From Lutibacter maritimus (GTDB lineage Bacteria; Bacteroidota; Bacteroidia; Flavobacteriales; Flavobacteriaceae), in assembly GCF_900116115.1 (NCBI RefSeq), contig NZ_FOZP01000002.1, positions 270,122 through 334,121 on the forward strand: a DNA stretch of 64,000 nucleotides, read 5' to 3'. Shown piece after piece: positions 1-64,000 of the stretch. The notes below the pieces were generated by a model. It searched no databases and was not told the origin of the DNA. It saw only the letters and a program-made list of their open reading frames with translations. Made by a program: the position numbers and the translations under genes. Within the stretch, counting starts at the first letter, position 1. Every line of letters begins with the position of its first letter.

Positions 1-200
<200 letters not shown>

Positions 201-208
201 TTAGAGTG

Positions 209-216
209 CAAAGATA
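209..216 (-). promoter_or_regulatory. gltX promoter, -7 box TATCTTTG
   Basis: The minus strand reads TATCTTTG, a perfect match to the Bacteroidota primary sigma factor -7 consensus TAnnTTTG. It sits 20 nt before the gltX ATG, which predicts a 5' leader of roughly 13 nt. A clear -33 TTTG element at the usual distance was not found. Confidence 0.6.
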
Positions 217-248
217 ATTTATCAAAAGAAATAGGCATATTTTATTGT

Positions 249-278
249 AAAAAAAAGGCTGCTGAATAGCAACCTTTT
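249..278 (-). terminator. Rho-independent terminator of the 51-aa micro-protein unit
   Basis: The sequence forms an 11-bp stem (AAAAGGCTGCT with AGCAACCTTTT, one mismatch) around a GAAT loop. On the minus strand the stem runs into an uninterrupted T tract, while the plus-strand side has only four Ts. The terminator therefore faces the small minus-strand gene upstream of it. Confidence 0.55.
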
Positions 279-371
279 AAAAATCTGCCCAATAAATAGA
301 TTTTTGTACCCTTTTAAAATTCATAAAAGAATTTGTTTACACAATGGAAGGGGACGTTTCCAATGAATTAC

Positions 372-527
372 TTATAGATGTATTCTTTTTTCAATTTTAA
401 TTATTGGTCTTGAATCTCCAATTACTTTATTTAATAAGTAAAAATTTAAACTTACTATTATTAAAATGAAAAAACAAAGAGCTATAAATTTGAAGCTTTT
501 TGAATTGTTGATCTTATTAAATAGCAT
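372..527 (-). CDS. 51-residue single-pass membrane micro-protein, unknown function
   Basis: This short reading frame begins MLFNKINNSKSFKF. It has one hydrophobic segment at about residues 14-32 (FIALCFFILIIVSLNFYLL) and a charged tail ending KIEKRIHL. Lysines before the segment suggest N-in/C-out topology. It is bracketed by a TACTTTTG -7 box 23 nt upstream and a terminator about 95 nt after the stop, so it looks like an independent one-gene unit. An in-frame stop lies two codons before the ATG, which fixes the start. I do not recognise the family. Chance cannot be excluded at this length, but codon use resembles the neighbours and the flanking signals agree with the reading direction. Confidence 0.5.
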   Translation of the reverse strand: MLFNKINNSKSFKFIALCFFILIIVSLNFYLLNKVIGDSRPIIKIEKRIHL

Positions 528-549
528 AATTTAAAGAATTTCTATAAGC

Positions 550-557
550 CAAAAGTA
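550..557 (-). promoter_or_regulatory. Promoter -7 box TACTTTTG for the 51-aa micro-protein
   Basis: The minus strand reads TACTTTTG, matching TAnnTTTG, at a suitable distance (about 23 nt) before the micro-protein ATG. No convincing -33 element is visible. Upstream of it, at 597-619, lies a GC-rich hairpin (GGGG/CCCC core inside a TTAG/CTAA stem) of unknown role. Confidence 0.4.
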
Positions 558-684
558 CTTTATATTCTTATAAATTTATTAGGGTAATAACCTTTATTAG
601 CAGGGGAAAAACCCCCTAAAAATTATTTTTTTAAATACTTACTTGAAAAGTTTAACTTTATCCGTCTAATTATAATTTTAAAAA

Positions 685-1074
685 ATGAGTAAAATTAATT
701 TTAAAGAAGCGCAAGAGTTAAATCAGAATTTTGTTAAAACGCGCACCAAATCTATTGATATTGCCATAGGTAAGAAAGATGCTATTTCTAGCTGGTTTTC
801 TTTAGAAGAAATAAAAAATTACATTAGTTATGTTGAAGAACAAGCTAAACTTAAAGATTTAAATGTTAATGGTTTAAGAGTTTATTTTGGCGCATATTCT
901 AATTCAATTAATAATGTTTCAAAAAAAGGTTTAGCTACCGTTTTTTTTGTACCTACTCAAGCAAAAATTAAATCGGATATTGATGGAGGAGATGAAAATT
1001 CTGATATTATTGATATAGATGCATTGAATGATGGTCAAGTAGGAGATCCGCCTTCAGCTGAATATCCACAGTAA
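685..1074 (+). CDS. Conserved small flavobacterial protein of unknown function
   Basis: This 129-aa soluble protein has no signal peptide or membrane segment. It starts MSKINFKEAQELNQNF, contains an aromatic-rich core (ISSWFSLEEI, RVYFGAYSN, ATVFFVPTQ) and ends in an acidic, low-complexity tail (GGDENSDIIDIDALNDGQ). From memory, proteins of this type recur in Flavobacteriia directly upstream of kinase/regulator pairs, as here, but no biochemical function is known to me. It is the first gene of a tightly packed set: the next gene starts 4 nt after its stop. A promoter is expected within 40 nt upstream, where TTGAAAAG precedes an AT-rich stretch, but no full TAnnTTTG box is present. Confidence 0.8.
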   Translation: MSKINFKEAQELNQNFVKTRTKSIDIAIGKKDAISSWFSLEEIKNYISYVEEQAKLKDLNVNGLRVYFGAYSNSINNVSKKGLATVFFVPTQAKIKSDIDGGDENSDIIDIDALNDGQVGDPPSAEYPQ

Positions 1075-1078
1075 TATT

Positions 1079-1711
1079 ATGCAAAAATATTTTTTCATTA
1101 TAAATTATCTGATAATTATATTGTTTGGTATATATAATTATCAAAAGATTAAACATTCTTTATCTTTAAAATTGTTCTTATTTTTTTTAGGATATTCTTT
1201 TTTAACTGAAGTTGTTGGAACCGTTTTTGCTTATGAGTTGAGAAAAAATACATCTGTAATTTATAATACTTGGAATGTAGTAAACTTTATATTTTATTCT
1301 TATTTTTTTTATAGCTTATTAAAAGCAAAAATTAAAAAGAAAATTGTGATTTTTTCTCTAATTTTATTTTTGTTGGTATTTATAATTTTGGGGTTGTTTT
1401 ATTTGAATTATACAACTCAAATGTTTAGAAATTTAATAGTTTTTGGTAAATTGTTAATGATAGTTTTTGTATTAATGTATTTTTCAGAATTGCTAAATAG
1501 CAACTTAATAATGAACGTTAAAAAAAACATGTTTTTTTGGATAAGTTTAGGGGTTTTTTTATATGCCATTGGTTTTATTCCAGCTTATATCATAGGTGAA
1601 TTAATTAATTATCGAGGTATATTTAAGTACATAACTTTTATTTTAAACATATTTGTTAGCATTTGTTTTATTACAGGTTTTATGATAAGTAAAAAAGAAT
1701 TTAATGTATAA
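1079..1711 (+). CDS. Seven-transmembrane protein, putative sensor partner of the adjacent kinase
   Basis: This 210-aa protein is almost entirely hydrophobic. About seven membrane segments are visible, at residues 5-20, 31-52, 65-82, 89-109, 121-139, 150-172 and 182-203, separated by short basic loops (KIKKK, NVKKN). No catalytic motif is recognisable. Its stop overlaps the start of the histidine kinase by 8 nt, so the two are probably translationally coupled. The kinase has no sensory domain of its own, so this protein may be the input module; that role is inferred from context only. The small soluble protein before it is 4 nt away. Confidence 0.75.
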   Translation: MQKYFFIINYLIIILFGIYNYQKIKHSLSLKLFLFFLGYSFLTEVVGTVFAYELRKNTSVIYNTWNVVNFIFYSYFFYSLLKAKIKKKIVIFSLILFLLVFIILGLFYLNYTTQMFRNLIVFGKLLMIVFVLMYFSELLNSNLIMNVKKNMFFWISLGVFLYAIGFIPAYIIGELINYRGIFKYITFILNIFVSICFITGFMISKKEFNV

Positions 1712-2483
1712 TTTACAAGAAATTGATATTCTTATTATTGTTACAACTAGTGTTCTTTTAATTTTAAGTTTCACAGTAGTTATTTTCTTTCTTTATTTTC
1801 AAAAGAAAAAGATTGCTTTTATTTTAAATGAAAGAGAAACTCAGCTTCGTTTTGAAGAAGAAATTACCAAATCTAAAATGGAAATTCAAGAACAGGCATT
1901 GCAAAATATTAGTTGGGAAATTCATGACAATGTTGGTCAATTATTATCGGTTGCCAAAATGCAATTAAATATACTTCAAATTGGTTTACCCGAAAATCAA
2001 CAAGAAAAACTTGCTGAAACTAGCGAAATAATTGGTAAAAGTTTGCAAGAATTACGAGGTTTAGCAAAATCTTTAAATCCTGAAACTATTAAAAATAATG
2101 GATTAGTTGATTCTTTAACTATTGAAATAGAGCGATTTAATCGTTTAAAAGTAATTGATGCTTCTTTAAAAATTATTAATGAACCATTTAACTTATCAAA
2201 CGAAAAGGAAATTATCTTATTCAGAATTTTGCAAGAATTTTGTAATAATTCACTCAAATATTCTGAAGCCAAAAACTTAGATATAAGTTTAAATTTTAAT
2301 TCCAATTCATTAATCATTATAGCGAAAGATAATGGTGTTGGTTTTAATGTAAATGCTACTGAAAATCATACAGGAATAGGTTTGTTAAACATGAAAAGCA
2401 GAGGAAAGTTAATTGGAGCAGATATTAATTTGGAATCTTCTGCAAATAAAGGAACTAAATTGTACATTAGTTGTTTGAAATAA
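1704..2483 (+). CDS. Sensor histidine kinase, HisKA_3 (NarX/DegS) type
   Basis: This 259-aa inner-membrane kinase has one N-terminal membrane helix (about residues 8-32), a short coiled linker, a HisKA_3 dimerisation domain with the phospho-acceptor His74 in ISWEIHDNVGQLL, and a HATPase_c domain. The N box (QEFCNNSLKYSEA), G1 (DNGVGF) and G2 (GIGLLNMKSR) motifs are present. It lacks an extracytoplasmic or PAS sensing domain, so signal input probably comes from a partner such as the 7-TM protein whose gene overlaps it. The cognate regulator follows within 10 nt. The signal is unknown. Confidence 0.93.
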   Translation: MYNLQEIDILIIVTTSVLLILSFTVVIFFLYFQKKKIAFILNERETQLRFEEEITKSKMEIQEQALQNISWEIHDNVGQLLSVAKMQLNILQIGLPENQQEKLAETSEIIGKSLQELRGLAKSLNPETIKNNGLVDSLTIEIERFNRLKVIDASLKIINEPFNLSNEKEIILFRILQEFCNNSLKYSEAKNLDISLNFNSNSLIIIAKDNGVGFNVNATENHTGIGLLNMKSRGKLIGADINLESSANKGTKLYISCLK

Positions 2484-2492
2484 AAATTGAAA

Positions 2493-3137
2493 ATGAAAAA
2501 AATTGATATTATTATTGTTGATGATCACCTGCTATTTTCTCAAGCTTTAAATGGTTTAGTGTCTAATTATGAAGAGTTTAATGTAATAAAAGTTCTAAAC
2601 CATGGAAAAGAATTAGTCGATTATTTTTCAACAGAAAAAACATTTCCTCACATTGTTTTAATGGATATTAAAATGCCTCAAATGAATGGTATTGAGGCTA
2701 CACAATGGCTTAAAAATAATTATCCTACAATTAAAGTGTTAGCGTTGTCTATGGAATGTGATGAGGTTACTATTTTACAAATGCTACGTGCAGGAGCAAA
2801 GGGTTATTTATTAAAAGATATTCATCCAAAAATATTACATCATGCTTTGCTTGAAGTTTATAATAATGGGTTTTATTATACTGAAAATGTAACCAATACA
2901 TTATTGAATTCCGCAGGAATAACACTAACAAAATCACGTATAAATTTGAAAGATCGAGAAGTAGAATTTTTAAAATTAGCCTGTTCTGAAAGAACCTATA
3001 AAGAAATTGCAGAAGTTATGTGTTTAAGTCCTAAAACTATAGAAAATTATAGAGAGGCACTTTTTGATAAATTGAATGCCAAAACACGTATTGGATTAGT
3101 TTTATACGCCATTAAAGAAAAAATAGTACTGCTTTAA
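2493..3137 (+). CDS. Response regulator, NarL/LuxR family
   Basis: This is a 214-aa DNA-binding regulator. The receiver domain has the acidic pair in IIIVDDH, phospho-acceptor Asp58 (VLMDIKMP) and the conserved lysine in GYLLKD. The C-terminal LuxR-type helix-turn-helix reads LKDREVEFLKLAC...TYKEIAEVMCLSPKTIENYR. It is paired with the HisKA_3 kinase immediately upstream, the usual partner for this output domain. A TTG two codons upstream would add only two residues; the ATG is preferred. No inverted repeat that would be an obvious own operator was noticed. The next gene begins 44 nt later and is unrelated in function. Confidence 0.93.
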   Translation: MKKIDIIIVDDHLLFSQALNGLVSNYEEFNVIKVLNHGKELVDYFSTEKTFPHIVLMDIKMPQMNGIEATQWLKNNYPTIKVLALSMECDEVTILQMLRAGAKGYLLKDIHPKILHHALLEVYNNGFYYTENVTNTLLNSAGITLTKSRINLKDREVEFLKLACSERTYKEIAEVMCLSPKTIENYREALFDKLNAKTRIGLVLYAIKEKIVLL

Positions 3138-3181
3138 TCTAATTTTGTTATTTTTAGCGTTATATAGGTTAAAATAACAAT

Positions 3182-6100
3182 TTGAGCAATTTTAAAAACA
3201 TACAAGTTAAACTTCAACAATTTATAAGAAAGTTTTATATAAATGAACTTATAAAAGGTTTACTATTGTTTTTGACATTAGGTTTATTGTATTTTATTTT
3301 TACACTTTTTATTGAATATTTTTTATGGCTAAAACCTTTAGCTAGAACCATTTTATTTTGGCTTTTTATAATGGTTGAAACTGGACTTTTTTTGCTTTAT
3401 ATTTTGTTTCCAATATTTAAGCTCACTGGCTTAAAAAAAGGAATAACTGAGTTTGAAGCTTCAAACATTATAGGTAAATATTTTCCTGAAGTTAAAGATA
3501 AATTACTAAATATGTTACAGTTAAATCATATTCAGGAAAGTTCTGAATTGATTGAAGCAAGCATCGCTCAAAAATCTATAGAATTACAGCCAATACCTTT
3601 TGTGCGTGCAGTAGATTTTTCAAAAAACAAAAAATATCTTAAATATGTTTTAATTCCAATTGTAGTTTGGGGTTTGGTGTATGTTACAGGAAATATCAAT
3701 ATTTTTAATGATAGTTTTAATCGTGTTATCAAACACAATACGCAATTTGAACCACCAGCGCCTTTTTCTTTTGTAGTGTTAAATAATTCGCTAAATGTAA
3801 TTGAAGGTGATTCTTTTACTTTACAGATTGAAACCGTTGGTAAAATTGTACCAGAAGATGTTAAAATCAATTTTTTTGATGAAACTTATTATCTAGAATC
3901 TAATAGTTTAGGAAAATTTCAGTATACTTTTTTAAATGTAAAAACCGATGTAAATTTTACCATGGAAGCGAATGGAATTGTTTCTAAACAATATCAACTT
4001 AATATAATTGAAGCACCTGTAATTTCTAATTTAAATATGGTTTTACGGTATCCTAGTTATACTGGCAGGCAAAGTGAAGTAATTAAAAATACAGGAAATG
4101 CAATTGTTCCACAAGGAACAAATGTGACGTGGCAAATTCAAACAGCTCAAACCGAAAATATCACCTTTAAAAATTTAAATGAACAAGCGTTTTCTTTCAA
4201 AAAAGCCTCGAAAGATTATTTTACACATTCCCAACGTATTTTAAAACCAATTCAATACAATATTGCCACTTCTAATCAGCAATTAAAAAACCATGAATCA
4301 TTAAATTTTACTATTGATGTTATTTCTGATGAATATCCAAAAATTTTAGTAAAGTCTGATATTGATTCTATTAGCCGTGGTCCAGTACAGTTTATTGGTC
4401 AATTAAGTGATGATTATGGAGTTAATAAATTACAGTTGGTATATTATAATAAAAGCAAGCCAGAATCGATTAAAAGTCACCTAATTACTATTAATAAATC
4501 CACTTTTACAGATTTTTATTATGTGTTTCCTGAAGGAATTTCTATTGAAGAAGGTGTAGATTATGAAATGTATTTTGAAGTTTTTGATAATGATGCTGTA
4601 AATGGCAATAAGAAATCTAAAAGTAAATTGTTTAGTTATTATAATAAAACTACTCAAGAAATTAAGGACGAATTGTTAAAAGAACAGAAAGATGCAATAA
4701 ACACTTTTTCAAAGGATTTAAATAATTCTAAAAAATCAAGTGAGGATTTAGAAAAGTTTCAAAAGGAATTACAAAAAAAGGCCGATATAAATTGGAATGA
4801 TACAAAAAAATTAGAAGAATTTATTAAGCGTCAAAATCAATATGAACAAATATTTCAGGAACAAACAAAACTGTTTGAAAAAAATTTATCCGATCAACCT
4901 AAAATTGAAAGTCTAAAAGAAAAAAAAGAAGCATTAAAAAAACGAATTCAAGAAGCAAAAGAATTAGCCAAACAAGAAAAAATGTTGGATGAGTTAAAAG
5001 AATTAACTGAAAAATTACAGAAGGAAGATCTTGTTCAAAAATTAAAAGAAATTACAAAAAAGAATAAGCAAAATCAGCAAAGTTTAGAACGAATTTTAGA
5101 ATTAACTAAGCGTTTTTATGTAGAACAAAAAGCAAATCAAATTAAAGAAAAATTAGAAAAACTTTCAGAAAAACAAGAGCAATTATCTAAAGAAGAGACT
5201 TCTGATAAATTACCAGAAAAGCAAGATAAAATTAATGATGAGTTTGATGCTATTAAAAAGGACTTTAAAGAAATGGACAAACAGAATAACGATTTAAAAC
5301 GTCCAATGAAATTTCCTGATAACAGTGCATTAAAAAAAGAAATTGGTCAAAATTTAGATAAAGCGTCAGAAGATTTACAAAATCAACAATCGGAAAGTGC
5401 TAAAAAAAATCAGAAGAATGCTGCAAAAAAAATGAAGGAGATGAGTAAATCTCTGGAGAAATCCATGTCTGCTTCTGAAGGAGAATCTATAGATGAAGAT
5501 ATTGATGATTTACGTAAAATTGTAGAGAATTTAATTGAGTTTTCATTTCAGCAAGAAGACTTAATGAATAAATTTTCCAATGCCAATACTAATCAAACTG
5601 AATTCCCGAAACACTTAAAACAACAGCAAAAGTTAAAAGTATATTTTGAACATATAGATGATAGTTTATATGTGTTGTCTCTGCGTATTTTCAGCATGGG
5701 TTCGTCTATTCAAAAGGAAGTGTCAGATGCTCATTTTAATATTGATGAATCCTTATCTAATTTTTCTGAAAATTTAATTGAGCAAGGAATTTCAAACCAA
5801 CAATTTGTGGTTACGGCTGCTAATAATTTAGCCAATTCATTAAGTAATTTATTAGAAAGTTTAATGAATGCTTCACCTAATTTTGGCAAAGGAAAAGGAA
5901 AACCGCAAGAATTTAGTTTGCCAGATATCATTCAAAAACAAGGTGAATTAACACAGAAACTGAAAGAAGGTTTAAAAAATGAAAATGAATCTGGAGACAA
6001 ATCTGGGAAAGAAAAAGGTAAAAATGGAGAAGGTGAAAATGGCGATGAACAATCTAATAATGAATTGTATGAAATTTATAAACAACAATCACTTTTAAAA

Positions 6101-6463
6101 GAAGCTTTAAAAGAGTTGTTAGAAAAAAGTGGAGGTGCTGATAGTCCTAATGATATTGTTAATGCTATGGAAGCTTTGGAAAAAGTTTTATTAGAGAAAG
6201 GTTTAAGTGATGATGTTGTACAAAGGATGCAACAATTAAGTTATGAATTATTGAAATTAGATAAAGCTAAAAGGGAGCAAGGTGAAGATAAAGAGCGCAA
6301 ATCTGAAACTAATATTCAAACTTTTGAAGAAAGAACTATTGATAAATTGAAACTTAAAAATCAGTATTTTAATTATAATGAAATATTAAACAGACAATCA
6401 TTACCTTTGCGCACAATTTATAAAAAGAAAGTGCAAGAATATTTTAAAACAGAAGAACAGTAA
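3182..6463 (+). CDS. DUF4175 family coiled-coil membrane protein
   Basis: This 1093-aa protein is anchored by two N-terminal membrane helices (about residues 22-44 and 52-78) and a third at about 152-170. A beta-rich region (about 180-490) follows, then a very long Lys/Glu/Gln-rich coiled coil (about 495-780) and a charged, low-complexity C-terminal region (GKEKGKNGEGENGDEQ). This is the architecture of the DUF4175 proteins that in Flavobacteriia lie directly before ybeY and mnmG; the role is unknown, probably in the envelope. The start is TTG (MSNFKNIQVKLQQFIRKFY) because there is no in-frame ATG until residue 64 and the family N-terminus is present. The TTG lies in CAATTTGA, as does the TTG start of the methyltransferase gene downstream. 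ybeY starts 3 nt after its stop. Confidence 0.85.
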   Translation: MSNFKNIQVKLQQFIRKFYINELIKGLLLFLTLGLLYFIFTLFIEYFLWLKPLARTILFWLFIMVETGLFLLYILFPIFKLTGLKKGITEFEASNIIGKYFPEVKDKLLNMLQLNHIQESSELIEASIAQKSIELQPIPFVRAVDFSKNKKYLKYVLIPIVVWGLVYVTGNINIFNDSFNRVIKHNTQFEPPAPFSFVVLNNSLNVIEGDSFTLQIETVGKIVPEDVKINFFDETYYLESNSLGKFQYTFLNVKTDVNFTMEANGIVSKQYQLNIIEAPVISNLNMVLRYPSYTGRQSEVIKNTGNAIVPQGTNVTWQIQTAQTENITFKNLNEQAFSFKKASKDYFTHSQRILKPIQYNIATSNQQLKNHESLNFTIDVISDEYPKILVKSDIDSISRGPVQFIGQLSDDYGVNKLQLVYYNKSKPESIKSHLITINKSTFTDFYYVFPEGISIEEGVDYEMYFEVFDNDAVNGNKKSKSKLFSYYNKTTQEIKDELLKEQKDAINTFSKDLNNSKKSSEDLEKFQKELQKKADINWNDTKKLEEFIKRQNQYEQIFQEQTKLFEKNLSDQPKIESLKEKKEALKKRIQEAKELAKQEKMLDELKELTEKLQKEDLVQKLKEITKKNKQNQQSLERILELTKRFYVEQKANQIKEKLEKLSEKQEQLSKEETSDKLPEKQDKINDEFDAIKKDFKEMDKQNNDLKRPMKFPDNSALKKEIGQNLDKASEDLQNQQSESAKKNQKNAAKKMKEMSKSLEKSMSASEGESIDEDIDDLRKIVENLIEFSFQQEDLMNKFSNANTNQTEFPKHLKQQQKLKVYFEHIDDSLYVLSLRIFSMGSSIQKEVSDAHFNIDESLSNFSENLIEQGISNQQFVVTAANNLANSLSNLLESLMNASPNFGKGKGKPQEFSLPDIIQKQGELTQKLKEGLKNENESGDKSGKEKGKNGEGENGDEQSNNELYEIYKQQSLLKEALKELLEKSGGADSPNDIVNAMEALEKVLLEKGLSDDVVQRMQQLSYELLKLDKAKREQGEDKERKSETNIQTFEERTIDKLKLKNQYFNYNEILNRQSLPLRTIYKKKVQEYFKTEEQ

Positions 6464-6466
6464 AAA

Positions 6467-6883
6467 ATGATTTTATTTAATTACGAAACAGATTTTGAAT
6501 TAGCAAACGAATCCAAAACTGAGCAATGGATTTCTTCTATTATTTCAGAGTACGGTTTTGAAGAAGGTGATATTAATTATATTTTTTGTGATGATGAATA
6601 TTTGTTAAAATTAAATGTTGAATTTCTAAAACATGATACTTTAACTGATATTATTAGTTTTGATTATACGTTAGGCAAACTAATTAGTGGCGATATATAT
6701 ATTTCTGTTGAAAGAGTGAAAGAAAACGCCTTAGTATTTTGTCAAACACTTGATAATGAATTAAATAGGGTTTTAATTCATGGGATTTTGCATTATTTTG
6801 GTTATAAAGATAAAACTGAGGTAGATATTGTTACAATGCGAAATGAAGAAGATAAATGCTTAGCTAAATTTAATAAACTTTAA
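6467..6883 (+). CDS. ybeY: Endoribonuclease YbeY, 16S rRNA maturation
   Basis: YbeY is a metal-dependent single-strand endoribonuclease involved in 16S rRNA 3'-end maturation and 70S quality control. The 138-aa protein has the family core: FLKHDTLTDIISFDY, GDIYISVERV and the metal motif HGILHYFGYKD. In the E. coli protein the motif is H-x3-H-x5-H; here the third histidine is replaced by aspartate, which I recall as usual in Bacteroidota. The gene is 3 nt behind the DUF4175 gene. Its TAA stop is part of a parS-like palindrome, so the end of the coding sequence is constrained by that site. Confidence 0.93.
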   Translation: MILFNYETDFELANESKTEQWISSIISEYGFEEGDINYIFCDDEYLLKLNVEFLKHDTLTDIISFDYTLGKLISGDIYISVERVKENALVFCQTLDNELNRVLIHGILHYFGYKDKTEVDIVTMRNEEDKCLAKFNKL

Positions 6884-6902
6884 TGTTCCACGTGGAACAT
6901 TA
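6881..6902 (+). promoter_or_regulatory. parS-like centromere site 1 (perfect palindrome)
   Basis: The core TGTTCCACGTGGAACA is a perfect 16-bp palindrome. It extends to 22 bp with the flanking TAA...TTA, the first part of which is the ybeY stop codon. It differs from the classical ParB-binding parS consensus TGTTTCACGTGAAACA only by one symmetric base pair in each arm. ParB (Spo0J) loading at parS clusters near the origin drives chromosome segregation. The assignment rests on motif similarity and on a second copy 30 bp away; parA/parB are not in the window. Confidence 0.8.
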
Positions 6903-6929
6903 ATACTAATTTGGTTTAATTTTCAATAA

Positions 6930-6945
6930 CGTTCCACGTGGAACA
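6930..6945 (+). promoter_or_regulatory. parS-like site 2 (14-bp perfect core)
   Basis: GTTCCACGTGGAAC is a perfect 14-bp palindrome identical to the core of site 1. In the 16-mer the outermost pair is broken (C at the left instead of T). It lies 15-30 bp before the mnmG ATG, so ParB bound here could also affect mnmG transcription. Confidence 0.75.
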
Positions 6946-6959
6946 CTATTATTTTAAAT

Positions 6960-8831
6960 ATGTTTAATACGGAATATGATGTAATTGTAGTTGGAGGTGG
7001 TCACGCTGGAAGCGAGGCTGCAGCTGCAGCTGCAAATATGGGTTCAAAAACTTTATTGATTACAATGAGTTTGCAAAATATAGCGCAAATGAGTTGTAAC
7101 CCAGCAATGGGTGGAATTGCAAAAGGACAAATTGTTCGTGAGATTGATGCGTTGGGTGGTTATAGTGGAATTGTAACAGATGAAACTGCGATACAATTCA
7201 AAATGTTGAATAAATCTAAAGGACCTGCAATGTGGAGTCCAAGAGCGCAAAGCGATCGTATGCGATTTGCTGAAACTTGGAGAAATATGTTGGAGCAAAC
7301 AACCAATTTAGATTTCTTTCAAGATATGGTAAATGGATTAGTTTTTGAAGAAGATAAAATTGTTGGTGTTAAAACAACGCTTGGAATTGTAATAAAATCG
7401 AAAGCTGTTATTATTACTGCCGGTACTTTTTTAAATGGTTTAATTCATATTGGAGATAAAACTTTTGGTGGTGGTAGAGCTGGTGAAAAAGCTTCAACTG
7501 GTATTACAGAAGGTTTAGTAAAAGTTGGTTTTGAAGCTGGAAGAATGAAAACAGGTACGCCTCCTAGAGTTGATGGGAGAAGTTTAGATTACTCTAAAAT
7601 GATTGAACAACCTGGAGATGAAAATCCTGAAAAATTTTCTTATTCTACTACTACGAAACCGTTGTTAAAACAACGCTCTTGTTATATGAGTTACACATCA
7701 CAAGAGGTGCATGATTTATTAAGAACTGGTTTTGATAGATCACCGATGTTTAATGGTAGAATTAAAAGTATTGGTCCAAGATATTGTCCATCTATTGAAG
7801 ATAAAATTGACCGTTTTGCTACCAAAGATAGACATCAAATTTTTGTTGAACCTGAAGGTTGGAATACTGTAGAGGTTTATGTAAATGGATTTTCGACATC
7901 GTTACCTGAAGATGTTCAAGATAAAGCATTACGTAAAGTAGCTGGATTTGAAAACGTAAAATTCTTTAGATATGGTTATGCGATTGAATATGATTTTTTT
8001 CCTCCAACACAATTAACACATACTTTAGAAACTAAATTAATTAAAGGATTGTTTTTTGCTGGTCAAATAAATGGAACTACGGGTTATGAAGAAGCGGCGG
8101 CACAAGGTTTAATGGCGGGTATAAATGCTTCCTTAAAAATTCAAAATAGAGATCCATTTATATTAAAAAGAAACGATGCGTATATTGGAGTTTTAATTGA
8201 TGATCTTATTACAAAAGGAACAGAAGAGCCTTATAGAATGTTTACTTCGCGTGCTGAATATAGAACGTTATTAAGGCAAGATAATGCTGATTTAAGATTA
8301 ACGCCACTTGGTTTTGAAATTGGTTTAGCTTCAAAAGCGCGAATGAATCGTGTGTTAATTAAACAAGAAAAAACAGATTTGTTTGTCAAATTTTTGCAAG
8401 ATACAAGTGTTAAGCCTGAAGAAATAAATCCAATTTTAGAAGAGAATGATACTGCTTTAATTGATCAGTCCATGAAGTTATTTAAGATAGCTGCACGTCC
8501 ACAATTAAACTTTACCGATTTGCAAAAGTTAGAAAGTGTTCAGGTATTTATTAAAGAAAATGAAATTGATTTAGAGATTATAGAGCAGACAGAAATTCAT
8601 GTAAAATATTCTGGATATATTGATAAAGAAAAGAATCAAGCTGATAAATTAAACCGTTTAGAAAATGTAATTATCCCAGATAATTTCGATTTTAAAAAGG
8701 TAAAATCTTTATCAATAGAAGCTTGTCAGAAGTTGACTAAGATTCAACCAAAAACCATTTCGCAAGCTAGTAGAATTAGCGGAGTTTCGCCGAGTGATAT
8801 TTCTGTATTGTTAGTTTATATGGGTAGATAA
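6960..8831 (+). CDS. mnmG: tRNA uridine-5-carboxymethylaminomethyl modification enzyme MnmG (GidA)
   Basis: MnmG is an FAD-dependent cytoplasmic enzyme. With MnmE it installs the (carboxymethyl)aminomethyl group on the wobble uridine of several tRNAs. The 623-aa protein has the usual length. The N-terminal dinucleotide fold is DVIVVGGGHAGSEAA, followed by the family motifs CNPAMGGIAKGQIVREIDALGG, GTFLNGLIHIG and KTGTPPR, then GQINGTTGYEEAAAQG and a C-terminal helical domain ending ISGVSPSDISVLLVYMGR. The gene stands between parS-like palindromes on both sides. In many bacteria mnmG lies near the replication origin, which agrees with parS sites here. Confidence 0.97.
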   Translation: MFNTEYDVIVVGGGHAGSEAAAAAANMGSKTLLITMSLQNIAQMSCNPAMGGIAKGQIVREIDALGGYSGIVTDETAIQFKMLNKSKGPAMWSPRAQSDRMRFAETWRNMLEQTTNLDFFQDMVNGLVFEEDKIVGVKTTLGIVIKSKAVIITAGTFLNGLIHIGDKTFGGGRAGEKASTGITEGLVKVGFEAGRMKTGTPPRVDGRSLDYSKMIEQPGDENPEKFSYSTTTKPLLKQRSCYMSYTSQEVHDLLRTGFDRSPMFNGRIKSIGPRYCPSIEDKIDRFATKDRHQIFVEPEGWNTVEVYVNGFSTSLPEDVQDKALRKVAGFENVKFFRYGYAIEYDFFPPTQLTHTLETKLIKGLFFAGQINGTTGYEEAAAQGLMAGINASLKIQNRDPFILKRNDAYIGVLIDDLITKGTEEPYRMFTSRAEYRTLLRQDNADLRLTPLGFEIGLASKARMNRVLIKQEKTDLFVKFLQDTSVKPEEINPILEENDTALIDQSMKLFKIAARPQLNFTDLQKLESVQVFIKENEIDLEIIEQTEIHVKYSGYIDKEKNQADKLNRLENVIIPDNFDFKKVKSLSIEACQKLTKIQPKTISQASRISGVSPSDISVLLVYMGR

Positions 8832-8861
8832 TTTTTGATGTTCCACGAGGAACATCAAAAA
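8832..8861 (+). promoter_or_regulatory. parS-like site 3 / hairpin after mnmG
   Basis: TGTTCCACGAGGAACA differs from site 1 by one central base (CGTG to CGAG). The palindrome extends outward to 13-bp perfect arms (TTTTTGATGTTCC and GGAACATCAAAAA) around an ACGA loop, starting right after the mnmG stop. It could act as a degenerate parS, as a hairpin terminator for mnmG, or both. No T tract follows on the plus strand, which weakens the terminator reading. Confidence 0.55.
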
Positions 8862-8959
8862 AATATCAACATCAAAAAAATTTATTTGTCATTTTTTCTA
8901 AACAAAAACTAATTTTCTAAGCCAGCATATTTTTTAATATTCAATATTAATTCATCAAT

Positions 8960-9826
8960 TTGAAAACTATTAAAGCACCCTTTTTAACTTGTATAGATTA
9001 TACTGTTTCAAATAAAAAATTTGATTTAAAGTTAAACTTAGATTTGGATATGTTAGAAACTATTCCAAAACCATCTATTGATGAGTTGGCTTCTTATTAT
9101 GAAAGTCCTGAATATATTTCACATACAGATTCTAAAAAATCTATCATTGATAAAGTATATCAATTTGTAAAAAAATATACGCTAAATCAAAAGTTGAAAT
9201 TGTTGAATTCTTTTAATACAGCATCCAAAAATTTGTTAGATGTTGGTTGCGGAACTGGAGATTTTTTAGCAATATGTAATACAAACGGTTGGAATGTAAT
9301 AGGAGTGGAGCCTAGTGAAAGTGCAAAAAATTTGGCGCTAAAAAAATTAGATAATACTTCTAAAATTCATCAAAATATATTTGAATTAGAAAATGAACGT
9401 TTTGATGTGATTACACTTTGGCATGTGTTAGAGCATGTTCCGGAATTGGAAGCCTATATTTTACAATTAAAAAAGTTGTTAAAACCAAATGGAGTTTTAG
9501 TAGTGGCGGTTCCTAATTACAAAAGTTTTGATGCACAATATTACAAACAATTTTGGGCAGCTTATGATGTACCGAGACATTTATGGCATTTTTCAAAAAA
9601 ATCTATTCAAATGCTATTTTCTAAGAACCAAATGCGCGTAACAAAAATACTTCCTATGAAGTTTGATGCTTTTTATGTTTCACTTTTAAGTGAAAAGTAT
9701 AAAACAGGAAAAAGTAATTTTTTACACGCTTTTTATATCGGATTGAAGTCGAATATAAAAGCAAGTAAAAAAATGAACTATTCTTCATTGATTTATGTGC
9801 TAAAAAGCGATAAAAACTCATTTTAA
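8960..9826 (+). CDS. Class I SAM-dependent methyltransferase (Methyltransf_23 type)
   Basis: This 288-aa soluble protein has the SAM-binding motif I LLDVGCGTGDFLAI, an acidic motif II residue in IGVEPSES, and motifs ITLWHVLEHVPE and LKPNGVLVVAVPN. These are typical of Methyltransf_11/23 enzymes acting on small molecules or lipids; the substrate is unknown. The N-terminal part (ELDMLET-like, then YYESPEYISHTDS) matches the conserved flavobacterial homologue between mnmG and ompH. The start is TTG (MKTIKAPFLTCIDYTVS), because the first in-frame ATG would delete the conserved first 30 residues. Its stop overlaps a weak AT-rich hairpin (TTTTAAAGCAAT/ATTGCTTAAAA). Confidence 0.88.
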   Translation: MKTIKAPFLTCIDYTVSNKKFDLKLNLDLDMLETIPKPSIDELASYYESPEYISHTDSKKSIIDKVYQFVKKYTLNQKLKLLNSFNTASKNLLDVGCGTGDFLAICNTNGWNVIGVEPSESAKNLALKKLDNTSKIHQNIFELENERFDVITLWHVLEHVPELEAYILQLKKLLKPNGVLVVAVPNYKSFDAQYYKQFWAAYDVPRHLWHFSKKSIQMLFSKNQMRVTKILPMKFDAFYVSLLSEKYKTGKSNFLHAFYIGLKSNIKASKKMNYSSLIYVLKSDKNSF

Positions 9827-10045
9827 AGCAATTTAAGGCTGTTTTATTGCTTAAAACGATAATTATGTTTCGAAATTTATTTTAAGCCTTTAAATTAAGC
9901 TTAATAAATTCATTTTTAATAAATAAAATATATCGAAATAAAATTATTAATAAATATTATTAATACTGAAAATAATTCCTATAAATTTGGTTTTTGTTCA
10001 TATATTCGCAGGAATTTTAAATAGCTAATAAAAATATAATAAAAA

Positions 10046-10552
10046 ATGAAAAAATTACTAATAATAGCTTTTGCAGTTGTTTTAGCGTCTTGTAACCAAA
10101 CAAAGGTTGCATATGTAGATGTAGAAGTTTTAATGAAAGATTATGAAGGAACTATAGCTTTAGAATCTAAAATGAAGGAAAAACAAGAGGCAAAAGCAAA
10201 AGAATTGGATAGTTTAACTGCACCTTTTCAAGCTAAAGTTCAAAATTATTACAAATCAGCACAATCTATGTCTCCTCAAAAAAGAGCAGAAGCTGAAGGA
10301 GCTTTACAACAAGAGCAACAATTTATTCAAGCGCAACAACAACAAGCTTCTCAAGAATTACAAACTGAAACCCAAGAAAGTTACGAAGCAATTACTAAAG
10401 TGGTTGATAGCTTAGTTGGTTCTTATGCAAAATCTAATGGTTTTAATATCATTTTTGGTACATCAGGTAAAGGTACAGTAATGTATGGTGATGAAAATTT
10501 AGATGTAACAAAACAAGTATTAGAAATGCTTAACAAAGAGTATTCTAAATAA
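10046..10552 (+). CDS. OmpH/Skp-family periplasmic chaperone, lipoprotein form
   Basis: This 168-aa protein has a lipoprotein signal peptide: MKKLLIIAFAVVLASC, lipobox LASC, with Cys16 as the lipidated residue. A Skp/OmpH fold follows: a short beta strand (KVAYVDVEVLMKDYEG), a long Gln/Glu/Lys-rich helical hairpin (about residues 40-120) and a C-terminal GKGTVMYGDENLDVTKQVLEML segment. Skp-like proteins hold unfolded outer-membrane proteins in the periplasm; lipidation would tether this one to a membrane. It is monocistronic: a roughly 220-bp leader region precedes it (TATATTCG about 40 nt upstream resembles a -7 box) and a strong terminator follows. Confidence 0.88.
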   Translation: MKKLLIIAFAVVLASCNQTKVAYVDVEVLMKDYEGTIALESKMKEKQEAKAKELDSLTAPFQAKVQNYYKSAQSMSPQKRAEAEGALQQEQQFIQAQQQQASQELQTETQESYEAITKVVDSLVGSYAKSNGFNIIFGTSGKGTVMYGDENLDVTKQVLEMLNKEYSK

Positions 10553-10570
10553 GAATTTTATGGATTCATA

Positions 10571-10605
10571 AAAAAGCCCATTCAAATTTATTGAATGGGC
10601 TTTTT
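10571..10605 (+). terminator. Bidirectional rho-independent terminator
   Basis: A perfect 15-bp stem (AAAAAGCCCATTCAA with TTGAATGGGCTTTTT) with a 5-nt loop has A and T tracts on both sides. It ends the ompH transcript on the plus strand and the 174-aa protein transcript on the minus strand. Confidence 0.92.
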
Positions 10606-10608
10606 ATT

Positions 10609-11133
10609 TTAGTTTGATTTTGAACCTGTAAACTGTTGTTCTTTAATTTTAAACAGAATATTAAAGGTGGTTAAACTTCCATATATTCTGGTGATGTATT
10701 GTTGCAAATCAACTTTGTCTTGATCATCTAAATTGCTTGAATTTATTTTTTGTTCCATCACTCTAATTCTGTCGCGCACCATAACAATTTTATGAAAAAA
10801 AGTATCAATAGGTATTTCTTTGCTTTGCAAATTAGTATCTTCTGGTTCTAAAATTAGTTTTCCGCCTTTCCATTTATCAGCAATCGGCACAATTTCAGAA
10901 ATATCAGACCATTTTTTTAACATATTTTTGAGCATCGATTCTACTTCAGAAAAACTCATTGTATCTACTTCATCTTCAACAGCTTCTATAACTTCAAAAG
11001 TGCTATCTAAATCTATCGTTTCTAGTCCGTTTTCAATAAAAGTTACCCAATAATGTTTGGTGCTAACATTTGTTATTACACCCAAACCAAATTCCTCATG
11101 TTTAATGCGTGAACCTATTCCTAAAAGTTTCAT
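10609..11133 (-). CDS. Conserved hypothetical protein with N-terminal SH3-like domain
   Basis: This is a 174-aa cytoplasmic protein. Its N-terminus, GSRIKHEEFGLGVITNVSTKHYWVTF, resembles the small SH3/tudor-like fold seen, for example, at the C-terminus of UvrD-type helicases (the 'G-x-x-V-x-H-x-x-F-G-x-G-x-V' pattern). The rest is helical and charged (MVRDRIRVMEQKINS...LQQYITRIYGSLTTFNILF). It is conserved in Flavobacteriia, but no function is known to me. A TTG two codons upstream is possible; the ATG is preferred. It is the last gene of a minus-strand group with the DoxX-like gene and holB, with 10 nt to the previous gene. Confidence 0.78.
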   Translation of the reverse strand: MKLLGIGSRIKHEEFGLGVITNVSTKHYWVTFIENGLETIDLDSTFEVIEAVEDEVDTMSFSEVESMLKNMLKKWSDISEIVPIADKWKGGKLILEPEDTNLQSKEIPIDTFFHKIVMVRDRIRVMEQKINSSNLDDQDKVDLQQYITRIYGSLTTFNILFKIKEQQFTGSKSN

Positions 11134-11143
11134 AATCAATATA

Positions 11144-11539
11144 TTAAGTTAATAAATAAATACCAATACAATTTAAAATAAAATACACTGTAATATTCAT
11201 TGCGCCAGTATAATCCTTAGCAATGCGTTGTCCTATTAAAAATATTAAAAGTGTTAAAGCTGAAAGTTCTAAACCTATCTTTGCTACAATTAATGAGTTT
11301 TCAAACGCTAAAAAGTAACTACCGATTACTAATAATAGAAAAGTTATTGTTTCAAAAAACAGGATATTTATTAATAAAAGAGGCATCATTTTTTCTAGTA
11401 AAGTGCCTTTAAAATGATTGGTGTAATAGGCAACTGTTCCTTTCCAATCTGCTAATTTTTCGGTTACTGAAAAAATATAAGTAATGATAAAAAAAAGCAG
11501 GATTAATAGTTCGGCAGAATGTTGATTAAAAATAGACAT
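11144..11539 (-). CDS. DoxX-like four-helix membrane protein
   Basis: This 131-aa protein has four hydrophobic segments, at about residues 8-26, 50-76, 80-102 and 108-130. The loop after the first helix reads SVTEKLADWKGTVAYYTNHFKG, typical of DoxX/MauE-related small membrane proteins. The exact role is unknown; relatives have been linked to redox or detoxification functions. It lies 11 nt downstream of holB in the same direction and 10 nt upstream of the SH3-like protein gene, so the three are probably co-transcribed. Confidence 0.7.
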   Translation of the reverse strand: MSIFNQHSAELLILLFFIITYIFSVTEKLADWKGTVAYYTNHFKGTLLEKMMPLLLINILFFETITFLLLVIGSYFLAFENSLIVAKIGLELSALTLLIFLIGQRIAKDYTGAMNITVYFILNCIGIYLLT

Positions 11540-11550
11540 AATCTAAGTTT

Positions 11551-12693
11551 TTATGAAGCCTCTTTAATGTGTAAAAGACGTGTTAATTTAATGGATAAAT
11601 CCAATAAAATAATTTTAGGGTTTCCATTTCTTTCAATGTGATAAATAGCATCATTTAATTCGGTATTAATATCTAAAATATTTCCGCTATGAACAAAAGG
11701 AGCAAAGTTTTCTAGTTTAAAGCCTGGTGTTTTAGGCTCTAAAAAAACCAATTCATCGGCGCTATAATTTAACAATAATGCTTGTCTAAAAAATTGTAAA
11801 CAATAGTTTAAAAAACGTTTTTGAGTTTCTCTTCCTGTTTTTGCAATGGTTTCGCTCCAGTTTATCAAATCTTGTATTACAGTAGCATTTCCTTTAGCTT
11901 TAAAAGCGGCTCTAATCCAAACAATAAACCATTGTTCAAATTGTTCATCAGAGTTGTCGTTATGAAATAAATGCAATGCTTTATTAAAATTACCATCGGC
12001 TTGTTGCGCAATTTGAGCTGCAATTGGCGGATCAGCATCTTCTCTTTCTATTAATCCTCTGGCAATATCAGCTTCAGATAATAACGGAAAATGTAAAGTT
12101 TGACAGCGAGATTTAATAGTTGTTATAATTTGTTCATCATCCTCAGTTATCAGTATAAAAACCGTTTTTTCAGGTGGTTCTTCTAATAGTTTTAATAATT
12201 TATTTGCGGCTGCAGAATTCATTTTTTCAGCCATCCAAATAATCATTACTTTATAACCACCTTCGTAACTTTTTAGCTTTAAAGATTTTACAATTTCTTC
12301 GGCTTCATCAACACCAATAATGCCTTGTTTATTTTCTATGCCAATAGATTGTAACCATTCAAAAAGGTTTCCATAAGGATTTGTTTGGATAAAAGTACGC
12401 CAATCTTCTAAAAATAAATTACTCACCGGATGTGATTTTACAACATCATTTGCGGCAACAGGAAATGCAAAATGTAAATCTGGATGCATTAATTTTTCGC
12501 ATTTTAACTCGCTTGCTTCTTTGTTAGGACTGTTGTAGCTTAAAATATATTGCGCATATGCAATGGCCATTGGCAAAACGCCAGATCCTTCTTTGCCAAC
12601 AAATAATTGCGCATGAGAAATTCTGCCATTATCAGTAGATTTTATTAAATGGCTTTTTAAATGTTCTTGACCTAAAATTTCAGAAAACTTCAT
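11551..12693 (-). CDS. holB: DNA polymerase III subunit delta' (clamp loader)
   Basis: This 380-aa AAA+ clamp-loader subunit opens and loads the beta clamp at primer ends. The N-terminus MKFSEILGQEHLKSHLIKS is typical. The Walker A position reads GKEGSGVLPMA, without the Lys-Thr needed for ATP hydrolysis, as expected for delta' rather than tau/gamma. Next come ANKLLKLLEEPPEKTVFILI and the arginine-finger motif KSRCQTLHFP (SRC). The C-terminal collar domain is helical. A near-consensus -7 box (TACTTTCG on the minus strand, 12699-12706) lies so close to the ATG that the mRNA would be almost leaderless. pgk is transcribed divergently. Confidence 0.93.
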   Translation of the reverse strand: MKFSEILGQEHLKSHLIKSTDNGRISHAQLFVGKEGSGVLPMAIAYAQYILSYNSPNKEASELKCEKLMHPDLHFAFPVAANDVVKSHPVSNLFLEDWRTFIQTNPYGNLFEWLQSIGIENKQGIIGVDEAEEIVKSLKLKSYEGGYKVMIIWMAEKMNSAAANKLLKLLEEPPEKTVFILITEDDEQIITTIKSRCQTLHFPLLSEADIARGLIEREDADPPIAAQIAQQADGNFNKALHLFHNDNSDEQFEQWFIVWIRAAFKAKGNATVIQDLINWSETIAKTGRETQKRFLNYCLQFFRQALLLNYSADELVFLEPKTPGFKLENFAPFVHSGNILDINTELNDAIYHIERNGNPKIILLDLSIKLTRLLHIKEAS

Positions 12694-12799
12694 TAAAGCG
12701 AAAGTAAAACATTTTTTTAATTTTTAAATTGTTTCAGTTTTAATTATTTGCACTGAAATCGCTTTCGTAAAAAACTGAACGCTTTCCTATAATTTCACT

Positions 12800-12807
12800 T
12801 ATATTTG
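12800..12807 (+). promoter_or_regulatory. pgk promoter, -7 box TATATTTG
   Basis: This is a perfect TAnnTTTG match 22 nt before the pgk ATG. In the intergenic region upstream, TTTCAGT and ACTGAAA (12732-12738 and 12752-12758) form a 7-bp inverted repeat with a 13-bp spacer that could be an operator for pgk or holB; this is weak evidence. Confidence 0.65.
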
Positions 12808-12828
12808 TAATACTAATTTAATAGAATT

Positions 12829-14016
12829 ATGAAAACAATAAATGACATAAACTTTGAAGGAAAAAAAGCTTTAATTAGAGTAGATTTTAATGTGCCTTTA
12901 GATGAAAATTTTAATGTAACTGATGCAACTAGAATAGAAGCAGCAAAACCAACAATTATTAAGATTTTAGAAGATGGTGGAGCCGTAATTTTAATGTCGC
13001 ATTTAGGAAGACCAAAAGGAGTTGAAGACAAATATTCACTAAAACATATTGTAGATAAAGTTTCTGAAATTATTGGAGTTGAAGTAAAATTTGCTTCAGA
13101 CTGTGTTGGTGAAATTGCCGAAAATGCAGCTTCAAATTTAAAAATGGGCGAAGTTTTATTGTTAGAAAATTTACGTTTTTATGCTGAAGAAACAAAAGGC
13201 GATGAAGCTTTCTCAGAAAAATTATCAAAATTAGGAGATGTGTATGTAAACGATGCTTTTGGTACCGCTCACAGAGCGCATGCATCAACAACAATTGTTG
13301 CTAAATTCTTTCCAGAAGCAAAATGTTTTGGGGCTTTATTAGCACAAGAAATAATCAGTCTTAAAAAAATATTAGAAGAAGGTGAAAAACCAGTTTTAGC
13401 GGTTTTAGGAGGCTCTAAAGTTTCATCAAAAATTACAATTATTGAAAATATTTTAGATAAAGTAGATCACTTAATTATTGGTGGTGGAATGAGTTTTACA
13501 TTTATTAAAGCACAAGGCGGAAAAATTGGAGACTCAATTTGTGAAGATGATAAACAAGATTTAGCTTTAGATATTTTAAAACAAGCAAAAGAAAAAGGAG
13601 TTCAAGTTCATATTCCTGTAGATGTTATTGCTGCTGATGCTTTTAGTAACGATGCAAACACGCAAGTTTGTGATATAAATAATATTCCTGATGGTTGGGA
13701 AGGTGTTGATGCTGGTCCAAAATCTCGAGAATTATTTGATAAAGTTGTAAACCAATGCAAAACTATTTTATGGAATGGTCCATTAGGAGTTTTTGAAATG
13801 GAAAGTTTTTCAAAAGGAACTATTGCACTTGGAAATTCAATTGCCAATGCAACTAAAAACGGAACTTTTTCACTCGTAGGTGGTGGAGATTCTGTTGCAG
13901 CAGTAAAACAATTTGGTTTTGAAAATAAAGTAAGTTATGTTTCAACTGGTGGTGGAGCTATGTTAGAAAGTTTAGAAGGAAAAACCTTACCAGGAATTGA
14001 AGCAATATTGAAATAA
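12829..14016 (+). CDS. pgk: Phosphoglycerate kinase
   Basis: Phosphoglycerate kinase transfers phosphate from 1,3-bisphosphoglycerate to ADP in glycolysis, and runs in reverse in gluconeogenesis. The 395-aa protein has the usual length. It shows the signature [20 protein letters not shown], the substrate loop [45 protein letters not shown], the nucleotide-binding [15 protein letters not shown] and the C-terminal [13 protein letters not shown]...[13 protein letters not shown]. It has its own promoter and a clear downstream terminator, so it appears monocistronic. It is divergent to holB, a common flavobacterial arrangement. Confidence 0.98.
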
Positions 14017-14074
14017 AAGTTTAATAGTTGAAGGGTTTAAAAGTGTAAACGCTTCGTATTTCAACAATAAAATG

Positions 14075-14107
14075 AAAACCGTCTCAAAATCTGTGACGGT
14101 TTTTTTA
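14075..14107 (+). terminator. Rho-independent terminator after pgk
   Basis: A 9-bp stem (AAAACCGTC with GACGGTTTT) and an 11-nt loop are followed by a run of seven Ts. Confidence 0.85.
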
Positions 14108-14186
14108 TCTTCTTATTTTCTTTACTTTTATCACTTTAAAAATTTACCAATAAACTATTCAACTTTTACACATTTAAACTAGTAAA

Positions 14187-15224
14187 ATGAAATACAGCAA
14201 CATACCAAATACCACTATAAAAGTTAGTAAAATTTGCCTTGGAACAATGACTTTTGGTGAACAAAACTCTGAACAAGATGGTCACCAACAATTGAATTAT
14301 GCTGTTGAGCAAGGTGTAAATTTTATTGATACAGCTGAGGCATATTCAGTTCCTGGAAGAAAGGAAACACAAGGAAGTACTGAAAGAATTATTGGCGCTT
14401 GGTTAAAAAATCAACAACGTGAAAAGTTGGTTGTAGCAACTAAAATTGCAGGTCCGCATGATTATTTTAACTACATAAGAGAAAACATGGAGTTTAAAAA
14501 ACCAATAATTTTAGAAGCCATAAATAATAGTTTAAAGCGCTTGCAAACAGATTATGTAGATATTTACCAACTACATTGGCCTGAAAGAAATACCAATTAT
14601 TTTGGAAAAAGAAATTATAAACACCACCCAAACGAAGCTTGGGAAGATAACTTTAAAGAAGTTATTGAAACTTTAGACGAATTGGTTAAAGAAGGAAAAA
14701 TTCGTCATTATGGTGTTTCTAATGAAACCTCTTGGGGATTAATGCGTCAATTAACAGAAAGTACTTATAATAATTTAACGCGTTGTAAAACCATTCAAAA
14801 TCCGTATTCATTATTAAACCGATTATTTGAAGTTAATTTAGCCGAAATTGCAATGCGAGAAAAAGTTGGCTTATTAGCATATTCACCTTTAGCATTCGGA
14901 ACACTTACAGGTAAATATTTAAATGGAAAACTACCAGAAAATTCTCGTATAAAATTGTTTCCTCAATACAGTAGATACAGCAGTAATCAAGCGCAATTTT
15001 TAACCCAAAAATACCAAGATTTGGCCAATGAGCTAAATATCAGCCTAGCTCAACTTTCGTTAGCATTTGTAAATCAGCGTGAGTTTTTAACAGCAAACAT
15101 TATTGGCGCAACAACAATTGAACAATTAAAAGAAAATATTGGTAGTATTCACGTGGAACTTTCTTCTGAAATTATTGAAAAAATAGATGAAATTCAAGAT
15201 TTACAACCAAATCCAGCACCATAA
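14187..15224 (+). CDS. tas: Aldo/keto reductase, Tas family
   Basis: This 345-aa NADPH-dependent oxidoreductase of the aldo/keto reductase superfamily closely matches E. coli Tas in length and motifs: GTMTFGEQNSE at the start, ETQGSTE, then QLHWPERNTN, GVSNETSWGLMR, NPYSLLNR, LLAYSPLAFGTLTGKYLNG and GATTIEQLKENI. The catalytic tetrad is visible as Asp48, Tyr53, Lys86 and His130. The physiological substrate is not established. The gene is free-standing between the pgk terminator and the nitrite reductase promoter region, so neighbours give no hint of its job. Confidence 0.9.
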   Translation: MKYSNIPNTTIKVSKICLGTMTFGEQNSEQDGHQQLNYAVEQGVNFIDTAEAYSVPGRKETQGSTERIIGAWLKNQQREKLVVATKIAGPHDYFNYIRENMEFKKPIILEAINNSLKRLQTDYVDIYQLHWPERNTNYFGKRNYKHHPNEAWEDNFKEVIETLDELVKEGKIRHYGVSNETSWGLMRQLTESTYNNLTRCKTIQNPYSLLNRLFEVNLAEIAMREKVGLLAYSPLAFGTLTGKYLNGKLPENSRIKLFPQYSRYSSNQAQFLTQKYQDLANELNISLAQLSLAFVNQREFLTANIIGATTIEQLKENIGSIHVELSSEIIEKIDEIQDLQPNPAP

Positions 15225-15246
15225 AACAGTATAATTTTTTATGGGA

Positions 15247-15262
15247 TATGATTTTTATCATA
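15247..15262 (+). promoter_or_regulatory. FNR/CRP-type palindrome upstream of nrfHA
   Basis: TATGATTTTTATCATA is a perfect inverted repeat with a 4-bp centre. Its core, TGAT-N4-ATCA, is the half-site pattern of CRP/FNR-family regulators (FNR: TTGAT-N4-ATCAA). It lies about 90 bp before the nrfH ATG, a sensible place for an oxygen- or nitrogen-oxide-responsive activator of nitrite ammonification. A second perfect 12-bp palindrome, GATAATATTATC, lies at 15312-15323, nearer the gene. Confidence 0.55.
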
Positions 15263-15353
15263 GTTTAAAGTTAAAAAATGCATAAAATTTGCATTATAGA
15301 AATGAATAGGAGATAATATTATCCTAATCTCTTTTATAAAATTTTTTAGCAAT

Positions 15354-15971
15354 ATGAAAAGACTTTTAAGAATTTTAATTCCACCCAAAGAATGGCTTGT
15401 GCCAGTAATAATTTTAGTGGGAGCCATGTCAGGTCTTACATTATATGCACTAATTGAATCAAAAGCAGTTTCGTATTTATCAGACGATCCAAAAACTTGT
15501 GCCAATTGCCATGTAATGACACCCCAATATACAACTTGGCAAAATAGTTCGCATAGAGAGTGGGCAAGTTGTAATGATTGCCATGTACCACAAGATAATT
15601 TTTTTAAAAAATACCTTTTTAAAGCAAAAGATGGTTTATACCATGCATCGGTATTTACTTCGCGTACTGAACCAGAAGTGATTAGAATGAAAGAGGCTGG
15701 AGTTGAAGTTGTACAAGCTAATTGTATTCGTTGTCATGAAAATCAAGTAACCGATGCTGCTTTAAGTGCTATGGTTGAAGATCATAAAGAATTAAGAACT
15801 ACACGTAAATGTTGGGAATGTCATCAAGAGGTTCCTCACGGAAGCGTTCATAGTTTATCTTCGGTAAAATATTATGGAAAAATACCAGAAGAACATCAAG
15901 AAACCGTACCAGAATGGTTAGCTAAATATTTAAAAGAATCAGATAATAAAAAAGATAAAAAAGATGAGTAA
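15354..15971 (+). CDS. nrfH: Cytochrome c nitrite reductase small subunit NrfH (NapC/NirT family)
   Basis: NrfH is the membrane-anchored quinol dehydrogenase that passes electrons from the menaquinone pool to NrfA. The 205-aa protein has one N-terminal membrane helix (about residues 14-36) and four CxxCH haem-binding motifs: CANCH (49-53), CNDCH, CIRCH and CWECH. The first is followed by Met55, matching the methionine-ligated haem 1 of NrfH. The tail is Lys/Asp-rich. Its stop overlaps the nrfA start by 8 nt, indicating translational coupling and the usual NrfHA complex on the periplasmic face of the inner membrane. Confidence 0.95.
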   Translation: MKRLLRILIPPKEWLVPVIILVGAMSGLTLYALIESKAVSYLSDDPKTCANCHVMTPQYTTWQNSSHREWASCNDCHVPQDNFFKKYLFKAKDGLYHASVFTSRTEPEVIRMKEAGVEVVQANCIRCHENQVTDAALSAMVEDHKELRTTRKCWECHQEVPHGSVHSLSSVKYYGKIPEEHQETVPEWLAKYLKESDNKKDKKDE

Positions 15972-17454
15972 TACAAGAAAACCTTGGAAAAACTGGGTGC
16001 TGTTTTTAGCATCATTAGTAATTGTGTTTTTGTTAGGACTTTTAGTGTCTTCAATAACAACTCGTAAAATGGAGGCGAAGTTTGCATATACTCCGCTTGC
16101 AAAAATTAATAAATTAGAACCAAGAAATGAAGTTTGGGGAGAGAATTTTCCACGTGAATTTCAATCATACTATCAAACTGCAGATACAACCTTCCGTTCA
16201 AAATATAACGGAAATGCTATGATTGATATGTTAGACGAAGATCCAAGATTAGTAGTACTTTGGGCTGGATATGGTTTTTCTAAAGATTACAATCAAGGTC
16301 GTGGTCACGTATATGCTATTGATGATGTAACAAATACATTACGTACTGGTGGACCAACTGGACCAGATGATGGACCAATGCCTTCTACTTGTTGGACGTG
16401 TAAATCTCCAGACGTTCCACGTTTAATGAATGAAATTGGTGTAAATGAATATTACAGCGGAAAATGGGCGAGTAAAGGCGAGCAAATTGTGAATCCAATT
16501 GGTTGTGCAAACTGTCATGATGAAAAATCTATGAAGTTAACCATCACGCAACCTGCGTTAATTGAAGCTTTCCAACGTCAAGGAAAAGATATAACAAAAG
16601 CTTCTCATAATGAAATGCGTACATTGGTTTGCGCGCAATGTCACGTAGAATATTACTTTAATAAAGATTTACCAAATAGTAAAGGTATACCATATTTAGT
16701 TTTTCCATGGGATGAAGGTCAAACAGTTGAAGATATGGAAAAATATTATGATAATATTCAATTTAGTGATTGGACACACGCTATTAGTAAAGCGCCAATG
16801 TTAAAAGCACAACATCCTGGTTATGAGGTTTATAAAATGGGTATTCACGGAAAACGCGGTGTTTCTTGTGCTGATTGTCATATGCCATACAAAACAGAAG
16901 GTGGACAAAAATTTACAGATCACCACATTCAATCTCCTTTAAACAATGTGGCTAATTCTTGTCAAGTTTGTCATAGAGAGGAGAAAGAGGAATTAATTAA
17001 AAACGTTTTTGATAATCAAGATAAAATAATTGAAAACCGTGATCAGTTAGAGCGATTATTAGTTCGTGCGCACTTAGAAGCTGGAAAAGCTTGGGAGTTA
17101 GGAGCTACAGAAGCTCAAATGAAAGATATTTTACATGGTATTCGAATTGGTCAATGGCGTTGGGACTATGCAGCAGCATCACACGGAGGTTCTTTCCATG
17201 CACCAGTTGAATTAGGTAGAGTTATTGGTAAAGGGATTGATATTACGCAAGAAACCAGAATTAAATTAGCTAAATTGTTAGCAGAATTAGGCTTTAAAGG
17301 TGATATTCCATACCCAGCAATTGAAACAAAAGCAGCAGCTCAAAAGTTTATTGGCTTAGATATTGAAAAACTAAAAGCTGAAAAAGAAACTTTCAAAAAA
17401 GAGTTGTTACCAAAATGGAAAGCAGCTGCAAAAGAAAGAGAAGCAAAATATTAA
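15964..17454 (+). CDS. nrfA: Ammonia-forming cytochrome c nitrite reductase NrfA
   Basis: NrfA reduces nitrite to ammonium with six electrons in the periplasm. The 496-aa protein has an N-terminal membrane segment (about residues 11-30) that may act as signal or anchor. It has the diagnostic active-site haem motif CWTCK (143-147), in which lysine replaces the proximal histidine, and four CxxCH motifs: CANCH, CAQCH, CADCH and CQVCH. HAISKAPMLKAQHPGYE and HLEAGKAWELGA supply the distal histidine ligands expected of the family. The CxxCK haem needs a dedicated cytochrome c synthase in several bacteria, and a ccsB/ccsA pair follows 58 nt downstream. Confidence 0.97.
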   Translation: MSNTRKPWKNWVLFLASLVIVFLLGLLVSSITTRKMEAKFAYTPLAKINKLEPRNEVWGENFPREFQSYYQTADTTFRSKYNGNAMIDMLDEDPRLVVLWAGYGFSKDYNQGRGHVYAIDDVTNTLRTGGPTGPDDGPMPSTCWTCKSPDVPRLMNEIGVNEYYSGKWASKGEQIVNPIGCANCHDEKSMKLTITQPALIEAFQRQGKDITKASHNEMRTLVCAQCHVEYYFNKDLPNSKGIPYLVFPWDEGQTVEDMEKYYDNIQFSDWTHAISKAPMLKAQHPGYEVYKMGIHGKRGVSCADCHMPYKTEGGQKFTDHHIQSPLNNVANSCQVCHREEKEELIKNVFDNQDKIIENRDQLERLLVRAHLEAGKAWELGATEAQMKDILHGIRIGQWRWDYAAASHGGSFHAPVELGRVIGKGIDITQETRIKLAKLLAELGFKGDIPYPAIETKAAAQKFIGLDIEKLKAEKETFKKELLPKWKAAAKEREAKY

Positions 17455-17512
17455 AATTATTTGAAGTAGTTATTTTTTCATATACTTGTATCAACTACTA
17501 ACTACTAATTAA

Positions 17513-18763
17513 ATGAGTGAAAATAATATCAAAATTCAACGTGGTCTTTGGGAAAATCCTTGGGGTTACGTTGAATCTTTTTTTATAGGAATTGGTTTAA
17601 TTGTAACCGGATTTTTTTTAGAAGTATTTGTTGCTTCAGATAAGGCATTTACAATGTCTTATCCGTTTAATATATATTTTTTAGTAGGTTATATTTTAGT
17701 ACTATTTGTGTTATACAAGTGGTTTTATACTACCCAACTTATCCGATGGTTAACTAAAGTTCCGGCATCCATTTCAAGTATTGTATTAGTTACCTTGCTT
17801 GTAATGATTATGGGAATTATACCTCAAATTCCTTCACAAAATAACATTATAAACAATTTAGGTTTAAATCACATTACAAGCAATTGGGCTTTTTTATTAA
17901 TCATTTTTCAATTTTTAACGTGTTTAGGCTTAATTTCAATCAAAAGAATTTTACAATTTAAATGGTCTAATTTCGGATTTATTTTAAATCATACCGGCTT
18001 ATTTTTAGCCCTAATTGCAGGAATATTGGGTACGGGTGATTTACAACGTTTATCATTAAGTGTGTATGAAAACAAAGCTAATTTTATTGCTATCGATGAA
18101 AATAGAAATGAAGTTGAATTACCATTCGCCATTTATTTAAAAGATTTTTTAATTGATGAATACAATCCAAAATTAGCACTGGTCGACAACAAAAATGGAA
18201 GCATTGCACATAATGATGGTAAAAATTTATACTTAGTAGAAAAAGGAGAAACCTATTATTTTAATAATTTTGAAGTTAAAATTGATAAATTTTTCCCAAA
18301 TGCTATCCGCTTTGGATCACGTTATGAAGTTGTAAACGAAATAGGTTCACCACCAGCTGCAAAAATTTCAGTTAAAAATATTGAAAACGATTCAATCCAA
18401 ACAGCTTGGATTAGTAGCGGGAGTTTTCGTTATCCATACGAATCTTTAAAAATTAGTGAAGATTATTCTATAGTAATGACCATTCCTGAAGTGAAAAAAT
18501 TCAGTTCAGATATTGATATTTTAACCAAACAAGGAGATCGCATTAGTACAGTTTTGGAAGTAAATAAACCATACAAATATAATGGTTGGAAAATTTACCA
18601 GTTAAGTTACGATGATAAAATGGGAAAATGGAGTAATTTAAGCGTTATAGAGCTGGTAAAAGACCCTTGGCTACCACTAACCTATATCGGAATTTTTATG
18701 ATGATTTCGGGCGCTATTTATATGTTTTGGATGGGAAATAAAATAACTAAAAATAAAGAATAA
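17513..18763 (+). CDS. ccsB: Cytochrome c biogenesis protein CcsB/ResB
   Basis: ResB/CcsB forms the System II haem-export and ligation complex with CcsA in the cytoplasmic membrane. The 416-aa protein starts with WENPWGYVESFFIGIGLI and has three membrane helices near the N-terminus (about residues 22-41, 52-68 and 82-102), a fourth at about 121-143 and a fifth at about 153-170. A large periplasmic beta-rich domain (about 180-385) follows, then a last helix near 390-408 (PLTYIGIFMMISGAIYMFWMG). The stop and the next start share one base (TAATG), so it is coupled to ccsA. A weak -7-like box (TATACTTG) lies just before the gene, so it may have some transcription independent of nrfA. Confidence 0.88.
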   Translation: MSENNIKIQRGLWENPWGYVESFFIGIGLIVTGFFLEVFVASDKAFTMSYPFNIYFLVGYILVLFVLYKWFYTTQLIRWLTKVPASISSIVLVTLLVMIMGIIPQIPSQNNIINNLGLNHITSNWAFLLIIFQFLTCLGLISIKRILQFKWSNFGFILNHTGLFLALIAGILGTGDLQRLSLSVYENKANFIAIDENRNEVELPFAIYLKDFLIDEYNPKLALVDNKNGSIAHNDGKNLYLVEKGETYYFNNFEVKIDKFFPNAIRFGSRYEVVNEIGSPPAAKISVKNIENDSIQTAWISSGSFRYPYESLKISEDYSIVMTIPEVKKFSSDIDILTKQGDRISTVLEVNKPYKYNGWKIYQLSYDDKMGKWSNLSVIELVKDPWLPLTYIGIFMMISGAIYMFWMGNKITKNKE

Positions 18764-19566
18764 TGACGTGGATAGATTTTCCTTTATATAGCTCAATAAT
18801 TATAATCCTTTGGATTATTGGCTTACTATTTTTAGTTATTTCCTATAAAAAGCAATCAGTTTTTAAAATTGCAACTGCAATGTTTGCAATTGGCTGGATT
18901 GTAATGATGCTGTTTGTGGTAAAATTATGGTTAGAGTTAGATAGACCACCAATGCGAACTTTAGGCGAAACTAGACTTTGGTACGCTACTTTTTTACCAT
19001 TAATTGGTTTTGTAACATACGCGCGTTGGAAATATAAATGGTTTTTAGCTTATAGTTTTATAATGGCAAGTATGTTTTTGATAATTAATTATTTAAATCC
19101 AGAAACATATTCAAAAACCTTAATGCCAGCGTTGCAAAGTCCATGGTTTATTCCACATGTTTTGGTGTATTTATTTTCATATGCTGTGTTGGCGGCATCA
19201 AGCATAGTAGCTATAAAAGGTTGGTATGATAGTTACAAGGGAAACTTCAACATAGAAACGTTGAAATTGGCTGACAATTTAGTGTATATAGGCTTTGCAT
19301 TTTTAACACTTGGTTTACTGTTTGGCGCACTTTGGGCAAAAGAAGCTTGGGGGCATTATTGGACTTGGGATCCTAAAGAAGTTTGGGCATTTTTAACTTG
19401 GATGGGTTATTTAATTTACATTCATTATCGTCATTTTCATATGCATAATAGCAAACAAGCACTTACCATTTTAGCGTTGGCATTTGTAGTTTTATTGGTA
19501 TGTTGGTTTGGCGTTAACTATTTACCAGTTGCAAATACAAGTGTGCATACCTATACGCAATATTAA
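18763..19566 (+). CDS. ccsA: Cytochrome c biogenesis protein CcsA/ResC
   Basis: CcsA is the haem-handling subunit of System II cytochrome c synthase. The 267-aa protein has about eight membrane segments and the haem-binding WWD signature WGHYWTWDPKEVWAFLTW (about residues 195-212), along with conserved histidines (PHVLVYLFSY and a C-terminal HTYTQY region). It overlaps ccsB by one base. Because the pair directly follows nrfHA, it may be dedicated to NrfA maturation, including the CxxCK haem, in the way the fused NrfI protein serves this role in Wolinella. That assignment is inferred from context. Confidence 0.92.
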   Translation: MTWIDFPLYSSIIIILWIIGLLFLVISYKKQSVFKIATAMFAIGWIVMMLFVVKLWLELDRPPMRTLGETRLWYATFLPLIGFVTYARWKYKWFLAYSFIMASMFLIINYLNPETYSKTLMPALQSPWFIPHVLVYLFSYAVLAASSIVAIKGWYDSYKGNFNIETLKLADNLVYIGFAFLTLGLLFGALWAKEAWGHYWTWDPKEVWAFLTWMGYLIYIHYRHFHMHNSKQALTILALAFVVLLVCWFGVNYLPVANTSVHTYTQY

Positions 19567-19572
19567 CTTTTT

Positions 19573-19665
19573 GGGCGTTCCCCTCTGGGTCAGGCTTTCA
19601 CTACTCGCTTTTTTTTGTTGAAAAAATCAAAAAAGAGCTCAAACAAACCGTTCAATCCTTAACGC
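19573..19665 (+). repeat. Structured intergenic element, probable dispersed flavobacterial repeat
   Basis: This stretch of about 93 nt after ccsA can fold as a three-way structure. The outer stem is GCGTT (19575-19579) with AACGC (19661-19665). Inside are a small hairpin CCC-TCT-GGG (19581-19589) and an 11-bp hairpin of GCTTTTTTTTG with CAAAAAAGAGC (19607-19638). From memory, sequences of the pattern GGGCGTT...GGGTC-GGCTTTC...TCAATCC-TAACGC are scattered through Flavobacteriia genomes downstream of genes. Only one copy is seen here, so repeat status rests on recollection. Confidence 0.45.
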
Positions 19666-19680
19666 AAATGGTGTTTAATA

Positions 19681-19722
19681 AAAAATCCTTACGTTGAAAA
19701 TACATTCAAAATAAGGATTTTT
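19681..19722 (+). terminator. Bidirectional terminator between ccsA and trpS
   Basis: AAAAATCCTTA and TAAGGATTTTT form an 11-bp stem. An inner TTGAA/TTCAA stem closes most of the 20-nt interval between them. Ts on both strands allow it to end both the convergent ccsA and trpS transcripts. Confidence 0.8.
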
Positions 19723-19742
19723 GCTTTATAAAAAAGGTATTT

Positions 19743-20711
19743 TTAGTACCCTAATTTTTCTCTAACACGTTTTAATACATCAGCAGCAACTACTTTTGCT
19801 TTTTCAGCACCAATTGCTAAAGCTTTATCAACTTCATCTAAGTTTTCCATATAATAATTATAACGCGTTCTTTCTTTAGCAAATTTTGTAATTAACAAAT
19901 CATAAAAAGCTTGTTTAGCGGTTCCATAGCCGTAATTACCACCTTCATAATTAGCTCTCATTTCAGCAATTTCAGCATCCGAAGCTAATAATTTATACAA
20001 AGCAAATAAATTACAAGTATCAGGATTTTTAGGTTCTTCTAACGGCGTAGAATCCGTTTTAATTTTCATAATTTGTTTACGCAGTTGCTTGTCTGGTAAA
20101 AATATATTAATAATATTTCCGCTAGATTTACTCATTTTTCCACCATCAGTACCCGGAACCCACATAGATCCTTCTTGTATTTTTGCTTCTGGCGGAACTA
20201 AAGTATCACCCATTTGGTGATTAAAGCGGTTTGCTACATCTCTCGTAATTTCTAAGTGTTGTAATTGGTCTTTTCCAACCGGAACAATTTCTGCATCATA
20301 TAATAAAATATCAGCAGCCATTAACATTGGGTATCCAAATAAACCAGCATTTACATCCTCTAATCTATCTGCTTTATCTTTAAAACTATGTGCTAATGTT
20401 AAGCGTTGGTATGGAAAAAAACAACTTAAATACCAAGAAAGTTCGGTTACTTCAGGAATATCACTTTGTCTATAAAAAACTGTTTTATTTACATCTAATC
20501 CACAAGCAAGCCAAGTTGCTGCTACATTATAAGTGTTTTCTTTTAATTCTTTACCATTTTTTATTTGCGTTAATGAATGCAAATCGGCAATAAATAAAAA
20601 CGATTCTTCTTTAGAATTATTTGCCATTTTAATAGCAGGGATAATTGCGCCTAATAAGTTTCCTAAGTGTGGAGTTCCTGTACTTTGAACACCTGTTAAA
20701 ATTCTCGACAT
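19743..20711 (-). CDS. trpS: Tryptophan--tRNA ligase
   Basis: Tryptophanyl-tRNA synthetase is a cytoplasmic class Ic enzyme that charges tRNA-Trp. The 322-aa protein starts MSRILTGVQSTGTPHLGNLLGAI, with the HIGH-equivalent motif TPHLGN. It shows PVGKDQLQHLEITRDVANRFN and the KMSKS loop GGKMSKSSGN. An upstream in-frame ATG would add ten residues (MYFCHLNFEK), but that extension overlaps the TAnnTTTG promoter box and is absent from the family, so the internal ATG is chosen. It is transcribed divergently from plsC through mirrored promoters. Confidence 0.96.
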   Translation of the reverse strand: MSRILTGVQSTGTPHLGNLLGAIIPAIKMANNSKEESFLFIADLHSLTQIKNGKELKENTYNVAATWLACGLDVNKTVFYRQSDIPEVTELSWYLSCFFPYQRLTLAHSFKDKADRLEDVNAGLFGYPMLMAADILLYDAEIVPVGKDQLQHLEITRDVANRFNHQMGDTLVPPEAKIQEGSMWVPGTDGGKMSKSSGNIINIFLPDKQLRKQIMKIKTDSTPLEEPKNPDTCNLFALYKLLASDAEIAEMRANYEGGNYGYGTAKQAFYDLLITKFAKERTRYNYYMENLDEVDKALAIGAEKAKVVAADVLKRVREKLGY

Positions 20712-20730
20712 TTTTTCAAAATTTAAGTGG

Positions 20731-20784
20731 CAAAAATACATATTTTAAAAAGAAAATAAGAATAGAATTAAATATGTATTTTTG
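20731..20784. promoter_or_regulatory. Mirrored divergent promoters of trpS and plsC
   Basis: CAAAAATACATATT (20731-20744) and AATATGTATTTTTG (20771-20784) are exact reverse complements, 26 bp apart. Each arm carries a perfect -7 box, TATTTTTG, facing outward: the left arm toward trpS and the right arm toward plsC. The two -7 boxes end 20 nt (trpS) and 7 nt (plsC) before the start codons. The extent of identity beyond the 8-bp box is unusual and may reflect a shared operator. Confidence 0.65.
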
Positions 20785-20790
20785 ATGCTC

Positions 20791-21540
20791 ATGAATTTAT
20801 TTAAATACATATTTTATATTATTTGGCGCTGCTGGTTTTATGGCTGGGTATTATTTAGTATTATAGCTATCTTTCCTGTGTTGTTAATTGTAACATCATC
20901 AGAGAAGTTGTACCCAACTTTTTTTAAAATTGCGCAAGCTTGGGCAAATACCATTTTATTTGTAATGGGTTTTAAAATAGATTTATATGAAGAGCAAATA
21001 GTTGATAATACAAAAAGCTATATGTTTTGCCCCAATCACACTTCTATGATTGATATTATGGTTATGCTTTCTATTGCAAGAAATCCATTTGTATTTGTGG
21101 GAAAAAAAGAATTGACTAAAATTCCAATTTTTGGTTTTTTTTACAAACGTACCTGCATTATTGTTGATAGAAGTAATTCTAAAAGCAGGTTGGCCGTTTT
21201 TGAAGCTGCTAGAAAAAGATTGAGCAATGGGTTAGATGTTTGTATTTTTCCTGAAGGATTAGTGCCAGATGATGAAAGTATAGTTTTAAGCGAATTTAAA
21301 AATGGTGCTTTTCGTTTGGCAATAGAGCATAAAATACCTATTGTTCCTATGACGTTTTATGACTGTAAAAAGCGCTTTTCGTATACTTTTTTTAGTGGTA
21401 AACCAGGAAAATTACGTGTAAAAGTTCATAGTTTTTTGAGTACTAAAGGTCTTACACTTAAAGATTGCGATGCATTAAAAAAACAAACATATAATTTAAT
21501 ATACAACGAACTCGTTAATGATTTTAAGGCTACTAAATAG
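20791..21540 (+). CDS. plsC: 1-acyl-sn-glycerol-3-phosphate acyltransferase (PlsC family)
   Basis: PlsC-type enzymes transfer an acyl chain to lysophosphatidic acid in membrane phospholipid synthesis. The 249-aa protein has an N-terminal membrane helix (about residues 10-37), the catalytic HX4D motif NHTSMID (His83, Asp88), the acyl-acceptor motif FPEG and a proline-containing block (IPIVPMTFYD). Two earlier starts (TTG and ATG within 9 nt) would place initiation inside or too near the -7 box, so the ATG giving MNLFKYIFYIIWRCW is chosen; the mRNA would be almost leaderless. It is followed by a hemolysin-III-like gene 32 nt later. Confidence 0.88.
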   Translation: MNLFKYIFYIIWRCWFYGWVLFSIIAIFPVLLIVTSSEKLYPTFFKIAQAWANTILFVMGFKIDLYEEQIVDNTKSYMFCPNHTSMIDIMVMLSIARNPFVFVGKKELTKIPIFGFFYKRTCIIVDRSNSKSRLAVFEAARKRLSNGLDVCIFPEGLVPDDESIVLSEFKNGAFRLAIEHKIPIVPMTFYDCKKRFSYTFFSGKPGKLRVKVHSFLSTKGLTLKDCDALKKQTYNLIYNELVNDFKATK

Positions 21541-21572
21541 CTTTTATTTAATACAACCATATTTTGTAAATA

Positions 21573-22229
21573 ATGAATTTAAAAAGAACTACTTATTATG
21601 ATCCGAAAGAAGAAAAACTAAACGTTTTATCGCACGGAATAGGTTTAATTTTAAGTGTAGTTGCGTTAGTTTTATTAGTAGTATTTGCCAGTTTAGAAGG
21701 TGGTTTGTGGCATATTGTTAGTTTTAGTATTTACGGTGCAAGTTTAATTGTATTGTACGCTGCATCAACACTTTATCATTATGTTCAGAGTCCTAAATTA
21801 CGATACAGATTAAATATTTTTGACCACGCATCTATTTATATTTTAATAGCAGGAACCTATACACCGTTTACTTTAGTTGTATTAGATGGTTGGGTTGGCT
21901 GGACTATTTTTGGTGTTTCTTGGGGATTGGCTTTAATAGGCGTAATTTTAAAGTTATTTTTTATTGGTAGGTTCGATAAAATCTCAACAATAGCCTATGT
22001 ATTAATGGGTTGGCTAATTGTTTTTGCAATAAAACCTTTGGTACATAATTTACCTATTGAAGGTTTGTTGTGGTTACTGGCTGGTGGTGTTTTTTATACA
22101 ATTGGAGCAGTTTTATACAGTATAAAAAGGATTAAATACAACCATGCAATTTTTCATATTTTTGTATTGTTGGGTAGTTTTAGTCATTTTATAGCGGTAT
22201 TTTTTTATGTATTGCCCATAAAAAAGTAA
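21573..22229 (+). CDS. Hemolysin III / PAQR family membrane protein (TrhA/YqfA-like)
   Basis: This 218-aa protein has seven membrane segments and the metal-site motifs of the PAQR/hemolysin III family: an N-terminal EEKLNVLSHGIG block, STLYHYV, DHASIYILIAGTYTPF and, near the end, HAIFHIFVLLGSFSHF. Bacterial members (YqfA/TrhA) have been linked to membrane energetics and lipid homeostasis; true hemolytic activity is doubtful for most. It may be co-transcribed with plsC. No clear promoter box was found in the 32-nt gap. Confidence 0.9.
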   Translation: MNLKRTTYYDPKEEKLNVLSHGIGLILSVVALVLLVVFASLEGGLWHIVSFSIYGASLIVLYAASTLYHYVQSPKLRYRLNIFDHASIYILIAGTYTPFTLVVLDGWVGWTIFGVSWGLALIGVILKLFFIGRFDKISTIAYVLMGWLIVFAIKPLVHNLPIEGLLWLLAGGVFYTIGAVLYSIKRIKYNHAIFHIFVLLGSFSHFIAVFFYVLPIKK

Positions 22230-22306
22230 TATTTTAAATCATTTTTTTAGCTATTTTTTTTTGTAACTTCATTCCAAATTTGCTAATCCTTTAAATTCAT
22301 TTTAAA

Positions 22307-25300
22307 ATGAAAATAAAATACCTGTTTTTAACACTTATAGTTGGTGTTATTATGTTTTCGTGTAAAAAAGATGTAAACCAACAACCTGACAATATTTTTA
22401 AATTTCGTGACTATATTAGTTTCACTACTTCTGGGTTGGTTTCTATTGCAGATCCTATAAAAATTGATTTAGTTAAAGAAGTAGATTCTTGGGTAGCAAA
22501 TACTGAAATTTCCTCAAAAATAATTAATATTTCGCCTGAAATTGAGGGGAAATTAACCGTTTTAAATAAAAGAAGTTTACTATTTCAACCTTCAAAAACT
22601 TTAGAGCAAAATACTGAATACACAGTAACTATTTTACTTCATAAAATATATAATAACATTCCTGCAGAATTTAAAACGTTCACGTTTAAATTTAAAACAA
22701 TTCAGCAAAATTTTAGCATTAACACTACTAATTTTCAATCGTATAACAGAGAGTGGAAATATATTGAAGGGTTGGTTAAAACAACAGATGTTTTAACTTT
22801 AGAAAATGCAAAAACGGTACTTTCTGCATCGCAAAAAAATAAAAATTTAAAAATAAAATGGAATGAATCTGATTCGTTAAGCACACAATTTCAGTTTATT
22901 ATAGATAGTGTTCAGCGTTTTGAAGAAGATTCGGAAGTTATTATTTCGTGGTCTGGAAATAAAATTAATGTTGAAAATGAAGGAGAAAGTACATTTAGAA
23001 TTCCAGGCAAAAATAATTTTAGTATTTTAAATGTTGAAGTTATTCAATCTCCCGAACAGTATTTGAAAATAAATTTCTCCGACCCAATTAAAATGCAGCA
23101 AAACTTTGATGGATTGGTTGAAATTCAAAATAGCAACAATGTTACTTTTACGGTTGATAGAAATATTTTAAAAGTGTTTCCAAGCACTAGAATTGCCGGA
23201 AACGTTCAAGTAGAAGTTTTTCAAGGAATAACCAGTGTGGATGGCTATAAACTTAAAAATAATTTTTCAGAAATTATTGCTTTTGAGCAGTTAAAACCAC
23301 AGGTTAGATTAATCTCTAGCGGTGTAATTTTACCAAATTCTAACGATTTAAAATTTAATTTTGAAGCTGTTAATTTAAAAGCTGTTGATGTAAGAATTAT
23401 TAAAATTTTCGAAAATAATATTTTACAATTTTTGCAAACCGATAATTTAGGTGGCAATGATAGTTACGATATTAGAAGAGTTGGAAGAAGAATTGCCAAA
23501 AAAACTATAAATCTTCAAAAAAGTGAATTGGATGACAATGGTAAATGGAAAGCCTATTCCATAGATTTATCCACGCTAATAAAAGCTGATCCTGGTGCAA
23601 TTTATAGAGTAGAATTAAGCATAAAACAAGCCTATTCTTTGTATAAATGTGATGGAACCGAAATTGCTTCAGAAAATACAAATGAAGATGAATATTATGA
23701 AGAAGATTTTTATGATAACAATCAAAATACCGCTGAATTATCCGATGATGAAGAGGAAAGAGAAGAACAATATTGGGATAATTTAATTTACAGTTATAAC
23801 GACTATTATTATAATTGGCGCGATAGAGAAAATCCTTGTAAAAAAGCCTATTATGCCAATTATGATAACGTAGTTTCTGCAAATATTTTAGCATCAAACA
23901 TTGGTGTTATTGCCAAAAAAGGAGAAAATAATTCGTATTTTTTTATAGTAACCGATATTTTAACAACAAATCCAATTGTTGGAGCAAAAGTTACTTTGTA
24001 CAATTATCAACAACAGCCAATAGCTGAGTTAGAAACAGATAATAACGGTATTACTGGAATTGATGCAGATGTAATTGCCAGTTTTGCAATTGTTTCCAAT
24101 GGTAGAAATAAAACCTATTTAAAATTAGACGATGGAAACGCACTTTCATTAAGCAATTTTAATATTTCTGGTAAAAAACTGCAAAAAGGGTTAAAAGGAT
24201 TTTTATATGGAGAACGTGGCGTTTGGAGACCTGGAGATTCTATATATTTAACGTTTGTTTTAAATGATAATGGAAATCCATTACCAAAAGATCATCCAAT
24301 AAAATTACAAGTTACAGATGCTCGCGGCAAATTATCCTTTAACCAAATTACTTCTAAAAATGTAAATGGAATTTATAGCTTTATTGTACCAACTTCCGAT
24401 ACAGATCCTACAGGAAATTGGAATAGCACAATTTCTGTTGGTGGCGCTAAATTTTACAAACAATTAAAAGTTGAAACTGTAAAACCAAACCGATTAAAAA
24501 TCAATATAAATTTTACCGATGAGGTGCTAACTAATAACAATCCAATTAACGGAAAATTAGCAGTAAAATGGTTACAAGGTACACCAGCAAAAAATATAAA
24601 AGCAGAGGTAAATGCAAAATTCACCGCTAATTACAGTGCTTTTTCTGATAAGTTTCCAGATTATATTTTTAACGATCCAACACGTGAATTTTCTTCGGAA
24701 GAAATGAAAGTTTTTGAAGGAAATTTAAATGAAAACGGAACAGTTACTATCAACAAAAAAATAAATTTAGATAACAAAGCTCCAGGAATGTTAAATGTTG
24801 CTTTTTTATCTAAAGCTTATGAAAATGGTGGCGATTTTTCTATTGATGTTATTTCAAAAAAGTACGCTCCTTATAAAACATTTATTGGTTTAAAATTACC
24901 AAAACCAAAAGCGTATAATTCGTATGATACGGATGAGAATGTAACTTTTAATATAGCTACAATTACTGAAAACGGAAAGCCTATCGCTAAAAATAATTTA
25001 GATATTGAAGTGTATAAAATTGAGTGGCGTTGGTGGTGGAGCGCTTCACCAGATAATTTATCAACCTACGATGGAAGTAGTTTTCATAAACCATATAAAA
25101 AATTAAAAGTAGCTACAAATTCATCAGGAAAAGGAAGTTTTAAATTAAATATTCCTGATAATGATGGCGGAAGGTATTTAATTAGAATTATTGATAAAAA
25201 CGGTGGTCACGCAACGGGTGCAACCGTATATTTTTATAAAAACTGGTGGAAACGTCCTTCTAATGATCCTGAAGGTTCTAAAATGTTGGTTTTTTCTTCG

Positions 25301-27874
25301 GATAAAGACAGCTATAATGTTGGTGAAACCGCGGTAATTACTTTTCCATCAGGTACAAACGGAAACGCTTTAATTAGTATTGAAAACGGAACCGAAGTTT
25401 TACAAAAAGTATGGCAAAAAACACAAAAAGGTGAAACTAAGGTAGAAATTCCAATTACTAAAGAAATGGCGCCAAATTTATTTGTAAATATTTCATTATT
25501 ACAACCACACGCATCAACAGCTAACGATTTTCCGTTGCGTTTATATGGTGTTATTCCTTTATTGGTTGAAGATGCAAATACACGTTTAGAGCCAATTATT
25601 ACTATGCCAAAAGTGTTAAAACCTGAAGAAAAATTTACGTTGAAATTAAAAGAAAAATCAGGTAAAAAAATGAGCTATACAATTGCTGTTGTTGAAGAAG
25701 GCTTGTTAGATTTAACACGTTACAAAACACCTGATATTTGGAATGCTTTTTACACCCGTGAAGCTTTAGGTGTAAAAACTTGGGATATTTTTGATGATGT
25801 AATTGGTGCTTATGGTGGTAAAATTGAGCAAGTTTTTGGAATTGGTGGTGATAGTGAAGCGGCTCCTGCAAAAAACAATAAAGCCAACAGATTTAAACCT
25901 GTAGTACGCTATTTAGGTCCGTTTACCTTAGAAAAAGGTAAAACCGCGAGTCATACCATTCAATTACCAAAATATATTGGTTCTGTGCGAACTATGGTTA
26001 TTGCTGCAGATAACAAAAATGGTGCTTACGGAAATGCGGAATTTACATCACCAGTAAGAAAACCATTAATGATATTGGCTTCACTTCCTCGTAAATTAAG
26101 TCCTGGGGAAAAAGTAACCTTACCGGTTACTGTTTTTGCGTTAGAAAATAAGGTTAAAAATGTGCAGGTTAGTTTAAAGTTATCTAAGGGAATTAAAGTT
26201 GTTGGCGCTTCATCAAAAAATATTTCTTTTACAAATCCGGATGAAAAAATGACCAACTTTGAATTGGATATTACCAATGCAAAAGGCGTTGGAACAATTG
26301 AAGTTATTGCTGAAGGAAACGGAGAAAGATCCACCTATCAAGTTGAAATTGATGTGGTAAATCCAAATCCTGTTTCGTCAAAATCAATTAATATTGAATT
26401 GATGCCAAACGCTTCGCAAACTATCAATTTTTCAACTTTTGGAGTGAAAGGAAGTAATTTTGCAACGGTTGAGTTTTCAACCTTACCTTCTATGGATTTC
26501 ACTGGAAGATTGCAGTATTTAATTCAATATCCGCACGGTTGTGTTGAGCAAACTACATCAAGTGTTTTTCCTCAGTTATTTTTAAGCGATATTTTTGATA
26601 TTACCTATCAGCAAAAACAAGAAATAACAAATAATATAAAAGAAGCAATTGAGCGTTTAGGAAGTTTTCAAACACCAAACGGAGGTTTAAGTTATTGGTT
26701 AGGACAAAATTTTGCAAACGATTGGGGAACAAGTTATGCGGGTCATTTTATGATTGAAGCTTCAAAAAAAGGCTATGTTTTACCGCCAACATTTATATCA
26801 AACTGGTTAAAATATCAAAAACAAGCGGCTAGAGATTGGCGTTCTGGTAGTAATTTTTCCGATTTGGCACAAGCATACAGGTTGTACACATTGGCTTTGG
26901 CTGGTTATCCAGATTTATCTTCAATGAATCGTTTACGTGAGTACAGTGGTTTGTCAAATGACGCAAAATGGCGTTTGGCAGCAGCTTATGCTTTAGCTGG
27001 ACAAAAAGAAGCAGCTATAAAAATTTCGAATACAGCCAATTTAAATTTTGAAAGTAAATACGGTGATTATTATACCTATGGATCTGTAGACAGAAACAGA
27101 GCAATGGCTATGGAAACAATGTTGTTAACAGGTAATTCAGCATCAAAAGAATTGGCTAAATATATTGCAAAACGCTTATCATCAAATAGCTGGATGAGTA
27201 CGCAAACAACGGCTTATAGTTTACTTTCAATGGCTAAAATGGTTGAAATTAATGGCGGAAAATCTATGAAACTTCAATATACAATCAATAGCAATAAATC
27301 AGAAAGTATCGATTCAAAATTTGCAATTGCACAGCGTAAATTAGCTATTAATGAAGGTGAAAACACGATTTCAATAGTGAATAAAGAAGCCAACTTGGTA
27401 TTTGTAAATGTTATAACCAGCGGAATTTTACCTTTAGGTGAAGAAATTATTGAAAAACGCGGTTTAGGAGTTAGTGTTGTTTATAAAAATATAGAAGGAA
27501 AATATATTGATGTTTCAAAATTAGCGCAGGGAACAGAATTTGAAGCGCAAGTAACCATTAGTAATTTAAAACAAGAAACGGTTCAAAATGTGGCTTTAAC
27601 ACAGATATTTCCATCAGGTTGGGAAATTGTAAATACCAGATTTACCGATTTTGGAAGTACAACCACTGGTGGAAGTAATTATACGGATATAAAAGATGAT
27701 CACGTTAACTTTTATTTTTATTTAAAACGTAACGAAACAAAGACCTTTAAAGTGTTGTTAAATGCATCGTATTTAGGAACTTACTATTTGTATGGATTAC
27801 AAGCTGAAGCCATGTATGATAACGATTATTTTACGCGAACAAAAGGCCAATGGATTGAGGTTTTGAAACCGTAA
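22307..27874 (+). CDS. Bacterial alpha-2-macroglobulin, thioester lipoprotein
   Basis: This 1855-aa protein belongs to the bacterial A2M (YfhM-like) family, periplasmic protease traps thought to protect cells when the wall is breached. The signal peptide MKIKYLFLTLIVGVIMFSC has a lipobox with Cys19. Repeated beta domains (MG-like) precede a bait/receptor region. The thioester motif GCVEQTT is intact (Cys1412, Gln1415) and is followed by the helical TED domain (PNGGLSYWLGQ...) and a C-terminal receptor-binding-type domain. An acidic, Tyr-rich insertion (about residues 458-500, e.g. EDEYYEEDFYDNN) is unusual. The partner pbpC starts 7 nt downstream, the classical A2M/PBP1C pairing. Confidence 0.93.
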   Translation: MKIKYLFLTLIVGVIMFSCKKDVNQQPDNIFKFRDYISFTTSGLVSIADPIKIDLVKEVDSWVANTEISSKIINISPEIEGKLTVLNKRSLLFQPSKTLEQNTEYTVTILLHKIYNNIPAEFKTFTFKFKTIQQNFSINTTNFQSYNREWKYIEGLVKTTDVLTLENAKTVLSASQKNKNLKIKWNESDSLSTQFQFIIDSVQRFEEDSEVIISWSGNKINVENEGESTFRIPGKNNFSILNVEVIQSPEQYLKINFSDPIKMQQNFDGLVEIQNSNNVTFTVDRNILKVFPSTRIAGNVQVEVFQGITSVDGYKLKNNFSEIIAFEQLKPQVRLISSGVILPNSNDLKFNFEAVNLKAVDVRIIKIFENNILQFLQTDNLGGNDSYDIRRVGRRIAKKTINLQKSELDDNGKWKAYSIDLSTLIKADPGAIYRVELSIKQAYSLYKCDGTEIASENTNEDEYYEEDFYDNNQNTAELSDDEEEREEQYWDNLIYSYNDYYYNWRDRENPCKKAYYANYDNVVSANILASNIGVIAKKGENNSYFFIVTDILTTNPIVGAKVTLYNYQQQPIAELETDNNGITGIDADVIASFAIVSNGRNKTYLKLDDGNALSLSNFNISGKKLQKGLKGFLYGERGVWRPGDSIYLTFVLNDNGNPLPKDHPIKLQVTDARGKLSFNQITSKNVNGIYSFIVPTSDTDPTGNWNSTISVGGAKFYKQLKVETVKPNRLKININFTDEVLTNNNPINGKLAVKWLQGTPAKNIKAEVNAKFTANYSAFSDKFPDYIFNDPTREFSSEEMKVFEGNLNENGTVTINKKINLDNKAPGMLNVAFLSKAYENGGDFSIDVISKKYAPYKTFIGLKLPKPKAYNSYDTDENVTFNIATITENGKPIAKNNLDIEVYKIEWRWWWSASPDNLSTYDGSSFHKPYKKLKVATNSSGKGSFKLNIPDNDGGRYLIRIIDKNGGHATGATVYFYKNWWKRPSNDPEGSKMLVFSSDKDSYNVGETAVITFPSGTNGNALISIENGTEVLQKVWQKTQKGETKVEIPITKEMAPNLFVNISLLQPHASTANDFPLRLYGVIPLLVEDANTRLEPIITMPKVLKPEEKFTLKLKEKSGKKMSYTIAVVEEGLLDLTRYKTPDIWNAFYTREALGVKTWDIFDDVIGAYGGKIEQVFGIGGDSEAAPAKNNKANRFKPVVRYLGPFTLEKGKTASHTIQLPKYIGSVRTMVIAADNKNGAYGNAEFTSPVRKPLMILASLPRKLSPGEKVTLPVTVFALENKVKNVQVSLKLSKGIKVVGASSKNISFTNPDEKMTNFELDITNAKGVGTIEVIAEGNGERSTYQVEIDVVNPNPVSSKSINIELMPNASQTINFSTFGVKGSNFATVEFSTLPSMDFTGRLQYLIQYPHGCVEQTTSSVFPQLFLSDIFDITYQQKQEITNNIKEAIERLGSFQTPNGGLSYWLGQNFANDWGTSYAGHFMIEASKKGYVLPPTFISNWLKYQKQAARDWRSGSNFSDLAQAYRLYTLALAGYPDLSSMNRLREYSGLSNDAKWRLAAAYALAGQKEAAIKISNTANLNFESKYGDYYTYGSVDRNRAMAMETMLLTGNSASKELAKYIAKRLSSNSWMSTQTTAYSLLSMAKMVEINGGKSMKLQYTINSNKSESIDSKFAIAQRKLAINEGENTISIVNKEANLVFVNVITSGILPLGEEIIEKRGLGVSVVYKNIEGKYIDVSKLAQGTEFEAQVTISNLKQETVQNVALTQIFPSGWEIVNTRFTDFGSTTTGGSNYTDIKDDHVNFYFYLKRNETKTFKVLLNASYLGTYYLYGLQAEAMYDNDYFTRTKGQWIEVLKP

Positions 27875-27881
27875 TTTTTTA

Positions 27882-30221
27882 ATGAAATTAATTAAAAAAC
27901 ATAAAATTAAATTAATAATAGCCGTTATTTTATTAACGGCTTATTATTTTTCATTGCCTAAAGAATTGTTTAAAAATCCTACTTCAACAGTAATTGAAAG
28001 TGTTGAAGGAAAATTATTAGGTGCTAAAATTGCCAAAGACGGTCAGTGGCGTTTTCCGCAAAATGATAGCGTTCCAGAAAAATTTAAACAATGCATTTTA
28101 CAGTTTGAAGACGCCTATTTTTATAAGCATCCAGGTTTTAATCCGGTTTCAATTTCAAAAGCTATTGTTCAAAACATTCAATATAAAAGAGTAAGAAGAG
28201 GGGGAAGTACTTTAACGCAACAAGTGATTCGTTTATCACGGAAAAACCAAAAGCGTACTTATTTTGAAAAGGTGATTGAATTAATTTTAGCAACTAGGTT
28301 AGAGGTTGGGTATTCAAAAGAAAAAATTTTAGCGTTTTATGCATCAAATGCACCTTTTGGAAGCAATGTTGTTGGTTTAGATGCTGCGGCTTGGCGTTAT
28401 TTTGGAAATGTTCCCAATAATTTATCGTGGGCAGAGAGTGCTACGTTAGCCGTGTTGCCAAATGCACCAAGTTTAATTTATCCGGGTAAAAATCAGGAGA
28501 AATTAAAAATAAAACGCAATTTATTATTAAAAAAATTACGAGATAAAAATATTATTGATGCTTTAACATATCAATTATCCATTGAAGAAGAGTTGCCTCA
28601 AAAAGTAGTTGCAATTCCACAAATTGCGCCACATTTATTGCAGAATGTTTCGTTAAATTACCTCGGAAAACGTGTTAAAACCTCTGTAAAATACAATTTT
28701 CAAGAACGTGTAAATCAGATTGTTAAAAACCATTATTTAGAGTTAAGTCAGAATCAAATTAACAATATTGCGGTGTTGGTTTTAGATGTTAAAACACGGA
28801 AAGTTTTGGCGTATGTTGGAAATTCTCCAACTACAAAAACACATCAAAAAGATGTAGATATTATTACCAAAGCAAGAAGTACAGGGAGTATTTTAAAACC
28901 CTTTTTGTTTTCGGCAATGTTAGATGCTGGCGATATTTTACCTAACACATTAGTTGCAGATATACCAACACAAATTGGAAGTTATAAACCTCAAAATTTT
29001 AATAAAGAATTTGATGGCGCTGTTCCTGCCTGCGTGGCTTTAGGAAGATCGTTAAATGTTCCTGCGGTTAGAATGTTGCAAAGTTTTGGATTGGAAAGAT
29101 TTCATGAGTACTTAAAAAAAATGCACTTAAAAGATATAAAATATGGTGCAAATCATTATGGATTGTCGTTAATTTTAGGTGGAGCAGAAAGTAATTTATG
29201 GGATTTATGCAAAAGTTATAGCGCCATGGCATCCACCATAAATCATTTTGAAGAAACCAATGGTAAGTATTATAAAAATGAATTTTTAGAGCCTTCTTTT
29301 TTAGCCAACTTCAAACCTGATTTTGGTGATATTTCAACAGAAAAAACGCTGTTTAATGCTGGTGCAATTTATTTAACTTTTGAAGCTTTAAATGAGGTAA
29401 ATAGGCCAGAAGGAGAAGATAAATGGGACTTCTTTGATTCAGCCAACAAAATTGCCTGGAAAACAGGAACAAGCTTTGGTTTTAGAGATGCATGGTCAGT
29501 TGGAACCACAAAAGATTATGTGGTTGGTGTTTGGGTTGGAAATGCAGACGGAGAAGGAAGACCTGGATTGGTAGGAATTTCAGTTGCAGCACCCATTTTA
29601 TTTGATGTGTTTAATTTATTACCACAAAGTAATTGGTTTTTAAAGCCTTTTGATGAATTGGTAGAAGTTGAGGTTTGTAATAAAAGTGGGTATAGAGCAA
29701 GTGAATTTTGTGATGATATAAAGCTAGCTTTTGTACAACAATCTGGTTTAAAAACAAGACCTTGCCCATATCATAAATTAGTGCATTTATATAAAAACGA
29801 GCAATACCAAGTTAATACATCGTGCGAACCGCTTGAAAACATTGTGCATAAAAGTTGGTTCTCATTGCCACCATTGGAAGAATATTATTATAAAAACAAG
29901 AATCCTTTTTATAAAAAATTACCAAATTTTAGAAGTGATTGCATCGGTGAAATTACTTCTAAAATGGAGTTTCTAATTCCAAAAGACAATACAACATTTT
30001 ATTTAACAAAAGATTTTAAAGAAATTGAAAATGGCTTGGTGTTAAAAGTTGTTCACACTAATCCTAAATCTTTGATATATTGGTATTTAAATGATGAGTT
30101 TATTGGAGAAACAGAAAGCATTCACGAAATAAATATTTCACCCAAACAAGGAACATACATTATAACTGCCGTAGATAATGAAGGCAATGAAATTAAAAGT
30201 AGAATTAAAATAAACATTTAA
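27882..30221 (+). CDS. pbpC: Penicillin-binding protein 1C (bifunctional GT51/transpeptidase)
   Basis: PBP1C polymerises and crosslinks peptidoglycan. The 779-aa protein has one N-terminal membrane helix (about residues 8-24). Its GT51 glycosyltransferase domain has the catalytic-Glu motif FEDAYFYKHPG and RGGSTLTQQ. The transpeptidase domain has SxxK (Ser336-Ile-Leu-Lys339) and the KTGTS motif (527-531). The C-terminal BiPBP_C domain (about residues 690-779) is characteristic of PBP1C. It is 7 nt behind the A2M gene; the two families co-occur widely and are proposed to act together in periplasmic defence and repair. Confidence 0.95.
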   Translation: MKLIKKHKIKLIIAVILLTAYYFSLPKELFKNPTSTVIESVEGKLLGAKIAKDGQWRFPQNDSVPEKFKQCILQFEDAYFYKHPGFNPVSISKAIVQNIQYKRVRRGGSTLTQQVIRLSRKNQKRTYFEKVIELILATRLEVGYSKEKILAFYASNAPFGSNVVGLDAAAWRYFGNVPNNLSWAESATLAVLPNAPSLIYPGKNQEKLKIKRNLLLKKLRDKNIIDALTYQLSIEEELPQKVVAIPQIAPHLLQNVSLNYLGKRVKTSVKYNFQERVNQIVKNHYLELSQNQINNIAVLVLDVKTRKVLAYVGNSPTTKTHQKDVDIITKARSTGSILKPFLFSAMLDAGDILPNTLVADIPTQIGSYKPQNFNKEFDGAVPACVALGRSLNVPAVRMLQSFGLERFHEYLKKMHLKDIKYGANHYGLSLILGGAESNLWDLCKSYSAMASTINHFEETNGKYYKNEFLEPSFLANFKPDFGDISTEKTLFNAGAIYLTFEALNEVNRPEGEDKWDFFDSANKIAWKTGTSFGFRDAWSVGTTKDYVVGVWVGNADGEGRPGLVGISVAAPILFDVFNLLPQSNWFLKPFDELVEVEVCNKSGYRASEFCDDIKLAFVQQSGLKTRPCPYHKLVHLYKNEQYQVNTSCEPLENIVHKSWFSLPPLEEYYYKNKNPFYKKLPNFRSDCIGEITSKMEFLIPKDNTTFYLTKDFKEIENGLVLKVVHTNPKSLIYWYLNDEFIGETESIHEINISPKQGTYIITAVDNEGNEIKSRIKINI

Positions 30222-30287
30222 CTATTTGAACATATATTCAAAAGTTGTATCTTGCACCAATAACAACCTAACGTCAACCCACTAATT

Positions 30288-31025
30288 ATGTTGCAAATTT
30301 TACTTGTTGATGACGAAAAAGATGCTTTAGAAGCTCTTGAATGGAAATTAAATAATTACATAGAAAATATTGAGGTTACAACTTGTAATTCTCCTATAAA
30401 GGCAATTGACATTATTAATGAAGAAAAGCCAGATGTTGTGTTTTTAGATATTCAAATGCCTGAAATGGATGGTTTTACAATGATTGAGCAATTAGAAAAT
30501 AGAGATTTTAATCTTATTTTCACCACAGCTCATGATGAATTTGCTTTAAAAGCAATTAAAGTTTCAGCTATTGATTATTTATTAAAACCAGTTGATAAAG
30601 ACGAATTATTGGCATCAATGGAGAAGATAAAAAAATCGCAAAAAGGTGATTTATTGGAAAATAAATTACAGCTATTGTTGAGTAATTTAAATGAAAATAA
30701 TGATAAAATAAATATTTCAGCTGATGGAAAAGTATATTTATTAGATAAGGATGATGTTGTTATGTTAAAATCTGATAAAAGCTATACCACTATTTATTTA
30801 AAATCTGAACAAGAAATTTTAGTCTCTAAAACATTAAAAGAAGTTGAGAAAAAATTTGCATTCTCTCAGTTTTTTAGAGTGCATAACTCCTATTTAATTA
30901 ATTTAAATCATGTGAAAGAGTATTTAAAAGGATTAGGAGGAGAGTTGATAATGACCAATGGTTTAACTGCTAGCATAAGTAGAAACAGAAAAGCTGAATT
31001 ATTTAAAAAATTATACCTAGATTAA
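30288..31025 (+). CDS. LytTR-family response regulator
   Basis: This 245-aa regulator has an N-terminal receiver (LLVDDEKD, phospho-acceptor Asp54 in VVFLDIQMP, the lysine in DYLLKP) and a C-terminal LytTR DNA-binding domain (about residues 140-243; ADGKVYLLDKDDVVMLKSDKSYTTIYL, FFRVHNSYLINLNHV). LytTR domains bind pairs of 9-bp direct repeats spaced by 12-13 bp, and such a pair lies 7 kb downstream before the first giant surface-protein gene. The kinase gene follows 3 nt after its stop. A -7-like TATCTTGC (30248-30255) is 33 nt upstream of the ATG. Confidence 0.95.
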   Translation: MLQILLVDDEKDALEALEWKLNNYIENIEVTTCNSPIKAIDIINEEKPDVVFLDIQMPEMDGFTMIEQLENRDFNLIFTTAHDEFALKAIKVSAIDYLLKPVDKDELLASMEKIKKSQKGDLLENKLQLLLSNLNENNDKINISADGKVYLLDKDDVVMLKSDKSYTTIYLKSEQEILVSKTLKEVEKKFAFSQFFRVHNSYLINLNHVKEYLKGLGGELIMTNGLTASISRNRKAELFKKLYLD

Positions 31026-31028
31026 AGA

Positions 31029-32360
31029 ATGCTTTTAGATTTTCATTCTGAAATTTTTTCGTGGATAAGAGGAGGTTTATTCGTTTTATTCGTGTACCAT
31101 TTGTTGATTTATTTTCAGAATAAAAGTAAACTTTATTTATACTACAGTCTATATTTATTTGCATTATCTATTTATTTAATAAAACATGTTGTTTCAGATG
31201 CGTATGCGGGAATATTTTTATATACAAATTTTTCAGTACAGTTTTTAGCATATGCAGCTTATATAGCTTTCGCTAGAGAGTTATTAGATAGTAGAACCCA
31301 TTTAATAAAATGGGATAGATATTTTGAATTTGCTACAAGAATTTTGGTGGTATTAGCTGTAACATTTGTTTTGATTCAGGTGTTTTTTGATTACAACTTT
31401 CAAACAAAAGCATTTGCAATTGTAGCCCCAATATTGTCTTTTTTTACACTAATTTCTTATTATGTTATTTTAACTAAAATTAAAGATGCTTCTGCCTTAT
31501 ATTTTGTTATAGGCTCATTTATATATGTTTTTTTAGCAAACATTAGTTTTTTAGAAATTTTTATTGGAGCGCATGCATTTTTAAATTTAGGTGTTCAACC
31601 AATGTTTTTTGTGTATTTAGGAGCAATTTTACAATGCATTATATTTTCGGTTATTATTGGTTTTATTATAAAAAGAATTGAGCAGAAAAGTAAAAATGCT
31701 GAAGTTAGGTTAGCGGTAAAACTTAAAGAGATGGAAGAGTTAAAAATGACCGCTTTACAAAGTCAAATGAACCCTCATTTTTTGTTTAACTCTTTAAATT
31801 CAATAAATAACTTTGTAATAAAAAATGAAGTTGAAAAAGCTTCTGATTATATCACAAAATTCTCAAAACTCATCAGAGTTATTTTAAACAGTTCATCTAG
31901 TCCAACATCAAAACTTTCAGAAGAACTTGATATTTTAGCGTTGTACGTAAAAATGGAACAAATGCGTGTTAGTGGCGGTTTTGATTATGTTGTTAATATT
32001 GATGATAATGTAAATTTAGATAATATAAAAGTTCCGCCATTATTTTTACAACCATTTATAGAAAATTCTATTTGGCATGGAATAATGAAAACCGATGGTC
32101 ATAAATTTATTAAGCTTACTATTAAATTAGAAGAAGACAATGTATTGTGTGTAGTTACAGATAATGGAATAGGAATTAATAAAGCCAAAGAACTATCTCA
32201 CATGTCTCAAAAGCGTAAATTCTTCGGAATAGAAGCAACTGAAAATAGAATACGCATGTTATATCAGAATAAAAATGTAAAAATTGAAACAAAAGATATT
32301 TCTGATGCATCAAAAACAGGTACTGAAGTTTCAATTCTTTTTCCGTATATAGCTGTTTAA
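31029..32360 (+). CDS. LytS/YehU-type sensor histidine kinase (7TMR-DISM-like membrane part)
   Basis: This 443-aa membrane kinase has about seven N-terminal membrane segments (residues 15-215, 7TMR-DISM_7TM-like, without an obvious periplasmic sensor domain). A coiled linker leads to the His_kinase domain with phospho-acceptor His250 in MNPHFLFNSLNSINNF. The HATPase region has LFLQPFIENSIWHGI (N box) and VTDNGIGINKAKE (G1). It forms an operon with the LytTR regulator upstream (3-nt gap). The signal is unknown. Confidence 0.93.
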   Translation: MLLDFHSEIFSWIRGGLFVLFVYHLLIYFQNKSKLYLYYSLYLFALSIYLIKHVVSDAYAGIFLYTNFSVQFLAYAAYIAFARELLDSRTHLIKWDRYFEFATRILVVLAVTFVLIQVFFDYNFQTKAFAIVAPILSFFTLISYYVILTKIKDASALYFVIGSFIYVFLANISFLEIFIGAHAFLNLGVQPMFFVYLGAILQCIIFSVIIGFIIKRIEQKSKNAEVRLAVKLKEMEELKMTALQSQMNPHFLFNSLNSINNFVIKNEVEKASDYITKFSKLIRVILNSSSSPTSKLSEELDILALYVKMEQMRVSGGFDYVVNIDDNVNLDNIKVPPLFLQPFIENSIWHGIMKTDGHKFIKLTIKLEEDNVLCVVTDNGIGINKAKELSHMSQKRKFFGIEATENRIRMLYQNKNVKIETKDISDASKTGTEVSILFPYIAV

Positions 32361-32446
32361 AATACCATTTGTTTATAAAAATTAACCATTTGCATATTTT
32401 TTAGTACATTTTATATATTTCTGTAAAAAGAATTGATATTCGTGAC

Positions 32447-32454
32447 TATATTTG
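32447..32454 (+). promoter_or_regulatory. Promoter -7 box TATATTTG of the candidate small RNA
   Basis: This is a perfect TAnnTTTG match in the space between the kinase and porZ. It is followed within 130 nt by a strong terminator and no reading frame, so it defines a short non-coding unit separate from porZ, which has its own box further on. Confidence 0.6.
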
Positions 32455-32460
32455 TTTTGT

Positions 32461-32580
32461 ATTATTGTCAAGAGGGGTTTTGGCACTATACATACTAAAA
32501 CATTAAATAAGTCTTTGGGGTTGATTTATTTATTCCTTGAACATTGTAAGTACGTATTACAATGTTCAAGGTTTTTTTTT
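32461..32580 (+). ncRNA. Candidate small RNA of about 120 nt
   Basis: The unit is defined by a perfect -7 box just upstream and a 15-bp terminator at its end; no open reading frame is present. Its 5' half contains a predicted 7-bp hairpin (GTTTTGG with CTAAAAC, loop of 11) and two G-rich tracts, GAGGGGTTTTGG (32472-32483) and TTTGGGGTTGA. The 5' segment TGTCAAGAGG resembles the 3' arm of the terminator, so an alternative fold is possible. It could be a 6S-type RNA, a trans-acting sRNA or an attenuated leader. The downstream porZ gene has its own promoter, which argues against a leader. The 5' end is estimated. Confidence 0.5.
32535..32580 (+). terminator. Strong rho-independent terminator of the candidate small RNA
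   Basis: A perfect 15-bp stem (CCTTGAACATTGTAA with TTACAATGTTCAAGG) with a 7-nt loop is followed by nine Ts. Confidence 0.93.
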
Positions 32581-32613
32581 GCATTTTGTTTAGGTTTGAT
32601 GAAATTCTATAAA

Positions 32614-32621
32614 TATATTTG
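32614..32621 (+). promoter_or_regulatory. porZ promoter, -7 box TATATTTG
   Basis: This perfect TAnnTTTG box lies 10 nt before the porZ ATG, giving a very short leader. It overlaps an in-frame TTG that would otherwise be read as an earlier start, which decides the start codon in favour of the ATG. Confidence 0.65.
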
Positions 32622-32630
32622 AATCTTTTA

Positions 32631-34928
32631 ATGAAAAAATTTACTCAAATATTACTGTTGTTAATTTTTGCTCAAACTTGGGCACAAACAGATTTTTCTA
32701 ATTCTTGGGAAGACTTTTATTCCTACAATAATGTCAAAGATTTCATTAAAGTAGATGATGAAATATTTGCAATTTCAGACAATGCATTTTTTACTTACAA
32801 CTTGTTGAGTGGAGAAACCAACAAAAAATCTTCAATAAATGGGTTATCAGGCGAATCAACATCAAGTATTTGCTATAGTAAAAAATTTAACAAAATTATA
32901 ATTGGCTACGAAACTGGGTTAATTGAAATAATTGATAAAAATGGAAATATAATTGTTGCAAAAGATATTGAAAATTTTAATTATTCAGGCAGCAAAAAAA
33001 TAAATGACATTTTTGAATTTGAGAATAAAATTTATATAGCAACATCATTTGCAATAGTTGTTTATGATATTGAAAAATTACAATTTGGTGATACCTATTT
33101 TATTGGTAATCAATCTTCTGAAATTTATATTAACCAAATCACTGTATTTGAAAATAAAATTTATGCAGTCACAGAAAATGGAGTTTATAGTGCCAATATA
33201 TCCAATCCAAACTTAATAGATTATAACAATTGGACTCATTATTTTTCTGGAAACTTTAATACAATTGAGGTTTTTAACAACCAACTGTATGCTGGAAATA
33301 ATAGAACATTGTATAAAATTCAAAACAATGCTTTGGTAAGCATAAAAGTATATTCTCAACCAATACTAGATTTAAAAGCCTCGCTCAATTTTCTAACAGT
33401 AGCAACATCAAAGGTTGTTTATGTTATTGACAATGATAATATTGAGCAAATTAAATATACCTCAGTAGCTTCAAATCCATACTTTTTTAATGTTAATACG
33501 GCTTTTTATGAAGACGAATCACTTTTAATTGGAACGGTAGAGTTTGGTATACTTAAAAGCAATAAAAGTGATTTAGAAAATTTTCAAGAAATTCATCCAG
33601 AAGGACCATACTCTAATTATCCCTTTTCAATTTCCGTTAAAAATAATAATCTATGGGTTGTTTTTGGAAGTTATGATCAAGCATATACACCTTTGGGTAA
33701 AAGATTTGGTGTTAGTCATTTCAATTCAAATAATTGGGTAAACATTCCATATAAAAATTTAAATCTAAATGATTTAGTGAATGTTACTTTTGATCCTTTA
33801 ACGGATAATAAGGTTTATATAAGCTCATGGGGAGGAGGAATGCTTGTTGTTGAAAACGATGAAGTAGTAACTCATTGGAATCATTTAAATAGTGGTTTAG
33901 AGAAGTTAGTATATTCAAACCCAAATTATGTTAGTATTAGAATAAATGGTTCTGCATTTGATTCACAAGGAAATTTATGGATTGCAAATGCTTGGGTTGA
34001 TAAGCGTATAAAAAAATATGCAACAGATGGTGTTTGGTCTAGCTTTGATATGAGTTCTGTAATTACTAATAGCGCATATGGTTTAAATGAATTAATTGTA
34101 GATAATTTAAATACGGTTTGGGTTGGATCACGAAGAAATGGCGTTTTAGTTTTTAACGAAAATGGAAATAGAAAAAAAGCATTAACAACAGAGCAGTTTA
34201 AAGGTTCATTGCCAGATTTAAATGTGCGAACCTTACAAATGGATAAAAGTAACAGATTATGGATAGGTACTTTAGGTGGTTTGGTTGTGCTTTATAATGC
34301 CAATAATGTATTTGATAACAATACTATGAACGCCGAACCAGTAATTTTTTTAGAAAATGGAGTGCCAAAAAAGTTATTAGGTGAGGAGGTTTTAAATTCC
34401 ATTGCAATTGATGGAGCCGATAATAAATGGTTTGGTAGTGTTACAGGAGGAGCTTTACAAACAAATCCAAATGGTACAATTACTTTAAAGAGTTTTAATA
34501 CAGATAATTCACCATTGCCATCAAATAATATTTTAAAAATTGCCATAGATAATAATTCAGGGAAGGTTTATTTTGCTACAGACAAAGGGATTGTAGCTTA
34601 TAAAAGCAATGTAGCTGCATATGGAGATAATTTGCCTGAAGTATATGCGTTTCCAAATCCTTCTACAAAAAATAACAATGTAATTACTATAGATGGTAGA
34701 AATGGTGCACATTTACCTAATAAAACTAATGTAAAAATTTTAGATACAGCAGGGAATTTAGTGTATGAAACAAATGTTAAAGAAGGGCAAGAATTGTATG
34801 GCGGAAAAGTGATTTGGAATAAAATAAATTTAGCAGGAAAAAAAGTAGCCTCCGGAATATATATTGTTTTATTAACAGCTAATGAAGGATTGGAAACTGC
34901 AATAACTAAAATTGCAATTATCAATTAG
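32631..34928 (+). CDS. porZ: PorZ-like type IX secretion system surface protein (beta-propeller)
   Basis: PorZ is a component of the T9SS attachment complex on the cell surface, described in Porphyromonas gingivalis as two beta-propellers plus a T9SS C-terminal domain. The 765-aa protein has a signal peptide (MKKFTQILLLLIFAQTWAQ) and repeated propeller blades (e.g. NKIIIGYETGLIEI, KIYAVTENGVYSA, NLWIANAWVDK, NTVWVGSRRNGVLVF, RLWIGTLGGLVVLYN). Its C-terminal sorting domain begins VYAFPNPSTK and ends ASGIYIVLLTANE...KIAIIN. recO follows after 2 nt, the arrangement usual for porZ in Flavobacteriia. It would help export the T9SS cargo encoded in the following 22 kb. Confidence 0.8.
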   Translation: MKKFTQILLLLIFAQTWAQTDFSNSWEDFYSYNNVKDFIKVDDEIFAISDNAFFTYNLLSGETNKKSSINGLSGESTSSICYSKKFNKIIIGYETGLIEIIDKNGNIIVAKDIENFNYSGSKKINDIFEFENKIYIATSFAIVVYDIEKLQFGDTYFIGNQSSEIYINQITVFENKIYAVTENGVYSANISNPNLIDYNNWTHYFSGNFNTIEVFNNQLYAGNNRTLYKIQNNALVSIKVYSQPILDLKASLNFLTVATSKVVYVIDNDNIEQIKYTSVASNPYFFNVNTAFYEDESLLIGTVEFGILKSNKSDLENFQEIHPEGPYSNYPFSISVKNNNLWVVFGSYDQAYTPLGKRFGVSHFNSNNWVNIPYKNLNLNDLVNVTFDPLTDNKVYISSWGGGMLVVENDEVVTHWNHLNSGLEKLVYSNPNYVSIRINGSAFDSQGNLWIANAWVDKRIKKYATDGVWSSFDMSSVITNSAYGLNELIVDNLNTVWVGSRRNGVLVFNENGNRKKALTTEQFKGSLPDLNVRTLQMDKSNRLWIGTLGGLVVLYNANNVFDNNTMNAEPVIFLENGVPKKLLGEEVLNSIAIDGADNKWFGSVTGGALQTNPNGTITLKSFNTDNSPLPSNNILKIAIDNNSGKVYFATDKGIVAYKSNVAAYGDNLPEVYAFPNPSTKNNNVITIDGRNGAHLPNKTNVKILDTAGNLVYETNVKEGQELYGGKVIWNKINLAGKKVASGIYIVLLTANEGLETAITKIAIIN

Positions 34929-34930
34929 AA

Positions 34931-35647
34931 ATGATTGAAACCACTAAAGCAATAGTAATTAACGCTATAAAATATGGTGACACCAGTTTAATAGCAACTT
35001 GTTATACTGAAAAATGTGGTATAAAATCGTATATGTTGAAAGGTGTTTTAAGTGCTAAAAAAGGGAAAATAAAACCCGCTTACTTTCAATCTTTAAATCA
35101 GTTAAATTTAACGGCAAATCATAACAATAAAGGTGCGTTAAATACCATTAGAGATATTGAAATAATTCATTTTTATAACTATTTGCATACGGATATTAAA
35201 AAGCAATCAATTGCCTTATTTTTATCTGAAATATTGTATTATTCTATACGTGAAGAAGAACAAAACAGCGCATTATTTTCCTATTTAGAAACTTCCTTTT
35301 TATGGCTTGATACGCATGAAAATATTTCAAATTTCCATTTGCTATTTTTATTAAATTTAACCAAGTTTTTAGGATTTTATCCTGAAACAAATCAATTTAA
35401 TAGTGCCTATTTTGATTTGGTAGAAGGAAATTTCACAAGCTCAAGAAGCTCAAGTACTATTAGTGGTGATAATTTAGAGCAGTTTAAAAAGCTTTTTGGT
35501 ATTAATTTTGATGCGTTACATAAAATTGATTTTAATGCTGTAAACAGACAATCAATTTTAACAATATTAATTCAATATTACGAATTGCATTTAAGTGGAT
35601 TTAAAAAACCGAAATCTTTAAATGTTTTAAAATCTGTATTTAACTAA
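34931..35647 (+). CDS. recO: DNA repair protein RecO
   Basis: RecO mediates annealing and RecA loading in the RecFOR recombination pathway in the cytoplasm. The 238-aa protein shows the N-terminal OB-fold pattern (TTKAIVINAIKYGDTSLIATCYTEKCGIKSYMLKG) and a helical C-terminal domain (FLSEILYYSIREEEQN, LLNLTKFLGFYPE). The zinc-binding cysteine cluster of some RecO proteins is not present. It is tightly spaced behind porZ (2 nt) and before the TonB receptor (2 nt), so all three are likely on one transcript despite unrelated functions. Confidence 0.92.
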   Translation: MIETTKAIVINAIKYGDTSLIATCYTEKCGIKSYMLKGVLSAKKGKIKPAYFQSLNQLNLTANHNNKGALNTIRDIEIIHFYNYLHTDIKKQSIALFLSEILYYSIREEEQNSALFSYLETSFLWLDTHENISNFHLLFLLNLTKFLGFYPETNQFNSAYFDLVEGNFTSSRSSSTISGDNLEQFKKLFGINFDALHKIDFNAVNRQSILTILIQYYELHLSGFKKPKSLNVLKSVFN

Positions 35648-35649
35648 CT

Positions 35650-38097
35650 ATGAGAGTATTATTTTTACTTTTACTTTTTTCAATTTCTACCTTTGCGCAA
35701 CAAGTTAAAGTTGTTGATAGAAATTCAAATTTACCAATTCAAGGCGTAACTATTTATGATGATTCTAACAATACTGTGGTTTCAACCAATAAATTTGGAA
35801 TTGCTGATTTATCAGAATTTAATGACTCAGATGTTATTTCATTCAATCATTTATCATATTATGAATTTGAAATTTTAAAGCGAGAATTGGCTGTAATAGA
35901 ATTTGTGGTTTATTTAAATAAAAAAGCAGAACAACTTGATGAAATTATTTTGTCGGCATCAAAAGGCGAAGAAAAAAGAAGTAGAGTTGCAGAACAATTT
36001 ACAGTAGCATCGTTACAAGAAATTAAAAAAATTGCTCCACAAACTTCAGCCGATTTATTAGCAAATTTACCTGGTATTAGAGTTCAAAAAACACAATCTG
36101 GTGGTGGAAGTCCTGTTTTAAGAGGAATGGAAGCTAACAGAGTTTTATTGGTGGTTGATGGCGTTAGAATGAACAATGCAATTTATAGAACGGGTCATCT
36201 GCAAAATTCTATAACAGTTTCTCCAAATATTATTGAAAGAACGGAAGTGATTTTTGGACCTTCGTCTGTTATTTATGGATCTGATGCCTTAGGAGGTGTT
36301 ATTCATTATTTTACAAAAACACCGAAAGTTAGTGATAAAGATGAAGTAAATGGCGCGGTATATTCCAGATTTAGTTCCGTTAATAATGAAATTACCAATG
36401 AAGCCAATATAGAAATACGAAGAAAAAAATGGGCATCATTTACAAGTGTTTCTTACAGTAAATTTGGCGAAACTAAAATGGGTAAAAATAGAACACATGG
36501 TTTTGAAGATTGGGGAAAAGTTTTTGAATATTCTAATAACACAAATACTTTTTACAATGCCAACTCAGTGTTAAACTCAAAAGAATATTTGCAAAAAAAC
36601 ACCGATTACAACCAAACAGATATTTTACAAAAAGTGGTAATTCCTTTAAATTTAAAAAACGATTTGGTATTTAACCTGCAATATTCAACATCATCAAATA
36701 TTAATAATTTTGAAGATTTAACGGAATATTCTAACGGAAAATTAAAAAATGCAGAATCGTATTACGGACCACAAAAAAGATTTCTTTTTTCAACGCAATT
36801 AAAGTTAAATCCAAATAAAAAATGGTTAGAAAGTGGTGCTATTACACTTGCATATCAAGATGTAGAAGAATCTAGAATTCAAAGAAAATTTACCAGTTTA
36901 GATAGAACTTATAGAATTGAAAATGTAGATGTGTTTAGTTTAAATGGTGATTTTTTTGTTCCATTAACATCAACTAAAAATAGAATTTTATCATACGGTT
37001 TTGAGGGTACTTATAATGATGTTGGCTCAAATGCTTATGGTAAAACAATTGAAGTTTACGGAAATAAAATTGTTGGGTTTTCAAATGATTTTGTGGTACA
37101 ATCTAGATATCCAGATGGTGGTGGAACAAGTACAAGTTTAGCTACGTATGTAAATTATAGACAAGATATTAATAAAAAATCTACCTTAAATACAGGAATT
37201 AGATATGTAAATACTAATTTAACTGCAAAATGGATTGATGATACTTTTATAACCTTACCAGATCCGGATATTTCATTAAATACATCAGCAATAACAGCTA
37301 CCATTGGTTATGCGTTTAAACCTTCAAAAGATTGGCAATTAAACGGAGTTGTTTCATCAGGTTTTAGGGCTCCAAATTTAGATGATATTGGAAAAGTTAG
37401 AGAAAAATCGGGGAATGTAACCGTACCAAATACTAGTTTAGAACCAGAATATGTATATAATTTTGAAACCAGTATTTTAAAGTATTTTAAAGAAAAAACA
37501 TTTCAAACAGGATTAAATGTTTATTACACTTTATTGTCTAATTATATTACACGCGATTATTATAAAATAAATAACAGTGAAACTATTGTTTATGATGGTG
37601 AAGTTGGAAATGTGGTAGCAAATGTAAATAAAGATAATGCTTATATTTTAGGCGGTACTTTTAGTTTAAAAGGAACAATTAATGAACTATGGTTTACAAG
37701 AGGTTCTGTAACTTATACAAAAGGAATGGCTTATGATACCAAAGAACCTTTATCTTCAATACCTCCAATATTTGGTTTGTTTGAAATTGGTTTTGAAAAA
37801 GAGCGTTTTCAGGCAAACATAAATATCAAATTCAATCAAAAAAAGAAATTGGAAGATTACAATAGTATTGAAGGAATTGATAGTTTAGAGCAAGTGCCAT
37901 TTATTACTGAAACAAATTCATATTATGGAACTCCAAGTTGGAATACCATAAATTTTAACTCTAATTATCAAATTAACAATACCATAACTTGCTATCTTAA
38001 TTTAGATAACATTTTTGACGTGCATTATAAAGAATTCGCGTCTTCCATAAGCGCACCCGGTAGAAATTTATCAGTTTCTTTGCTGTTTAGTATTTAA
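35650..38097 (+). CDS. TonB-dependent outer-membrane receptor (heme/hemoglobin-receptor-like)
   Basis: This 815-aa protein has a signal peptide (MRVLFLLLLFSISTFAQ), an N-terminal CarboxypepD_reg-like domain (about residues 19-95), a plug domain (about 110-240: SADLLANLPGIRVQKT, GGGSPVLRGMEANRVLLVVDG, GPSSVIYGSDALGG) and a 22-strand-type barrel ending in an aromatic residue pattern (LSVSLLFSI). The plug most resembles receptors for heme, hemoglobin or vitamin B12-type ligands, but the substrate cannot be assigned from sequence alone. It sits 2 nt behind recO. No ferric-uptake (Fur) box was recognised nearby. Confidence 0.9.
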   Translation: MRVLFLLLLFSISTFAQQVKVVDRNSNLPIQGVTIYDDSNNTVVSTNKFGIADLSEFNDSDVISFNHLSYYEFEILKRELAVIEFVVYLNKKAEQLDEIILSASKGEEKRSRVAEQFTVASLQEIKKIAPQTSADLLANLPGIRVQKTQSGGGSPVLRGMEANRVLLVVDGVRMNNAIYRTGHLQNSITVSPNIIERTEVIFGPSSVIYGSDALGGVIHYFTKTPKVSDKDEVNGAVYSRFSSVNNEITNEANIEIRRKKWASFTSVSYSKFGETKMGKNRTHGFEDWGKVFEYSNNTNTFYNANSVLNSKEYLQKNTDYNQTDILQKVVIPLNLKNDLVFNLQYSTSSNINNFEDLTEYSNGKLKNAESYYGPQKRFLFSTQLKLNPNKKWLESGAITLAYQDVEESRIQRKFTSLDRTYRIENVDVFSLNGDFFVPLTSTKNRILSYGFEGTYNDVGSNAYGKTIEVYGNKIVGFSNDFVVQSRYPDGGGTSTSLATYVNYRQDINKKSTLNTGIRYVNTNLTAKWIDDTFITLPDPDISLNTSAITATIGYAFKPSKDWQLNGVVSSGFRAPNLDDIGKVREKSGNVTVPNTSLEPEYVYNFETSILKYFKEKTFQTGLNVYYTLLSNYITRDYYKINNSETIVYDGEVGNVVANVNKDNAYILGGTFSLKGTINELWFTRGSVTYTKGMAYDTKEPLSSIPPIFGLFEIGFEKERFQANINIKFNQKKKLEDYNSIEGIDSLEQVPFITETNSYYGTPSWNTINFNSNYQINNTITCYLNLDNIFDVHYKEFASSISAPGRNLSVSLLFSI

Positions 38098-38127
38098 TGA
38101 CATATATCATAATATCGTCAAAAATCA

Positions 38128-38157
38128 ACCGTTTATACGTGTAAATCAACCGTTTAT
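38128..38157 (+). promoter_or_regulatory. LytTR-type operator: two ACCGTTTAT repeats, 12-bp spacer
   Basis: ACCGTTTAT occurs at 38128-38136 and 38149-38157, a period of exactly 21 bp. Each copy fits every position of the published LytTR-domain consensus [TA][AC][CA]GTTN[AG][TG], and the 12-bp spacer is also as published. The identity extends 6 bp to the left (AAATCA). The second copy ends 13 bp before the -7 box, i.e. over the expected -33 region, as for LytTR activators. Confidence 0.65.
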
Positions 38158-38170
38158 TACAATTAATACG

Positions 38171-38178
38171 TATATTTG
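38171..38178 (+). promoter_or_regulatory. Promoter -7 box TATATTTG of the first giant T9SS gene
   Basis: This perfect TAnnTTTG box lies 18 nt before the start codon, directly downstream of the LytTR-type repeats. Confidence 0.65.
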
Positions 38179-38196
38179 AGCCAATAAAATTTTTCT

Positions 38197-41100
38197 ATGA
38201 TGAAAAATACGACGTTGGCTAATGGATTTAGATTAAAGGTTTTATTCTTATTATTTGTTTCTTTTTTGAGTAACGCTCAAGAAATGCAAACAAATATATT
38301 AGGTGGTGCTCAAATAAATCAAAGCGAAAATATTGCTATTTCGGCTGGAAATAGTTTAACTTTTCGAATAATAAATACGAGAGATAATTGCGGAACTTTA
38401 AAAATAGAAGAGATTGTTTTAAGTAATACTTCAGATTTTTCTGTTTCACATCCTAATTTAACTTACAATATACGATCTAGTAGTTGTAAAAATGGCGACA
38501 AATATTTAGATTTTACTATTAAAAACACTAGTAATAGTTGTGCTACCTCAACAAGTGTAACTATTAAAAATAATAGAGACCCTGATTTTTCATTTACCAT
38601 TTCAATTAATTCTTCTCCTCAAATTTATGTTTTAGGAGGTAATCCTTTTGCCGATATTAACAATGGTTCTACCGTTACTTCTCCAATTAATGGAACTTAT
38701 TTTGGTGTTGTTGATGAAGGTTCAAAAGTAACCAGAAGTTATGCAATTGCAAACATAGGAAGCTGTTCCTTAGATATTTTGACAGCTACTAGTTCAAATC
38801 CAGATTTTGAAATTACAACCTCATATTCAATTCCTTGGAATGATTTAGACCCATATTTTTATATTTTAATTGATGTAACATTCACCGGTCCTGCATTAGG
38901 TGTGGGTACGCAAACTGCAACTATAAGTATTGGAAATAGTGATACTTTTCCTGACAATTTTGAATTTAATGTAAGTGCGGAAATGTTTAACTATAATATT
39001 CCAGGCCCTGGTGGAATAACAAACGATTTTAGGTTGTGGCTAAAATCTACCAGAGGAATTAAATTTGAACCATCAACTTCTGATAAAGTGAGGTGTTGGT
39101 TGGATTTAGGTACAAACTCAAAAAATGCTGAGCAATCTGTTGCCGCAAATCAGCCAAGTTATATGGATGATGCAGCTTCAAATATCAATTTTAATCCTGT
39201 TATAAAATTTGAAAATGATGGAGGTAGTATAGAGCAATATTTACATAATAGTACCGATGGATTTTACAGTCAGGATATTTTTATTGTTATGATTCCAAAT
39301 TCTACCATAAATAGCTCATCAACTCAAAACACAATTTTTTCAGGAATTTCGTCAGGAAATTCTGGCGATATTACAGGTGTTGGTTTTGGTAATTACTCTA
39401 CACGTTTTACAAATGAAACGTTATCATACAATCAAGATGTTGCGTCTCCAACTGGTACTTATAACGGTGTTGCGGAGTTAAATTCAACATACACTACTGC
39501 AGGTATTATTAATGTTAGAAATGATGCTGATATTGCTACAAAACAAGAATTATTATATAATTCAAATCTTTTAACTACTACAACAGTAAATGATATTTCC
39601 TATGCTAATGTAAATGGAAGTAAATATTGGATTGGAAGAAATTTTGATATTCAAGGAAGTTTAAATGGGCGTATTGCTGAAATTTTTACGTTTGCATCAA
39701 GAGTAACAGCATCAGATCGTCAAAAAATAGAATCTTATTTAGCCATTAAATACGGTATTACCTTAGGTGCAACATCTGAAGCTCAAAAAAGTTACGTTAA
39801 TTCCTTTGGAACTTCGGTTTGGGATATTTCTGCAAATGCTGGATATAACTATCATGTAGCAGGAATTGGAAGAGATTCTATTTCTGATTTAAATCAAAAA
39901 CAGTCTAAAAGCATTCATACTTTAAATGAGGTTACCATTAGTTTGGGCGGATTATTTGCTACAAATAGTGCAAATACAAACGAATTTAAAAAAGATGGAG
40001 ATTTTTTAGTTTGGGGCTGTAATAATAGTGCATTTTCAGGTTCAAATACCAATACTGTTACTTTAGCATCGGGAATAACAACTTCACTAACACGTATTGA
40101 TCGAAAATGGAAAATTATTGAATCTAAAGAAGCTATTGATGGTGATGTAGAAAATGTATACATAAGCATTCCTTCAAATGCTTTTAGTAGTTTTTCAAAA
40201 ACAGCTTCAGAAGAATATGTGTTGATTGTTGCTGATAGTGATACTTTTGGAAATGGTGACATTATTGATGTTATACCATTAAAATCTGACGGAAATTCTA
40301 ATCTTCAAACTTGGTATGATTTTGATGGTGTAAAGTATTTTACTTTTGGAAAAGCACCAAAATTATCAAGTAACAAACAGTCAGTGAGTATTAATGCAGG
40401 TAGTTTTTTGGTAGGTGAATACAATTTAAATTTAAATGTAGATTCATTTACTATTTCTTCTTGGATTAGAAGAACGGGCTCGGAAACTTCAACTAGAACA
40501 ATTTTAGCTAAAGGAGAAAAATTACAATTAAGACTAAATAGTGCGCATAAGATAGAAGTTATGATTGATGACGCCATAACACCAAGATTTGTTTCTGATA
40601 TGGCAATAACGGATACTAAATGGCATCAAATAACTTTTGTTTATAATAGTGGTACAATTTTTTTATATGTAGATGGTATTTTAGATAAATCGGAGCAAGA
40701 TGTTGTGCATCCTTCTCCAAACTACAATAGATTTTCTGTAGGCGCTGTATATATATCAAAAAATAATATTATCAATTCCTTTTTTGGTGAAATTGATGAA
40801 GTTTTAATTTGGGATGTTGGGTTATCTGAAAATCAAATTAAATATTTAATGAATCAAGAAATTGAAAAAGGAACAAGCAATTATATTACTGGAAAATCAA
40901 TTACAGAATCTTCTTTAAGTAATGAAATAAGTATGATTCCTTGGGGTAATTTAAGAGCGTATTATGATTTTAATTCTTTTTATGGATCTACTGTTGAAGG
41001 ATTAACAGATAGCGGATATTTTTTAAGACTTAATTATTTAAATAAATCCAAAAATATTGTAACATCACAAACAGCTCCTTTACCATATACTACTATAGAT

Positions 41101-42885
41101 GATGGAAATTGGGAAGATTCTTCTATCTGGTTAAATAGTGATTATCAAACAGCGCCAAATTCATTAGGGCTTGATGGTGTAACTTCGGTAGATTGGAATA
41201 TTATTGAAATAAATAATACCATAAATTTAACATCAGATGTAAAATTATTGAGTTTAAAATTAAATAGTAATAGGTTAAATGTTAGCGATAATAATGGTGT
41301 GCATATTTCACATTATTTGTTACTAAATGGGGTTTTAGATTTGAAAGGAGAATCGCAATTAATACAAACAGGAAATAGTTATTTTGATGAATTAAGTACT
41401 AGTTATTTAGAAAAAGATCAACAAGGACAAGGAAATAAATATAGATATAATGATTGGTCGTCTCCAGTTTATTCAGGAAATGACGGAACCAATTATGCTA
41501 CTATTCAAGATGTTTTAAAAGATGGTACAGATCCAGATAATCCTGGTGAAATTTTATATGTTTCAGGTGTAAATGGCACAACTAACCCATTAACACTTAG
41601 TACTTATTGGATGTACAAATATGCAAACTCACCCGATAATTTATATAGTTCTTGGAATAATATTGGAAATGCTGGAAAAATATATTGTGGAGAAGGTTTT
41701 TTAATGAAAGGTGCAGGAGCATCTGGAAGTTCAGATCAAAATTATGTATTTATTGGTAAGCCTAATAATGGAGATATAGAATTAACTATAGCTGGTTCTA
41801 ACGATTATTTAGTTGGAAACCCTTATCCTTCAGCAATAGAAGCAAATCAATTTATTTTAGACAATGAATATTCAATAACAGGAACACTCTATTTTTGGGA
41901 ACATTATGGCGGAGATAGTCATAAACTAGCCGATTATCAGGCGGGTTATGCACTTTATAGTTTAGGAGGCGGAACACCTGCAGTTTTTCATCCTAGTGTT
42001 AGTAATGTTGGTTCTGCAACAAAAACGCCAAAAGAATTTATTGCAGTAGGTCAAGGGTTTTTTGTAGTAGGTGATAGTGATGGCGGAACTATAAAATTTA
42101 ATAACAATCAAAGAGCATTTCAAGTAGAAGATACCATAAATTCTGTTTTTCTAAAAAATAGTAATAATCGTAATTTCAAAAAATTAAATACAAGTTTAGA
42201 TAAAAGACCGAAAATAAGAATTGCATTTATTTCACCACAAAAGCATCAAAGGCAATTGTTATTAACTATTGATGAAAATACTTCTGATGGTTATGATTGG
42301 GGTTATGATGCTGAGGTTTATGAAGATTTAGATGATGATATGTTTTGGATGATTCAAGATAAAAAATATGGAATACAGTGTATTGATACATTAAATTCTA
42401 GTAAAGAAATTCAACTTGGAATTCAAACAAAACAAGGAGGAATTGTTCAAATAAAAATTGATGCTCTAGAAAATGTAGATAAAAACCTGAAACTATTTAT
42501 TAAAGATAAAGTAACTAATGTAAGCCATCCTTTAAATGATCAAATATTTGAAGTTAACTTAGAGCCAGGAACGTATTTTAGCCGTTTTACGTTACTTTTT
42601 GAAGAACCTGAAATAGTTGCTGATACTATTGATGATGAAATTTTCACCAATGATATTAGTATTTATATGAATAATACAACTTCAGAAATAGAAATTAAAA
42701 AGAATAAAGAGTTGAAAATATATAAAATACAATTAGTTAACTATTTAGGACAAACAATTGCAAATTTTACAAACAATTTTAATTGTAACGAATTTGCAAT
42801 TCCAGTTAAAAATAATACAGGTATTTATTTTGTTCAAGTAGCAACTGAAAAACGAATTTACAATAAGAAAATTTTCATCAATTAA
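38197..42885 (+). CDS. Giant T9SS-exported mosaic protein 1 (LamG, DUF8202-like; 1562 aa)
   Basis: After a signal peptide (MMKNTTLANGFRLKVLFLLFVSFLSNAQ) the protein has several parts. They are an N-terminal beta region, a choice-of-anchor-D-like domain (about residues 145-263), a DUF8202-like domain (about 272-710; FRLWLKSTRG, IESYLAIKYGITLG, GIGRD, LNQKQSKS, RKWKIIES) and a LamG/concanavalin-like domain (about 725-885; TISSWIRR, KWHQITFVYNSG). The cluster-specific C-terminal module (about 955-1480; ISHYLLLNGVLDL, NDWSSPV, GEGFLMKG, YFWEHYGGD, RQLLLTIDENTSDGYDWGYDAE) follows, then a T9SS sorting domain (about 1485-1562; LVNYLGQ, TGIYFVQV, KKIFIN). It is probably a cell-surface or secreted adhesin-like or binding protein; no enzyme motif is seen. 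Confidence 0.85.
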   Translation: MMKNTTLANGFRLKVLFLLFVSFLSNAQEMQTNILGGAQINQSENIAISAGNSLTFRIINTRDNCGTLKIEEIVLSNTSDFSVSHPNLTYNIRSSSCKNGDKYLDFTIKNTSNSCATSTSVTIKNNRDPDFSFTISINSSPQIYVLGGNPFADINNGSTVTSPINGTYFGVVDEGSKVTRSYAIANIGSCSLDILTATSSNPDFEITTSYSIPWNDLDPYFYILIDVTFTGPALGVGTQTATISIGNSDTFPDNFEFNVSAEMFNYNIPGPGGITNDFRLWLKSTRGIKFEPSTSDKVRCWLDLGTNSKNAEQSVAANQPSYMDDAASNINFNPVIKFENDGGSIEQYLHNSTDGFYSQDIFIVMIPNSTINSSSTQNTIFSGISSGNSGDITGVGFGNYSTRFTNETLSYNQDVASPTGTYNGVAELNSTYTTAGIINVRNDADIATKQELLYNSNLLTTTTVNDISYANVNGSKYWIGRNFDIQGSLNGRIAEIFTFASRVTASDRQKIESYLAIKYGITLGATSEAQKSYVNSFGTSVWDISANAGYNYHVAGIGRDSISDLNQKQSKSIHTLNEVTISLGGLFATNSANTNEFKKDGDFLVWGCNNSAFSGSNTNTVTLASGITTSLTRIDRKWKIIESKEAIDGDVENVYISIPSNAFSSFSKTASEEYVLIVADSDTFGNGDIIDVIPLKSDGNSNLQTWYDFDGVKYFTFGKAPKLSSNKQSVSINAGSFLVGEYNLNLNVDSFTISSWIRRTGSETSTRTILAKGEKLQLRLNSAHKIEVMIDDAITPRFVSDMAITDTKWHQITFVYNSGTIFLYVDGILDKSEQDVVHPSPNYNRFSVGAVYISKNNIINSFFGEIDEVLIWDVGLSENQIKYLMNQEIEKGTSNYITGKSITESSLSNEISMIPWGNLRAYYDFNSFYGSTVEGLTDSGYFLRLNYLNKSKNIVTSQTAPLPYTTIDDGNWEDSSIWLNSDYQTAPNSLGLDGVTSVDWNIIEINNTINLTSDVKLLSLKLNSNRLNVSDNNGVHISHYLLLNGVLDLKGESQLIQTGNSYFDELSTSYLEKDQQGQGNKYRYNDWSSPVYSGNDGTNYATIQDVLKDGTDPDNPGEILYVSGVNGTTNPLTLSTYWMYKYANSPDNLYSSWNNIGNAGKIYCGEGFLMKGAGASGSSDQNYVFIGKPNNGDIELTIAGSNDYLVGNPYPSAIEANQFILDNEYSITGTLYFWEHYGGDSHKLADYQAGYALYSLGGGTPAVFHPSVSNVGSATKTPKEFIAVGQGFFVVGDSDGGTIKFNNNQRAFQVEDTINSVFLKNSNNRNFKKLNTSLDKRPKIRIAFISPQKHQRQLLLTIDENTSDGYDWGYDAEVYEDLDDDMFWMIQDKKYGIQCIDTLNSSKEIQLGIQTKQGGIVQIKIDALENVDKNLKLFIKDKVTNVSHPLNDQIFEVNLEPGTYFSRFTLLFEEPEIVADTIDDEIFTNDISIYMNNTTSEIEIKKNKELKIYKIQLVNYLGQTIANFTNNFNCNEFAIPVKNNTGIYFVQVATEKRIYNKKIFIN

Positions 42886-43125
42886 AACAATAAATAATAA
42901 AAAAACACTGAAAATTAGGAAGTTACAAATTTTTAAATTAATTTAGTGTGTTCAAAACCCCTATACTTATGATACAACTTATACACTTTTTTACTCTAAA
43001 AATTCAAATTATATAAATTTTAAAATAAATTAAAACCATTAATTTATTAGGCTTTATTGAAGAAATTTAACTTCAAATAATTTTTACTATTTAATATTTT
43101 CATACAAGATTGAAACCCCAGTGTT

Positions 43126-46100
43126 ATGAAAAAATTTATTACACTACTCTTTTTAATAGGATGTTTTTCATCTGTTACATTGTATTCTCAAACCGTTATA
43201 CATTCAGCGAGTTTTGAGTCTGGTAATGATGGATGGACAGATGCGACTGGAAATAATTTTAATAGGTCAAGATATTCTGGAGGAACTCCATCTGCGAGTA
43301 CAGGACCTTCAGGTGCTCAATCAGGAACATATTATATATATACAGAGGCATCGAGCCCAAATTACCCATCAATGGTTGCAAACTTGGTAAGTCCTTCTTT
43401 TAATTTGTCGGGCATTACTAATCCTACATTTTCATTTTACTATCATATGTATGGTGCTACTATCGGAACCCTAAATGTACAGGTAAGTACTGATGGTGGT
43501 GCAACTTTTCCAACTACAGTTTGGACGCGTACAGGTCAAGATCAAACCAGCAATGGAGCTAGTTGGACATTAGTAAATGTTAACTTAAATGCTTTTATTG
43601 GTCAAAATATTAGAATACAGCTAAATGGTATAACAGGTAGTGGTTATACTGGCGATATGGCAATTGATAATATATCCTTAACAGTTACGTACCCAGCAGG
43701 ACCAGAAATTGATGTTTTTGGAAATGGCTTTTCAATTACGGATGGAGATAATACACCTTCTGTAAGTGATGCTACAGAATTTGGTTCTGTTTTAATTTCT
43801 TCATATATAGAAAAAACATTTACCATTAAAAATATAGGAACCTCAACATTAAATTTAACCGGAGGCACTCCTTTAGTAGATATTTCAGGAAATGCAGCAT
43901 TTACAATTGTTACACAACCTAGCGTAAGTAGTATTGCAAGTGGAGGAGCAGATTTAACTTTTGTGGTAAGGTTTAGTCCCTCAACTATAGGTACAGTACA
44001 AGCTGTTATATCAATAGATAGTAATGATACAAATGAAAACCCATTTAATTTTACAATACAAGGAACTGGAAGCTCTGCTTCAGCTTTTGTTAGTCCTGGG
44101 GGTGTGTATAATAACTTAAAAATATGGTTAAAGGCTAATGATGGTTTGAGTTATTCCGATGGGCAAGGTGTTTCAACTTGGGTAAATAAGGGTAGTGGTT
44201 CTAATGCTACTGTACCAGGTGCTGGTTTAGAACCAACATTTAGAGACAATCCAAGTTTTAATATTAATTTTAATCCAGTAGTTGATTTTGATAATGATAA
44301 CAGTACCTCATCTTTAAATTATTCAAACTCTGATACAAGTAGAGATGTGCTGATGGGTACTAATGGATTTTACACCCAAGATATTTTTTTAGTAATGATT
44401 CCTGATGTTACGATTAGCTCCTCAACTTCAAGTATGGATATTTTTTGTGGGGATTATGACCCTTCTACCGATGAAAAAGATGGAACAGGTATTGGATATG
44501 GAAGATATTCTGTGCGTTTTGATAATGAAGTATTATCTTATGCAGTATCAACAACACCAACAACTCCTCCAGCTGATATTAATGACAGAGGTTATGGAAT
44601 TGCGCATACCAGCACAACAGTAACTTATAATATGCCAGGAATTGTAAATTCAAAAAATAATTCTAGTACGCCTACCAAAAACATATTGTCATTTAATGCA
44701 CAAAATATTGGTAATACTGAAGTTGGTTTAAATAAATTTTATAATGTTAATAACTCAAGATTTTGGTTAGGTAGAAGTGAGGCGTATACTGGTAGTTTTG
44801 ATGGTAGAATTGTTGAGGTAATTACATATTCTTCTAGAAATGATGATGCTGTTTCTCGATTAAAAATACAATCTTATTTAGCTATAAAATATGGAATAAC
44901 ATTACATACAGGTACAAATTCAAGGTTGGCAGACATAAATTATGTAGATTCTAACGGATCAGTAATTTGGGATGTTACTTCAAATGCTGGATTTAATTAT
45001 GACATTGCTGGAATTGGTAGAGATGATAACTCTGCATTAAATCAAAAACAATCTAAAAGTGTAAATAATGGAAGTTTAATTGCAATTGGTTTAGGTGAAG
45101 TTGCAAGTACCAATAATCAAAATATTAGTAATAATAAATTAAGTTTTGTTAATGATAGAGACTTTTTAGTTTGGGGAAATAATAATGGAAATTTTAATAC
45201 ATCTTCTGAAGCTTCAAGAAGCATTAGTTTAAGTGGTGTAACAACAACATTTACCCCAGTTTCAAGAAAATGGAAAATTATTGAAAGTCAAAATGATGTT
45301 CCTGAGGTAGTTATATCCATTCCAACAGCTAGTTTAACAAGTAATATTCCTTTGGTGGCAAATGAAGAGTATATGTTAGTAGTATCTGACAATTCCAGTT
45401 TTGCAAATTCGGCTATTATTGATGTGGTTCCTTTTAAAGTAAACGGAACAAACTCTGAAGTTTGGTATGATTTTGATGGTACAATTGCTGCAGGAAATCC
45501 TAAATATTTTACAGTAGCAAAAGCAACAAGAGTTGAGCAAAAACGAAGAGTAGATTTTGGTGTTGGAGAATTTCTTTTGGGTGATAGTAGTTTAGAATTA
45601 ACAAATAATTTTACCGTTTCGGCTTGGGTACAAAATAATGGTACTGGCGGAAGTTTTATTTCAAAAGGAACAGGTTTTAATTTCAAAATAAACGGTAGTA
45701 ATCAAGTTGCTATTGATTGGAATGGCGCTACGCAAGTAACATCAACAAATACCATAGATACTAAGTGGCATCATATTGCTTTAAGCTATAGTGCTGGAAC
45801 AGCCATTTTATATATTGATGGAGTTTTAGATAAAACAGTCTCCAGTTTAAGCAATCCTACAAGTAGTAATCATAAATTTTCAATTGGAGCTTTATATACA
45901 AGCAAAAATAGCATTGCATCTTTTAATGGTGCTGTTGATGAAGTTCGTATTTGGCATGCTGCATTAAGCGCAACGGAAATTCGCTATATAATGAATCAAG
46001 AAATTGAAGCATTTTCAACCAAGGTAAATGGTGAAATTTTACCACAAACAATTACTAAAAATGATATTAAACTAAGAAATTGGTCTGATTTAGAAGCGTA

Positions 46101-48030
46101 TTATGATATGAATTCATATTATGGCACTACCGTTGAAGATAATTCATTAAATAAATATTGGGCACGAATAAAATATTTAGCAAAAGATAAGCAAGTAGTA
46201 GAAAATCAAACTGCGCCTTTACCTTATCAATCAACAGCAAATGGAAATTGGGATACGCCTGCAACGTGGTTAAATAATACAGTGCAATATATTCCAAATA
46301 CAACCCTTTATGGAACTCCAGTAGATTGGAATATTGTTGAAACAACGACCAATGTTAATACAACCAGAGGAGTGACAGTTTTAGGATTATTAAACAATAC
46401 AAATGAGCTTTCAATTAATGCAGATAATCATTTAACAATATCACATTATTTATTGTTAAATGGCGTAATAGATTTAGATGGAGAATCTCAATTAATACAA
46501 ACAACTGATAGTGATTTTGATAATGCTAGCACGGGTTACTTAGAAAGAGATCAGCAAGGAATAGGAAATAAATATAGATACAATGATTGGTCTTCGCCAG
46601 TAATAAAAACAAATACTTCTGCAGGTACACCTTTTACTATTGCAGATGTGTTAAAGGATGGAACAACACCAAGTGCACCTGGAACAATAGTATTTAATGA
46701 CGCCAGTTATGATGGAGCAACCTCTCCTGTAACCTTAAGTACATATTGGATGTATAAATATGCAAATTCACCTGACGGAGATTATAGTTCATGGCAACAA
46801 ATAAGAAGTACTGGAAATTTAAATCCAGGAGAAGGGTTTTTAATGAAAGGAACTGGAGATCCGGGTTCACCAGATCAAAATTATGTGTTTGTCGGTAAAC
46901 CTAATAATGGAGATGTTACATTAACGGTTTCAGGTGGTTATGATTATTTAATAGGTAATCCATATCCTTCAGCAATAGATAGTAAAAAGTTTATTATAGA
47001 TAATGGACCTACGGGTACTTCTTCAATTACAGGTGCTATTTATTATTGGGAACATTATGGTGGTGATACACATAATTTAAAAGATTATCAAGCAGGTTAC
47101 GGAACCTATAGTTTAGGTGGTGGAGTGCAAGCTACGGCACATCCAGGAGTAAGTGCTTCGGGAACGGCTGTTAAAACACCAGAACAATATTTACCTGTTT
47201 CGCAAGGTTTCTTTGTACAGGGTGATGCAGATGGAGGTACTATTATTTTTAAAAATAGTCAAAGAATATTTGAAACCGAAGCAGGAGGAAACTCAGTATT
47301 TATGAAAACTGCAAGTGCTAAATCCGTATCTTCAAATAAATCTACTGTGGATACAAGACCAAAATATAGAATTGGTTTTGATGCACCTAAAATAGATCAT
47401 AGACAATTGTTATTGACAATTGATGAAGAGACATCGGACGGTTATGATTGGGGTTATGATGCTGAAATTTATGAAATATTTGAAGATGATATTTATTGGA
47501 TGATTGATGACAAAAAATATGTGATTCAGGTGACCAATATTGTGGAGGTTAATAAAGAAATACCTATTGGGGTGGTTACCACAGAAGGCGGATTGATAAC
47601 AATTAAAATAGATGCATTGGAAAATATTGAAAATGATTTAGGTGTGTATTTAAAAGATAGTGACACAAATCAAGTGTATGATATTACCAATACAAGTTAT
47701 CAAACCAATTTACCAGCTGGAGAATACCATAATAAATATTCTATCACTTTTAAAACCAACAATGCGCTTTCAGTTCATAATGAATCTTTAAATAACGATT
47801 TTTTAGTGTACTTTAATAATAGTGAAAAAGCAATAGTTTTAAATAATAAAAAGTTACTTAAAATAAATGAAATTAATTTGTACAACATTTTAGGTCAAAC
47901 GATTAAAAAATATAACACAATAGGAACCACAAAAGATACTTCAATTCCTATAAATGTTTCTGAAGGAGTTTATGTAATAAAAGTTGATACTGATGAAGGT
48001 TTTTTTACTAAAAAACTATTTATAAACTAA
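43126..48030 (+). CDS. Giant T9SS-exported mosaic protein 2 (MAM/jelly-roll, DUF8202-like, LamG; 1634 aa)
   Basis: A signal peptide (MKKFITLLFLIGCFSSVTLYSQ) precedes a MAM/choice-of-anchor-J-like jelly roll (about residues 24-190; SFESGNDGW, AIDNISLTV) and a choice-of-anchor-D domain (about 193-312). A DUF8202-like domain (about 325-790; LKIWLKANDGL, IQSYLAIKYGIT, GIGRDD, LNQKQSKS, RKWKIIES) and a LamG domain (about 805-958) follow. The shared C-terminal module (about 1030-1550; ISHYLLLNGVIDLDGESQLIQ, NDWSSPV, YYWEHYGGD, HRQLLLTIDEETSDGYDWG) ends in a T9SS sorting domain (about 1559-1634; LYNILGQ, KKLFIN). It shares order and motifs with the flanking giant genes, consistent with tandem duplication. 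The 240-bp upstream gap has no clear -7 box; an AAACCCC element lies 7-13 nt before the ATG. A terminator follows. Confidence 0.85.
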   Translation: MKKFITLLFLIGCFSSVTLYSQTVIHSASFESGNDGWTDATGNNFNRSRYSGGTPSASTGPSGAQSGTYYIYTEASSPNYPSMVANLVSPSFNLSGITNPTFSFYYHMYGATIGTLNVQVSTDGGATFPTTVWTRTGQDQTSNGASWTLVNVNLNAFIGQNIRIQLNGITGSGYTGDMAIDNISLTVTYPAGPEIDVFGNGFSITDGDNTPSVSDATEFGSVLISSYIEKTFTIKNIGTSTLNLTGGTPLVDISGNAAFTIVTQPSVSSIASGGADLTFVVRFSPSTIGTVQAVISIDSNDTNENPFNFTIQGTGSSASAFVSPGGVYNNLKIWLKANDGLSYSDGQGVSTWVNKGSGSNATVPGAGLEPTFRDNPSFNINFNPVVDFDNDNSTSSLNYSNSDTSRDVLMGTNGFYTQDIFLVMIPDVTISSSTSSMDIFCGDYDPSTDEKDGTGIGYGRYSVRFDNEVLSYAVSTTPTTPPADINDRGYGIAHTSTTVTYNMPGIVNSKNNSSTPTKNILSFNAQNIGNTEVGLNKFYNVNNSRFWLGRSEAYTGSFDGRIVEVITYSSRNDDAVSRLKIQSYLAIKYGITLHTGTNSRLADINYVDSNGSVIWDVTSNAGFNYDIAGIGRDDNSALNQKQSKSVNNGSLIAIGLGEVASTNNQNISNNKLSFVNDRDFLVWGNNNGNFNTSSEASRSISLSGVTTTFTPVSRKWKIIESQNDVPEVVISIPTASLTSNIPLVANEEYMLVVSDNSSFANSAIIDVVPFKVNGTNSEVWYDFDGTIAAGNPKYFTVAKATRVEQKRRVDFGVGEFLLGDSSLELTNNFTVSAWVQNNGTGGSFISKGTGFNFKINGSNQVAIDWNGATQVTSTNTIDTKWHHIALSYSAGTAILYIDGVLDKTVSSLSNPTSSNHKFSIGALYTSKNSIASFNGAVDEVRIWHAALSATEIRYIMNQEIEAFSTKVNGEILPQTITKNDIKLRNWSDLEAYYDMNSYYGTTVEDNSLNKYWARIKYLAKDKQVVENQTAPLPYQSTANGNWDTPATWLNNTVQYIPNTTLYGTPVDWNIVETTTNVNTTRGVTVLGLLNNTNELSINADNHLTISHYLLLNGVIDLDGESQLIQTTDSDFDNASTGYLERDQQGIGNKYRYNDWSSPVIKTNTSAGTPFTIADVLKDGTTPSAPGTIVFNDASYDGATSPVTLSTYWMYKYANSPDGDYSSWQQIRSTGNLNPGEGFLMKGTGDPGSPDQNYVFVGKPNNGDVTLTVSGGYDYLIGNPYPSAIDSKKFIIDNGPTGTSSITGAIYYWEHYGGDTHNLKDYQAGYGTYSLGGGVQATAHPGVSASGTAVKTPEQYLPVSQGFFVQGDADGGTIIFKNSQRIFETEAGGNSVFMKTASAKSVSSNKSTVDTRPKYRIGFDAPKIDHRQLLLTIDEETSDGYDWGYDAEIYEIFEDDIYWMIDDKKYVIQVTNIVEVNKEIPIGVVTTEGGLITIKIDALENIENDLGVYLKDSDTNQVYDITNTSYQTNLPAGEYHNKYSITFKTNNALSVHNESLNNDFLVYFNNSEKAIVLNNKKLLKINEINLYNILGQTIKKYNTIGTTKDTSIPINVSEGVYVIKVDTDEGFFTKKLFIN

Positions 48031-48050
48031 AATTTTACTAAAATAATTTA

Positions 48051-48079
48051 AAAGAGCGGTGATTATCACCGCTCTTTTT
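48051..48079 (+). terminator. Rho-independent terminator after giant protein 2
   Basis: AAAGAGCGGTGAT and ATCACCGCTCTTT form a perfect stem (the last pairs probably open as loop), followed by Ts. It separates the 1634-aa gene from the rest of the cluster. Confidence 0.9.
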
Positions 48080-48145
48080 GGTTTAAAAGGCAACTTAATC
48101 AAGTTTTAAAGGTCATTTCTTGATGATGAATGTCACAAAAAACAA

Positions 48146-48175
48146 ATAAATGGTACGATTTCTTCAATAAATGGT
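48146..48175 (+). promoter_or_regulatory. Two ATAAATGGT direct repeats, 21-bp period
   Basis: ATAAATGGT occurs at 48146-48154 and 48167-48175, again with a 12-bp spacer. The complement, ACCATTTAT, differs from the ACCGTTTAT repeats before giant protein 1 by one base. The orientation is reversed with respect to the downstream gene. It may be a diverged copy of the same operator. Confidence 0.4.
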
Positions 48176-48418
48176 AAATTTTAACGTTTTTAATTTTTTT
48201 ATAAGCTTTTTCTTCGTAAATTTATACTATAATTAAAAAACATCTTACTAGCCATGAATTTAATACTAAATAAAATTATTTCTCCGCCGGAATAAATAAA
48301 ATTAACCCCCGAAGATAGACTTTTAAATCACTTTTTTAGTGAATAATCCTTGTTGCTTTTTTTGCAACATGTAAAAATATATAATTTAGTTTTTAATAAC
48401 ATACAAAACCCCAATGTT

Positions 48419-49171
48419 ATGAAAAAAACAATACTTTTTACGTTATTTTTAATAATAACATCATTATCATTCTCTCAAATGAAAGATACACGTCAAAAAT
48501 TCAGAATTGGTTTTGACGGTGAAAAAATAGATTACAGGCAAATTTTACTTACCATAGATAAAAATACCAGTGATGATGTAGACTGGGGATATGATGGTGA
48601 AATGTATCAAGTTTTTGAAGATGATATGTTTTGGGTAATTAAAGATAAAAAATATGTAATTCAAGCAACCAATGAAATACACGTTGATAAAGAAATTCCA
48701 TTAGGAATCATCTCTTCAGGAGGTGAAATTGCAATAAAAGTAGATGCTTTAGAAAACCCTTGTGAAACTATGTTGGTTTTATTAAAAGATAAGGAATTAA
48801 ATAAAGTATATGAAATTCAAAATGAAACCTATAAAATAACGTTACCAGCAGGTGAATATACGAATAGGTTTGCTATTACGTTTAAAGAATGTAAAAAAGA
48901 AATAGAGGAAATAGTAGAGTCAAGTTTTATTGTGCAAGATTTAAATATTTATTACGATGGTTTAAACTCAAAAATTGTATTAAATAACCCTAATGAAGTT
49001 ACATTAGCAAGTGTAAATATGTACAATTCAATTGGGCAACATATTAAAAGTTGGGAAAGTAATACAAATGCTAATTATATAGATATTCCAGTAAATATAA
49101 AGCCTGGTATTTATTTTTTACAATCAATATCTGAACAAGGAAAATCTACCAAAAAAATTATGGTTCATTAA
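48419..49171 (+). CDS. Mini T9SS protein: signal peptide joined to terminal part of shared module (250 aa)
   Basis: The signal peptide MKKTILFTLFLIITSLSFSQ is followed at once by the last part of the module shared by the giant neighbours: RQKFRIGFDGEKIDYRQILLTID, VDWGYDGEMYQVFEDDMFWVI, KKYVIQATNEI, IKVDALENP, LPAGEYTNRF. A T9SS sorting domain (about residues 175-250; MYNSIGQ, PGIYFLQ, KKIMVH) ends the protein. All N-terminal, DUF8202-like and LamG domains are missing, yet the frame is intact and begins with its own signal peptide, so it is not simply a decayed fragment. The ATG is preferred over a longer frame because only it gives a signal peptide. The AAACCCC leader element is nearly identical to that of the preceding giant gene. 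Confidence 0.8.
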   Translation: MKKTILFTLFLIITSLSFSQMKDTRQKFRIGFDGEKIDYRQILLTIDKNTSDDVDWGYDGEMYQVFEDDMFWVIKDKKYVIQATNEIHVDKEIPLGIISSGGEIAIKVDALENPCETMLVLLKDKELNKVYEIQNETYKITLPAGEYTNRFAITFKECKKEIEEIVESSFIVQDLNIYYDGLNSKIVLNNPNEVTLASVNMYNSIGQHIKSWESNTNANYIDIPVNIKPGIYFLQSISEQGKSTKKIMVH

Positions 49172-49230
49172 AATATGTATTTTATTTAAAATACAAATCC
49201 AATAATACGTAAAATAGTGCAATTTATTGT

Positions 49231-49287
49231 TTGGGTTACGCAAAATTAGTTTTTTTTAAAAAAAGACGTTAGTTTTGTGTAACCCAA
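49231..49287 (+). promoter_or_regulatory. Inverted repeat over promoter of giant protein 3
   Basis: TTGGGTTACGCAAAA (49231-49245) and TTTTGTGTAACCCAA (49273-49287) are 15-bp arms with a single mismatch, separated by 27 bp. The right arm overlaps a perfect -7 box, TAGTTTTG (49270-49277), 26 nt before the start codon. A dimeric regulator, or looping between the arms, could block or assist the promoter. Confidence 0.5.
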
Positions 49288-49303
49288 TCTTTTAGATTAT
49301 ACT

Positions 49304-52300
49304 ATGCTTACTTTTAAACCCCAATTTAAACAGCTACTGTTTAGCCTATGTGTTTTAGTTTCTTTAAACACATTTTCACAGACTACAATTGCAAGCCAAA
49401 ATTTTGATACTGCGGGATTAGGTTATACGGTTTCTAATGGAACTTATGTATATACCTGGAATTACACAGCATCATCTACACCAAACTCCTTGGAATTTGC
49501 AGGATCAAGTGGTACAGAATATGTGTTATTTAATAATGTAGATATTTCTTCTTATACAGATGTAACTGTAAAGATATCTTTTTCTTCATATTTGGTAGGT
49601 AATAATGAAGATTTATGGTTAGATATTTCTTATAATAACGGAGCAACTTGGGCAATAAGTAATAGGTTAGTTAATGGGAACAATCCCGGTCAAACAATTG
49701 ATTGGGGAAATATTGATGGAGATGGGCAATCTGTAAATTCCAACCCATACACAGTCAATATACCTAATGGTACTACAAGTGTTAAAGTTAGAGTTAGTTC
49801 TGTAAATATAGATTATGGAGAATATTTCAATATAGATGATTTATTAATTTCAGGGACTCTAAAATGCACAAACCCTGCAGCACCAACTGCAGTTACACCA
49901 AATACAGGTACAACAATTTGTAGCGGGGCAAGTGTAAATTTAGACGCTACTTCAGCGGGTAATACTATTTATTGGTACACACAAGCTACTGGCGGTTCAA
50001 GTATTGGAAGCTCAGCAAGTGGTGCTAATTTTTCAGTATCACCAACTAGCAATACAACATATTATGCAGAGGCACGTACAAATTCTGGAGGTTGCATTAG
50101 TGCAACAAGAACAGCAACTGCTTTAATAACTGTAAACGCAACCCCCACTATAACAGGTACAACGCCTGCTTCTAGGCCAGACCCAGGAGTGCTTACATTA
50201 GCAGCAACTGCTTCGTCTGGTACAATTTCTTGGTATGCTAATTTAACCGGTGGTTCACCATTGGCAACAGGTCCTAGTTTTACAACACCATCTTTATCAA
50301 CCACCACTACTTATTATGTTTCTGTAAGTAATGGTACGTGTACATCATCACCAAGAACACCTGTAGTTGCAAGTATTGCTTCTTTTTCTGAGGTAATAGT
50401 TTCGGTAAATTGGCCAAGTGGCTCTAATCAAAATTCACTTAAAATTTATACACCATCCGGTGTTTTAATTAGTTCAATTAGAGATACAGAAGGTACAACT
50501 ACCACTAATTATTTAGCAACATTTAATTTAGGATGTTTAGAAGATTTGAATAATTATTATTTTATTATGTATGATTCAAATAATAATGGTTGGGATGGTA
50601 CAGATAACATTACAATAACTGTTGGTGGAACAACTGTTATAAATCAAAATGGAAATGCTGCAAATACAGCAGGGGTAACAGTTAATTTTAATGTTTCAGG
50701 TGGAGGTTGTACAATGTCTTCATTATCTAACGCTCCAGGAGGTGTTGCTAAAAACTTACAGTTATGGTTAAAATCAAATAAAGGAGTTACAAAAAACGGA
50801 AGCAATGGAGTTACTTCTTGGGTTACTCAAGCCAACGGTTCAAATGCGAATGTGACAGCTACAGGACAAGAACCAACTTTTAGAGACGACCCAATACACA
50901 ATGTAAATTTTAACCCTGTGATTGACTTTGATAATGGAGCTTCAACTTCGGATAGCTTTAACTATTCACAATTAGGTCAACAATTTCTGACAGGTAATTC
51001 AGGGTTTTATACGCAAGATATTTTTGTTGTTGTAATACCAGATACTGCTATAAATTCAAGTAGTAGTATGGATATATTTTGTGCGGATTCTGATACAGGT
51101 TCTCAAAATAATGATGGAACAGGTACTGGGTTTGGTAGCTATTCTCAAAGGTTTAACAATGAGGTATTATCATATGCTTATGGTCTTTCGGGTGGCTTAA
51201 ATGATGGTTTTGGAGTGGCTCAAACAGTAACTGGAGGTTATGATAATGTTGGGATTATTAATTCAAGAAATAATATAACTTATAATAGTCAGGAGTTGTA
51301 TTATAATGGAACAAATGTGGTAAATACAACTTCAGACATTTCTAAATGGGGAGCTGTTTCAAATGGTAAATATTGGATTGGTAGAAGTGAAGGTTGGAGT
51401 GGAAGTTTAAATGGTAGAGTTACAGAAATTATTACCTATTCTTCTCGTAAAAATGATACAGATTTAACACAAGAACGTAACAGAATTCAATCCTATTTAG
51501 CTATCAAATACGGAATTACGTTAGGTACAAACGGTACTAGTCAAGATTATGTTGCTAGTGATGGAACTTTAATATGGGATGTAAATACAAGTACGCCAAC
51601 CGAAGATGTATTTAACTATAATATTACAGGTATTGGTAGAGATGATGTAGCTGAATTAAATCAAAAACAATCAAAATCAGTACATGCAACTAATGATATT
51701 ACCATTGGTCATGGAGATATTTTAGCAACTAATAATTTAAACACAAATAACTTTGCGGCAGATAAATCTTATCTAGTCTGGGGAAACAATAATGGAAGTT
51801 TAACGGCTCAAACTCCTGTTGTGGTTAATTTAAGTGCAGGAATTTCTGGTTTAACAACAAATGTAGAGTTTACTTCAATAGGTAGAACTTGGAAAGTGGT
51901 AAAAAAAGGAACAGTTGGAATGGCTAAAATTGCTATTCCGCAAACTATGTTAACTGCAACAATTACTCCGCCAGGTAGTTTTTTAATGTTTATTTCTGAT
52001 GAGCCTACCTTTAGTCCAACTTCTGAATACAGAATAATGAACTTAAATGGCAGTAATTTAGAAACCTATTATGAATTTACAAGTTCAAAAAAATTCATTA
52101 CTTTCGGTTATGCGCCTGAGAAAACCTTTACAAGATCTATTTATTTTGATGGAACTAAAGATTATTTAAATGTTGGAAATAAATTAGATTTAAATACATC
52201 ATTTACCATTTCAGCTTGGGTAAAAAGAAGTAATACAAATGCATCAATAGTTTCAAAACGAAATAACACCTATGCAAATGGTGGTTACGATTTTAAAATA

Positions 52301-54736
52301 AATGCTTCAGGAAACCTAGAAATGTCTTGGAAAAATGGTGCTACGCAAACAATTACTTCTTCAGTTGTAATTCCTTCTAACAAATGGCATCATGTTGCCG
52401 TTGTGTATAATGGTACACAAGCTAAATTATATATTGATGGAGTTGAAGATGTTACACAAACTAAAAATTTAGCAGTTCCTATTACTAATTCCGAATCATT
52501 TTTAATAGCTGCAGCAGATGGTAATGAGTCAAATACAACTTCATTTTTTCAAGGAAATATAGATGAAGTTAGAATTTGGAATACGGCACTATCACAAGAT
52601 CAGTTACGTTTTGTGATGAATCAAGAAATTGAGAATGACGGAACAAAAGTATCAGGTTCTTACTTTAAAAATTTAACAATCACACCATCAAAAAATGATA
52701 TCAATGCTGTTGACTGGGCAAGTTTAAAAGGATATTATCCAATGAGTGTCTATACGTTTACAAACTGTAAAGATGCCTCAGGAAATGGAAATGTTGCTGC
52801 AATTAAAAAACTGAATACAGTAGATTGGCAAACAGCACCATTACCGTATGTTTCAATTGCAGATACAGATTGGGATGTAAGTAGTACTTGGCAAAATGGA
52901 TCGGTTCAAACAATACCAGGCTCAGCTTCCATTGTTGACGCTACAAAAACAGTTGATTGGAATATTGTTCAAATTAGTAGCAATGTAATTTTAGAAAATT
53001 CAAGCTTACCAGCGGCTAATTTTGGAAACAGAAATGTATTAGGTTTACTTGTAGACAATACAAAAAAATTAGAAGTAACTGGTGTAAATCCTACTACTAC
53101 TGACCCATATTCAGGAACTGGTAATGGAATTACAATCTCACATTATTTAGGCTTAAATGGTAAAATAGATTTACAAGGCGAATCGCAATTAATTCAAACG
53201 TTAAATAGTGATTTAAATGTGGGTACTAATGGAGTGTTAGAACGCGATCAACAAGGCGTAGGAAATAAATATTGGTATAATGATTGGTCATCACCTGTGT
53301 ACTCATTAAATGACGGTTTAAATTATTCACGAATTATTGACGTTTTAAGAGATGGTACCAATGCAAGCTCACCAGGTGCTATTACGTATGTTGGAGGCTA
53401 TGATGGCGCAGTTGGGCCACCAATAACACTAAGTACATATTGGATGTATAAGTATGCAAACCACCCAGAAGGTAGTTATAGTTTATGGGAGCAAATTGGT
53501 AATACCGGTAAAATATATCCTGGTCAAGGTTTTTTAATGAAAGGAACTGGAGCTGCAGCAGATCAAAACTATGTATTTGTTGGAAAACCAAACAACGGAA
53601 ATTTTGATTTAAATATTACAAGCGGATATGATTATTTATTAGGAAATCCATACGCTTCAGCAATCGATTCTTGGGAATTTATTGATGACAATCCAAATTT
53701 AACGGGGCCATTATATTTTTGGGAACATTATGGAGGTACAAATCATAATTTAAAAGATTATCAAGCAGGCTACGCAACGCTAACCAAAGCAGGAGGTGTA
53801 ACCGCAACTTCAGGCGGTGTAATTCCTGCAGGAGTGAGTAATTTAGGAACTTCAACTAAAATACCAGGTAGGTTTATTCCAGTTGGTCAAGGCTTTTTTG
53901 TTGTAGGAAGCACAAATGGGCAAATTCATTTTAAAAACTCACAAAGAATCTTTTTTAAAGAAGCCGAAGAAACCGTGAGCAATTTTGGATCTGTTTTTAT
54001 GAAAGGAATTACTAAAAAAACTACAAAATCAACCAGCAGGTTTATGGATAATAGACAAAAAATAAGAATTGGTTTTGAAGGGGCTAAAGTTGATCATAGA
54101 CAATTATTATTAACTATTGATGAAAATGCTTCAGATGGTGTTGATAGGGGTTATGAGGCAGAAATTTATGAAGTTTTTGAAGATGACATGTATTGGGTAA
54201 TACAAGATAAAAAGTATGTAATACAAGCCACAAACGCCATTGAAAATAATAAGGAAATTCTGTTAGGTGTTAAAGTTAAAGAAACGGGTACGGTAAAAAT
54301 AAAAATAGACGAACTTGAGAATGAAGACGTAAATATGCAATTATTTTTAAAAGATAGTTTGTTGCAAAAAACATATAATTTAAAAGAAAATCCTTTTGAA
54401 CAAGAAATAGAAGCAGGAGAATATGTAAATAGATTTTATTTGGTATTTAAACCAATTCCTAAAGTAATAGAAGAAGATACAGAAATCATAGAAGAAATTT
54501 CAGGAGTCCATATTTTTATGAATAATCAAATAGCTGAATTACAAATTCAAAAAGATGCTGAAACCAATATTTCTCAAATAAAATTGGTAAATTATCTTGG
54601 TCAAAATATTAAAATTTGGAATCAAAAGTTTGATGGTACCCTTATTTCTTTACCTATAAAATTGGCTACAGGAGTTTATGTAGTTCAAATGAAAACTGAA
54701 AAAGGAATCATCAATAAAAAAATAATAATAGAGTAA
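49304..54736 (+). CDS. Giant T9SS-exported mosaic protein 3 (Ig-like, DUF8202-like, LamG; 1810 aa)
   Basis: The protein has a signal peptide (residues 1-26, ending NTFSQ), a beta-sandwich (about 30-186), two Ig-like T9SS-cargo domains (about 188-272 and 280-352; ICSGASVNLDA, SNTTYYAEA) and a further beta domain (about 362-460; YDSNNNGWDGTD, possibly calcium-binding). A DUF8202-like domain (about 480-930; LQLWLKSNKGV, IQSYLAIKYGITLG, GIGRDD), a LamG domain (about 944-1110) and the shared module (about 1180-1725) follow, with a T9SS sorting domain at the end (about 1735-1810; LVNYLGQ, KKIIIE). In the module the DGYDWGYDAE motif has changed to DGVDRGYEAE. The M14 peptidase gene begins 19 nt downstream and probably shares its transcript. 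Confidence 0.85.
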   Translation: MLTFKPQFKQLLFSLCVLVSLNTFSQTTIASQNFDTAGLGYTVSNGTYVYTWNYTASSTPNSLEFAGSSGTEYVLFNNVDISSYTDVTVKISFSSYLVGNNEDLWLDISYNNGATWAISNRLVNGNNPGQTIDWGNIDGDGQSVNSNPYTVNIPNGTTSVKVRVSSVNIDYGEYFNIDDLLISGTLKCTNPAAPTAVTPNTGTTICSGASVNLDATSAGNTIYWYTQATGGSSIGSSASGANFSVSPTSNTTYYAEARTNSGGCISATRTATALITVNATPTITGTTPASRPDPGVLTLAATASSGTISWYANLTGGSPLATGPSFTTPSLSTTTTYYVSVSNGTCTSSPRTPVVASIASFSEVIVSVNWPSGSNQNSLKIYTPSGVLISSIRDTEGTTTTNYLATFNLGCLEDLNNYYFIMYDSNNNGWDGTDNITITVGGTTVINQNGNAANTAGVTVNFNVSGGGCTMSSLSNAPGGVAKNLQLWLKSNKGVTKNGSNGVTSWVTQANGSNANVTATGQEPTFRDDPIHNVNFNPVIDFDNGASTSDSFNYSQLGQQFLTGNSGFYTQDIFVVVIPDTAINSSSSMDIFCADSDTGSQNNDGTGTGFGSYSQRFNNEVLSYAYGLSGGLNDGFGVAQTVTGGYDNVGIINSRNNITYNSQELYYNGTNVVNTTSDISKWGAVSNGKYWIGRSEGWSGSLNGRVTEIITYSSRKNDTDLTQERNRIQSYLAIKYGITLGTNGTSQDYVASDGTLIWDVNTSTPTEDVFNYNITGIGRDDVAELNQKQSKSVHATNDITIGHGDILATNNLNTNNFAADKSYLVWGNNNGSLTAQTPVVVNLSAGISGLTTNVEFTSIGRTWKVVKKGTVGMAKIAIPQTMLTATITPPGSFLMFISDEPTFSPTSEYRIMNLNGSNLETYYEFTSSKKFITFGYAPEKTFTRSIYFDGTKDYLNVGNKLDLNTSFTISAWVKRSNTNASIVSKRNNTYANGGYDFKINASGNLEMSWKNGATQTITSSVVIPSNKWHHVAVVYNGTQAKLYIDGVEDVTQTKNLAVPITNSESFLIAAADGNESNTTSFFQGNIDEVRIWNTALSQDQLRFVMNQEIENDGTKVSGSYFKNLTITPSKNDINAVDWASLKGYYPMSVYTFTNCKDASGNGNVAAIKKLNTVDWQTAPLPYVSIADTDWDVSSTWQNGSVQTIPGSASIVDATKTVDWNIVQISSNVILENSSLPAANFGNRNVLGLLVDNTKKLEVTGVNPTTTDPYSGTGNGITISHYLGLNGKIDLQGESQLIQTLNSDLNVGTNGVLERDQQGVGNKYWYNDWSSPVYSLNDGLNYSRIIDVLRDGTNASSPGAITYVGGYDGAVGPPITLSTYWMYKYANHPEGSYSLWEQIGNTGKIYPGQGFLMKGTGAAADQNYVFVGKPNNGNFDLNITSGYDYLLGNPYASAIDSWEFIDDNPNLTGPLYFWEHYGGTNHNLKDYQAGYATLTKAGGVTATSGGVIPAGVSNLGTSTKIPGRFIPVGQGFFVVGSTNGQIHFKNSQRIFFKEAEETVSNFGSVFMKGITKKTTKSTSRFMDNRQKIRIGFEGAKVDHRQLLLTIDENASDGVDRGYEAEIYEVFEDDMYWVIQDKKYVIQATNAIENNKEILLGVKVKETGTVKIKIDELENEDVNMQLFLKDSLLQKTYNLKENPFEQEIEAGEYVNRFYLVFKPIPKVIEEDTEIIEEISGVHIFMNNQIAELQIQKDAETNISQIKLVNYLGQNIKIWNQKFDGTLISLPIKLATGVYVVQMKTEKGIINKKIIIE

Positions 54737-54755
54737 AACGTATAAACCCCCATTA

Positions 54756-57305
54756 ATGATAAAAAAATTACTTATTACCATATTCTTATTTAGTGCGTGC
54801 CTATCAAATGCACAAAGTAATTTAGAATTGGCCGAGAAATATTTAAAAGAAAGAGGTGAATTAGCTTTCACTTTTACAGCAAATACAATTAAAGAAATTC
54901 AACAATTAGCGAACATAGTTTCTTTTGATCACGGACAAGATCCTAAGCATCCTTTAACAATAAAAGCAATTGCTAACAAAGATGATTTTGAAAAATTTCT
55001 TAAATTCAATTTACCTTTTACTATAAATAAAGAGCTGAATGAACCTAAGAATGTGGAAATGTTTAACCCCAAAATTCATAAAAAAGGAGTTTCTGGAAAA
55101 AACGCATCTTATACATTATCATTCCCATTAGTTGCATATCCTACCTATGCACAATATGTGCAACAAATGAATGATTTTGTTAATGATCATTCCGATATTG
55201 CTAGATTAGTTTCTATTGGAACTACTTCAGGCTCTGGCAGTAGTGGTTATTCTGGAGGTGCACATCAATTATTGTTTATTGTACTTTCTGATAATGTGAA
55301 CACTAGGGAGAAAGAACCAAGAGTTATGTATACATCTTCAATTCATGGAGATGAAATTGCGGGCTACCCTTCTATGTTGAATTTGATTGATCATTTTATT
55401 ACAGCCTATAAAAATACTGGAGATTCTGATCATACCCGAGTTAAAAATTTATTAGATAATTCTGAAGTATGGATTAATCCGTTGGCAAATCCAGATGGAA
55501 CCTATAGAACTTCAAATACAAGTGTAAGCTCAGCAATTAGAGGAAATGCTTATGCATTTGATATGAATAGAAACTATCCTGTTCCCGATGGAACATTACA
55601 TCCTGACGGAAGAGTATATCAATATGAAACAACTAAATTTATGGAATTGGCAGAATCAACGCATTTTGTGGTTGCCGGGAATTTTCACGGTGGAGAAGAG
55701 GTTGTCAATTACCCTTGGGATTATACCTATGATAGACATGCGGACGATACTTGGATGCAATTAGTTAGTACTGAGTACGCTGCTAATACTCACACTAGCG
55801 CAGGTTCAGTTTCTTATATGACTTATGATAATACATTTAATTCTTACCTTGGTATTACACACGGTGCTGATTGGTACATTATTAATGGTGGGCGACAAGA
55901 TTATATGAATTATGAAAGACATACCAAAGAAATAACATTTGAAATATCAAATACTAAATTACCTCCTGCAAGTCCATCCGGTTCTTATGATATTTTAGAT
56001 TTATGGAATTATAATAAAGAAGCATTTATTGAGTTTTTAATACAAGGAACATACGGTTTTCAGGGAGTTGTAAAAGACGCCAATACAAATCTACCTATAA
56101 ATGCTAAAATTAGTATTCTTAATCACGACACTAATGGTTCATGGGTTGAAACCGAATTGCCTTTGGGAGATTATTATAGACCAATTAAAGGCGGTACTTA
56201 TGATATTATGTATGAAGCAGATTGTTATGTGCCGTACATTTTAAGAAACCAAACAATTACGGATTATCAAACAGTTGTTTTGCCAGATGTTTATTTAACA
56301 CCATTATCAACAGCATCTTCACCATCAAATTTAAGGGCGTATTCATTAAAAATGACATCGGCAACCATATCTTGGGATAATATTAAAAACGCCAGTTTAT
56401 ACAATATAAGATATAGAAAAGTTGGAGCATCATCATGGATAACTACAACATCAACTACAAATTCAACAAATTTAACGGGATTAACAGCAACATCAACCTA
56501 TGAATTTCAAGTGACAGCTACCTGTAGTGGAACAACAACAAGTTGGAGTGCTATTGAGACGTTTAATACTATTACAACTAATTATTGTACATCTCAAGGA
56601 TCTGATTCAGCTGGTGGTTACATTGGTCTGGTAAAAATTGGCAATATTGATATGGTTAGTTCTGCAACTGGATATTCAGATTTAACAAATTTGGCATTAA
56701 ATGTAGATAAGGGTGAAATTGTAAATACATCAATCATGCCAATTTGGCCAAATAATTCTGGGACTAAATATAATGATGCATACAGTATTTGGATAGACTT
56801 TAATCAAGATGGTGATTTTTTAGATGCAAATGAGCAAGTTTGGTCAAAAAAATCTTCAAAGACAAGACCAGTCACTGGAAGTTTCACGATACCGTCTTCA
56901 GCTGTTTACGGTACAACACGGATGCGAGTTTCCATGAAATATTATAATAATTCAAATCAATCTGCACCTACAGCTTGTGAGACTTTTTCTTATGGTGAAG
57001 TTGAGGATTACACAGTAAATATTGTTGATAAAACCCTTGGCATTGAAGATGAAATTTTAAGCACATTTTCTATTTACCCTAACCCAGTTTCTAATGGTGA
57101 AATTACTATTAAAATGCCAAATGAGATACACGATTTTGATATAACAGTTTCCAATGTATTAGGGCAAAAAGTATATACAAAAAATGTGCAAAATAACTTT
57201 GATACTACTGAATTGATAAATACGGCTAATTTTATGTCAGGCATTTACTTTATAACGGTAAGTACAGATTTAGGAAAGGCAACAAAGAAGCTAATAATTA
57301 ATTAA
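54756..57305 (+). CDS. T9SS-exported M14 zinc carboxypeptidase (849 aa)
   Basis: The protein has a signal peptide (MIKKLLITIFLFSACLSNAQ) and a pro-region, then a peptidase M14 domain (about residues 125-410) with zinc ligands His197 and Glu200 (HGDE) and His311 (GNFHGGEE), and catalytic Glu396 (ITFEIS). It continues with a CarboxypepD_reg-type domain (about 430-515), a fibronectin type III domain (about 520-605) and a GEVED domain (about 610-745; WIDFNQDGDF, YGEVEDYTVNI). A T9SS type A sorting domain (FSIYPNPVSNGEI ... KKLIIN) closes it. It probably trims C-terminal residues from peptides outside the cell. It is the only clear enzyme in the cluster and does not carry the shared module. Confidence 0.92.
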   Translation: MIKKLLITIFLFSACLSNAQSNLELAEKYLKERGELAFTFTANTIKEIQQLANIVSFDHGQDPKHPLTIKAIANKDDFEKFLKFNLPFTINKELNEPKNVEMFNPKIHKKGVSGKNASYTLSFPLVAYPTYAQYVQQMNDFVNDHSDIARLVSIGTTSGSGSSGYSGGAHQLLFIVLSDNVNTREKEPRVMYTSSIHGDEIAGYPSMLNLIDHFITAYKNTGDSDHTRVKNLLDNSEVWINPLANPDGTYRTSNTSVSSAIRGNAYAFDMNRNYPVPDGTLHPDGRVYQYETTKFMELAESTHFVVAGNFHGGEEVVNYPWDYTYDRHADDTWMQLVSTEYAANTHTSAGSVSYMTYDNTFNSYLGITHGADWYIINGGRQDYMNYERHTKEITFEISNTKLPPASPSGSYDILDLWNYNKEAFIEFLIQGTYGFQGVVKDANTNLPINAKISILNHDTNGSWVETELPLGDYYRPIKGGTYDIMYEADCYVPYILRNQTITDYQTVVLPDVYLTPLSTASSPSNLRAYSLKMTSATISWDNIKNASLYNIRYRKVGASSWITTTSTTNSTNLTGLTATSTYEFQVTATCSGTTTSWSAIETFNTITTNYCTSQGSDSAGGYIGLVKIGNIDMVSSATGYSDLTNLALNVDKGEIVNTSIMPIWPNNSGTKYNDAYSIWIDFNQDGDFLDANEQVWSKKSSKTRPVTGSFTIPSSAVYGTTRMRVSMKYYNNSNQSAPTACETFSYGEVEDYTVNIVDKTLGIEDEILSTFSIYPNPVSNGEITIKMPNEIHDFDITVSNVLGQKVYTKNVQNNFDTTELINTANFMSGIYFITVSTDLGKATKKLIIN

Positions 57306-57311
57306 AACACA

Positions 57312-57357
57312 AAACTTTAATGGCTAAATAGCTTATATTTAGTCATTAAAGTTTTTA
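57312..57357 (+). terminator. Rho-independent terminator after the M14 carboxypeptidase
   Basis: AAACTTTAATG pairs with CATTAAAGTTT, and continuing inward CTAAATA pairs with TATTTAG across one G-T wobble. This gives a stem of about 19 bp with a 5-nt loop (GCTTA), followed by Ts. Confidence 0.85.
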
Positions 57358-57545
57358 CATCTCAGGTTACTTATTTTTCTAAAAACAACTTTTAGTTTTT
57401 GCTTTTTTTTATAGATTAATTTTCATTTTGTGGCATTTACAATAATATACTGTTCTCAATTTTAGTGTATTTCAGATTGGTTAATTATGTCAGATTAAAG
57501 ATGAAGATTACAATTTTAAAAAGTTGGGCACTTTTAACAGCATAG

Positions 57546-57598
57546 TTGCACAACTAATTTAAAAAGGTGTACAACTAATTTTAAAAGTTGCGCAACTA
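57546..57598 (+). repeat. Three 21-bp tandem units containing a GTTG(C/T)(A/G)CAAC palindrome
   Basis: TTGCACAACTAA, GTGTACAACTAA and TTGCGCAACTA start at 57546, 57567 and 57588, an exact 21-bp period, with AT-rich linkers (AATTTAAAA type). The third unit lies in a perfect 12-bp palindrome, AGTTGCGCAACT. The first is the same palindrome with one change. It could be a small tandem repeat or three helically phased protein-binding sites. Confidence 0.55.
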
Positions 57599-57660
57599 TT
57601 GCATATTTAATGAAGTAGTTTAAAATGAGGCTTTTAGTAATTCACCTAAAAAATCAGTTT

Positions 57661-57711
57661 TTTGTTGATCACATGAAGTATTTTATTGATAAAACTTCAT
57701 CGTTTGTTGAT
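57661..57711 (+). promoter_or_regulatory. Three TTT(G/A)TTGAT repeats, exact 21-bp period
   Basis: TTTGTTGAT (57661), TTTATTGAT (57682) and TTTGTTGAT (57703) are spaced by 12 bp each. The linkers are not conserved, which points to protein-binding sites rather than a tandem duplication. The GTTGAT core equals the complement of ATCAAC in the repeats before giant protein 1. The middle copy lies within a longer inverted repeat (ATGAAG...CTTCAT, 57673-57700). Confidence 0.5.
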
Positions 57712-57749
57712 TACTTTTTCTAAAATTAGCTTTTTTTTAAAAAACAACT

Positions 57750-57757
57750 TATTTTTG
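57750..57757 (+). promoter_or_regulatory. Promoter -7 box TATTTTTG of giant protein 4
   Basis: This perfect TAnnTTTG match is 23 nt before the start codon and about 40 bp downstream of the last TTTGTTGAT repeat. Confidence 0.6.
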
Positions 57758-57780
57758 CGCAGTCCCAATAAATTGATTCT

Positions 57781-60540
57781 ATGTGTAGTAACTTCAAGAT
57801 ATTTAATAGCGTACTGATGTTTGTTGTTTTAATTCCCACGTTACTATTTAGTCAGGGAACATTACAGGTTAGAGACGTCTCTAATAGTATTAGTATTAAT
57901 AGTGGTGATATTACACCAAGTCTTACTGATGGAACTGATTTTGGGAATACTAATTTAGGTTCGTCAAAAGCTAATACATTTACATTTGACAATATTGCTG
58001 GTAATGGTCCAACCAGCTTATCATCAGTTTCTATAAATATTTCAGGTGCAAATGCAACTGAATTTACCCTTTCAACAAGTAATCTTGGAAATGGAAATTT
58101 AAATAGAAATACTAATAAATATCTTACGATTACTTTTACGCCTAGTTCTGCAGGATTAAAAACAGCAACTGTTACTGTTTCTTTTACAAATGGTACCAAT
58201 TCACCATATATTTTTACCATTCAAGGTAATGGGATTTTATCATATTGTACGCCAATTAATATCAATAATTATAACATAAATTTCATTTCAAATGTGTCAT
58301 TGGGTGCAATTAATAATACAACTAATGGTAACACAGGGGCATATAACAATTACACATCATTTGCAACAATAGATGCAAACGCTGGTATGAATTTAAATGG
58401 TAATATATCCATAAATTTAAATGGTTGGAATCAAGTTACCAGTAATAAAATAAATATTTGGATAGATTTTAATCAAGATTTAGATTTTGAAGATGCAGGC
58501 GAAAATTTTATAATTAATGTTAATAGTGGGGCTAGTGTTTCGGGAACTAAAACAATTGTAGTACCCATAAGTATTTTAATTCCAGCAACAGCGGCGCTAG
58601 GAAATACTCGCATACGTATTGGCTTTATAGATGATATTCAAACAGCTTCTTATTCAGCTTGTAATTTTTCTTATAACACTGGTGAAATAGAAGATTACAC
58701 TATTAATATAGCTGGCTGTTCAACAAATATGTGGACAGGAACAACAGATTATGATTGGAATAAACCTTCAAATTGGAGTTGCGGAACTGTTCCAACAATT
58801 AGTACAAATGTTTTAATTCCATCACCTCTTACATCGGGTAAATATCCAATTATTTATAATGGAACTCCTTTCGGTAAAGTTAATAATATTGAAATTCAAA
58901 ATAATAGTACTGCATCTTTACAAATTAGAGATAATTATATACAAATTGCAGGAACTTTGCTATTAAATGGAAAACTTGATTTACAAGGAGAAGCGCAATT
59001 GATACAAAATACAGGAAGTACTATAGATATTGCAAGCACTGGATTTATAGAAATAGATCAACAAGGACAAGGAAATAGATACCGTTATAACGATTGGTCT
59101 TCACCAGTAATTAAAACTGGAACAACTGCAGGAACACCATATACAGTTGCTGATGTTTTAAGAGATGGAACAGATCCTGATAATCCAAAAACAATTGATT
59201 TTGTTGGTGGTTATGATGGAAGCATACCTGGTGGTTCAGGTGCAATAAAAATAGCAAATTCTTGGATTTATAAATATACGAATTCTCCTGATGGAAATTA
59301 TAATGGTTGGGGACAAATAGGAAGTACAGGAAATTTAAATCCAGGCGAAGGTTTTTTAATGAAAGGACCAGGTAACCCAGGTTCATCAGATCAAAATTAT
59401 GTGTTTGTTGGTAAGCCAAATAATGGAACAATTAATTTAGCTATTAGTGGAAATAACGACTATTTGGTGGGTAATCCTTATCCTTCAGCACTAGATGCCA
59501 ATCAATTTATTTTAGATAATGCCAGTTCGTTAAGAGATGGAACCATTTATTTTTGGGAACATTATGGAGGAAATTCACATAATTTAGCCGACTATCAAGC
59601 AGGATATGCCTATTATAATTTAAGCGGAGGTGTTGTTGCTTCTGCTCACTCGGTTGTTAATCAAAGTGTTCCAAACGGTACAAAGCAACCACAAAGATAT
59701 ATAGCAATAGGTCAAGGATTTTTTGTTTGGGCTGATGCGGATGGTGGTTCTATTCAATTTAATAACAATCAAAGAATGTTTGCTACAGAAACTTCAGGTA
59801 GCTCAATTTTTATGAAGGGTGCTGCTCAAAAGAACTCAATAAAATCTAAAATAGCTAGTGATGATGAACGACCAAAATTTAGATTAGGATTTAAAGGAGA
59901 AAAAATTGATAATCGTCAAATATTACTAACAATAGATGAAAATTCAACTGATGGAGTAGATTATGGTTATGAAGCTGAAATTTATGAAATATTTGAAGAT
60001 GACATGTTTTGGACTATTGCTGATAAAAAATATGTGATTCAAGCAACTAACACTATCGATATTAATAAAGAAATTCCGATAGGAATAATTTCAAGCGGCG
60101 GTTTAATTTCCATAAAAATGGATGCTTTAGAAAATGTGAGCGATACGCAAGAAATATATATTAAAGATAAAATTACAGGAGGTATACATACTATTAAAAA
60201 TCAATCATTTGAAATCGATTTACCAAAAGGAGAATATTTAAATAGATTTGCATTAACTTTTAAATCTGAAAATACATTAGCTGTAGAAGAAGAAACTTTA
60301 GAAGATGATATTTTAGTATTTATGAATAATTCTAATAAAGCATTACAAATTGTAAAACCTATTAACCTAGAAATTGAAGCAATTATTTTATATAATAACT
60401 TAGGGCAAATTAAGGGTTATTGGAAAGAAGAATTTTTAGAAGATTCCTTTTCTTTACCTGTAAAAGCTGCAACAGGTATTTATTTTGTTCAAATTAATAC
60501 TAAAAACGGGAAAATAGGTAAAAAAATACTTATAGAATAA
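57781..60540 (+). CDS. T9SS-exported mosaic protein 4 (choice-of-anchor D, GEVED, shared module; 919 aa)
   Basis: The signal peptide (residues 1-25, ending LLFSQ) is followed by a choice-of-anchor-D-like domain (about 27-150), a GEVED domain (about 153-315; WIDFNQDLDFEDAGENF, GEIEDYTINI) and a short linker (WTGTTDYDWNKPSNW). The cluster's shared module (about 317-835; LLLNGKLDLQGEAQLIQ, NDWSSPV, GEGFLMKG, YFWEHYGGNSHNLADYQAGY, RQILLTIDENSTDGVDYGYEAE) ends in a T9SS sorting domain (about 844-919; LYNNLGQ, TGIYFVQ, KKILIE). Unlike the other three it lacks the DUF8202-like and LamG domains. Its GEVED domain is like the one in the M14 peptidase next door, which suggests domain exchange. Confidence 0.85.
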   Translation: MCSNFKIFNSVLMFVVLIPTLLFSQGTLQVRDVSNSISINSGDITPSLTDGTDFGNTNLGSSKANTFTFDNIAGNGPTSLSSVSINISGANATEFTLSTSNLGNGNLNRNTNKYLTITFTPSSAGLKTATVTVSFTNGTNSPYIFTIQGNGILSYCTPININNYNINFISNVSLGAINNTTNGNTGAYNNYTSFATIDANAGMNLNGNISINLNGWNQVTSNKINIWIDFNQDLDFEDAGENFIINVNSGASVSGTKTIVVPISILIPATAALGNTRIRIGFIDDIQTASYSACNFSYNTGEIEDYTINIAGCSTNMWTGTTDYDWNKPSNWSCGTVPTISTNVLIPSPLTSGKYPIIYNGTPFGKVNNIEIQNNSTASLQIRDNYIQIAGTLLLNGKLDLQGEAQLIQNTGSTIDIASTGFIEIDQQGQGNRYRYNDWSSPVIKTGTTAGTPYTVADVLRDGTDPDNPKTIDFVGGYDGSIPGGSGAIKIANSWIYKYTNSPDGNYNGWGQIGSTGNLNPGEGFLMKGPGNPGSSDQNYVFVGKPNNGTINLAISGNNDYLVGNPYPSALDANQFILDNASSLRDGTIYFWEHYGGNSHNLADYQAGYAYYNLSGGVVASAHSVVNQSVPNGTKQPQRYIAIGQGFFVWADADGGSIQFNNNQRMFATETSGSSIFMKGAAQKNSIKSKIASDDERPKFRLGFKGEKIDNRQILLTIDENSTDGVDYGYEAEIYEIFEDDMFWTIADKKYVIQATNTIDINKEIPIGIISSGGLISIKMDALENVSDTQEIYIKDKITGGIHTIKNQSFEIDLPKGEYLNRFALTFKSENTLAVEEETLEDDILVFMNNSNKALQIVKPINLEIEAIILYNNLGQIKGYWKEEFLEDSFSLPVKAATGIYFVQINTKNGKIGKKILIE

Positions 60541-60578
60541 TATTAAAAAAGAGGCTAATTTTAGCCTCTTTTTTAATA
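60541..60578 (+). terminator. Bidirectional terminator closing the T9SS cluster
   Basis: A perfect 18-bp inverted repeat (TATTAAAAAAGAGGCTAA with its complement) has a functional loop of AATTTT. T tracts on both strands serve giant protein 4 and the convergent acyl-CoA dehydrogenase gene. Confidence 0.92.
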
Positions 60579-60597
60579 TAAACGATGTTTTAAAATC

Positions 60598-61776
60598 TTA
60601 TTTAAAAGCTGGAATTCCGGTAATATCAAACCCAGTAATTAATAAATGAATATCGTGTGTACCTTCATAAGTTACTACACTTTCTAAATTCATCATATGG
60701 CGCATAATAGAATATTCTCCAGTAATTCCCATAGCACCTAATACCTGACGTGCTTCTCGGGCTATTTTTAAAGCCATATCAACATTATTTCTTTTTGCCA
60801 TAGATATTTGGGCTGTTGTTGCTCTTCCTTCGTTTTTAAGTACGCCTAATCGCCATGTTAATAATTGCGCTTTGGTGATTTCAGTAATCATTTCAGCCAA
60901 TTTTTTTTGTTGTAATTGTGTTCCGGCAATGGGTTTATCAAACTGTATTCTTTCTTTTGAATAGCGTAAAGCTGTATCATAACAATCCATAGCGGCTCCA
61001 ATTGCACCCCAGGCAATGCCATAACGTGCAGAATCTAAGCAGCCTAGCGGCGCACCTAAACCATCTTTGTTTGGTAAAATGTTTTCTTTTGGAATTTTTA
61101 CATTATCAAAAATTAATTCGCCAGTTGCAGAAGCTCTTAAACTCCATTTGTTATGTGTTTCAGGAGTTGTAAATCCTTCCATTCCACGTTCTACAACCAA
61201 CCCTTTTATTCTTCCTGCTTCATTTTTTGCCCAAACTACAGCAATATCTGCAAATGGAGCATTTGAAATCCACATTTTAGCGCCATTTAATAAAAAATGA
61301 TCGCCCATATCTTTAATTTTGGTTTCCATTCCACCAGGATTCGATCCGTGGTTTGGTTCTGTTAATCCAAAACATCCTAACAATTCACCACTGGCTAATT
61401 TTGGTAAATATTTTTGTTTTTGGGCTTCATTTCCATATTTCCAAATAGGATACATTACTAATGATGATTGTACTGATGCTGTTGAACGAACGCCGGAATC
61501 TCCGCGTTCAATTTCCTGCATAATCAATCCGTAAGAAATTTGATCTAAACCTGCGCCACCATATTCTTCAGGAATATAAGGCCCAAAAGCCCCAATTTCT
61601 GCCAATCCAGAAATAATAGAAGTTGGAAATTTTGCTTGTTGCGCAGCTTCTTCAATAATTGGCGAAACAGCTCTTTTTACCCATTCGCGTGCTGCAGCTC
61701 TTACTAATAGATGTTCTTCAGATAATAAATCATCTAATTGATAATAATCTGGTGCTTGAAATAAATCTTGTGACAT
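60598..61776 (-). CDS. Acyl-CoA dehydrogenase family protein, glutaryl-CoA dehydrogenase-like
   Basis: This 392-aa FAD flavoenzyme oxidises an acyl-CoA, probably glutaryl-CoA, in lysine/tryptophan breakdown. It has AREWVKRAVSPIIEEA near the N-terminus, the family motif CFGLTEPNHGSNPGGMET, WISNAPFADIAVVWAK, and the catalytic glutamate in VVTYEGTHDIH (Glu371), the position used by glutaryl- and short-chain dehydrogenases. The C-terminal ITGIPAF is typical of GcdH-like enzymes. It is a single gene convergent with giant protein 4, with its own -7 box upstream. Confidence 0.9.
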   Translation of the reverse strand: MSQDLFQAPDYYQLDDLLSEEHLLVRAAAREWVKRAVSPIIEEAAQQAKFPTSIISGLAEIGAFGPYIPEEYGGAGLDQISYGLIMQEIERGDSGVRSTASVQSSLVMYPIWKYGNEAQKQKYLPKLASGELLGCFGLTEPNHGSNPGGMETKIKDMGDHFLLNGAKMWISNAPFADIAVVWAKNEAGRIKGLVVERGMEGFTTPETHNKWSLRASATGELIFDNVKIPKENILPNKDGLGAPLGCLDSARYGIAWGAIGAAMDCYDTALRYSKERIQFDKPIAGTQLQQKKLAEMITEITKAQLLTWRLGVLKNEGRATTAQISMAKRNNVDMALKIAREARQVLGAMGITGEYSIMRHMMNLESVVTYEGTHDIHLLITGFDITGIPAFK

Positions 61777-61799
61777 TACTATTTTAATTTGGTTTCACA

Positions 61800-61807
61800 C
61801 AAATTTA
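61800..61807 (-). promoter_or_regulatory. Promoter -7 box TAAATTTG of the acyl-CoA dehydrogenase gene
   Basis: The minus strand reads TAAATTTG, a perfect TAnnTTTG, 23 nt before the ATG. Confidence 0.6.
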
Positions 61808-61855
61808 CTAATTTAAAGTCTTTAAGAATTTGATTTTTTAAAATCTTTTATTCCT

Positions 61856-61863
61856 TACATTTG
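61856..61863 (+). promoter_or_regulatory. rnpA promoter, -7 box TACATTTG
   Basis: This perfect TAnnTTTG match ends 5 nt before the chosen rnpA ATG, so the transcript would begin at or next to the start codon. It overlaps a possible GTG start, which is therefore rejected. Confidence 0.6.
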
Positions 61864-61868
61864 TGATA

Positions 61869-62255
61869 ATGAGATATACCTTAGGAAAAGATGAAAAATT
61901 AAAAGGCAGAAAACTAATTGAGTTGTTGTTTTCTGAAGGTAAACGTGTAAAATCGTTTCCCATTCAATTAATTTATTTTAAAAATAACAGAGAAACCGAG
62001 GTGGCAATAAAAGCAGGATTTTCTGTACCAAAAAGAAATATAAAGTTAGCCGTAAACAGAAACAGAATTAAAAGAATGTTGCGTGAAGTTTACCGATTAA
62101 ATAAATTTAAATTTTTAGATAATTTAAAAGATCCGTACGTTTTTATGTTTATTTATATGGCAAAAGAAGAAATTAATTATGCCGATTTAGAACAAGCATT
62201 GCATAAATTGCATGAAAAGTTTTTAACTAAAATTAGTGACGATGAGCAAGTGTAA
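61869..62255 (+). CDS. rnpA: Ribonuclease P protein component
   Basis: RnpA is the small basic protein subunit of RNase P, which removes 5' leaders from tRNA precursors. The 128-aa protein has the signature RNF-type motif as KLAVNRNRIKRMLREVYR, preceded by the conserved AGFSVPKRNIK block and an N-terminal GKDEKLKGRKLIELLFSEGKRV. Length and charge are normal. The ATG gives MRYTLGKDEKLKG; a GTG two codons earlier overlaps the promoter box. It overlaps the S41 protease gene by 14 nt. rpmH, the usual upstream neighbour in many bacteria, is not here. Confidence 0.95.
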   Translation: MRYTLGKDEKLKGRKLIELLFSEGKRVKSFPIQLIYFKNNRETEVAIKAGFSVPKRNIKLAVNRNRIKRMLREVYRLNKFKFLDNLKDPYVFMFIYMAKEEINYADLEQALHKLHEKFLTKISDDEQV

Positions 62256-63876
62256 AAAATGGATATTAGCAATTTTTGTAGGTTTTGCGGTTTTAATTTC
62301 TGTTGGATTTCAATCCAAATTTTTTGAAATTGCCAAGCAGATTGATATTTATACAACCATGTTTAAAGAACTAAATATGTTGTATATAGATGAAGTAAAT
62401 CCTGCAAAATTAACCCACAAGTCTATCAATCATATGTTACAAAGTTTAGATCCGTATACGGTTTATTTTGATGAACAAGGAATTGAAGACGCACGAATTG
62501 CTGCAACAGGAGAATATGGAGGCATTGGAACTTTGGTAGAATTTAAAAATCATACACTTTTAGTAAAAGAGTTATTAAAAGATTCACCTGCAGAAAGTGC
62601 TGGCATAAAACCAGGCGATAAAATTTTAAAAATTGATGCCATTTTAGTAAAAGATTTTGATGAAAAAGGAGCATCAACATTATTAAACGGATTGCCAAAC
62701 ACAACGGTTACTTTGTTATTAGAACGTCAGAATAAAACTTTTGAAGTAACAGTTACTAGAAAAAAAGTAGAGGTAAGTCCGGTTCCGCACTATACCATGT
62801 TAAACGAAGAAGTTGGATATATTTCCTTTATTAAATTTACCGAAAGCGCCACTACTGAAGTTAAAAATGCTTTTTTAGATTTAAAGAAACAGGGAATGAA
62901 AAAGTTAATTATTGATGTGCGTAGCAATCCTGGGGGATTGTTAAATGAAGCCGTTAAAATTACCAATTTTTTTATTCCAAAAGATAAAGTAGTAGTCACT
63001 ACCAAAGGTAAAGTTGAAAAACATAATGAAACCTTTAAAACAAAAGAAGAACCACTAGATTTAGAAATACCAATTTCTATTTTAATTGATGGTAAATCTG
63101 CATCGGCTTCAGAAATTTTAGCAGGATCATTGCAAGATTATGATAGAGCAGTAATTGTTGGTGAACGTTCTTTTGGTAAAGGTTTGGTGCAACAATACAG
63201 AGAACTTTCGTATGGTACGCAAATGAAATTAACCATCTCTAAATATTATACACCAAGCGGACGTTGTATTCAAGAATTAGATTATACCAATAGAGATGAT
63301 AATGGAAATATTCCAAAATTTTCTGATAAAGGTAGAGCGCAATACAAAACGGCAATTGGAAGAACAGTTTATGGCGGCGGTGGAATTTTACCTGATGTAA
63401 GTTTGGAAAAACCCACAACAACAAAAACCACCGAAACCTTATTAAATTCTGATGCGTTTTTTAATTATGTTACTAATTATTTTTACACGCATAAATCAAT
63501 AGAAGAGCCATCAAAATTTAATGTAGCATTAAATGAATATGACGATTTAAGAAGCTATTTAGCCAAAAATCAACAATATTTTGAAACTGAAACCGAAGCT
63601 GAATTTAAAAAAGCCAATAAGAAAGCATTGGAAGAGAATTTACAAGGAAATTTATCAAAGTCTTATAACGAGGTTTTAGCAACCATTCAATCAGAAAAAT
63701 TAAAAGAACTAGATAAAAACAAAGCAGAAATTATTAAAAAATTAACCGAAGAAATTGTAAAACGTTATTACTTTGTTGAAGGTGTTTATCAACAAAAAGC
63801 ACAATTTGATCCAGTAATTTCAAAAGCAATTACGTTGTTAAATAGTTCGGAATATCAAAAAATATTAAAAAAGTAA
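62242..63876 (+). CDS. S41 family C-terminal processing peptidase with PDZ domain
   Basis: This 544-aa periplasmic or membrane-anchored serine protease is related to CtpA/Prc tail-specific proteases. It has an N-terminal membrane segment (about residues 6-22), a PDZ domain (about 88-165; GGIGTLVEF, SPAESAGIKPGDKIL) and a catalytic S41 domain with the nucleophile serine in DGKSASASEILAGSLQDY and the lysine in GERSFGKGLVQQ. It ends in a helical C-terminal extension (about 385-544). The start ATG lies within rnpA. A GTG two codons earlier is possible but less likely. A weak hairpin (TTTACC/GGTAAA) follows the stop. Confidence 0.92.
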   Translation: MSKCKKWILAIFVGFAVLISVGFQSKFFEIAKQIDIYTTMFKELNMLYIDEVNPAKLTHKSINHMLQSLDPYTVYFDEQGIEDARIAATGEYGGIGTLVEFKNHTLLVKELLKDSPAESAGIKPGDKILKIDAILVKDFDEKGASTLLNGLPNTTVTLLLERQNKTFEVTVTRKKVEVSPVPHYTMLNEEVGYISFIKFTESATTEVKNAFLDLKKQGMKKLIIDVRSNPGGLLNEAVKITNFFIPKDKVVVTTKGKVEKHNETFKTKEEPLDLEIPISILIDGKSASASEILAGSLQDYDRAVIVGERSFGKGLVQQYRELSYGTQMKLTISKYYTPSGRCIQELDYTNRDDNGNIPKFSDKGRAQYKTAIGRTVYGGGGILPDVSLEKPTTTKTTETLLNSDAFFNYVTNYFYTHKSIEEPSKFNVALNEYDDLRSYLAKNQQYFETETEAEFKKANKKALEENLQGNLSKSYNEVLATIQSEKLKELDKNKAEIIKKLTEEIVKRYYFVEGVYQQKAQFDPVISKAITLLNSSEYQKILKK

Positions 63877-63926
63877 AATTTACCTTTTGGTAAAATCATC
63901 AAAAAAAGAATTCAGCAGATATATTG

Positions 63927-63934
63927 TATCTTTG
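63927..63934 (+). promoter_or_regulatory. Promoter -7 box TATCTTTG of the last, partial gene
   Basis: This perfect TAnnTTTG box is 19 nt before the ATG at 63954. Confidence 0.6.
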
Positions 63935-63953
63935 CATCCCAAAAAATAGATTT

Positions 63954-64000
63954 ATGCAACAATCAAAAATAAAAGGCAGAACCCGAGCACAAGAGTCTTC
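63954..64000 (+). CDS. Start of an unidentified gene (15 codons, cut by window edge)
   Basis: An ATG behind a good promoter box opens MQQSKIKGRTRAQES, and the frame is open to the window end. The basic N-terminus suggests a cytoplasmic protein. I do not recognise it, and 15 residues are too few to assign a family. Confidence 0.45.
   Translation, partial: MQQSKIKGRTRAQES

Follow-up and report, generated by a model that had tools for sequence, protein, structure and literature searches.

A RemA/RemZ-related domain pair in T9SS-type modular proteins encoded at a variable chromosomal site of Lutibacter

Introduction

T9SS cargo is exported by Sec, after which its C-terminal domain (CTD) docks on PorV in SprA; the CTD is sufficient for targeting, and a fusion protein bearing that of RemA is directed to the T9SS (PMC10994853). 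RemA itself, a lectin-domain adhesin of type A T9SS export, has a part in gliding motility. When tracked, it appears as immobile foci and as mobile, non-helical foci and is also released, and the location of chimeras is set by the CTD (PMC12618676). RemZ (Fjoh_0803), described as a homologue of RemA and a T9SS substrate, was caught in the SprA pore by its CTD, and the sorting domain is the only well-resolved part of RemZ in the cryo-EM structure (PMC10994853). Here we analyse a gene cluster of Lutibacter maritimus whose products share with RemA and RemZ a long region ahead of this sorting domain, and compare it across the genus. The window referred to below is the whole stretch of 64,000 nucleotides that was analysed, and all feature coordinates are positions within it.

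Results and discussion

A preliminary description of the window had reported four large proteins and a small one with a common block in front of a T9SS sorting domain. These proteins are real: a block of ~515 residues precedes a type A sorting domain in g1, g2, g4 and g5, the motifs quoted for it are present, and the four full blocks are 51-56% identical to the first when aligned over ~515 residues. The small protein, g3, consists of the end of the block (its last ~140 residues) and the sorting domain. The block comprises two domains, D1 and D2, and the cluster and its borders are laid out as follows.

32628..34928, + strand: porZ (T9SS attachment complex; PF21544, 2e-26), in a left flank of porZ, recO and TonB-dependent receptor that is conserved by synteny
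35650..38097, + strand: TonB-dependent receptor, left border of the cassette site; adjoins the acyl-CoA dehydrogenase at empty sites
38197..42885, + strand: g1, 1562 aa; signal-peptide-like start, N-terminal part, LWLK region (unnamed), LamG, block, sorting domain
40426-40842: LamG of g1
41071..42606, + strand: block of g1; D1 at 41071-42132, linker, then D2 to 42606
43126..48030, + strand: g2, 1634 aa; MAM, choice-of-anchor D, unnamed region, LamG, block, sorting domain
43210-43683: MAM of g2
45577-45981: LamG of g2
46210..47283, + strand: D1 of the g2 block, 358 aa; beta-helix-like start and a beta domain in AlphaFold models
47356..47757, + strand: D2 of the g2 block, all-beta and sandwich-like in the AlphaFold model; preceded by a disordered Ser/Lys-rich linker
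47797..48027, + strand: type A sorting domain of g2; TIGR04183 at 28.8 bits (cut-off 23)
48419..49171, + strand: g3, 250 aa; signal-peptide-like start, followed by D2 and the sorting domain alone; a complete small protein
49304..54736, + strand: g4, 1810 aa; N-terminal part, two Ig_7, unnamed region, LamG, block, sorting domain
52148-52606: LamG of g4
52832-54454: block of g4
54756..57305, + strand: M14 zinc carboxypeptidase with fn3, GEVED and type A sorting domain; inside the cluster, without the block
57781..60540, + strand: g5, 919 aa; choice-of-anchor D, GEVED, block, sorting domain
58450-58707: GEVED of g5
58696-60267: block of g5
60598..61776, - strand: acyl-CoA dehydrogenase, right border of the cassette site

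The proteins of the window begin with what looks, by eye, like a signal peptide. In g3, whose reading frame opens at TTG 48350 and whose best start is ATG 48419, this segment runs directly into the last ~140 block residues and then the sorting domain. The N-terminal part of g1 has a weak Ig-like match, and the profile match to its block spans positions 1-516. The preliminary description had confined the sharing to the last ~500 residues, which proved too narrow, as g1, g2 and g4 have over twice that length in common. Paired at full length, these three are 40-45% identical over 1,383-1,567 residues; what they share is the block and ~650-700 residues upstream of it, namely the unnamed LWLK.. region and LamG, and they differ in their first 100-470 residues only. 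The common ground of g5 with the others is the block alone, together with a weak Ig-like match to g2. Of the domain names given there, family searches bore out LamG (found in g1, g2 and g4) and GEVED (found in g5), but not DUF8202: the conserved stretch before LamG in g1, g2 and g4 is without a match in the Pfam copy searched. This unnamed region covers residues ~260-740 of g1, ~320-815 of g2 and ~474-945 of g4, and carries the motifs LWLK..., YWIGRSE, SYLAIKYGITLG and AGIGRD.

The block is homologous to RemA and RemZ

That the block itself has no name was correct. No Pfam or NCBIfam family covers it, and only the last ~75 residues of the proteins match a family, the sorting domain TIGR04183. 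It is not, however, unrelated to anything described. A profile of the block without the CTD had two matches among PDB sequences, RemA (1.4e-37) and RemZ (4.3e-34) of Flavobacterium johnsoniae, and a profile of block and CTD built from 42 homologues matched RemA at 3.6e-68 and RemZ at 1.3e-67. Residues 890-1018 of RemA align to the early W..W part of the block and residues 1078-1434 to the rest. These alignments indicate that the homology to RemA and RemZ extends over the pre-CTD region, beyond the CTD. We found no solved structure of the block itself; the RemA and RemZ structures resolve the sorting domain only, and the chains that the structure search matched in the PDB have just 75-76 residues.

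Modelled with AlphaFold together with its sorting domain (mean pLDDT 86, pTM 0.78), the block is predicted to form two compact all-beta domains, D1 (~10-358) and D2 (383-516), joined by a disordered linker (360-377) and followed by a short linker (520-528) and the sorting domain (530-606). The model thus points to a folded module, as the preliminary description had anticipated, and neither a described Pfam family nor a string of unrelated short repeats was found. A fold search with the whole model returned a list filled by the sorting domain, for which the domain of g2 gave Z 11.1 against the RemA CTD structure (rmsd 1.6, 74 residues aligned). D1 was then folded alone (358 aa, pLDDT 88, pTM 0.88) and searched alone against PDB structures, with no convincing match (Foldseek, best E 0.04, probability 0.08; VIA, best Z 2.5, rmsd 3.1, 90 residues aligned), a result from which a new fold does not follow. 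Among viral structures D1 has one strong match (E 1e-10, TM 0.39 of the query), BFVD entry A0A8D9C8P8, named 'putative hemin binding protein' and assigned to an uncultured marine phage; the contig may be mis-binned and the protein bacterial. A phage collection searched with the block gave no match, and the motif NPYPSA retrieved no literature.

The block is tied to T9SS cargo, as had been proposed: the sorting domain follows it directly in all 42 near and all 20 distant copies examined. TIGR04183 matches 42/42 block proteins and is above its cut-off in all five proteins of the window. In each of the 20 distant copies the sorting domain lies at the end, with 82-95 aa from block to stop. The type C model NF033708 also matches all 20 distant copies, but the tails of g2 (24.6) and g3 (17.9) score below its 40-bit cut-off and are therefore not classed as type C.

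A variable cassette at one chromosomal site

The block is present in 29 of the 37 Lutibacter genomes, that of the window included. Elsewhere it occurs in 30/41 sampled genomes of the family, in 3/8 of one other family of the order and in two others, with a distant relative in Flammeovirga; the named genera that carry it include Psychroserpens, Kordia, Winogradskyella, Dokdonia, Tamlana, Algibacter and Flavobacterium. Tandem clusters of it recur, again in line with the preliminary description. Proteins of ~660 aa with little beyond block and sorting domain are recurrent across Lutibacter. The genome of the window encodes two more block proteins outside the cluster, in frames of 959 and 668 aa (G000:C16:105003-106661 and G000:C9:91531-93039; L005, L006).

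In most Lutibacter contigs showing the site, the block genes lie between recO and the TonB receptor on one side and acyl-CoA dehydrogenase, rnpA and an S41 protease on the other. The number of copies at the site ranges from one (G007, G008, G012 and G013) to five (the window, with the small gene counted), and in three genomes (G452, G023 and G018) the site is empty, with 7-48 bp between receptor and dehydrogenase. Two genomes, G020 and G025, have the cluster beside the receptor but away from the dehydrogenase. Nothing matched the acyl-CoA dehydrogenase gene when plasmids were searched with it. Outside Lutibacter the same neighbourhood was not seen among the loci examined, with the partial exception of Algibacter lectus, where a block gene follows closely on a homologue of the PBP1C gene of the window. 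The Lutibacter genes thus form a variable cassette at one fixed chromosomal site. A mobile island is disfavoured, as three sites are simply empty and in most genomes the large ORFs of the cassette are all block or M14-type proteins. The neighbouring porZ was also considered as an explanation of the locus and rejected, because cassettes persist where porZ is missing. From a comparison of the large ORFs, we prefer tandem duplication, deletion and segment exchange as the source of the variation.

Variable heads and a base under purifying selection

The N-terminal parts of 37 block proteins were searched for known families. LamG was found in 27 and GEVED in 12, and PA14, MAM, F5/8C, HYR, ice-binding and GLEYA domains also occur; no catalytic domain is among the 25 families listed for these 37 parts. 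To judge by these family matches, the heads are binding domains. Ice_binding (PF11999) matches two of the 37 heads (N-terminal parts of the L037-L063 proteins), with a best value of 5.9e-38.

Comparison with the orthologue of g2 in a sister species (G021) separates the two ends of the protein. Identity is 84-90% over residues 600-1500 and 9-50% upstream. The block is 86% identical with a dN/dS of 0.08, whereas the first 320 residues of g2 show 33% identity over little more than half their length, with a dN/dS of 0.56 in the alignable part; these ratios are rough, as dS is near or above 1. The base is thus under purifying selection. The MAM head of g2 is 58% identical to a head of L. profundi (G012), against 34% over 110 aa to the sister orthologue, and residues 360-470 of g4 share 75% identity with L039, the sister species offering no match to them. 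The M14 domain is 89.5% identical to that of L040 (G032), and the whole M14 protein 85.6%, while the flanking S41 protein reaches only 71%; a different M14-like protein occupies the same cassette slot in the sister species. These patterns support an exchange of segments between species, and the suspected diversification of the heads is thereby given a mode, although fast divergence instead of exchange may account for part of the N-terminal difference.

g3 is likewise under purifying selection. It is 85.6% identical to its counterpart in the sister species with a dN/dS of 0.095, and tail-only ORFs occur in ~12 genomes, on which grounds a decaying fragment was rejected. In it a sorting domain carries D2 without D1, and it might be a partner or filler unit at the surface.

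PorU and PorZ have been lost within the genus

Of 38 Lutibacter genomes, 21 gave a match to PorZ, and these are also the ones with PorU (20 above cut-off and one fragment). Both are absent from the same 17 genomes, including G008, G010, G027 and G029 (L083/L084, L089, L092, L168-L170), and no C25 peptidase was found in these 17. SprA is present in 38/38, and the PorU-less genomes examined for PorV and for type A sorting domains retain both. The sorting domains of block proteins in PorU-less species still have the conserved C-terminal Lys. In G029 (Lutibacter sp. B1), G008 and G010, porU is cleanly missing between gldJ and porV and the remaining gene order is kept, these names being assigned by position and the known F. 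johnsoniae order (PMC7440613); in several genomes porZ is missing between a histidine kinase and recO. The genome of the window has a PorV-like gene beside PorU. PorU, PorZ and PorQ have been reported absent from Sphingobacteriia (PMC7323717), and PorU and PorQ from two sponge isolates (PMC7440613), so that loss as such is not new. Within one genus, the loss constitutes a natural experiment on type A T9SS cargo without its sortase.

What the base may do

Taken together, we consider it likely that the cluster encodes T9SS-exported surface or secreted adhesins with a RemA/RemZ-type base and exchangeable heads. Such a protein would run from an N-terminal signal peptide through exchangeable binding domains and the conserved D1+D2 base to a sorting domain at the C-terminus, which is of the type docking on PorV within the pore of SprA. 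The base would most likely serve as a stem beside the sorting domain, holding different heads outward, in which case heads could be replaced without disturbing export. Its position and conservation suggest this stem role, and the conserved Trp, Tyr and His residues of D1 would fit a binding site as well. Indeed, the block itself might be the conserved ligand-binding part, for example a carbohydrate-binding domain whose target is polysaccharide on the surface of the same cell or some common substrate, with the heads as accessories. Many aromatic and His residues of D1 are invariant or nearly so (W127, W180, W195, W280, H282, H288 and Y293), the recurrent ~660 aa proteins have little besides block and sorting domain, and the weak VIA neighbours of D1, mostly beta-helix proteins, include beta-helix polysaccharide lyases (Z 2.1-2.5). 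Yet Z values near 2 are within noise, core packing can explain the aromatic conservation, and the small g3-type proteins are without D1, and we regard a binding block as unlikely. A role specifically in gliding, with the proteins moved along the surface as RemA is, draws on the homology to RemA and RemZ and on the part that RemA plays in motility, and seems to us less probable still. L. profundi has gliding genes and one block gene and is nevertheless reported not to glide (PMC5219744), so a gliding role may not apply; RemA itself forms static foci and mobile non-helical ones and is released, and chimeras go where the CTD sends them (PMC12618676), for which reason we do not assume such a role for the Lutibacter family.

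The loss of PorU and PorZ bears on another reading, in which the block is an extended secretion or retention signal that helps the translocon or shuttle with very large cargo, or holds proteins at the surface non-covalently and free of the sortase. The block always lies directly before the sorting domain, and block proteins are retained in 15 of the 17 PorU/PorZ-less genomes. Type A tails are fewer in this group, at a median of 8 against 18.5 in PorU-containing genomes, while block genes are about as many (4 versus 3). Cassette M14 proteins occur in 9/12 genomes with PorU and 0/9 without (five of the nine seen only in part). Set against this signal are the targeting of a fusion protein by the RemA CTD alone (PMC10994853) and the fact that most T9SS cargo, the M14 protein of the cluster included, lacks the block. 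Moreover, a 35-genome tree places 13 of the 17 PorU-less genomes in one supported clade, the label needing four changes and the deep branches being weak, and the type A counts depend on the E-value cut-off; shared ancestry and detection cut-offs could thus lie behind the correlations. We therefore judge an extended signal improbable. A bolder combination, that D1 is an undescribed fold and D1-D2 a sortase-independent surface-holding module which lets PorU/PorZ-less Lutibacter keep swappable adhesins while other type A cargo shrinks, we think very unlikely. Returning to the exchangeable-head reading, we see in the cluster a real, selected family of T9SS-type modular proteins that are most likely adhesins.

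To conclude, a large and recurrent unnamed domain pair of Flavobacteriaceae surface proteins is now tied to RemA and RemZ, so that it becomes possible to define, model and test it. The Lutibacter cassette adds a single chromosomal site at which heads are exchanged on a constant base.

Comparison with known systems

RemA (8gl6_D) is a large modular surface protein with T9SS type A export, and its block and sorting domain align with those of the window proteins. Its lectin head, however, differs from their LamG, MAM, Ig and GEVED heads, and family searches reported no galactose-binding-lectin family for the window proteins. RemZ (8gl8_D) aligns over block and sorting domain in the same way. With type A cargo in general (TIGR04183), all five proteins of the window share the C-terminal sorting domain, whereas the 515-residue block is missing from ordinary type A cargo, of which the M14 protein encoded among them is an example. 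To the type C cargo of the ChiA type (NF033708), the likeness is a weak cross-match of the sorting domains. Notable in the Lutibacter family are the unnamed domain pair and an unusually clear variable locus.
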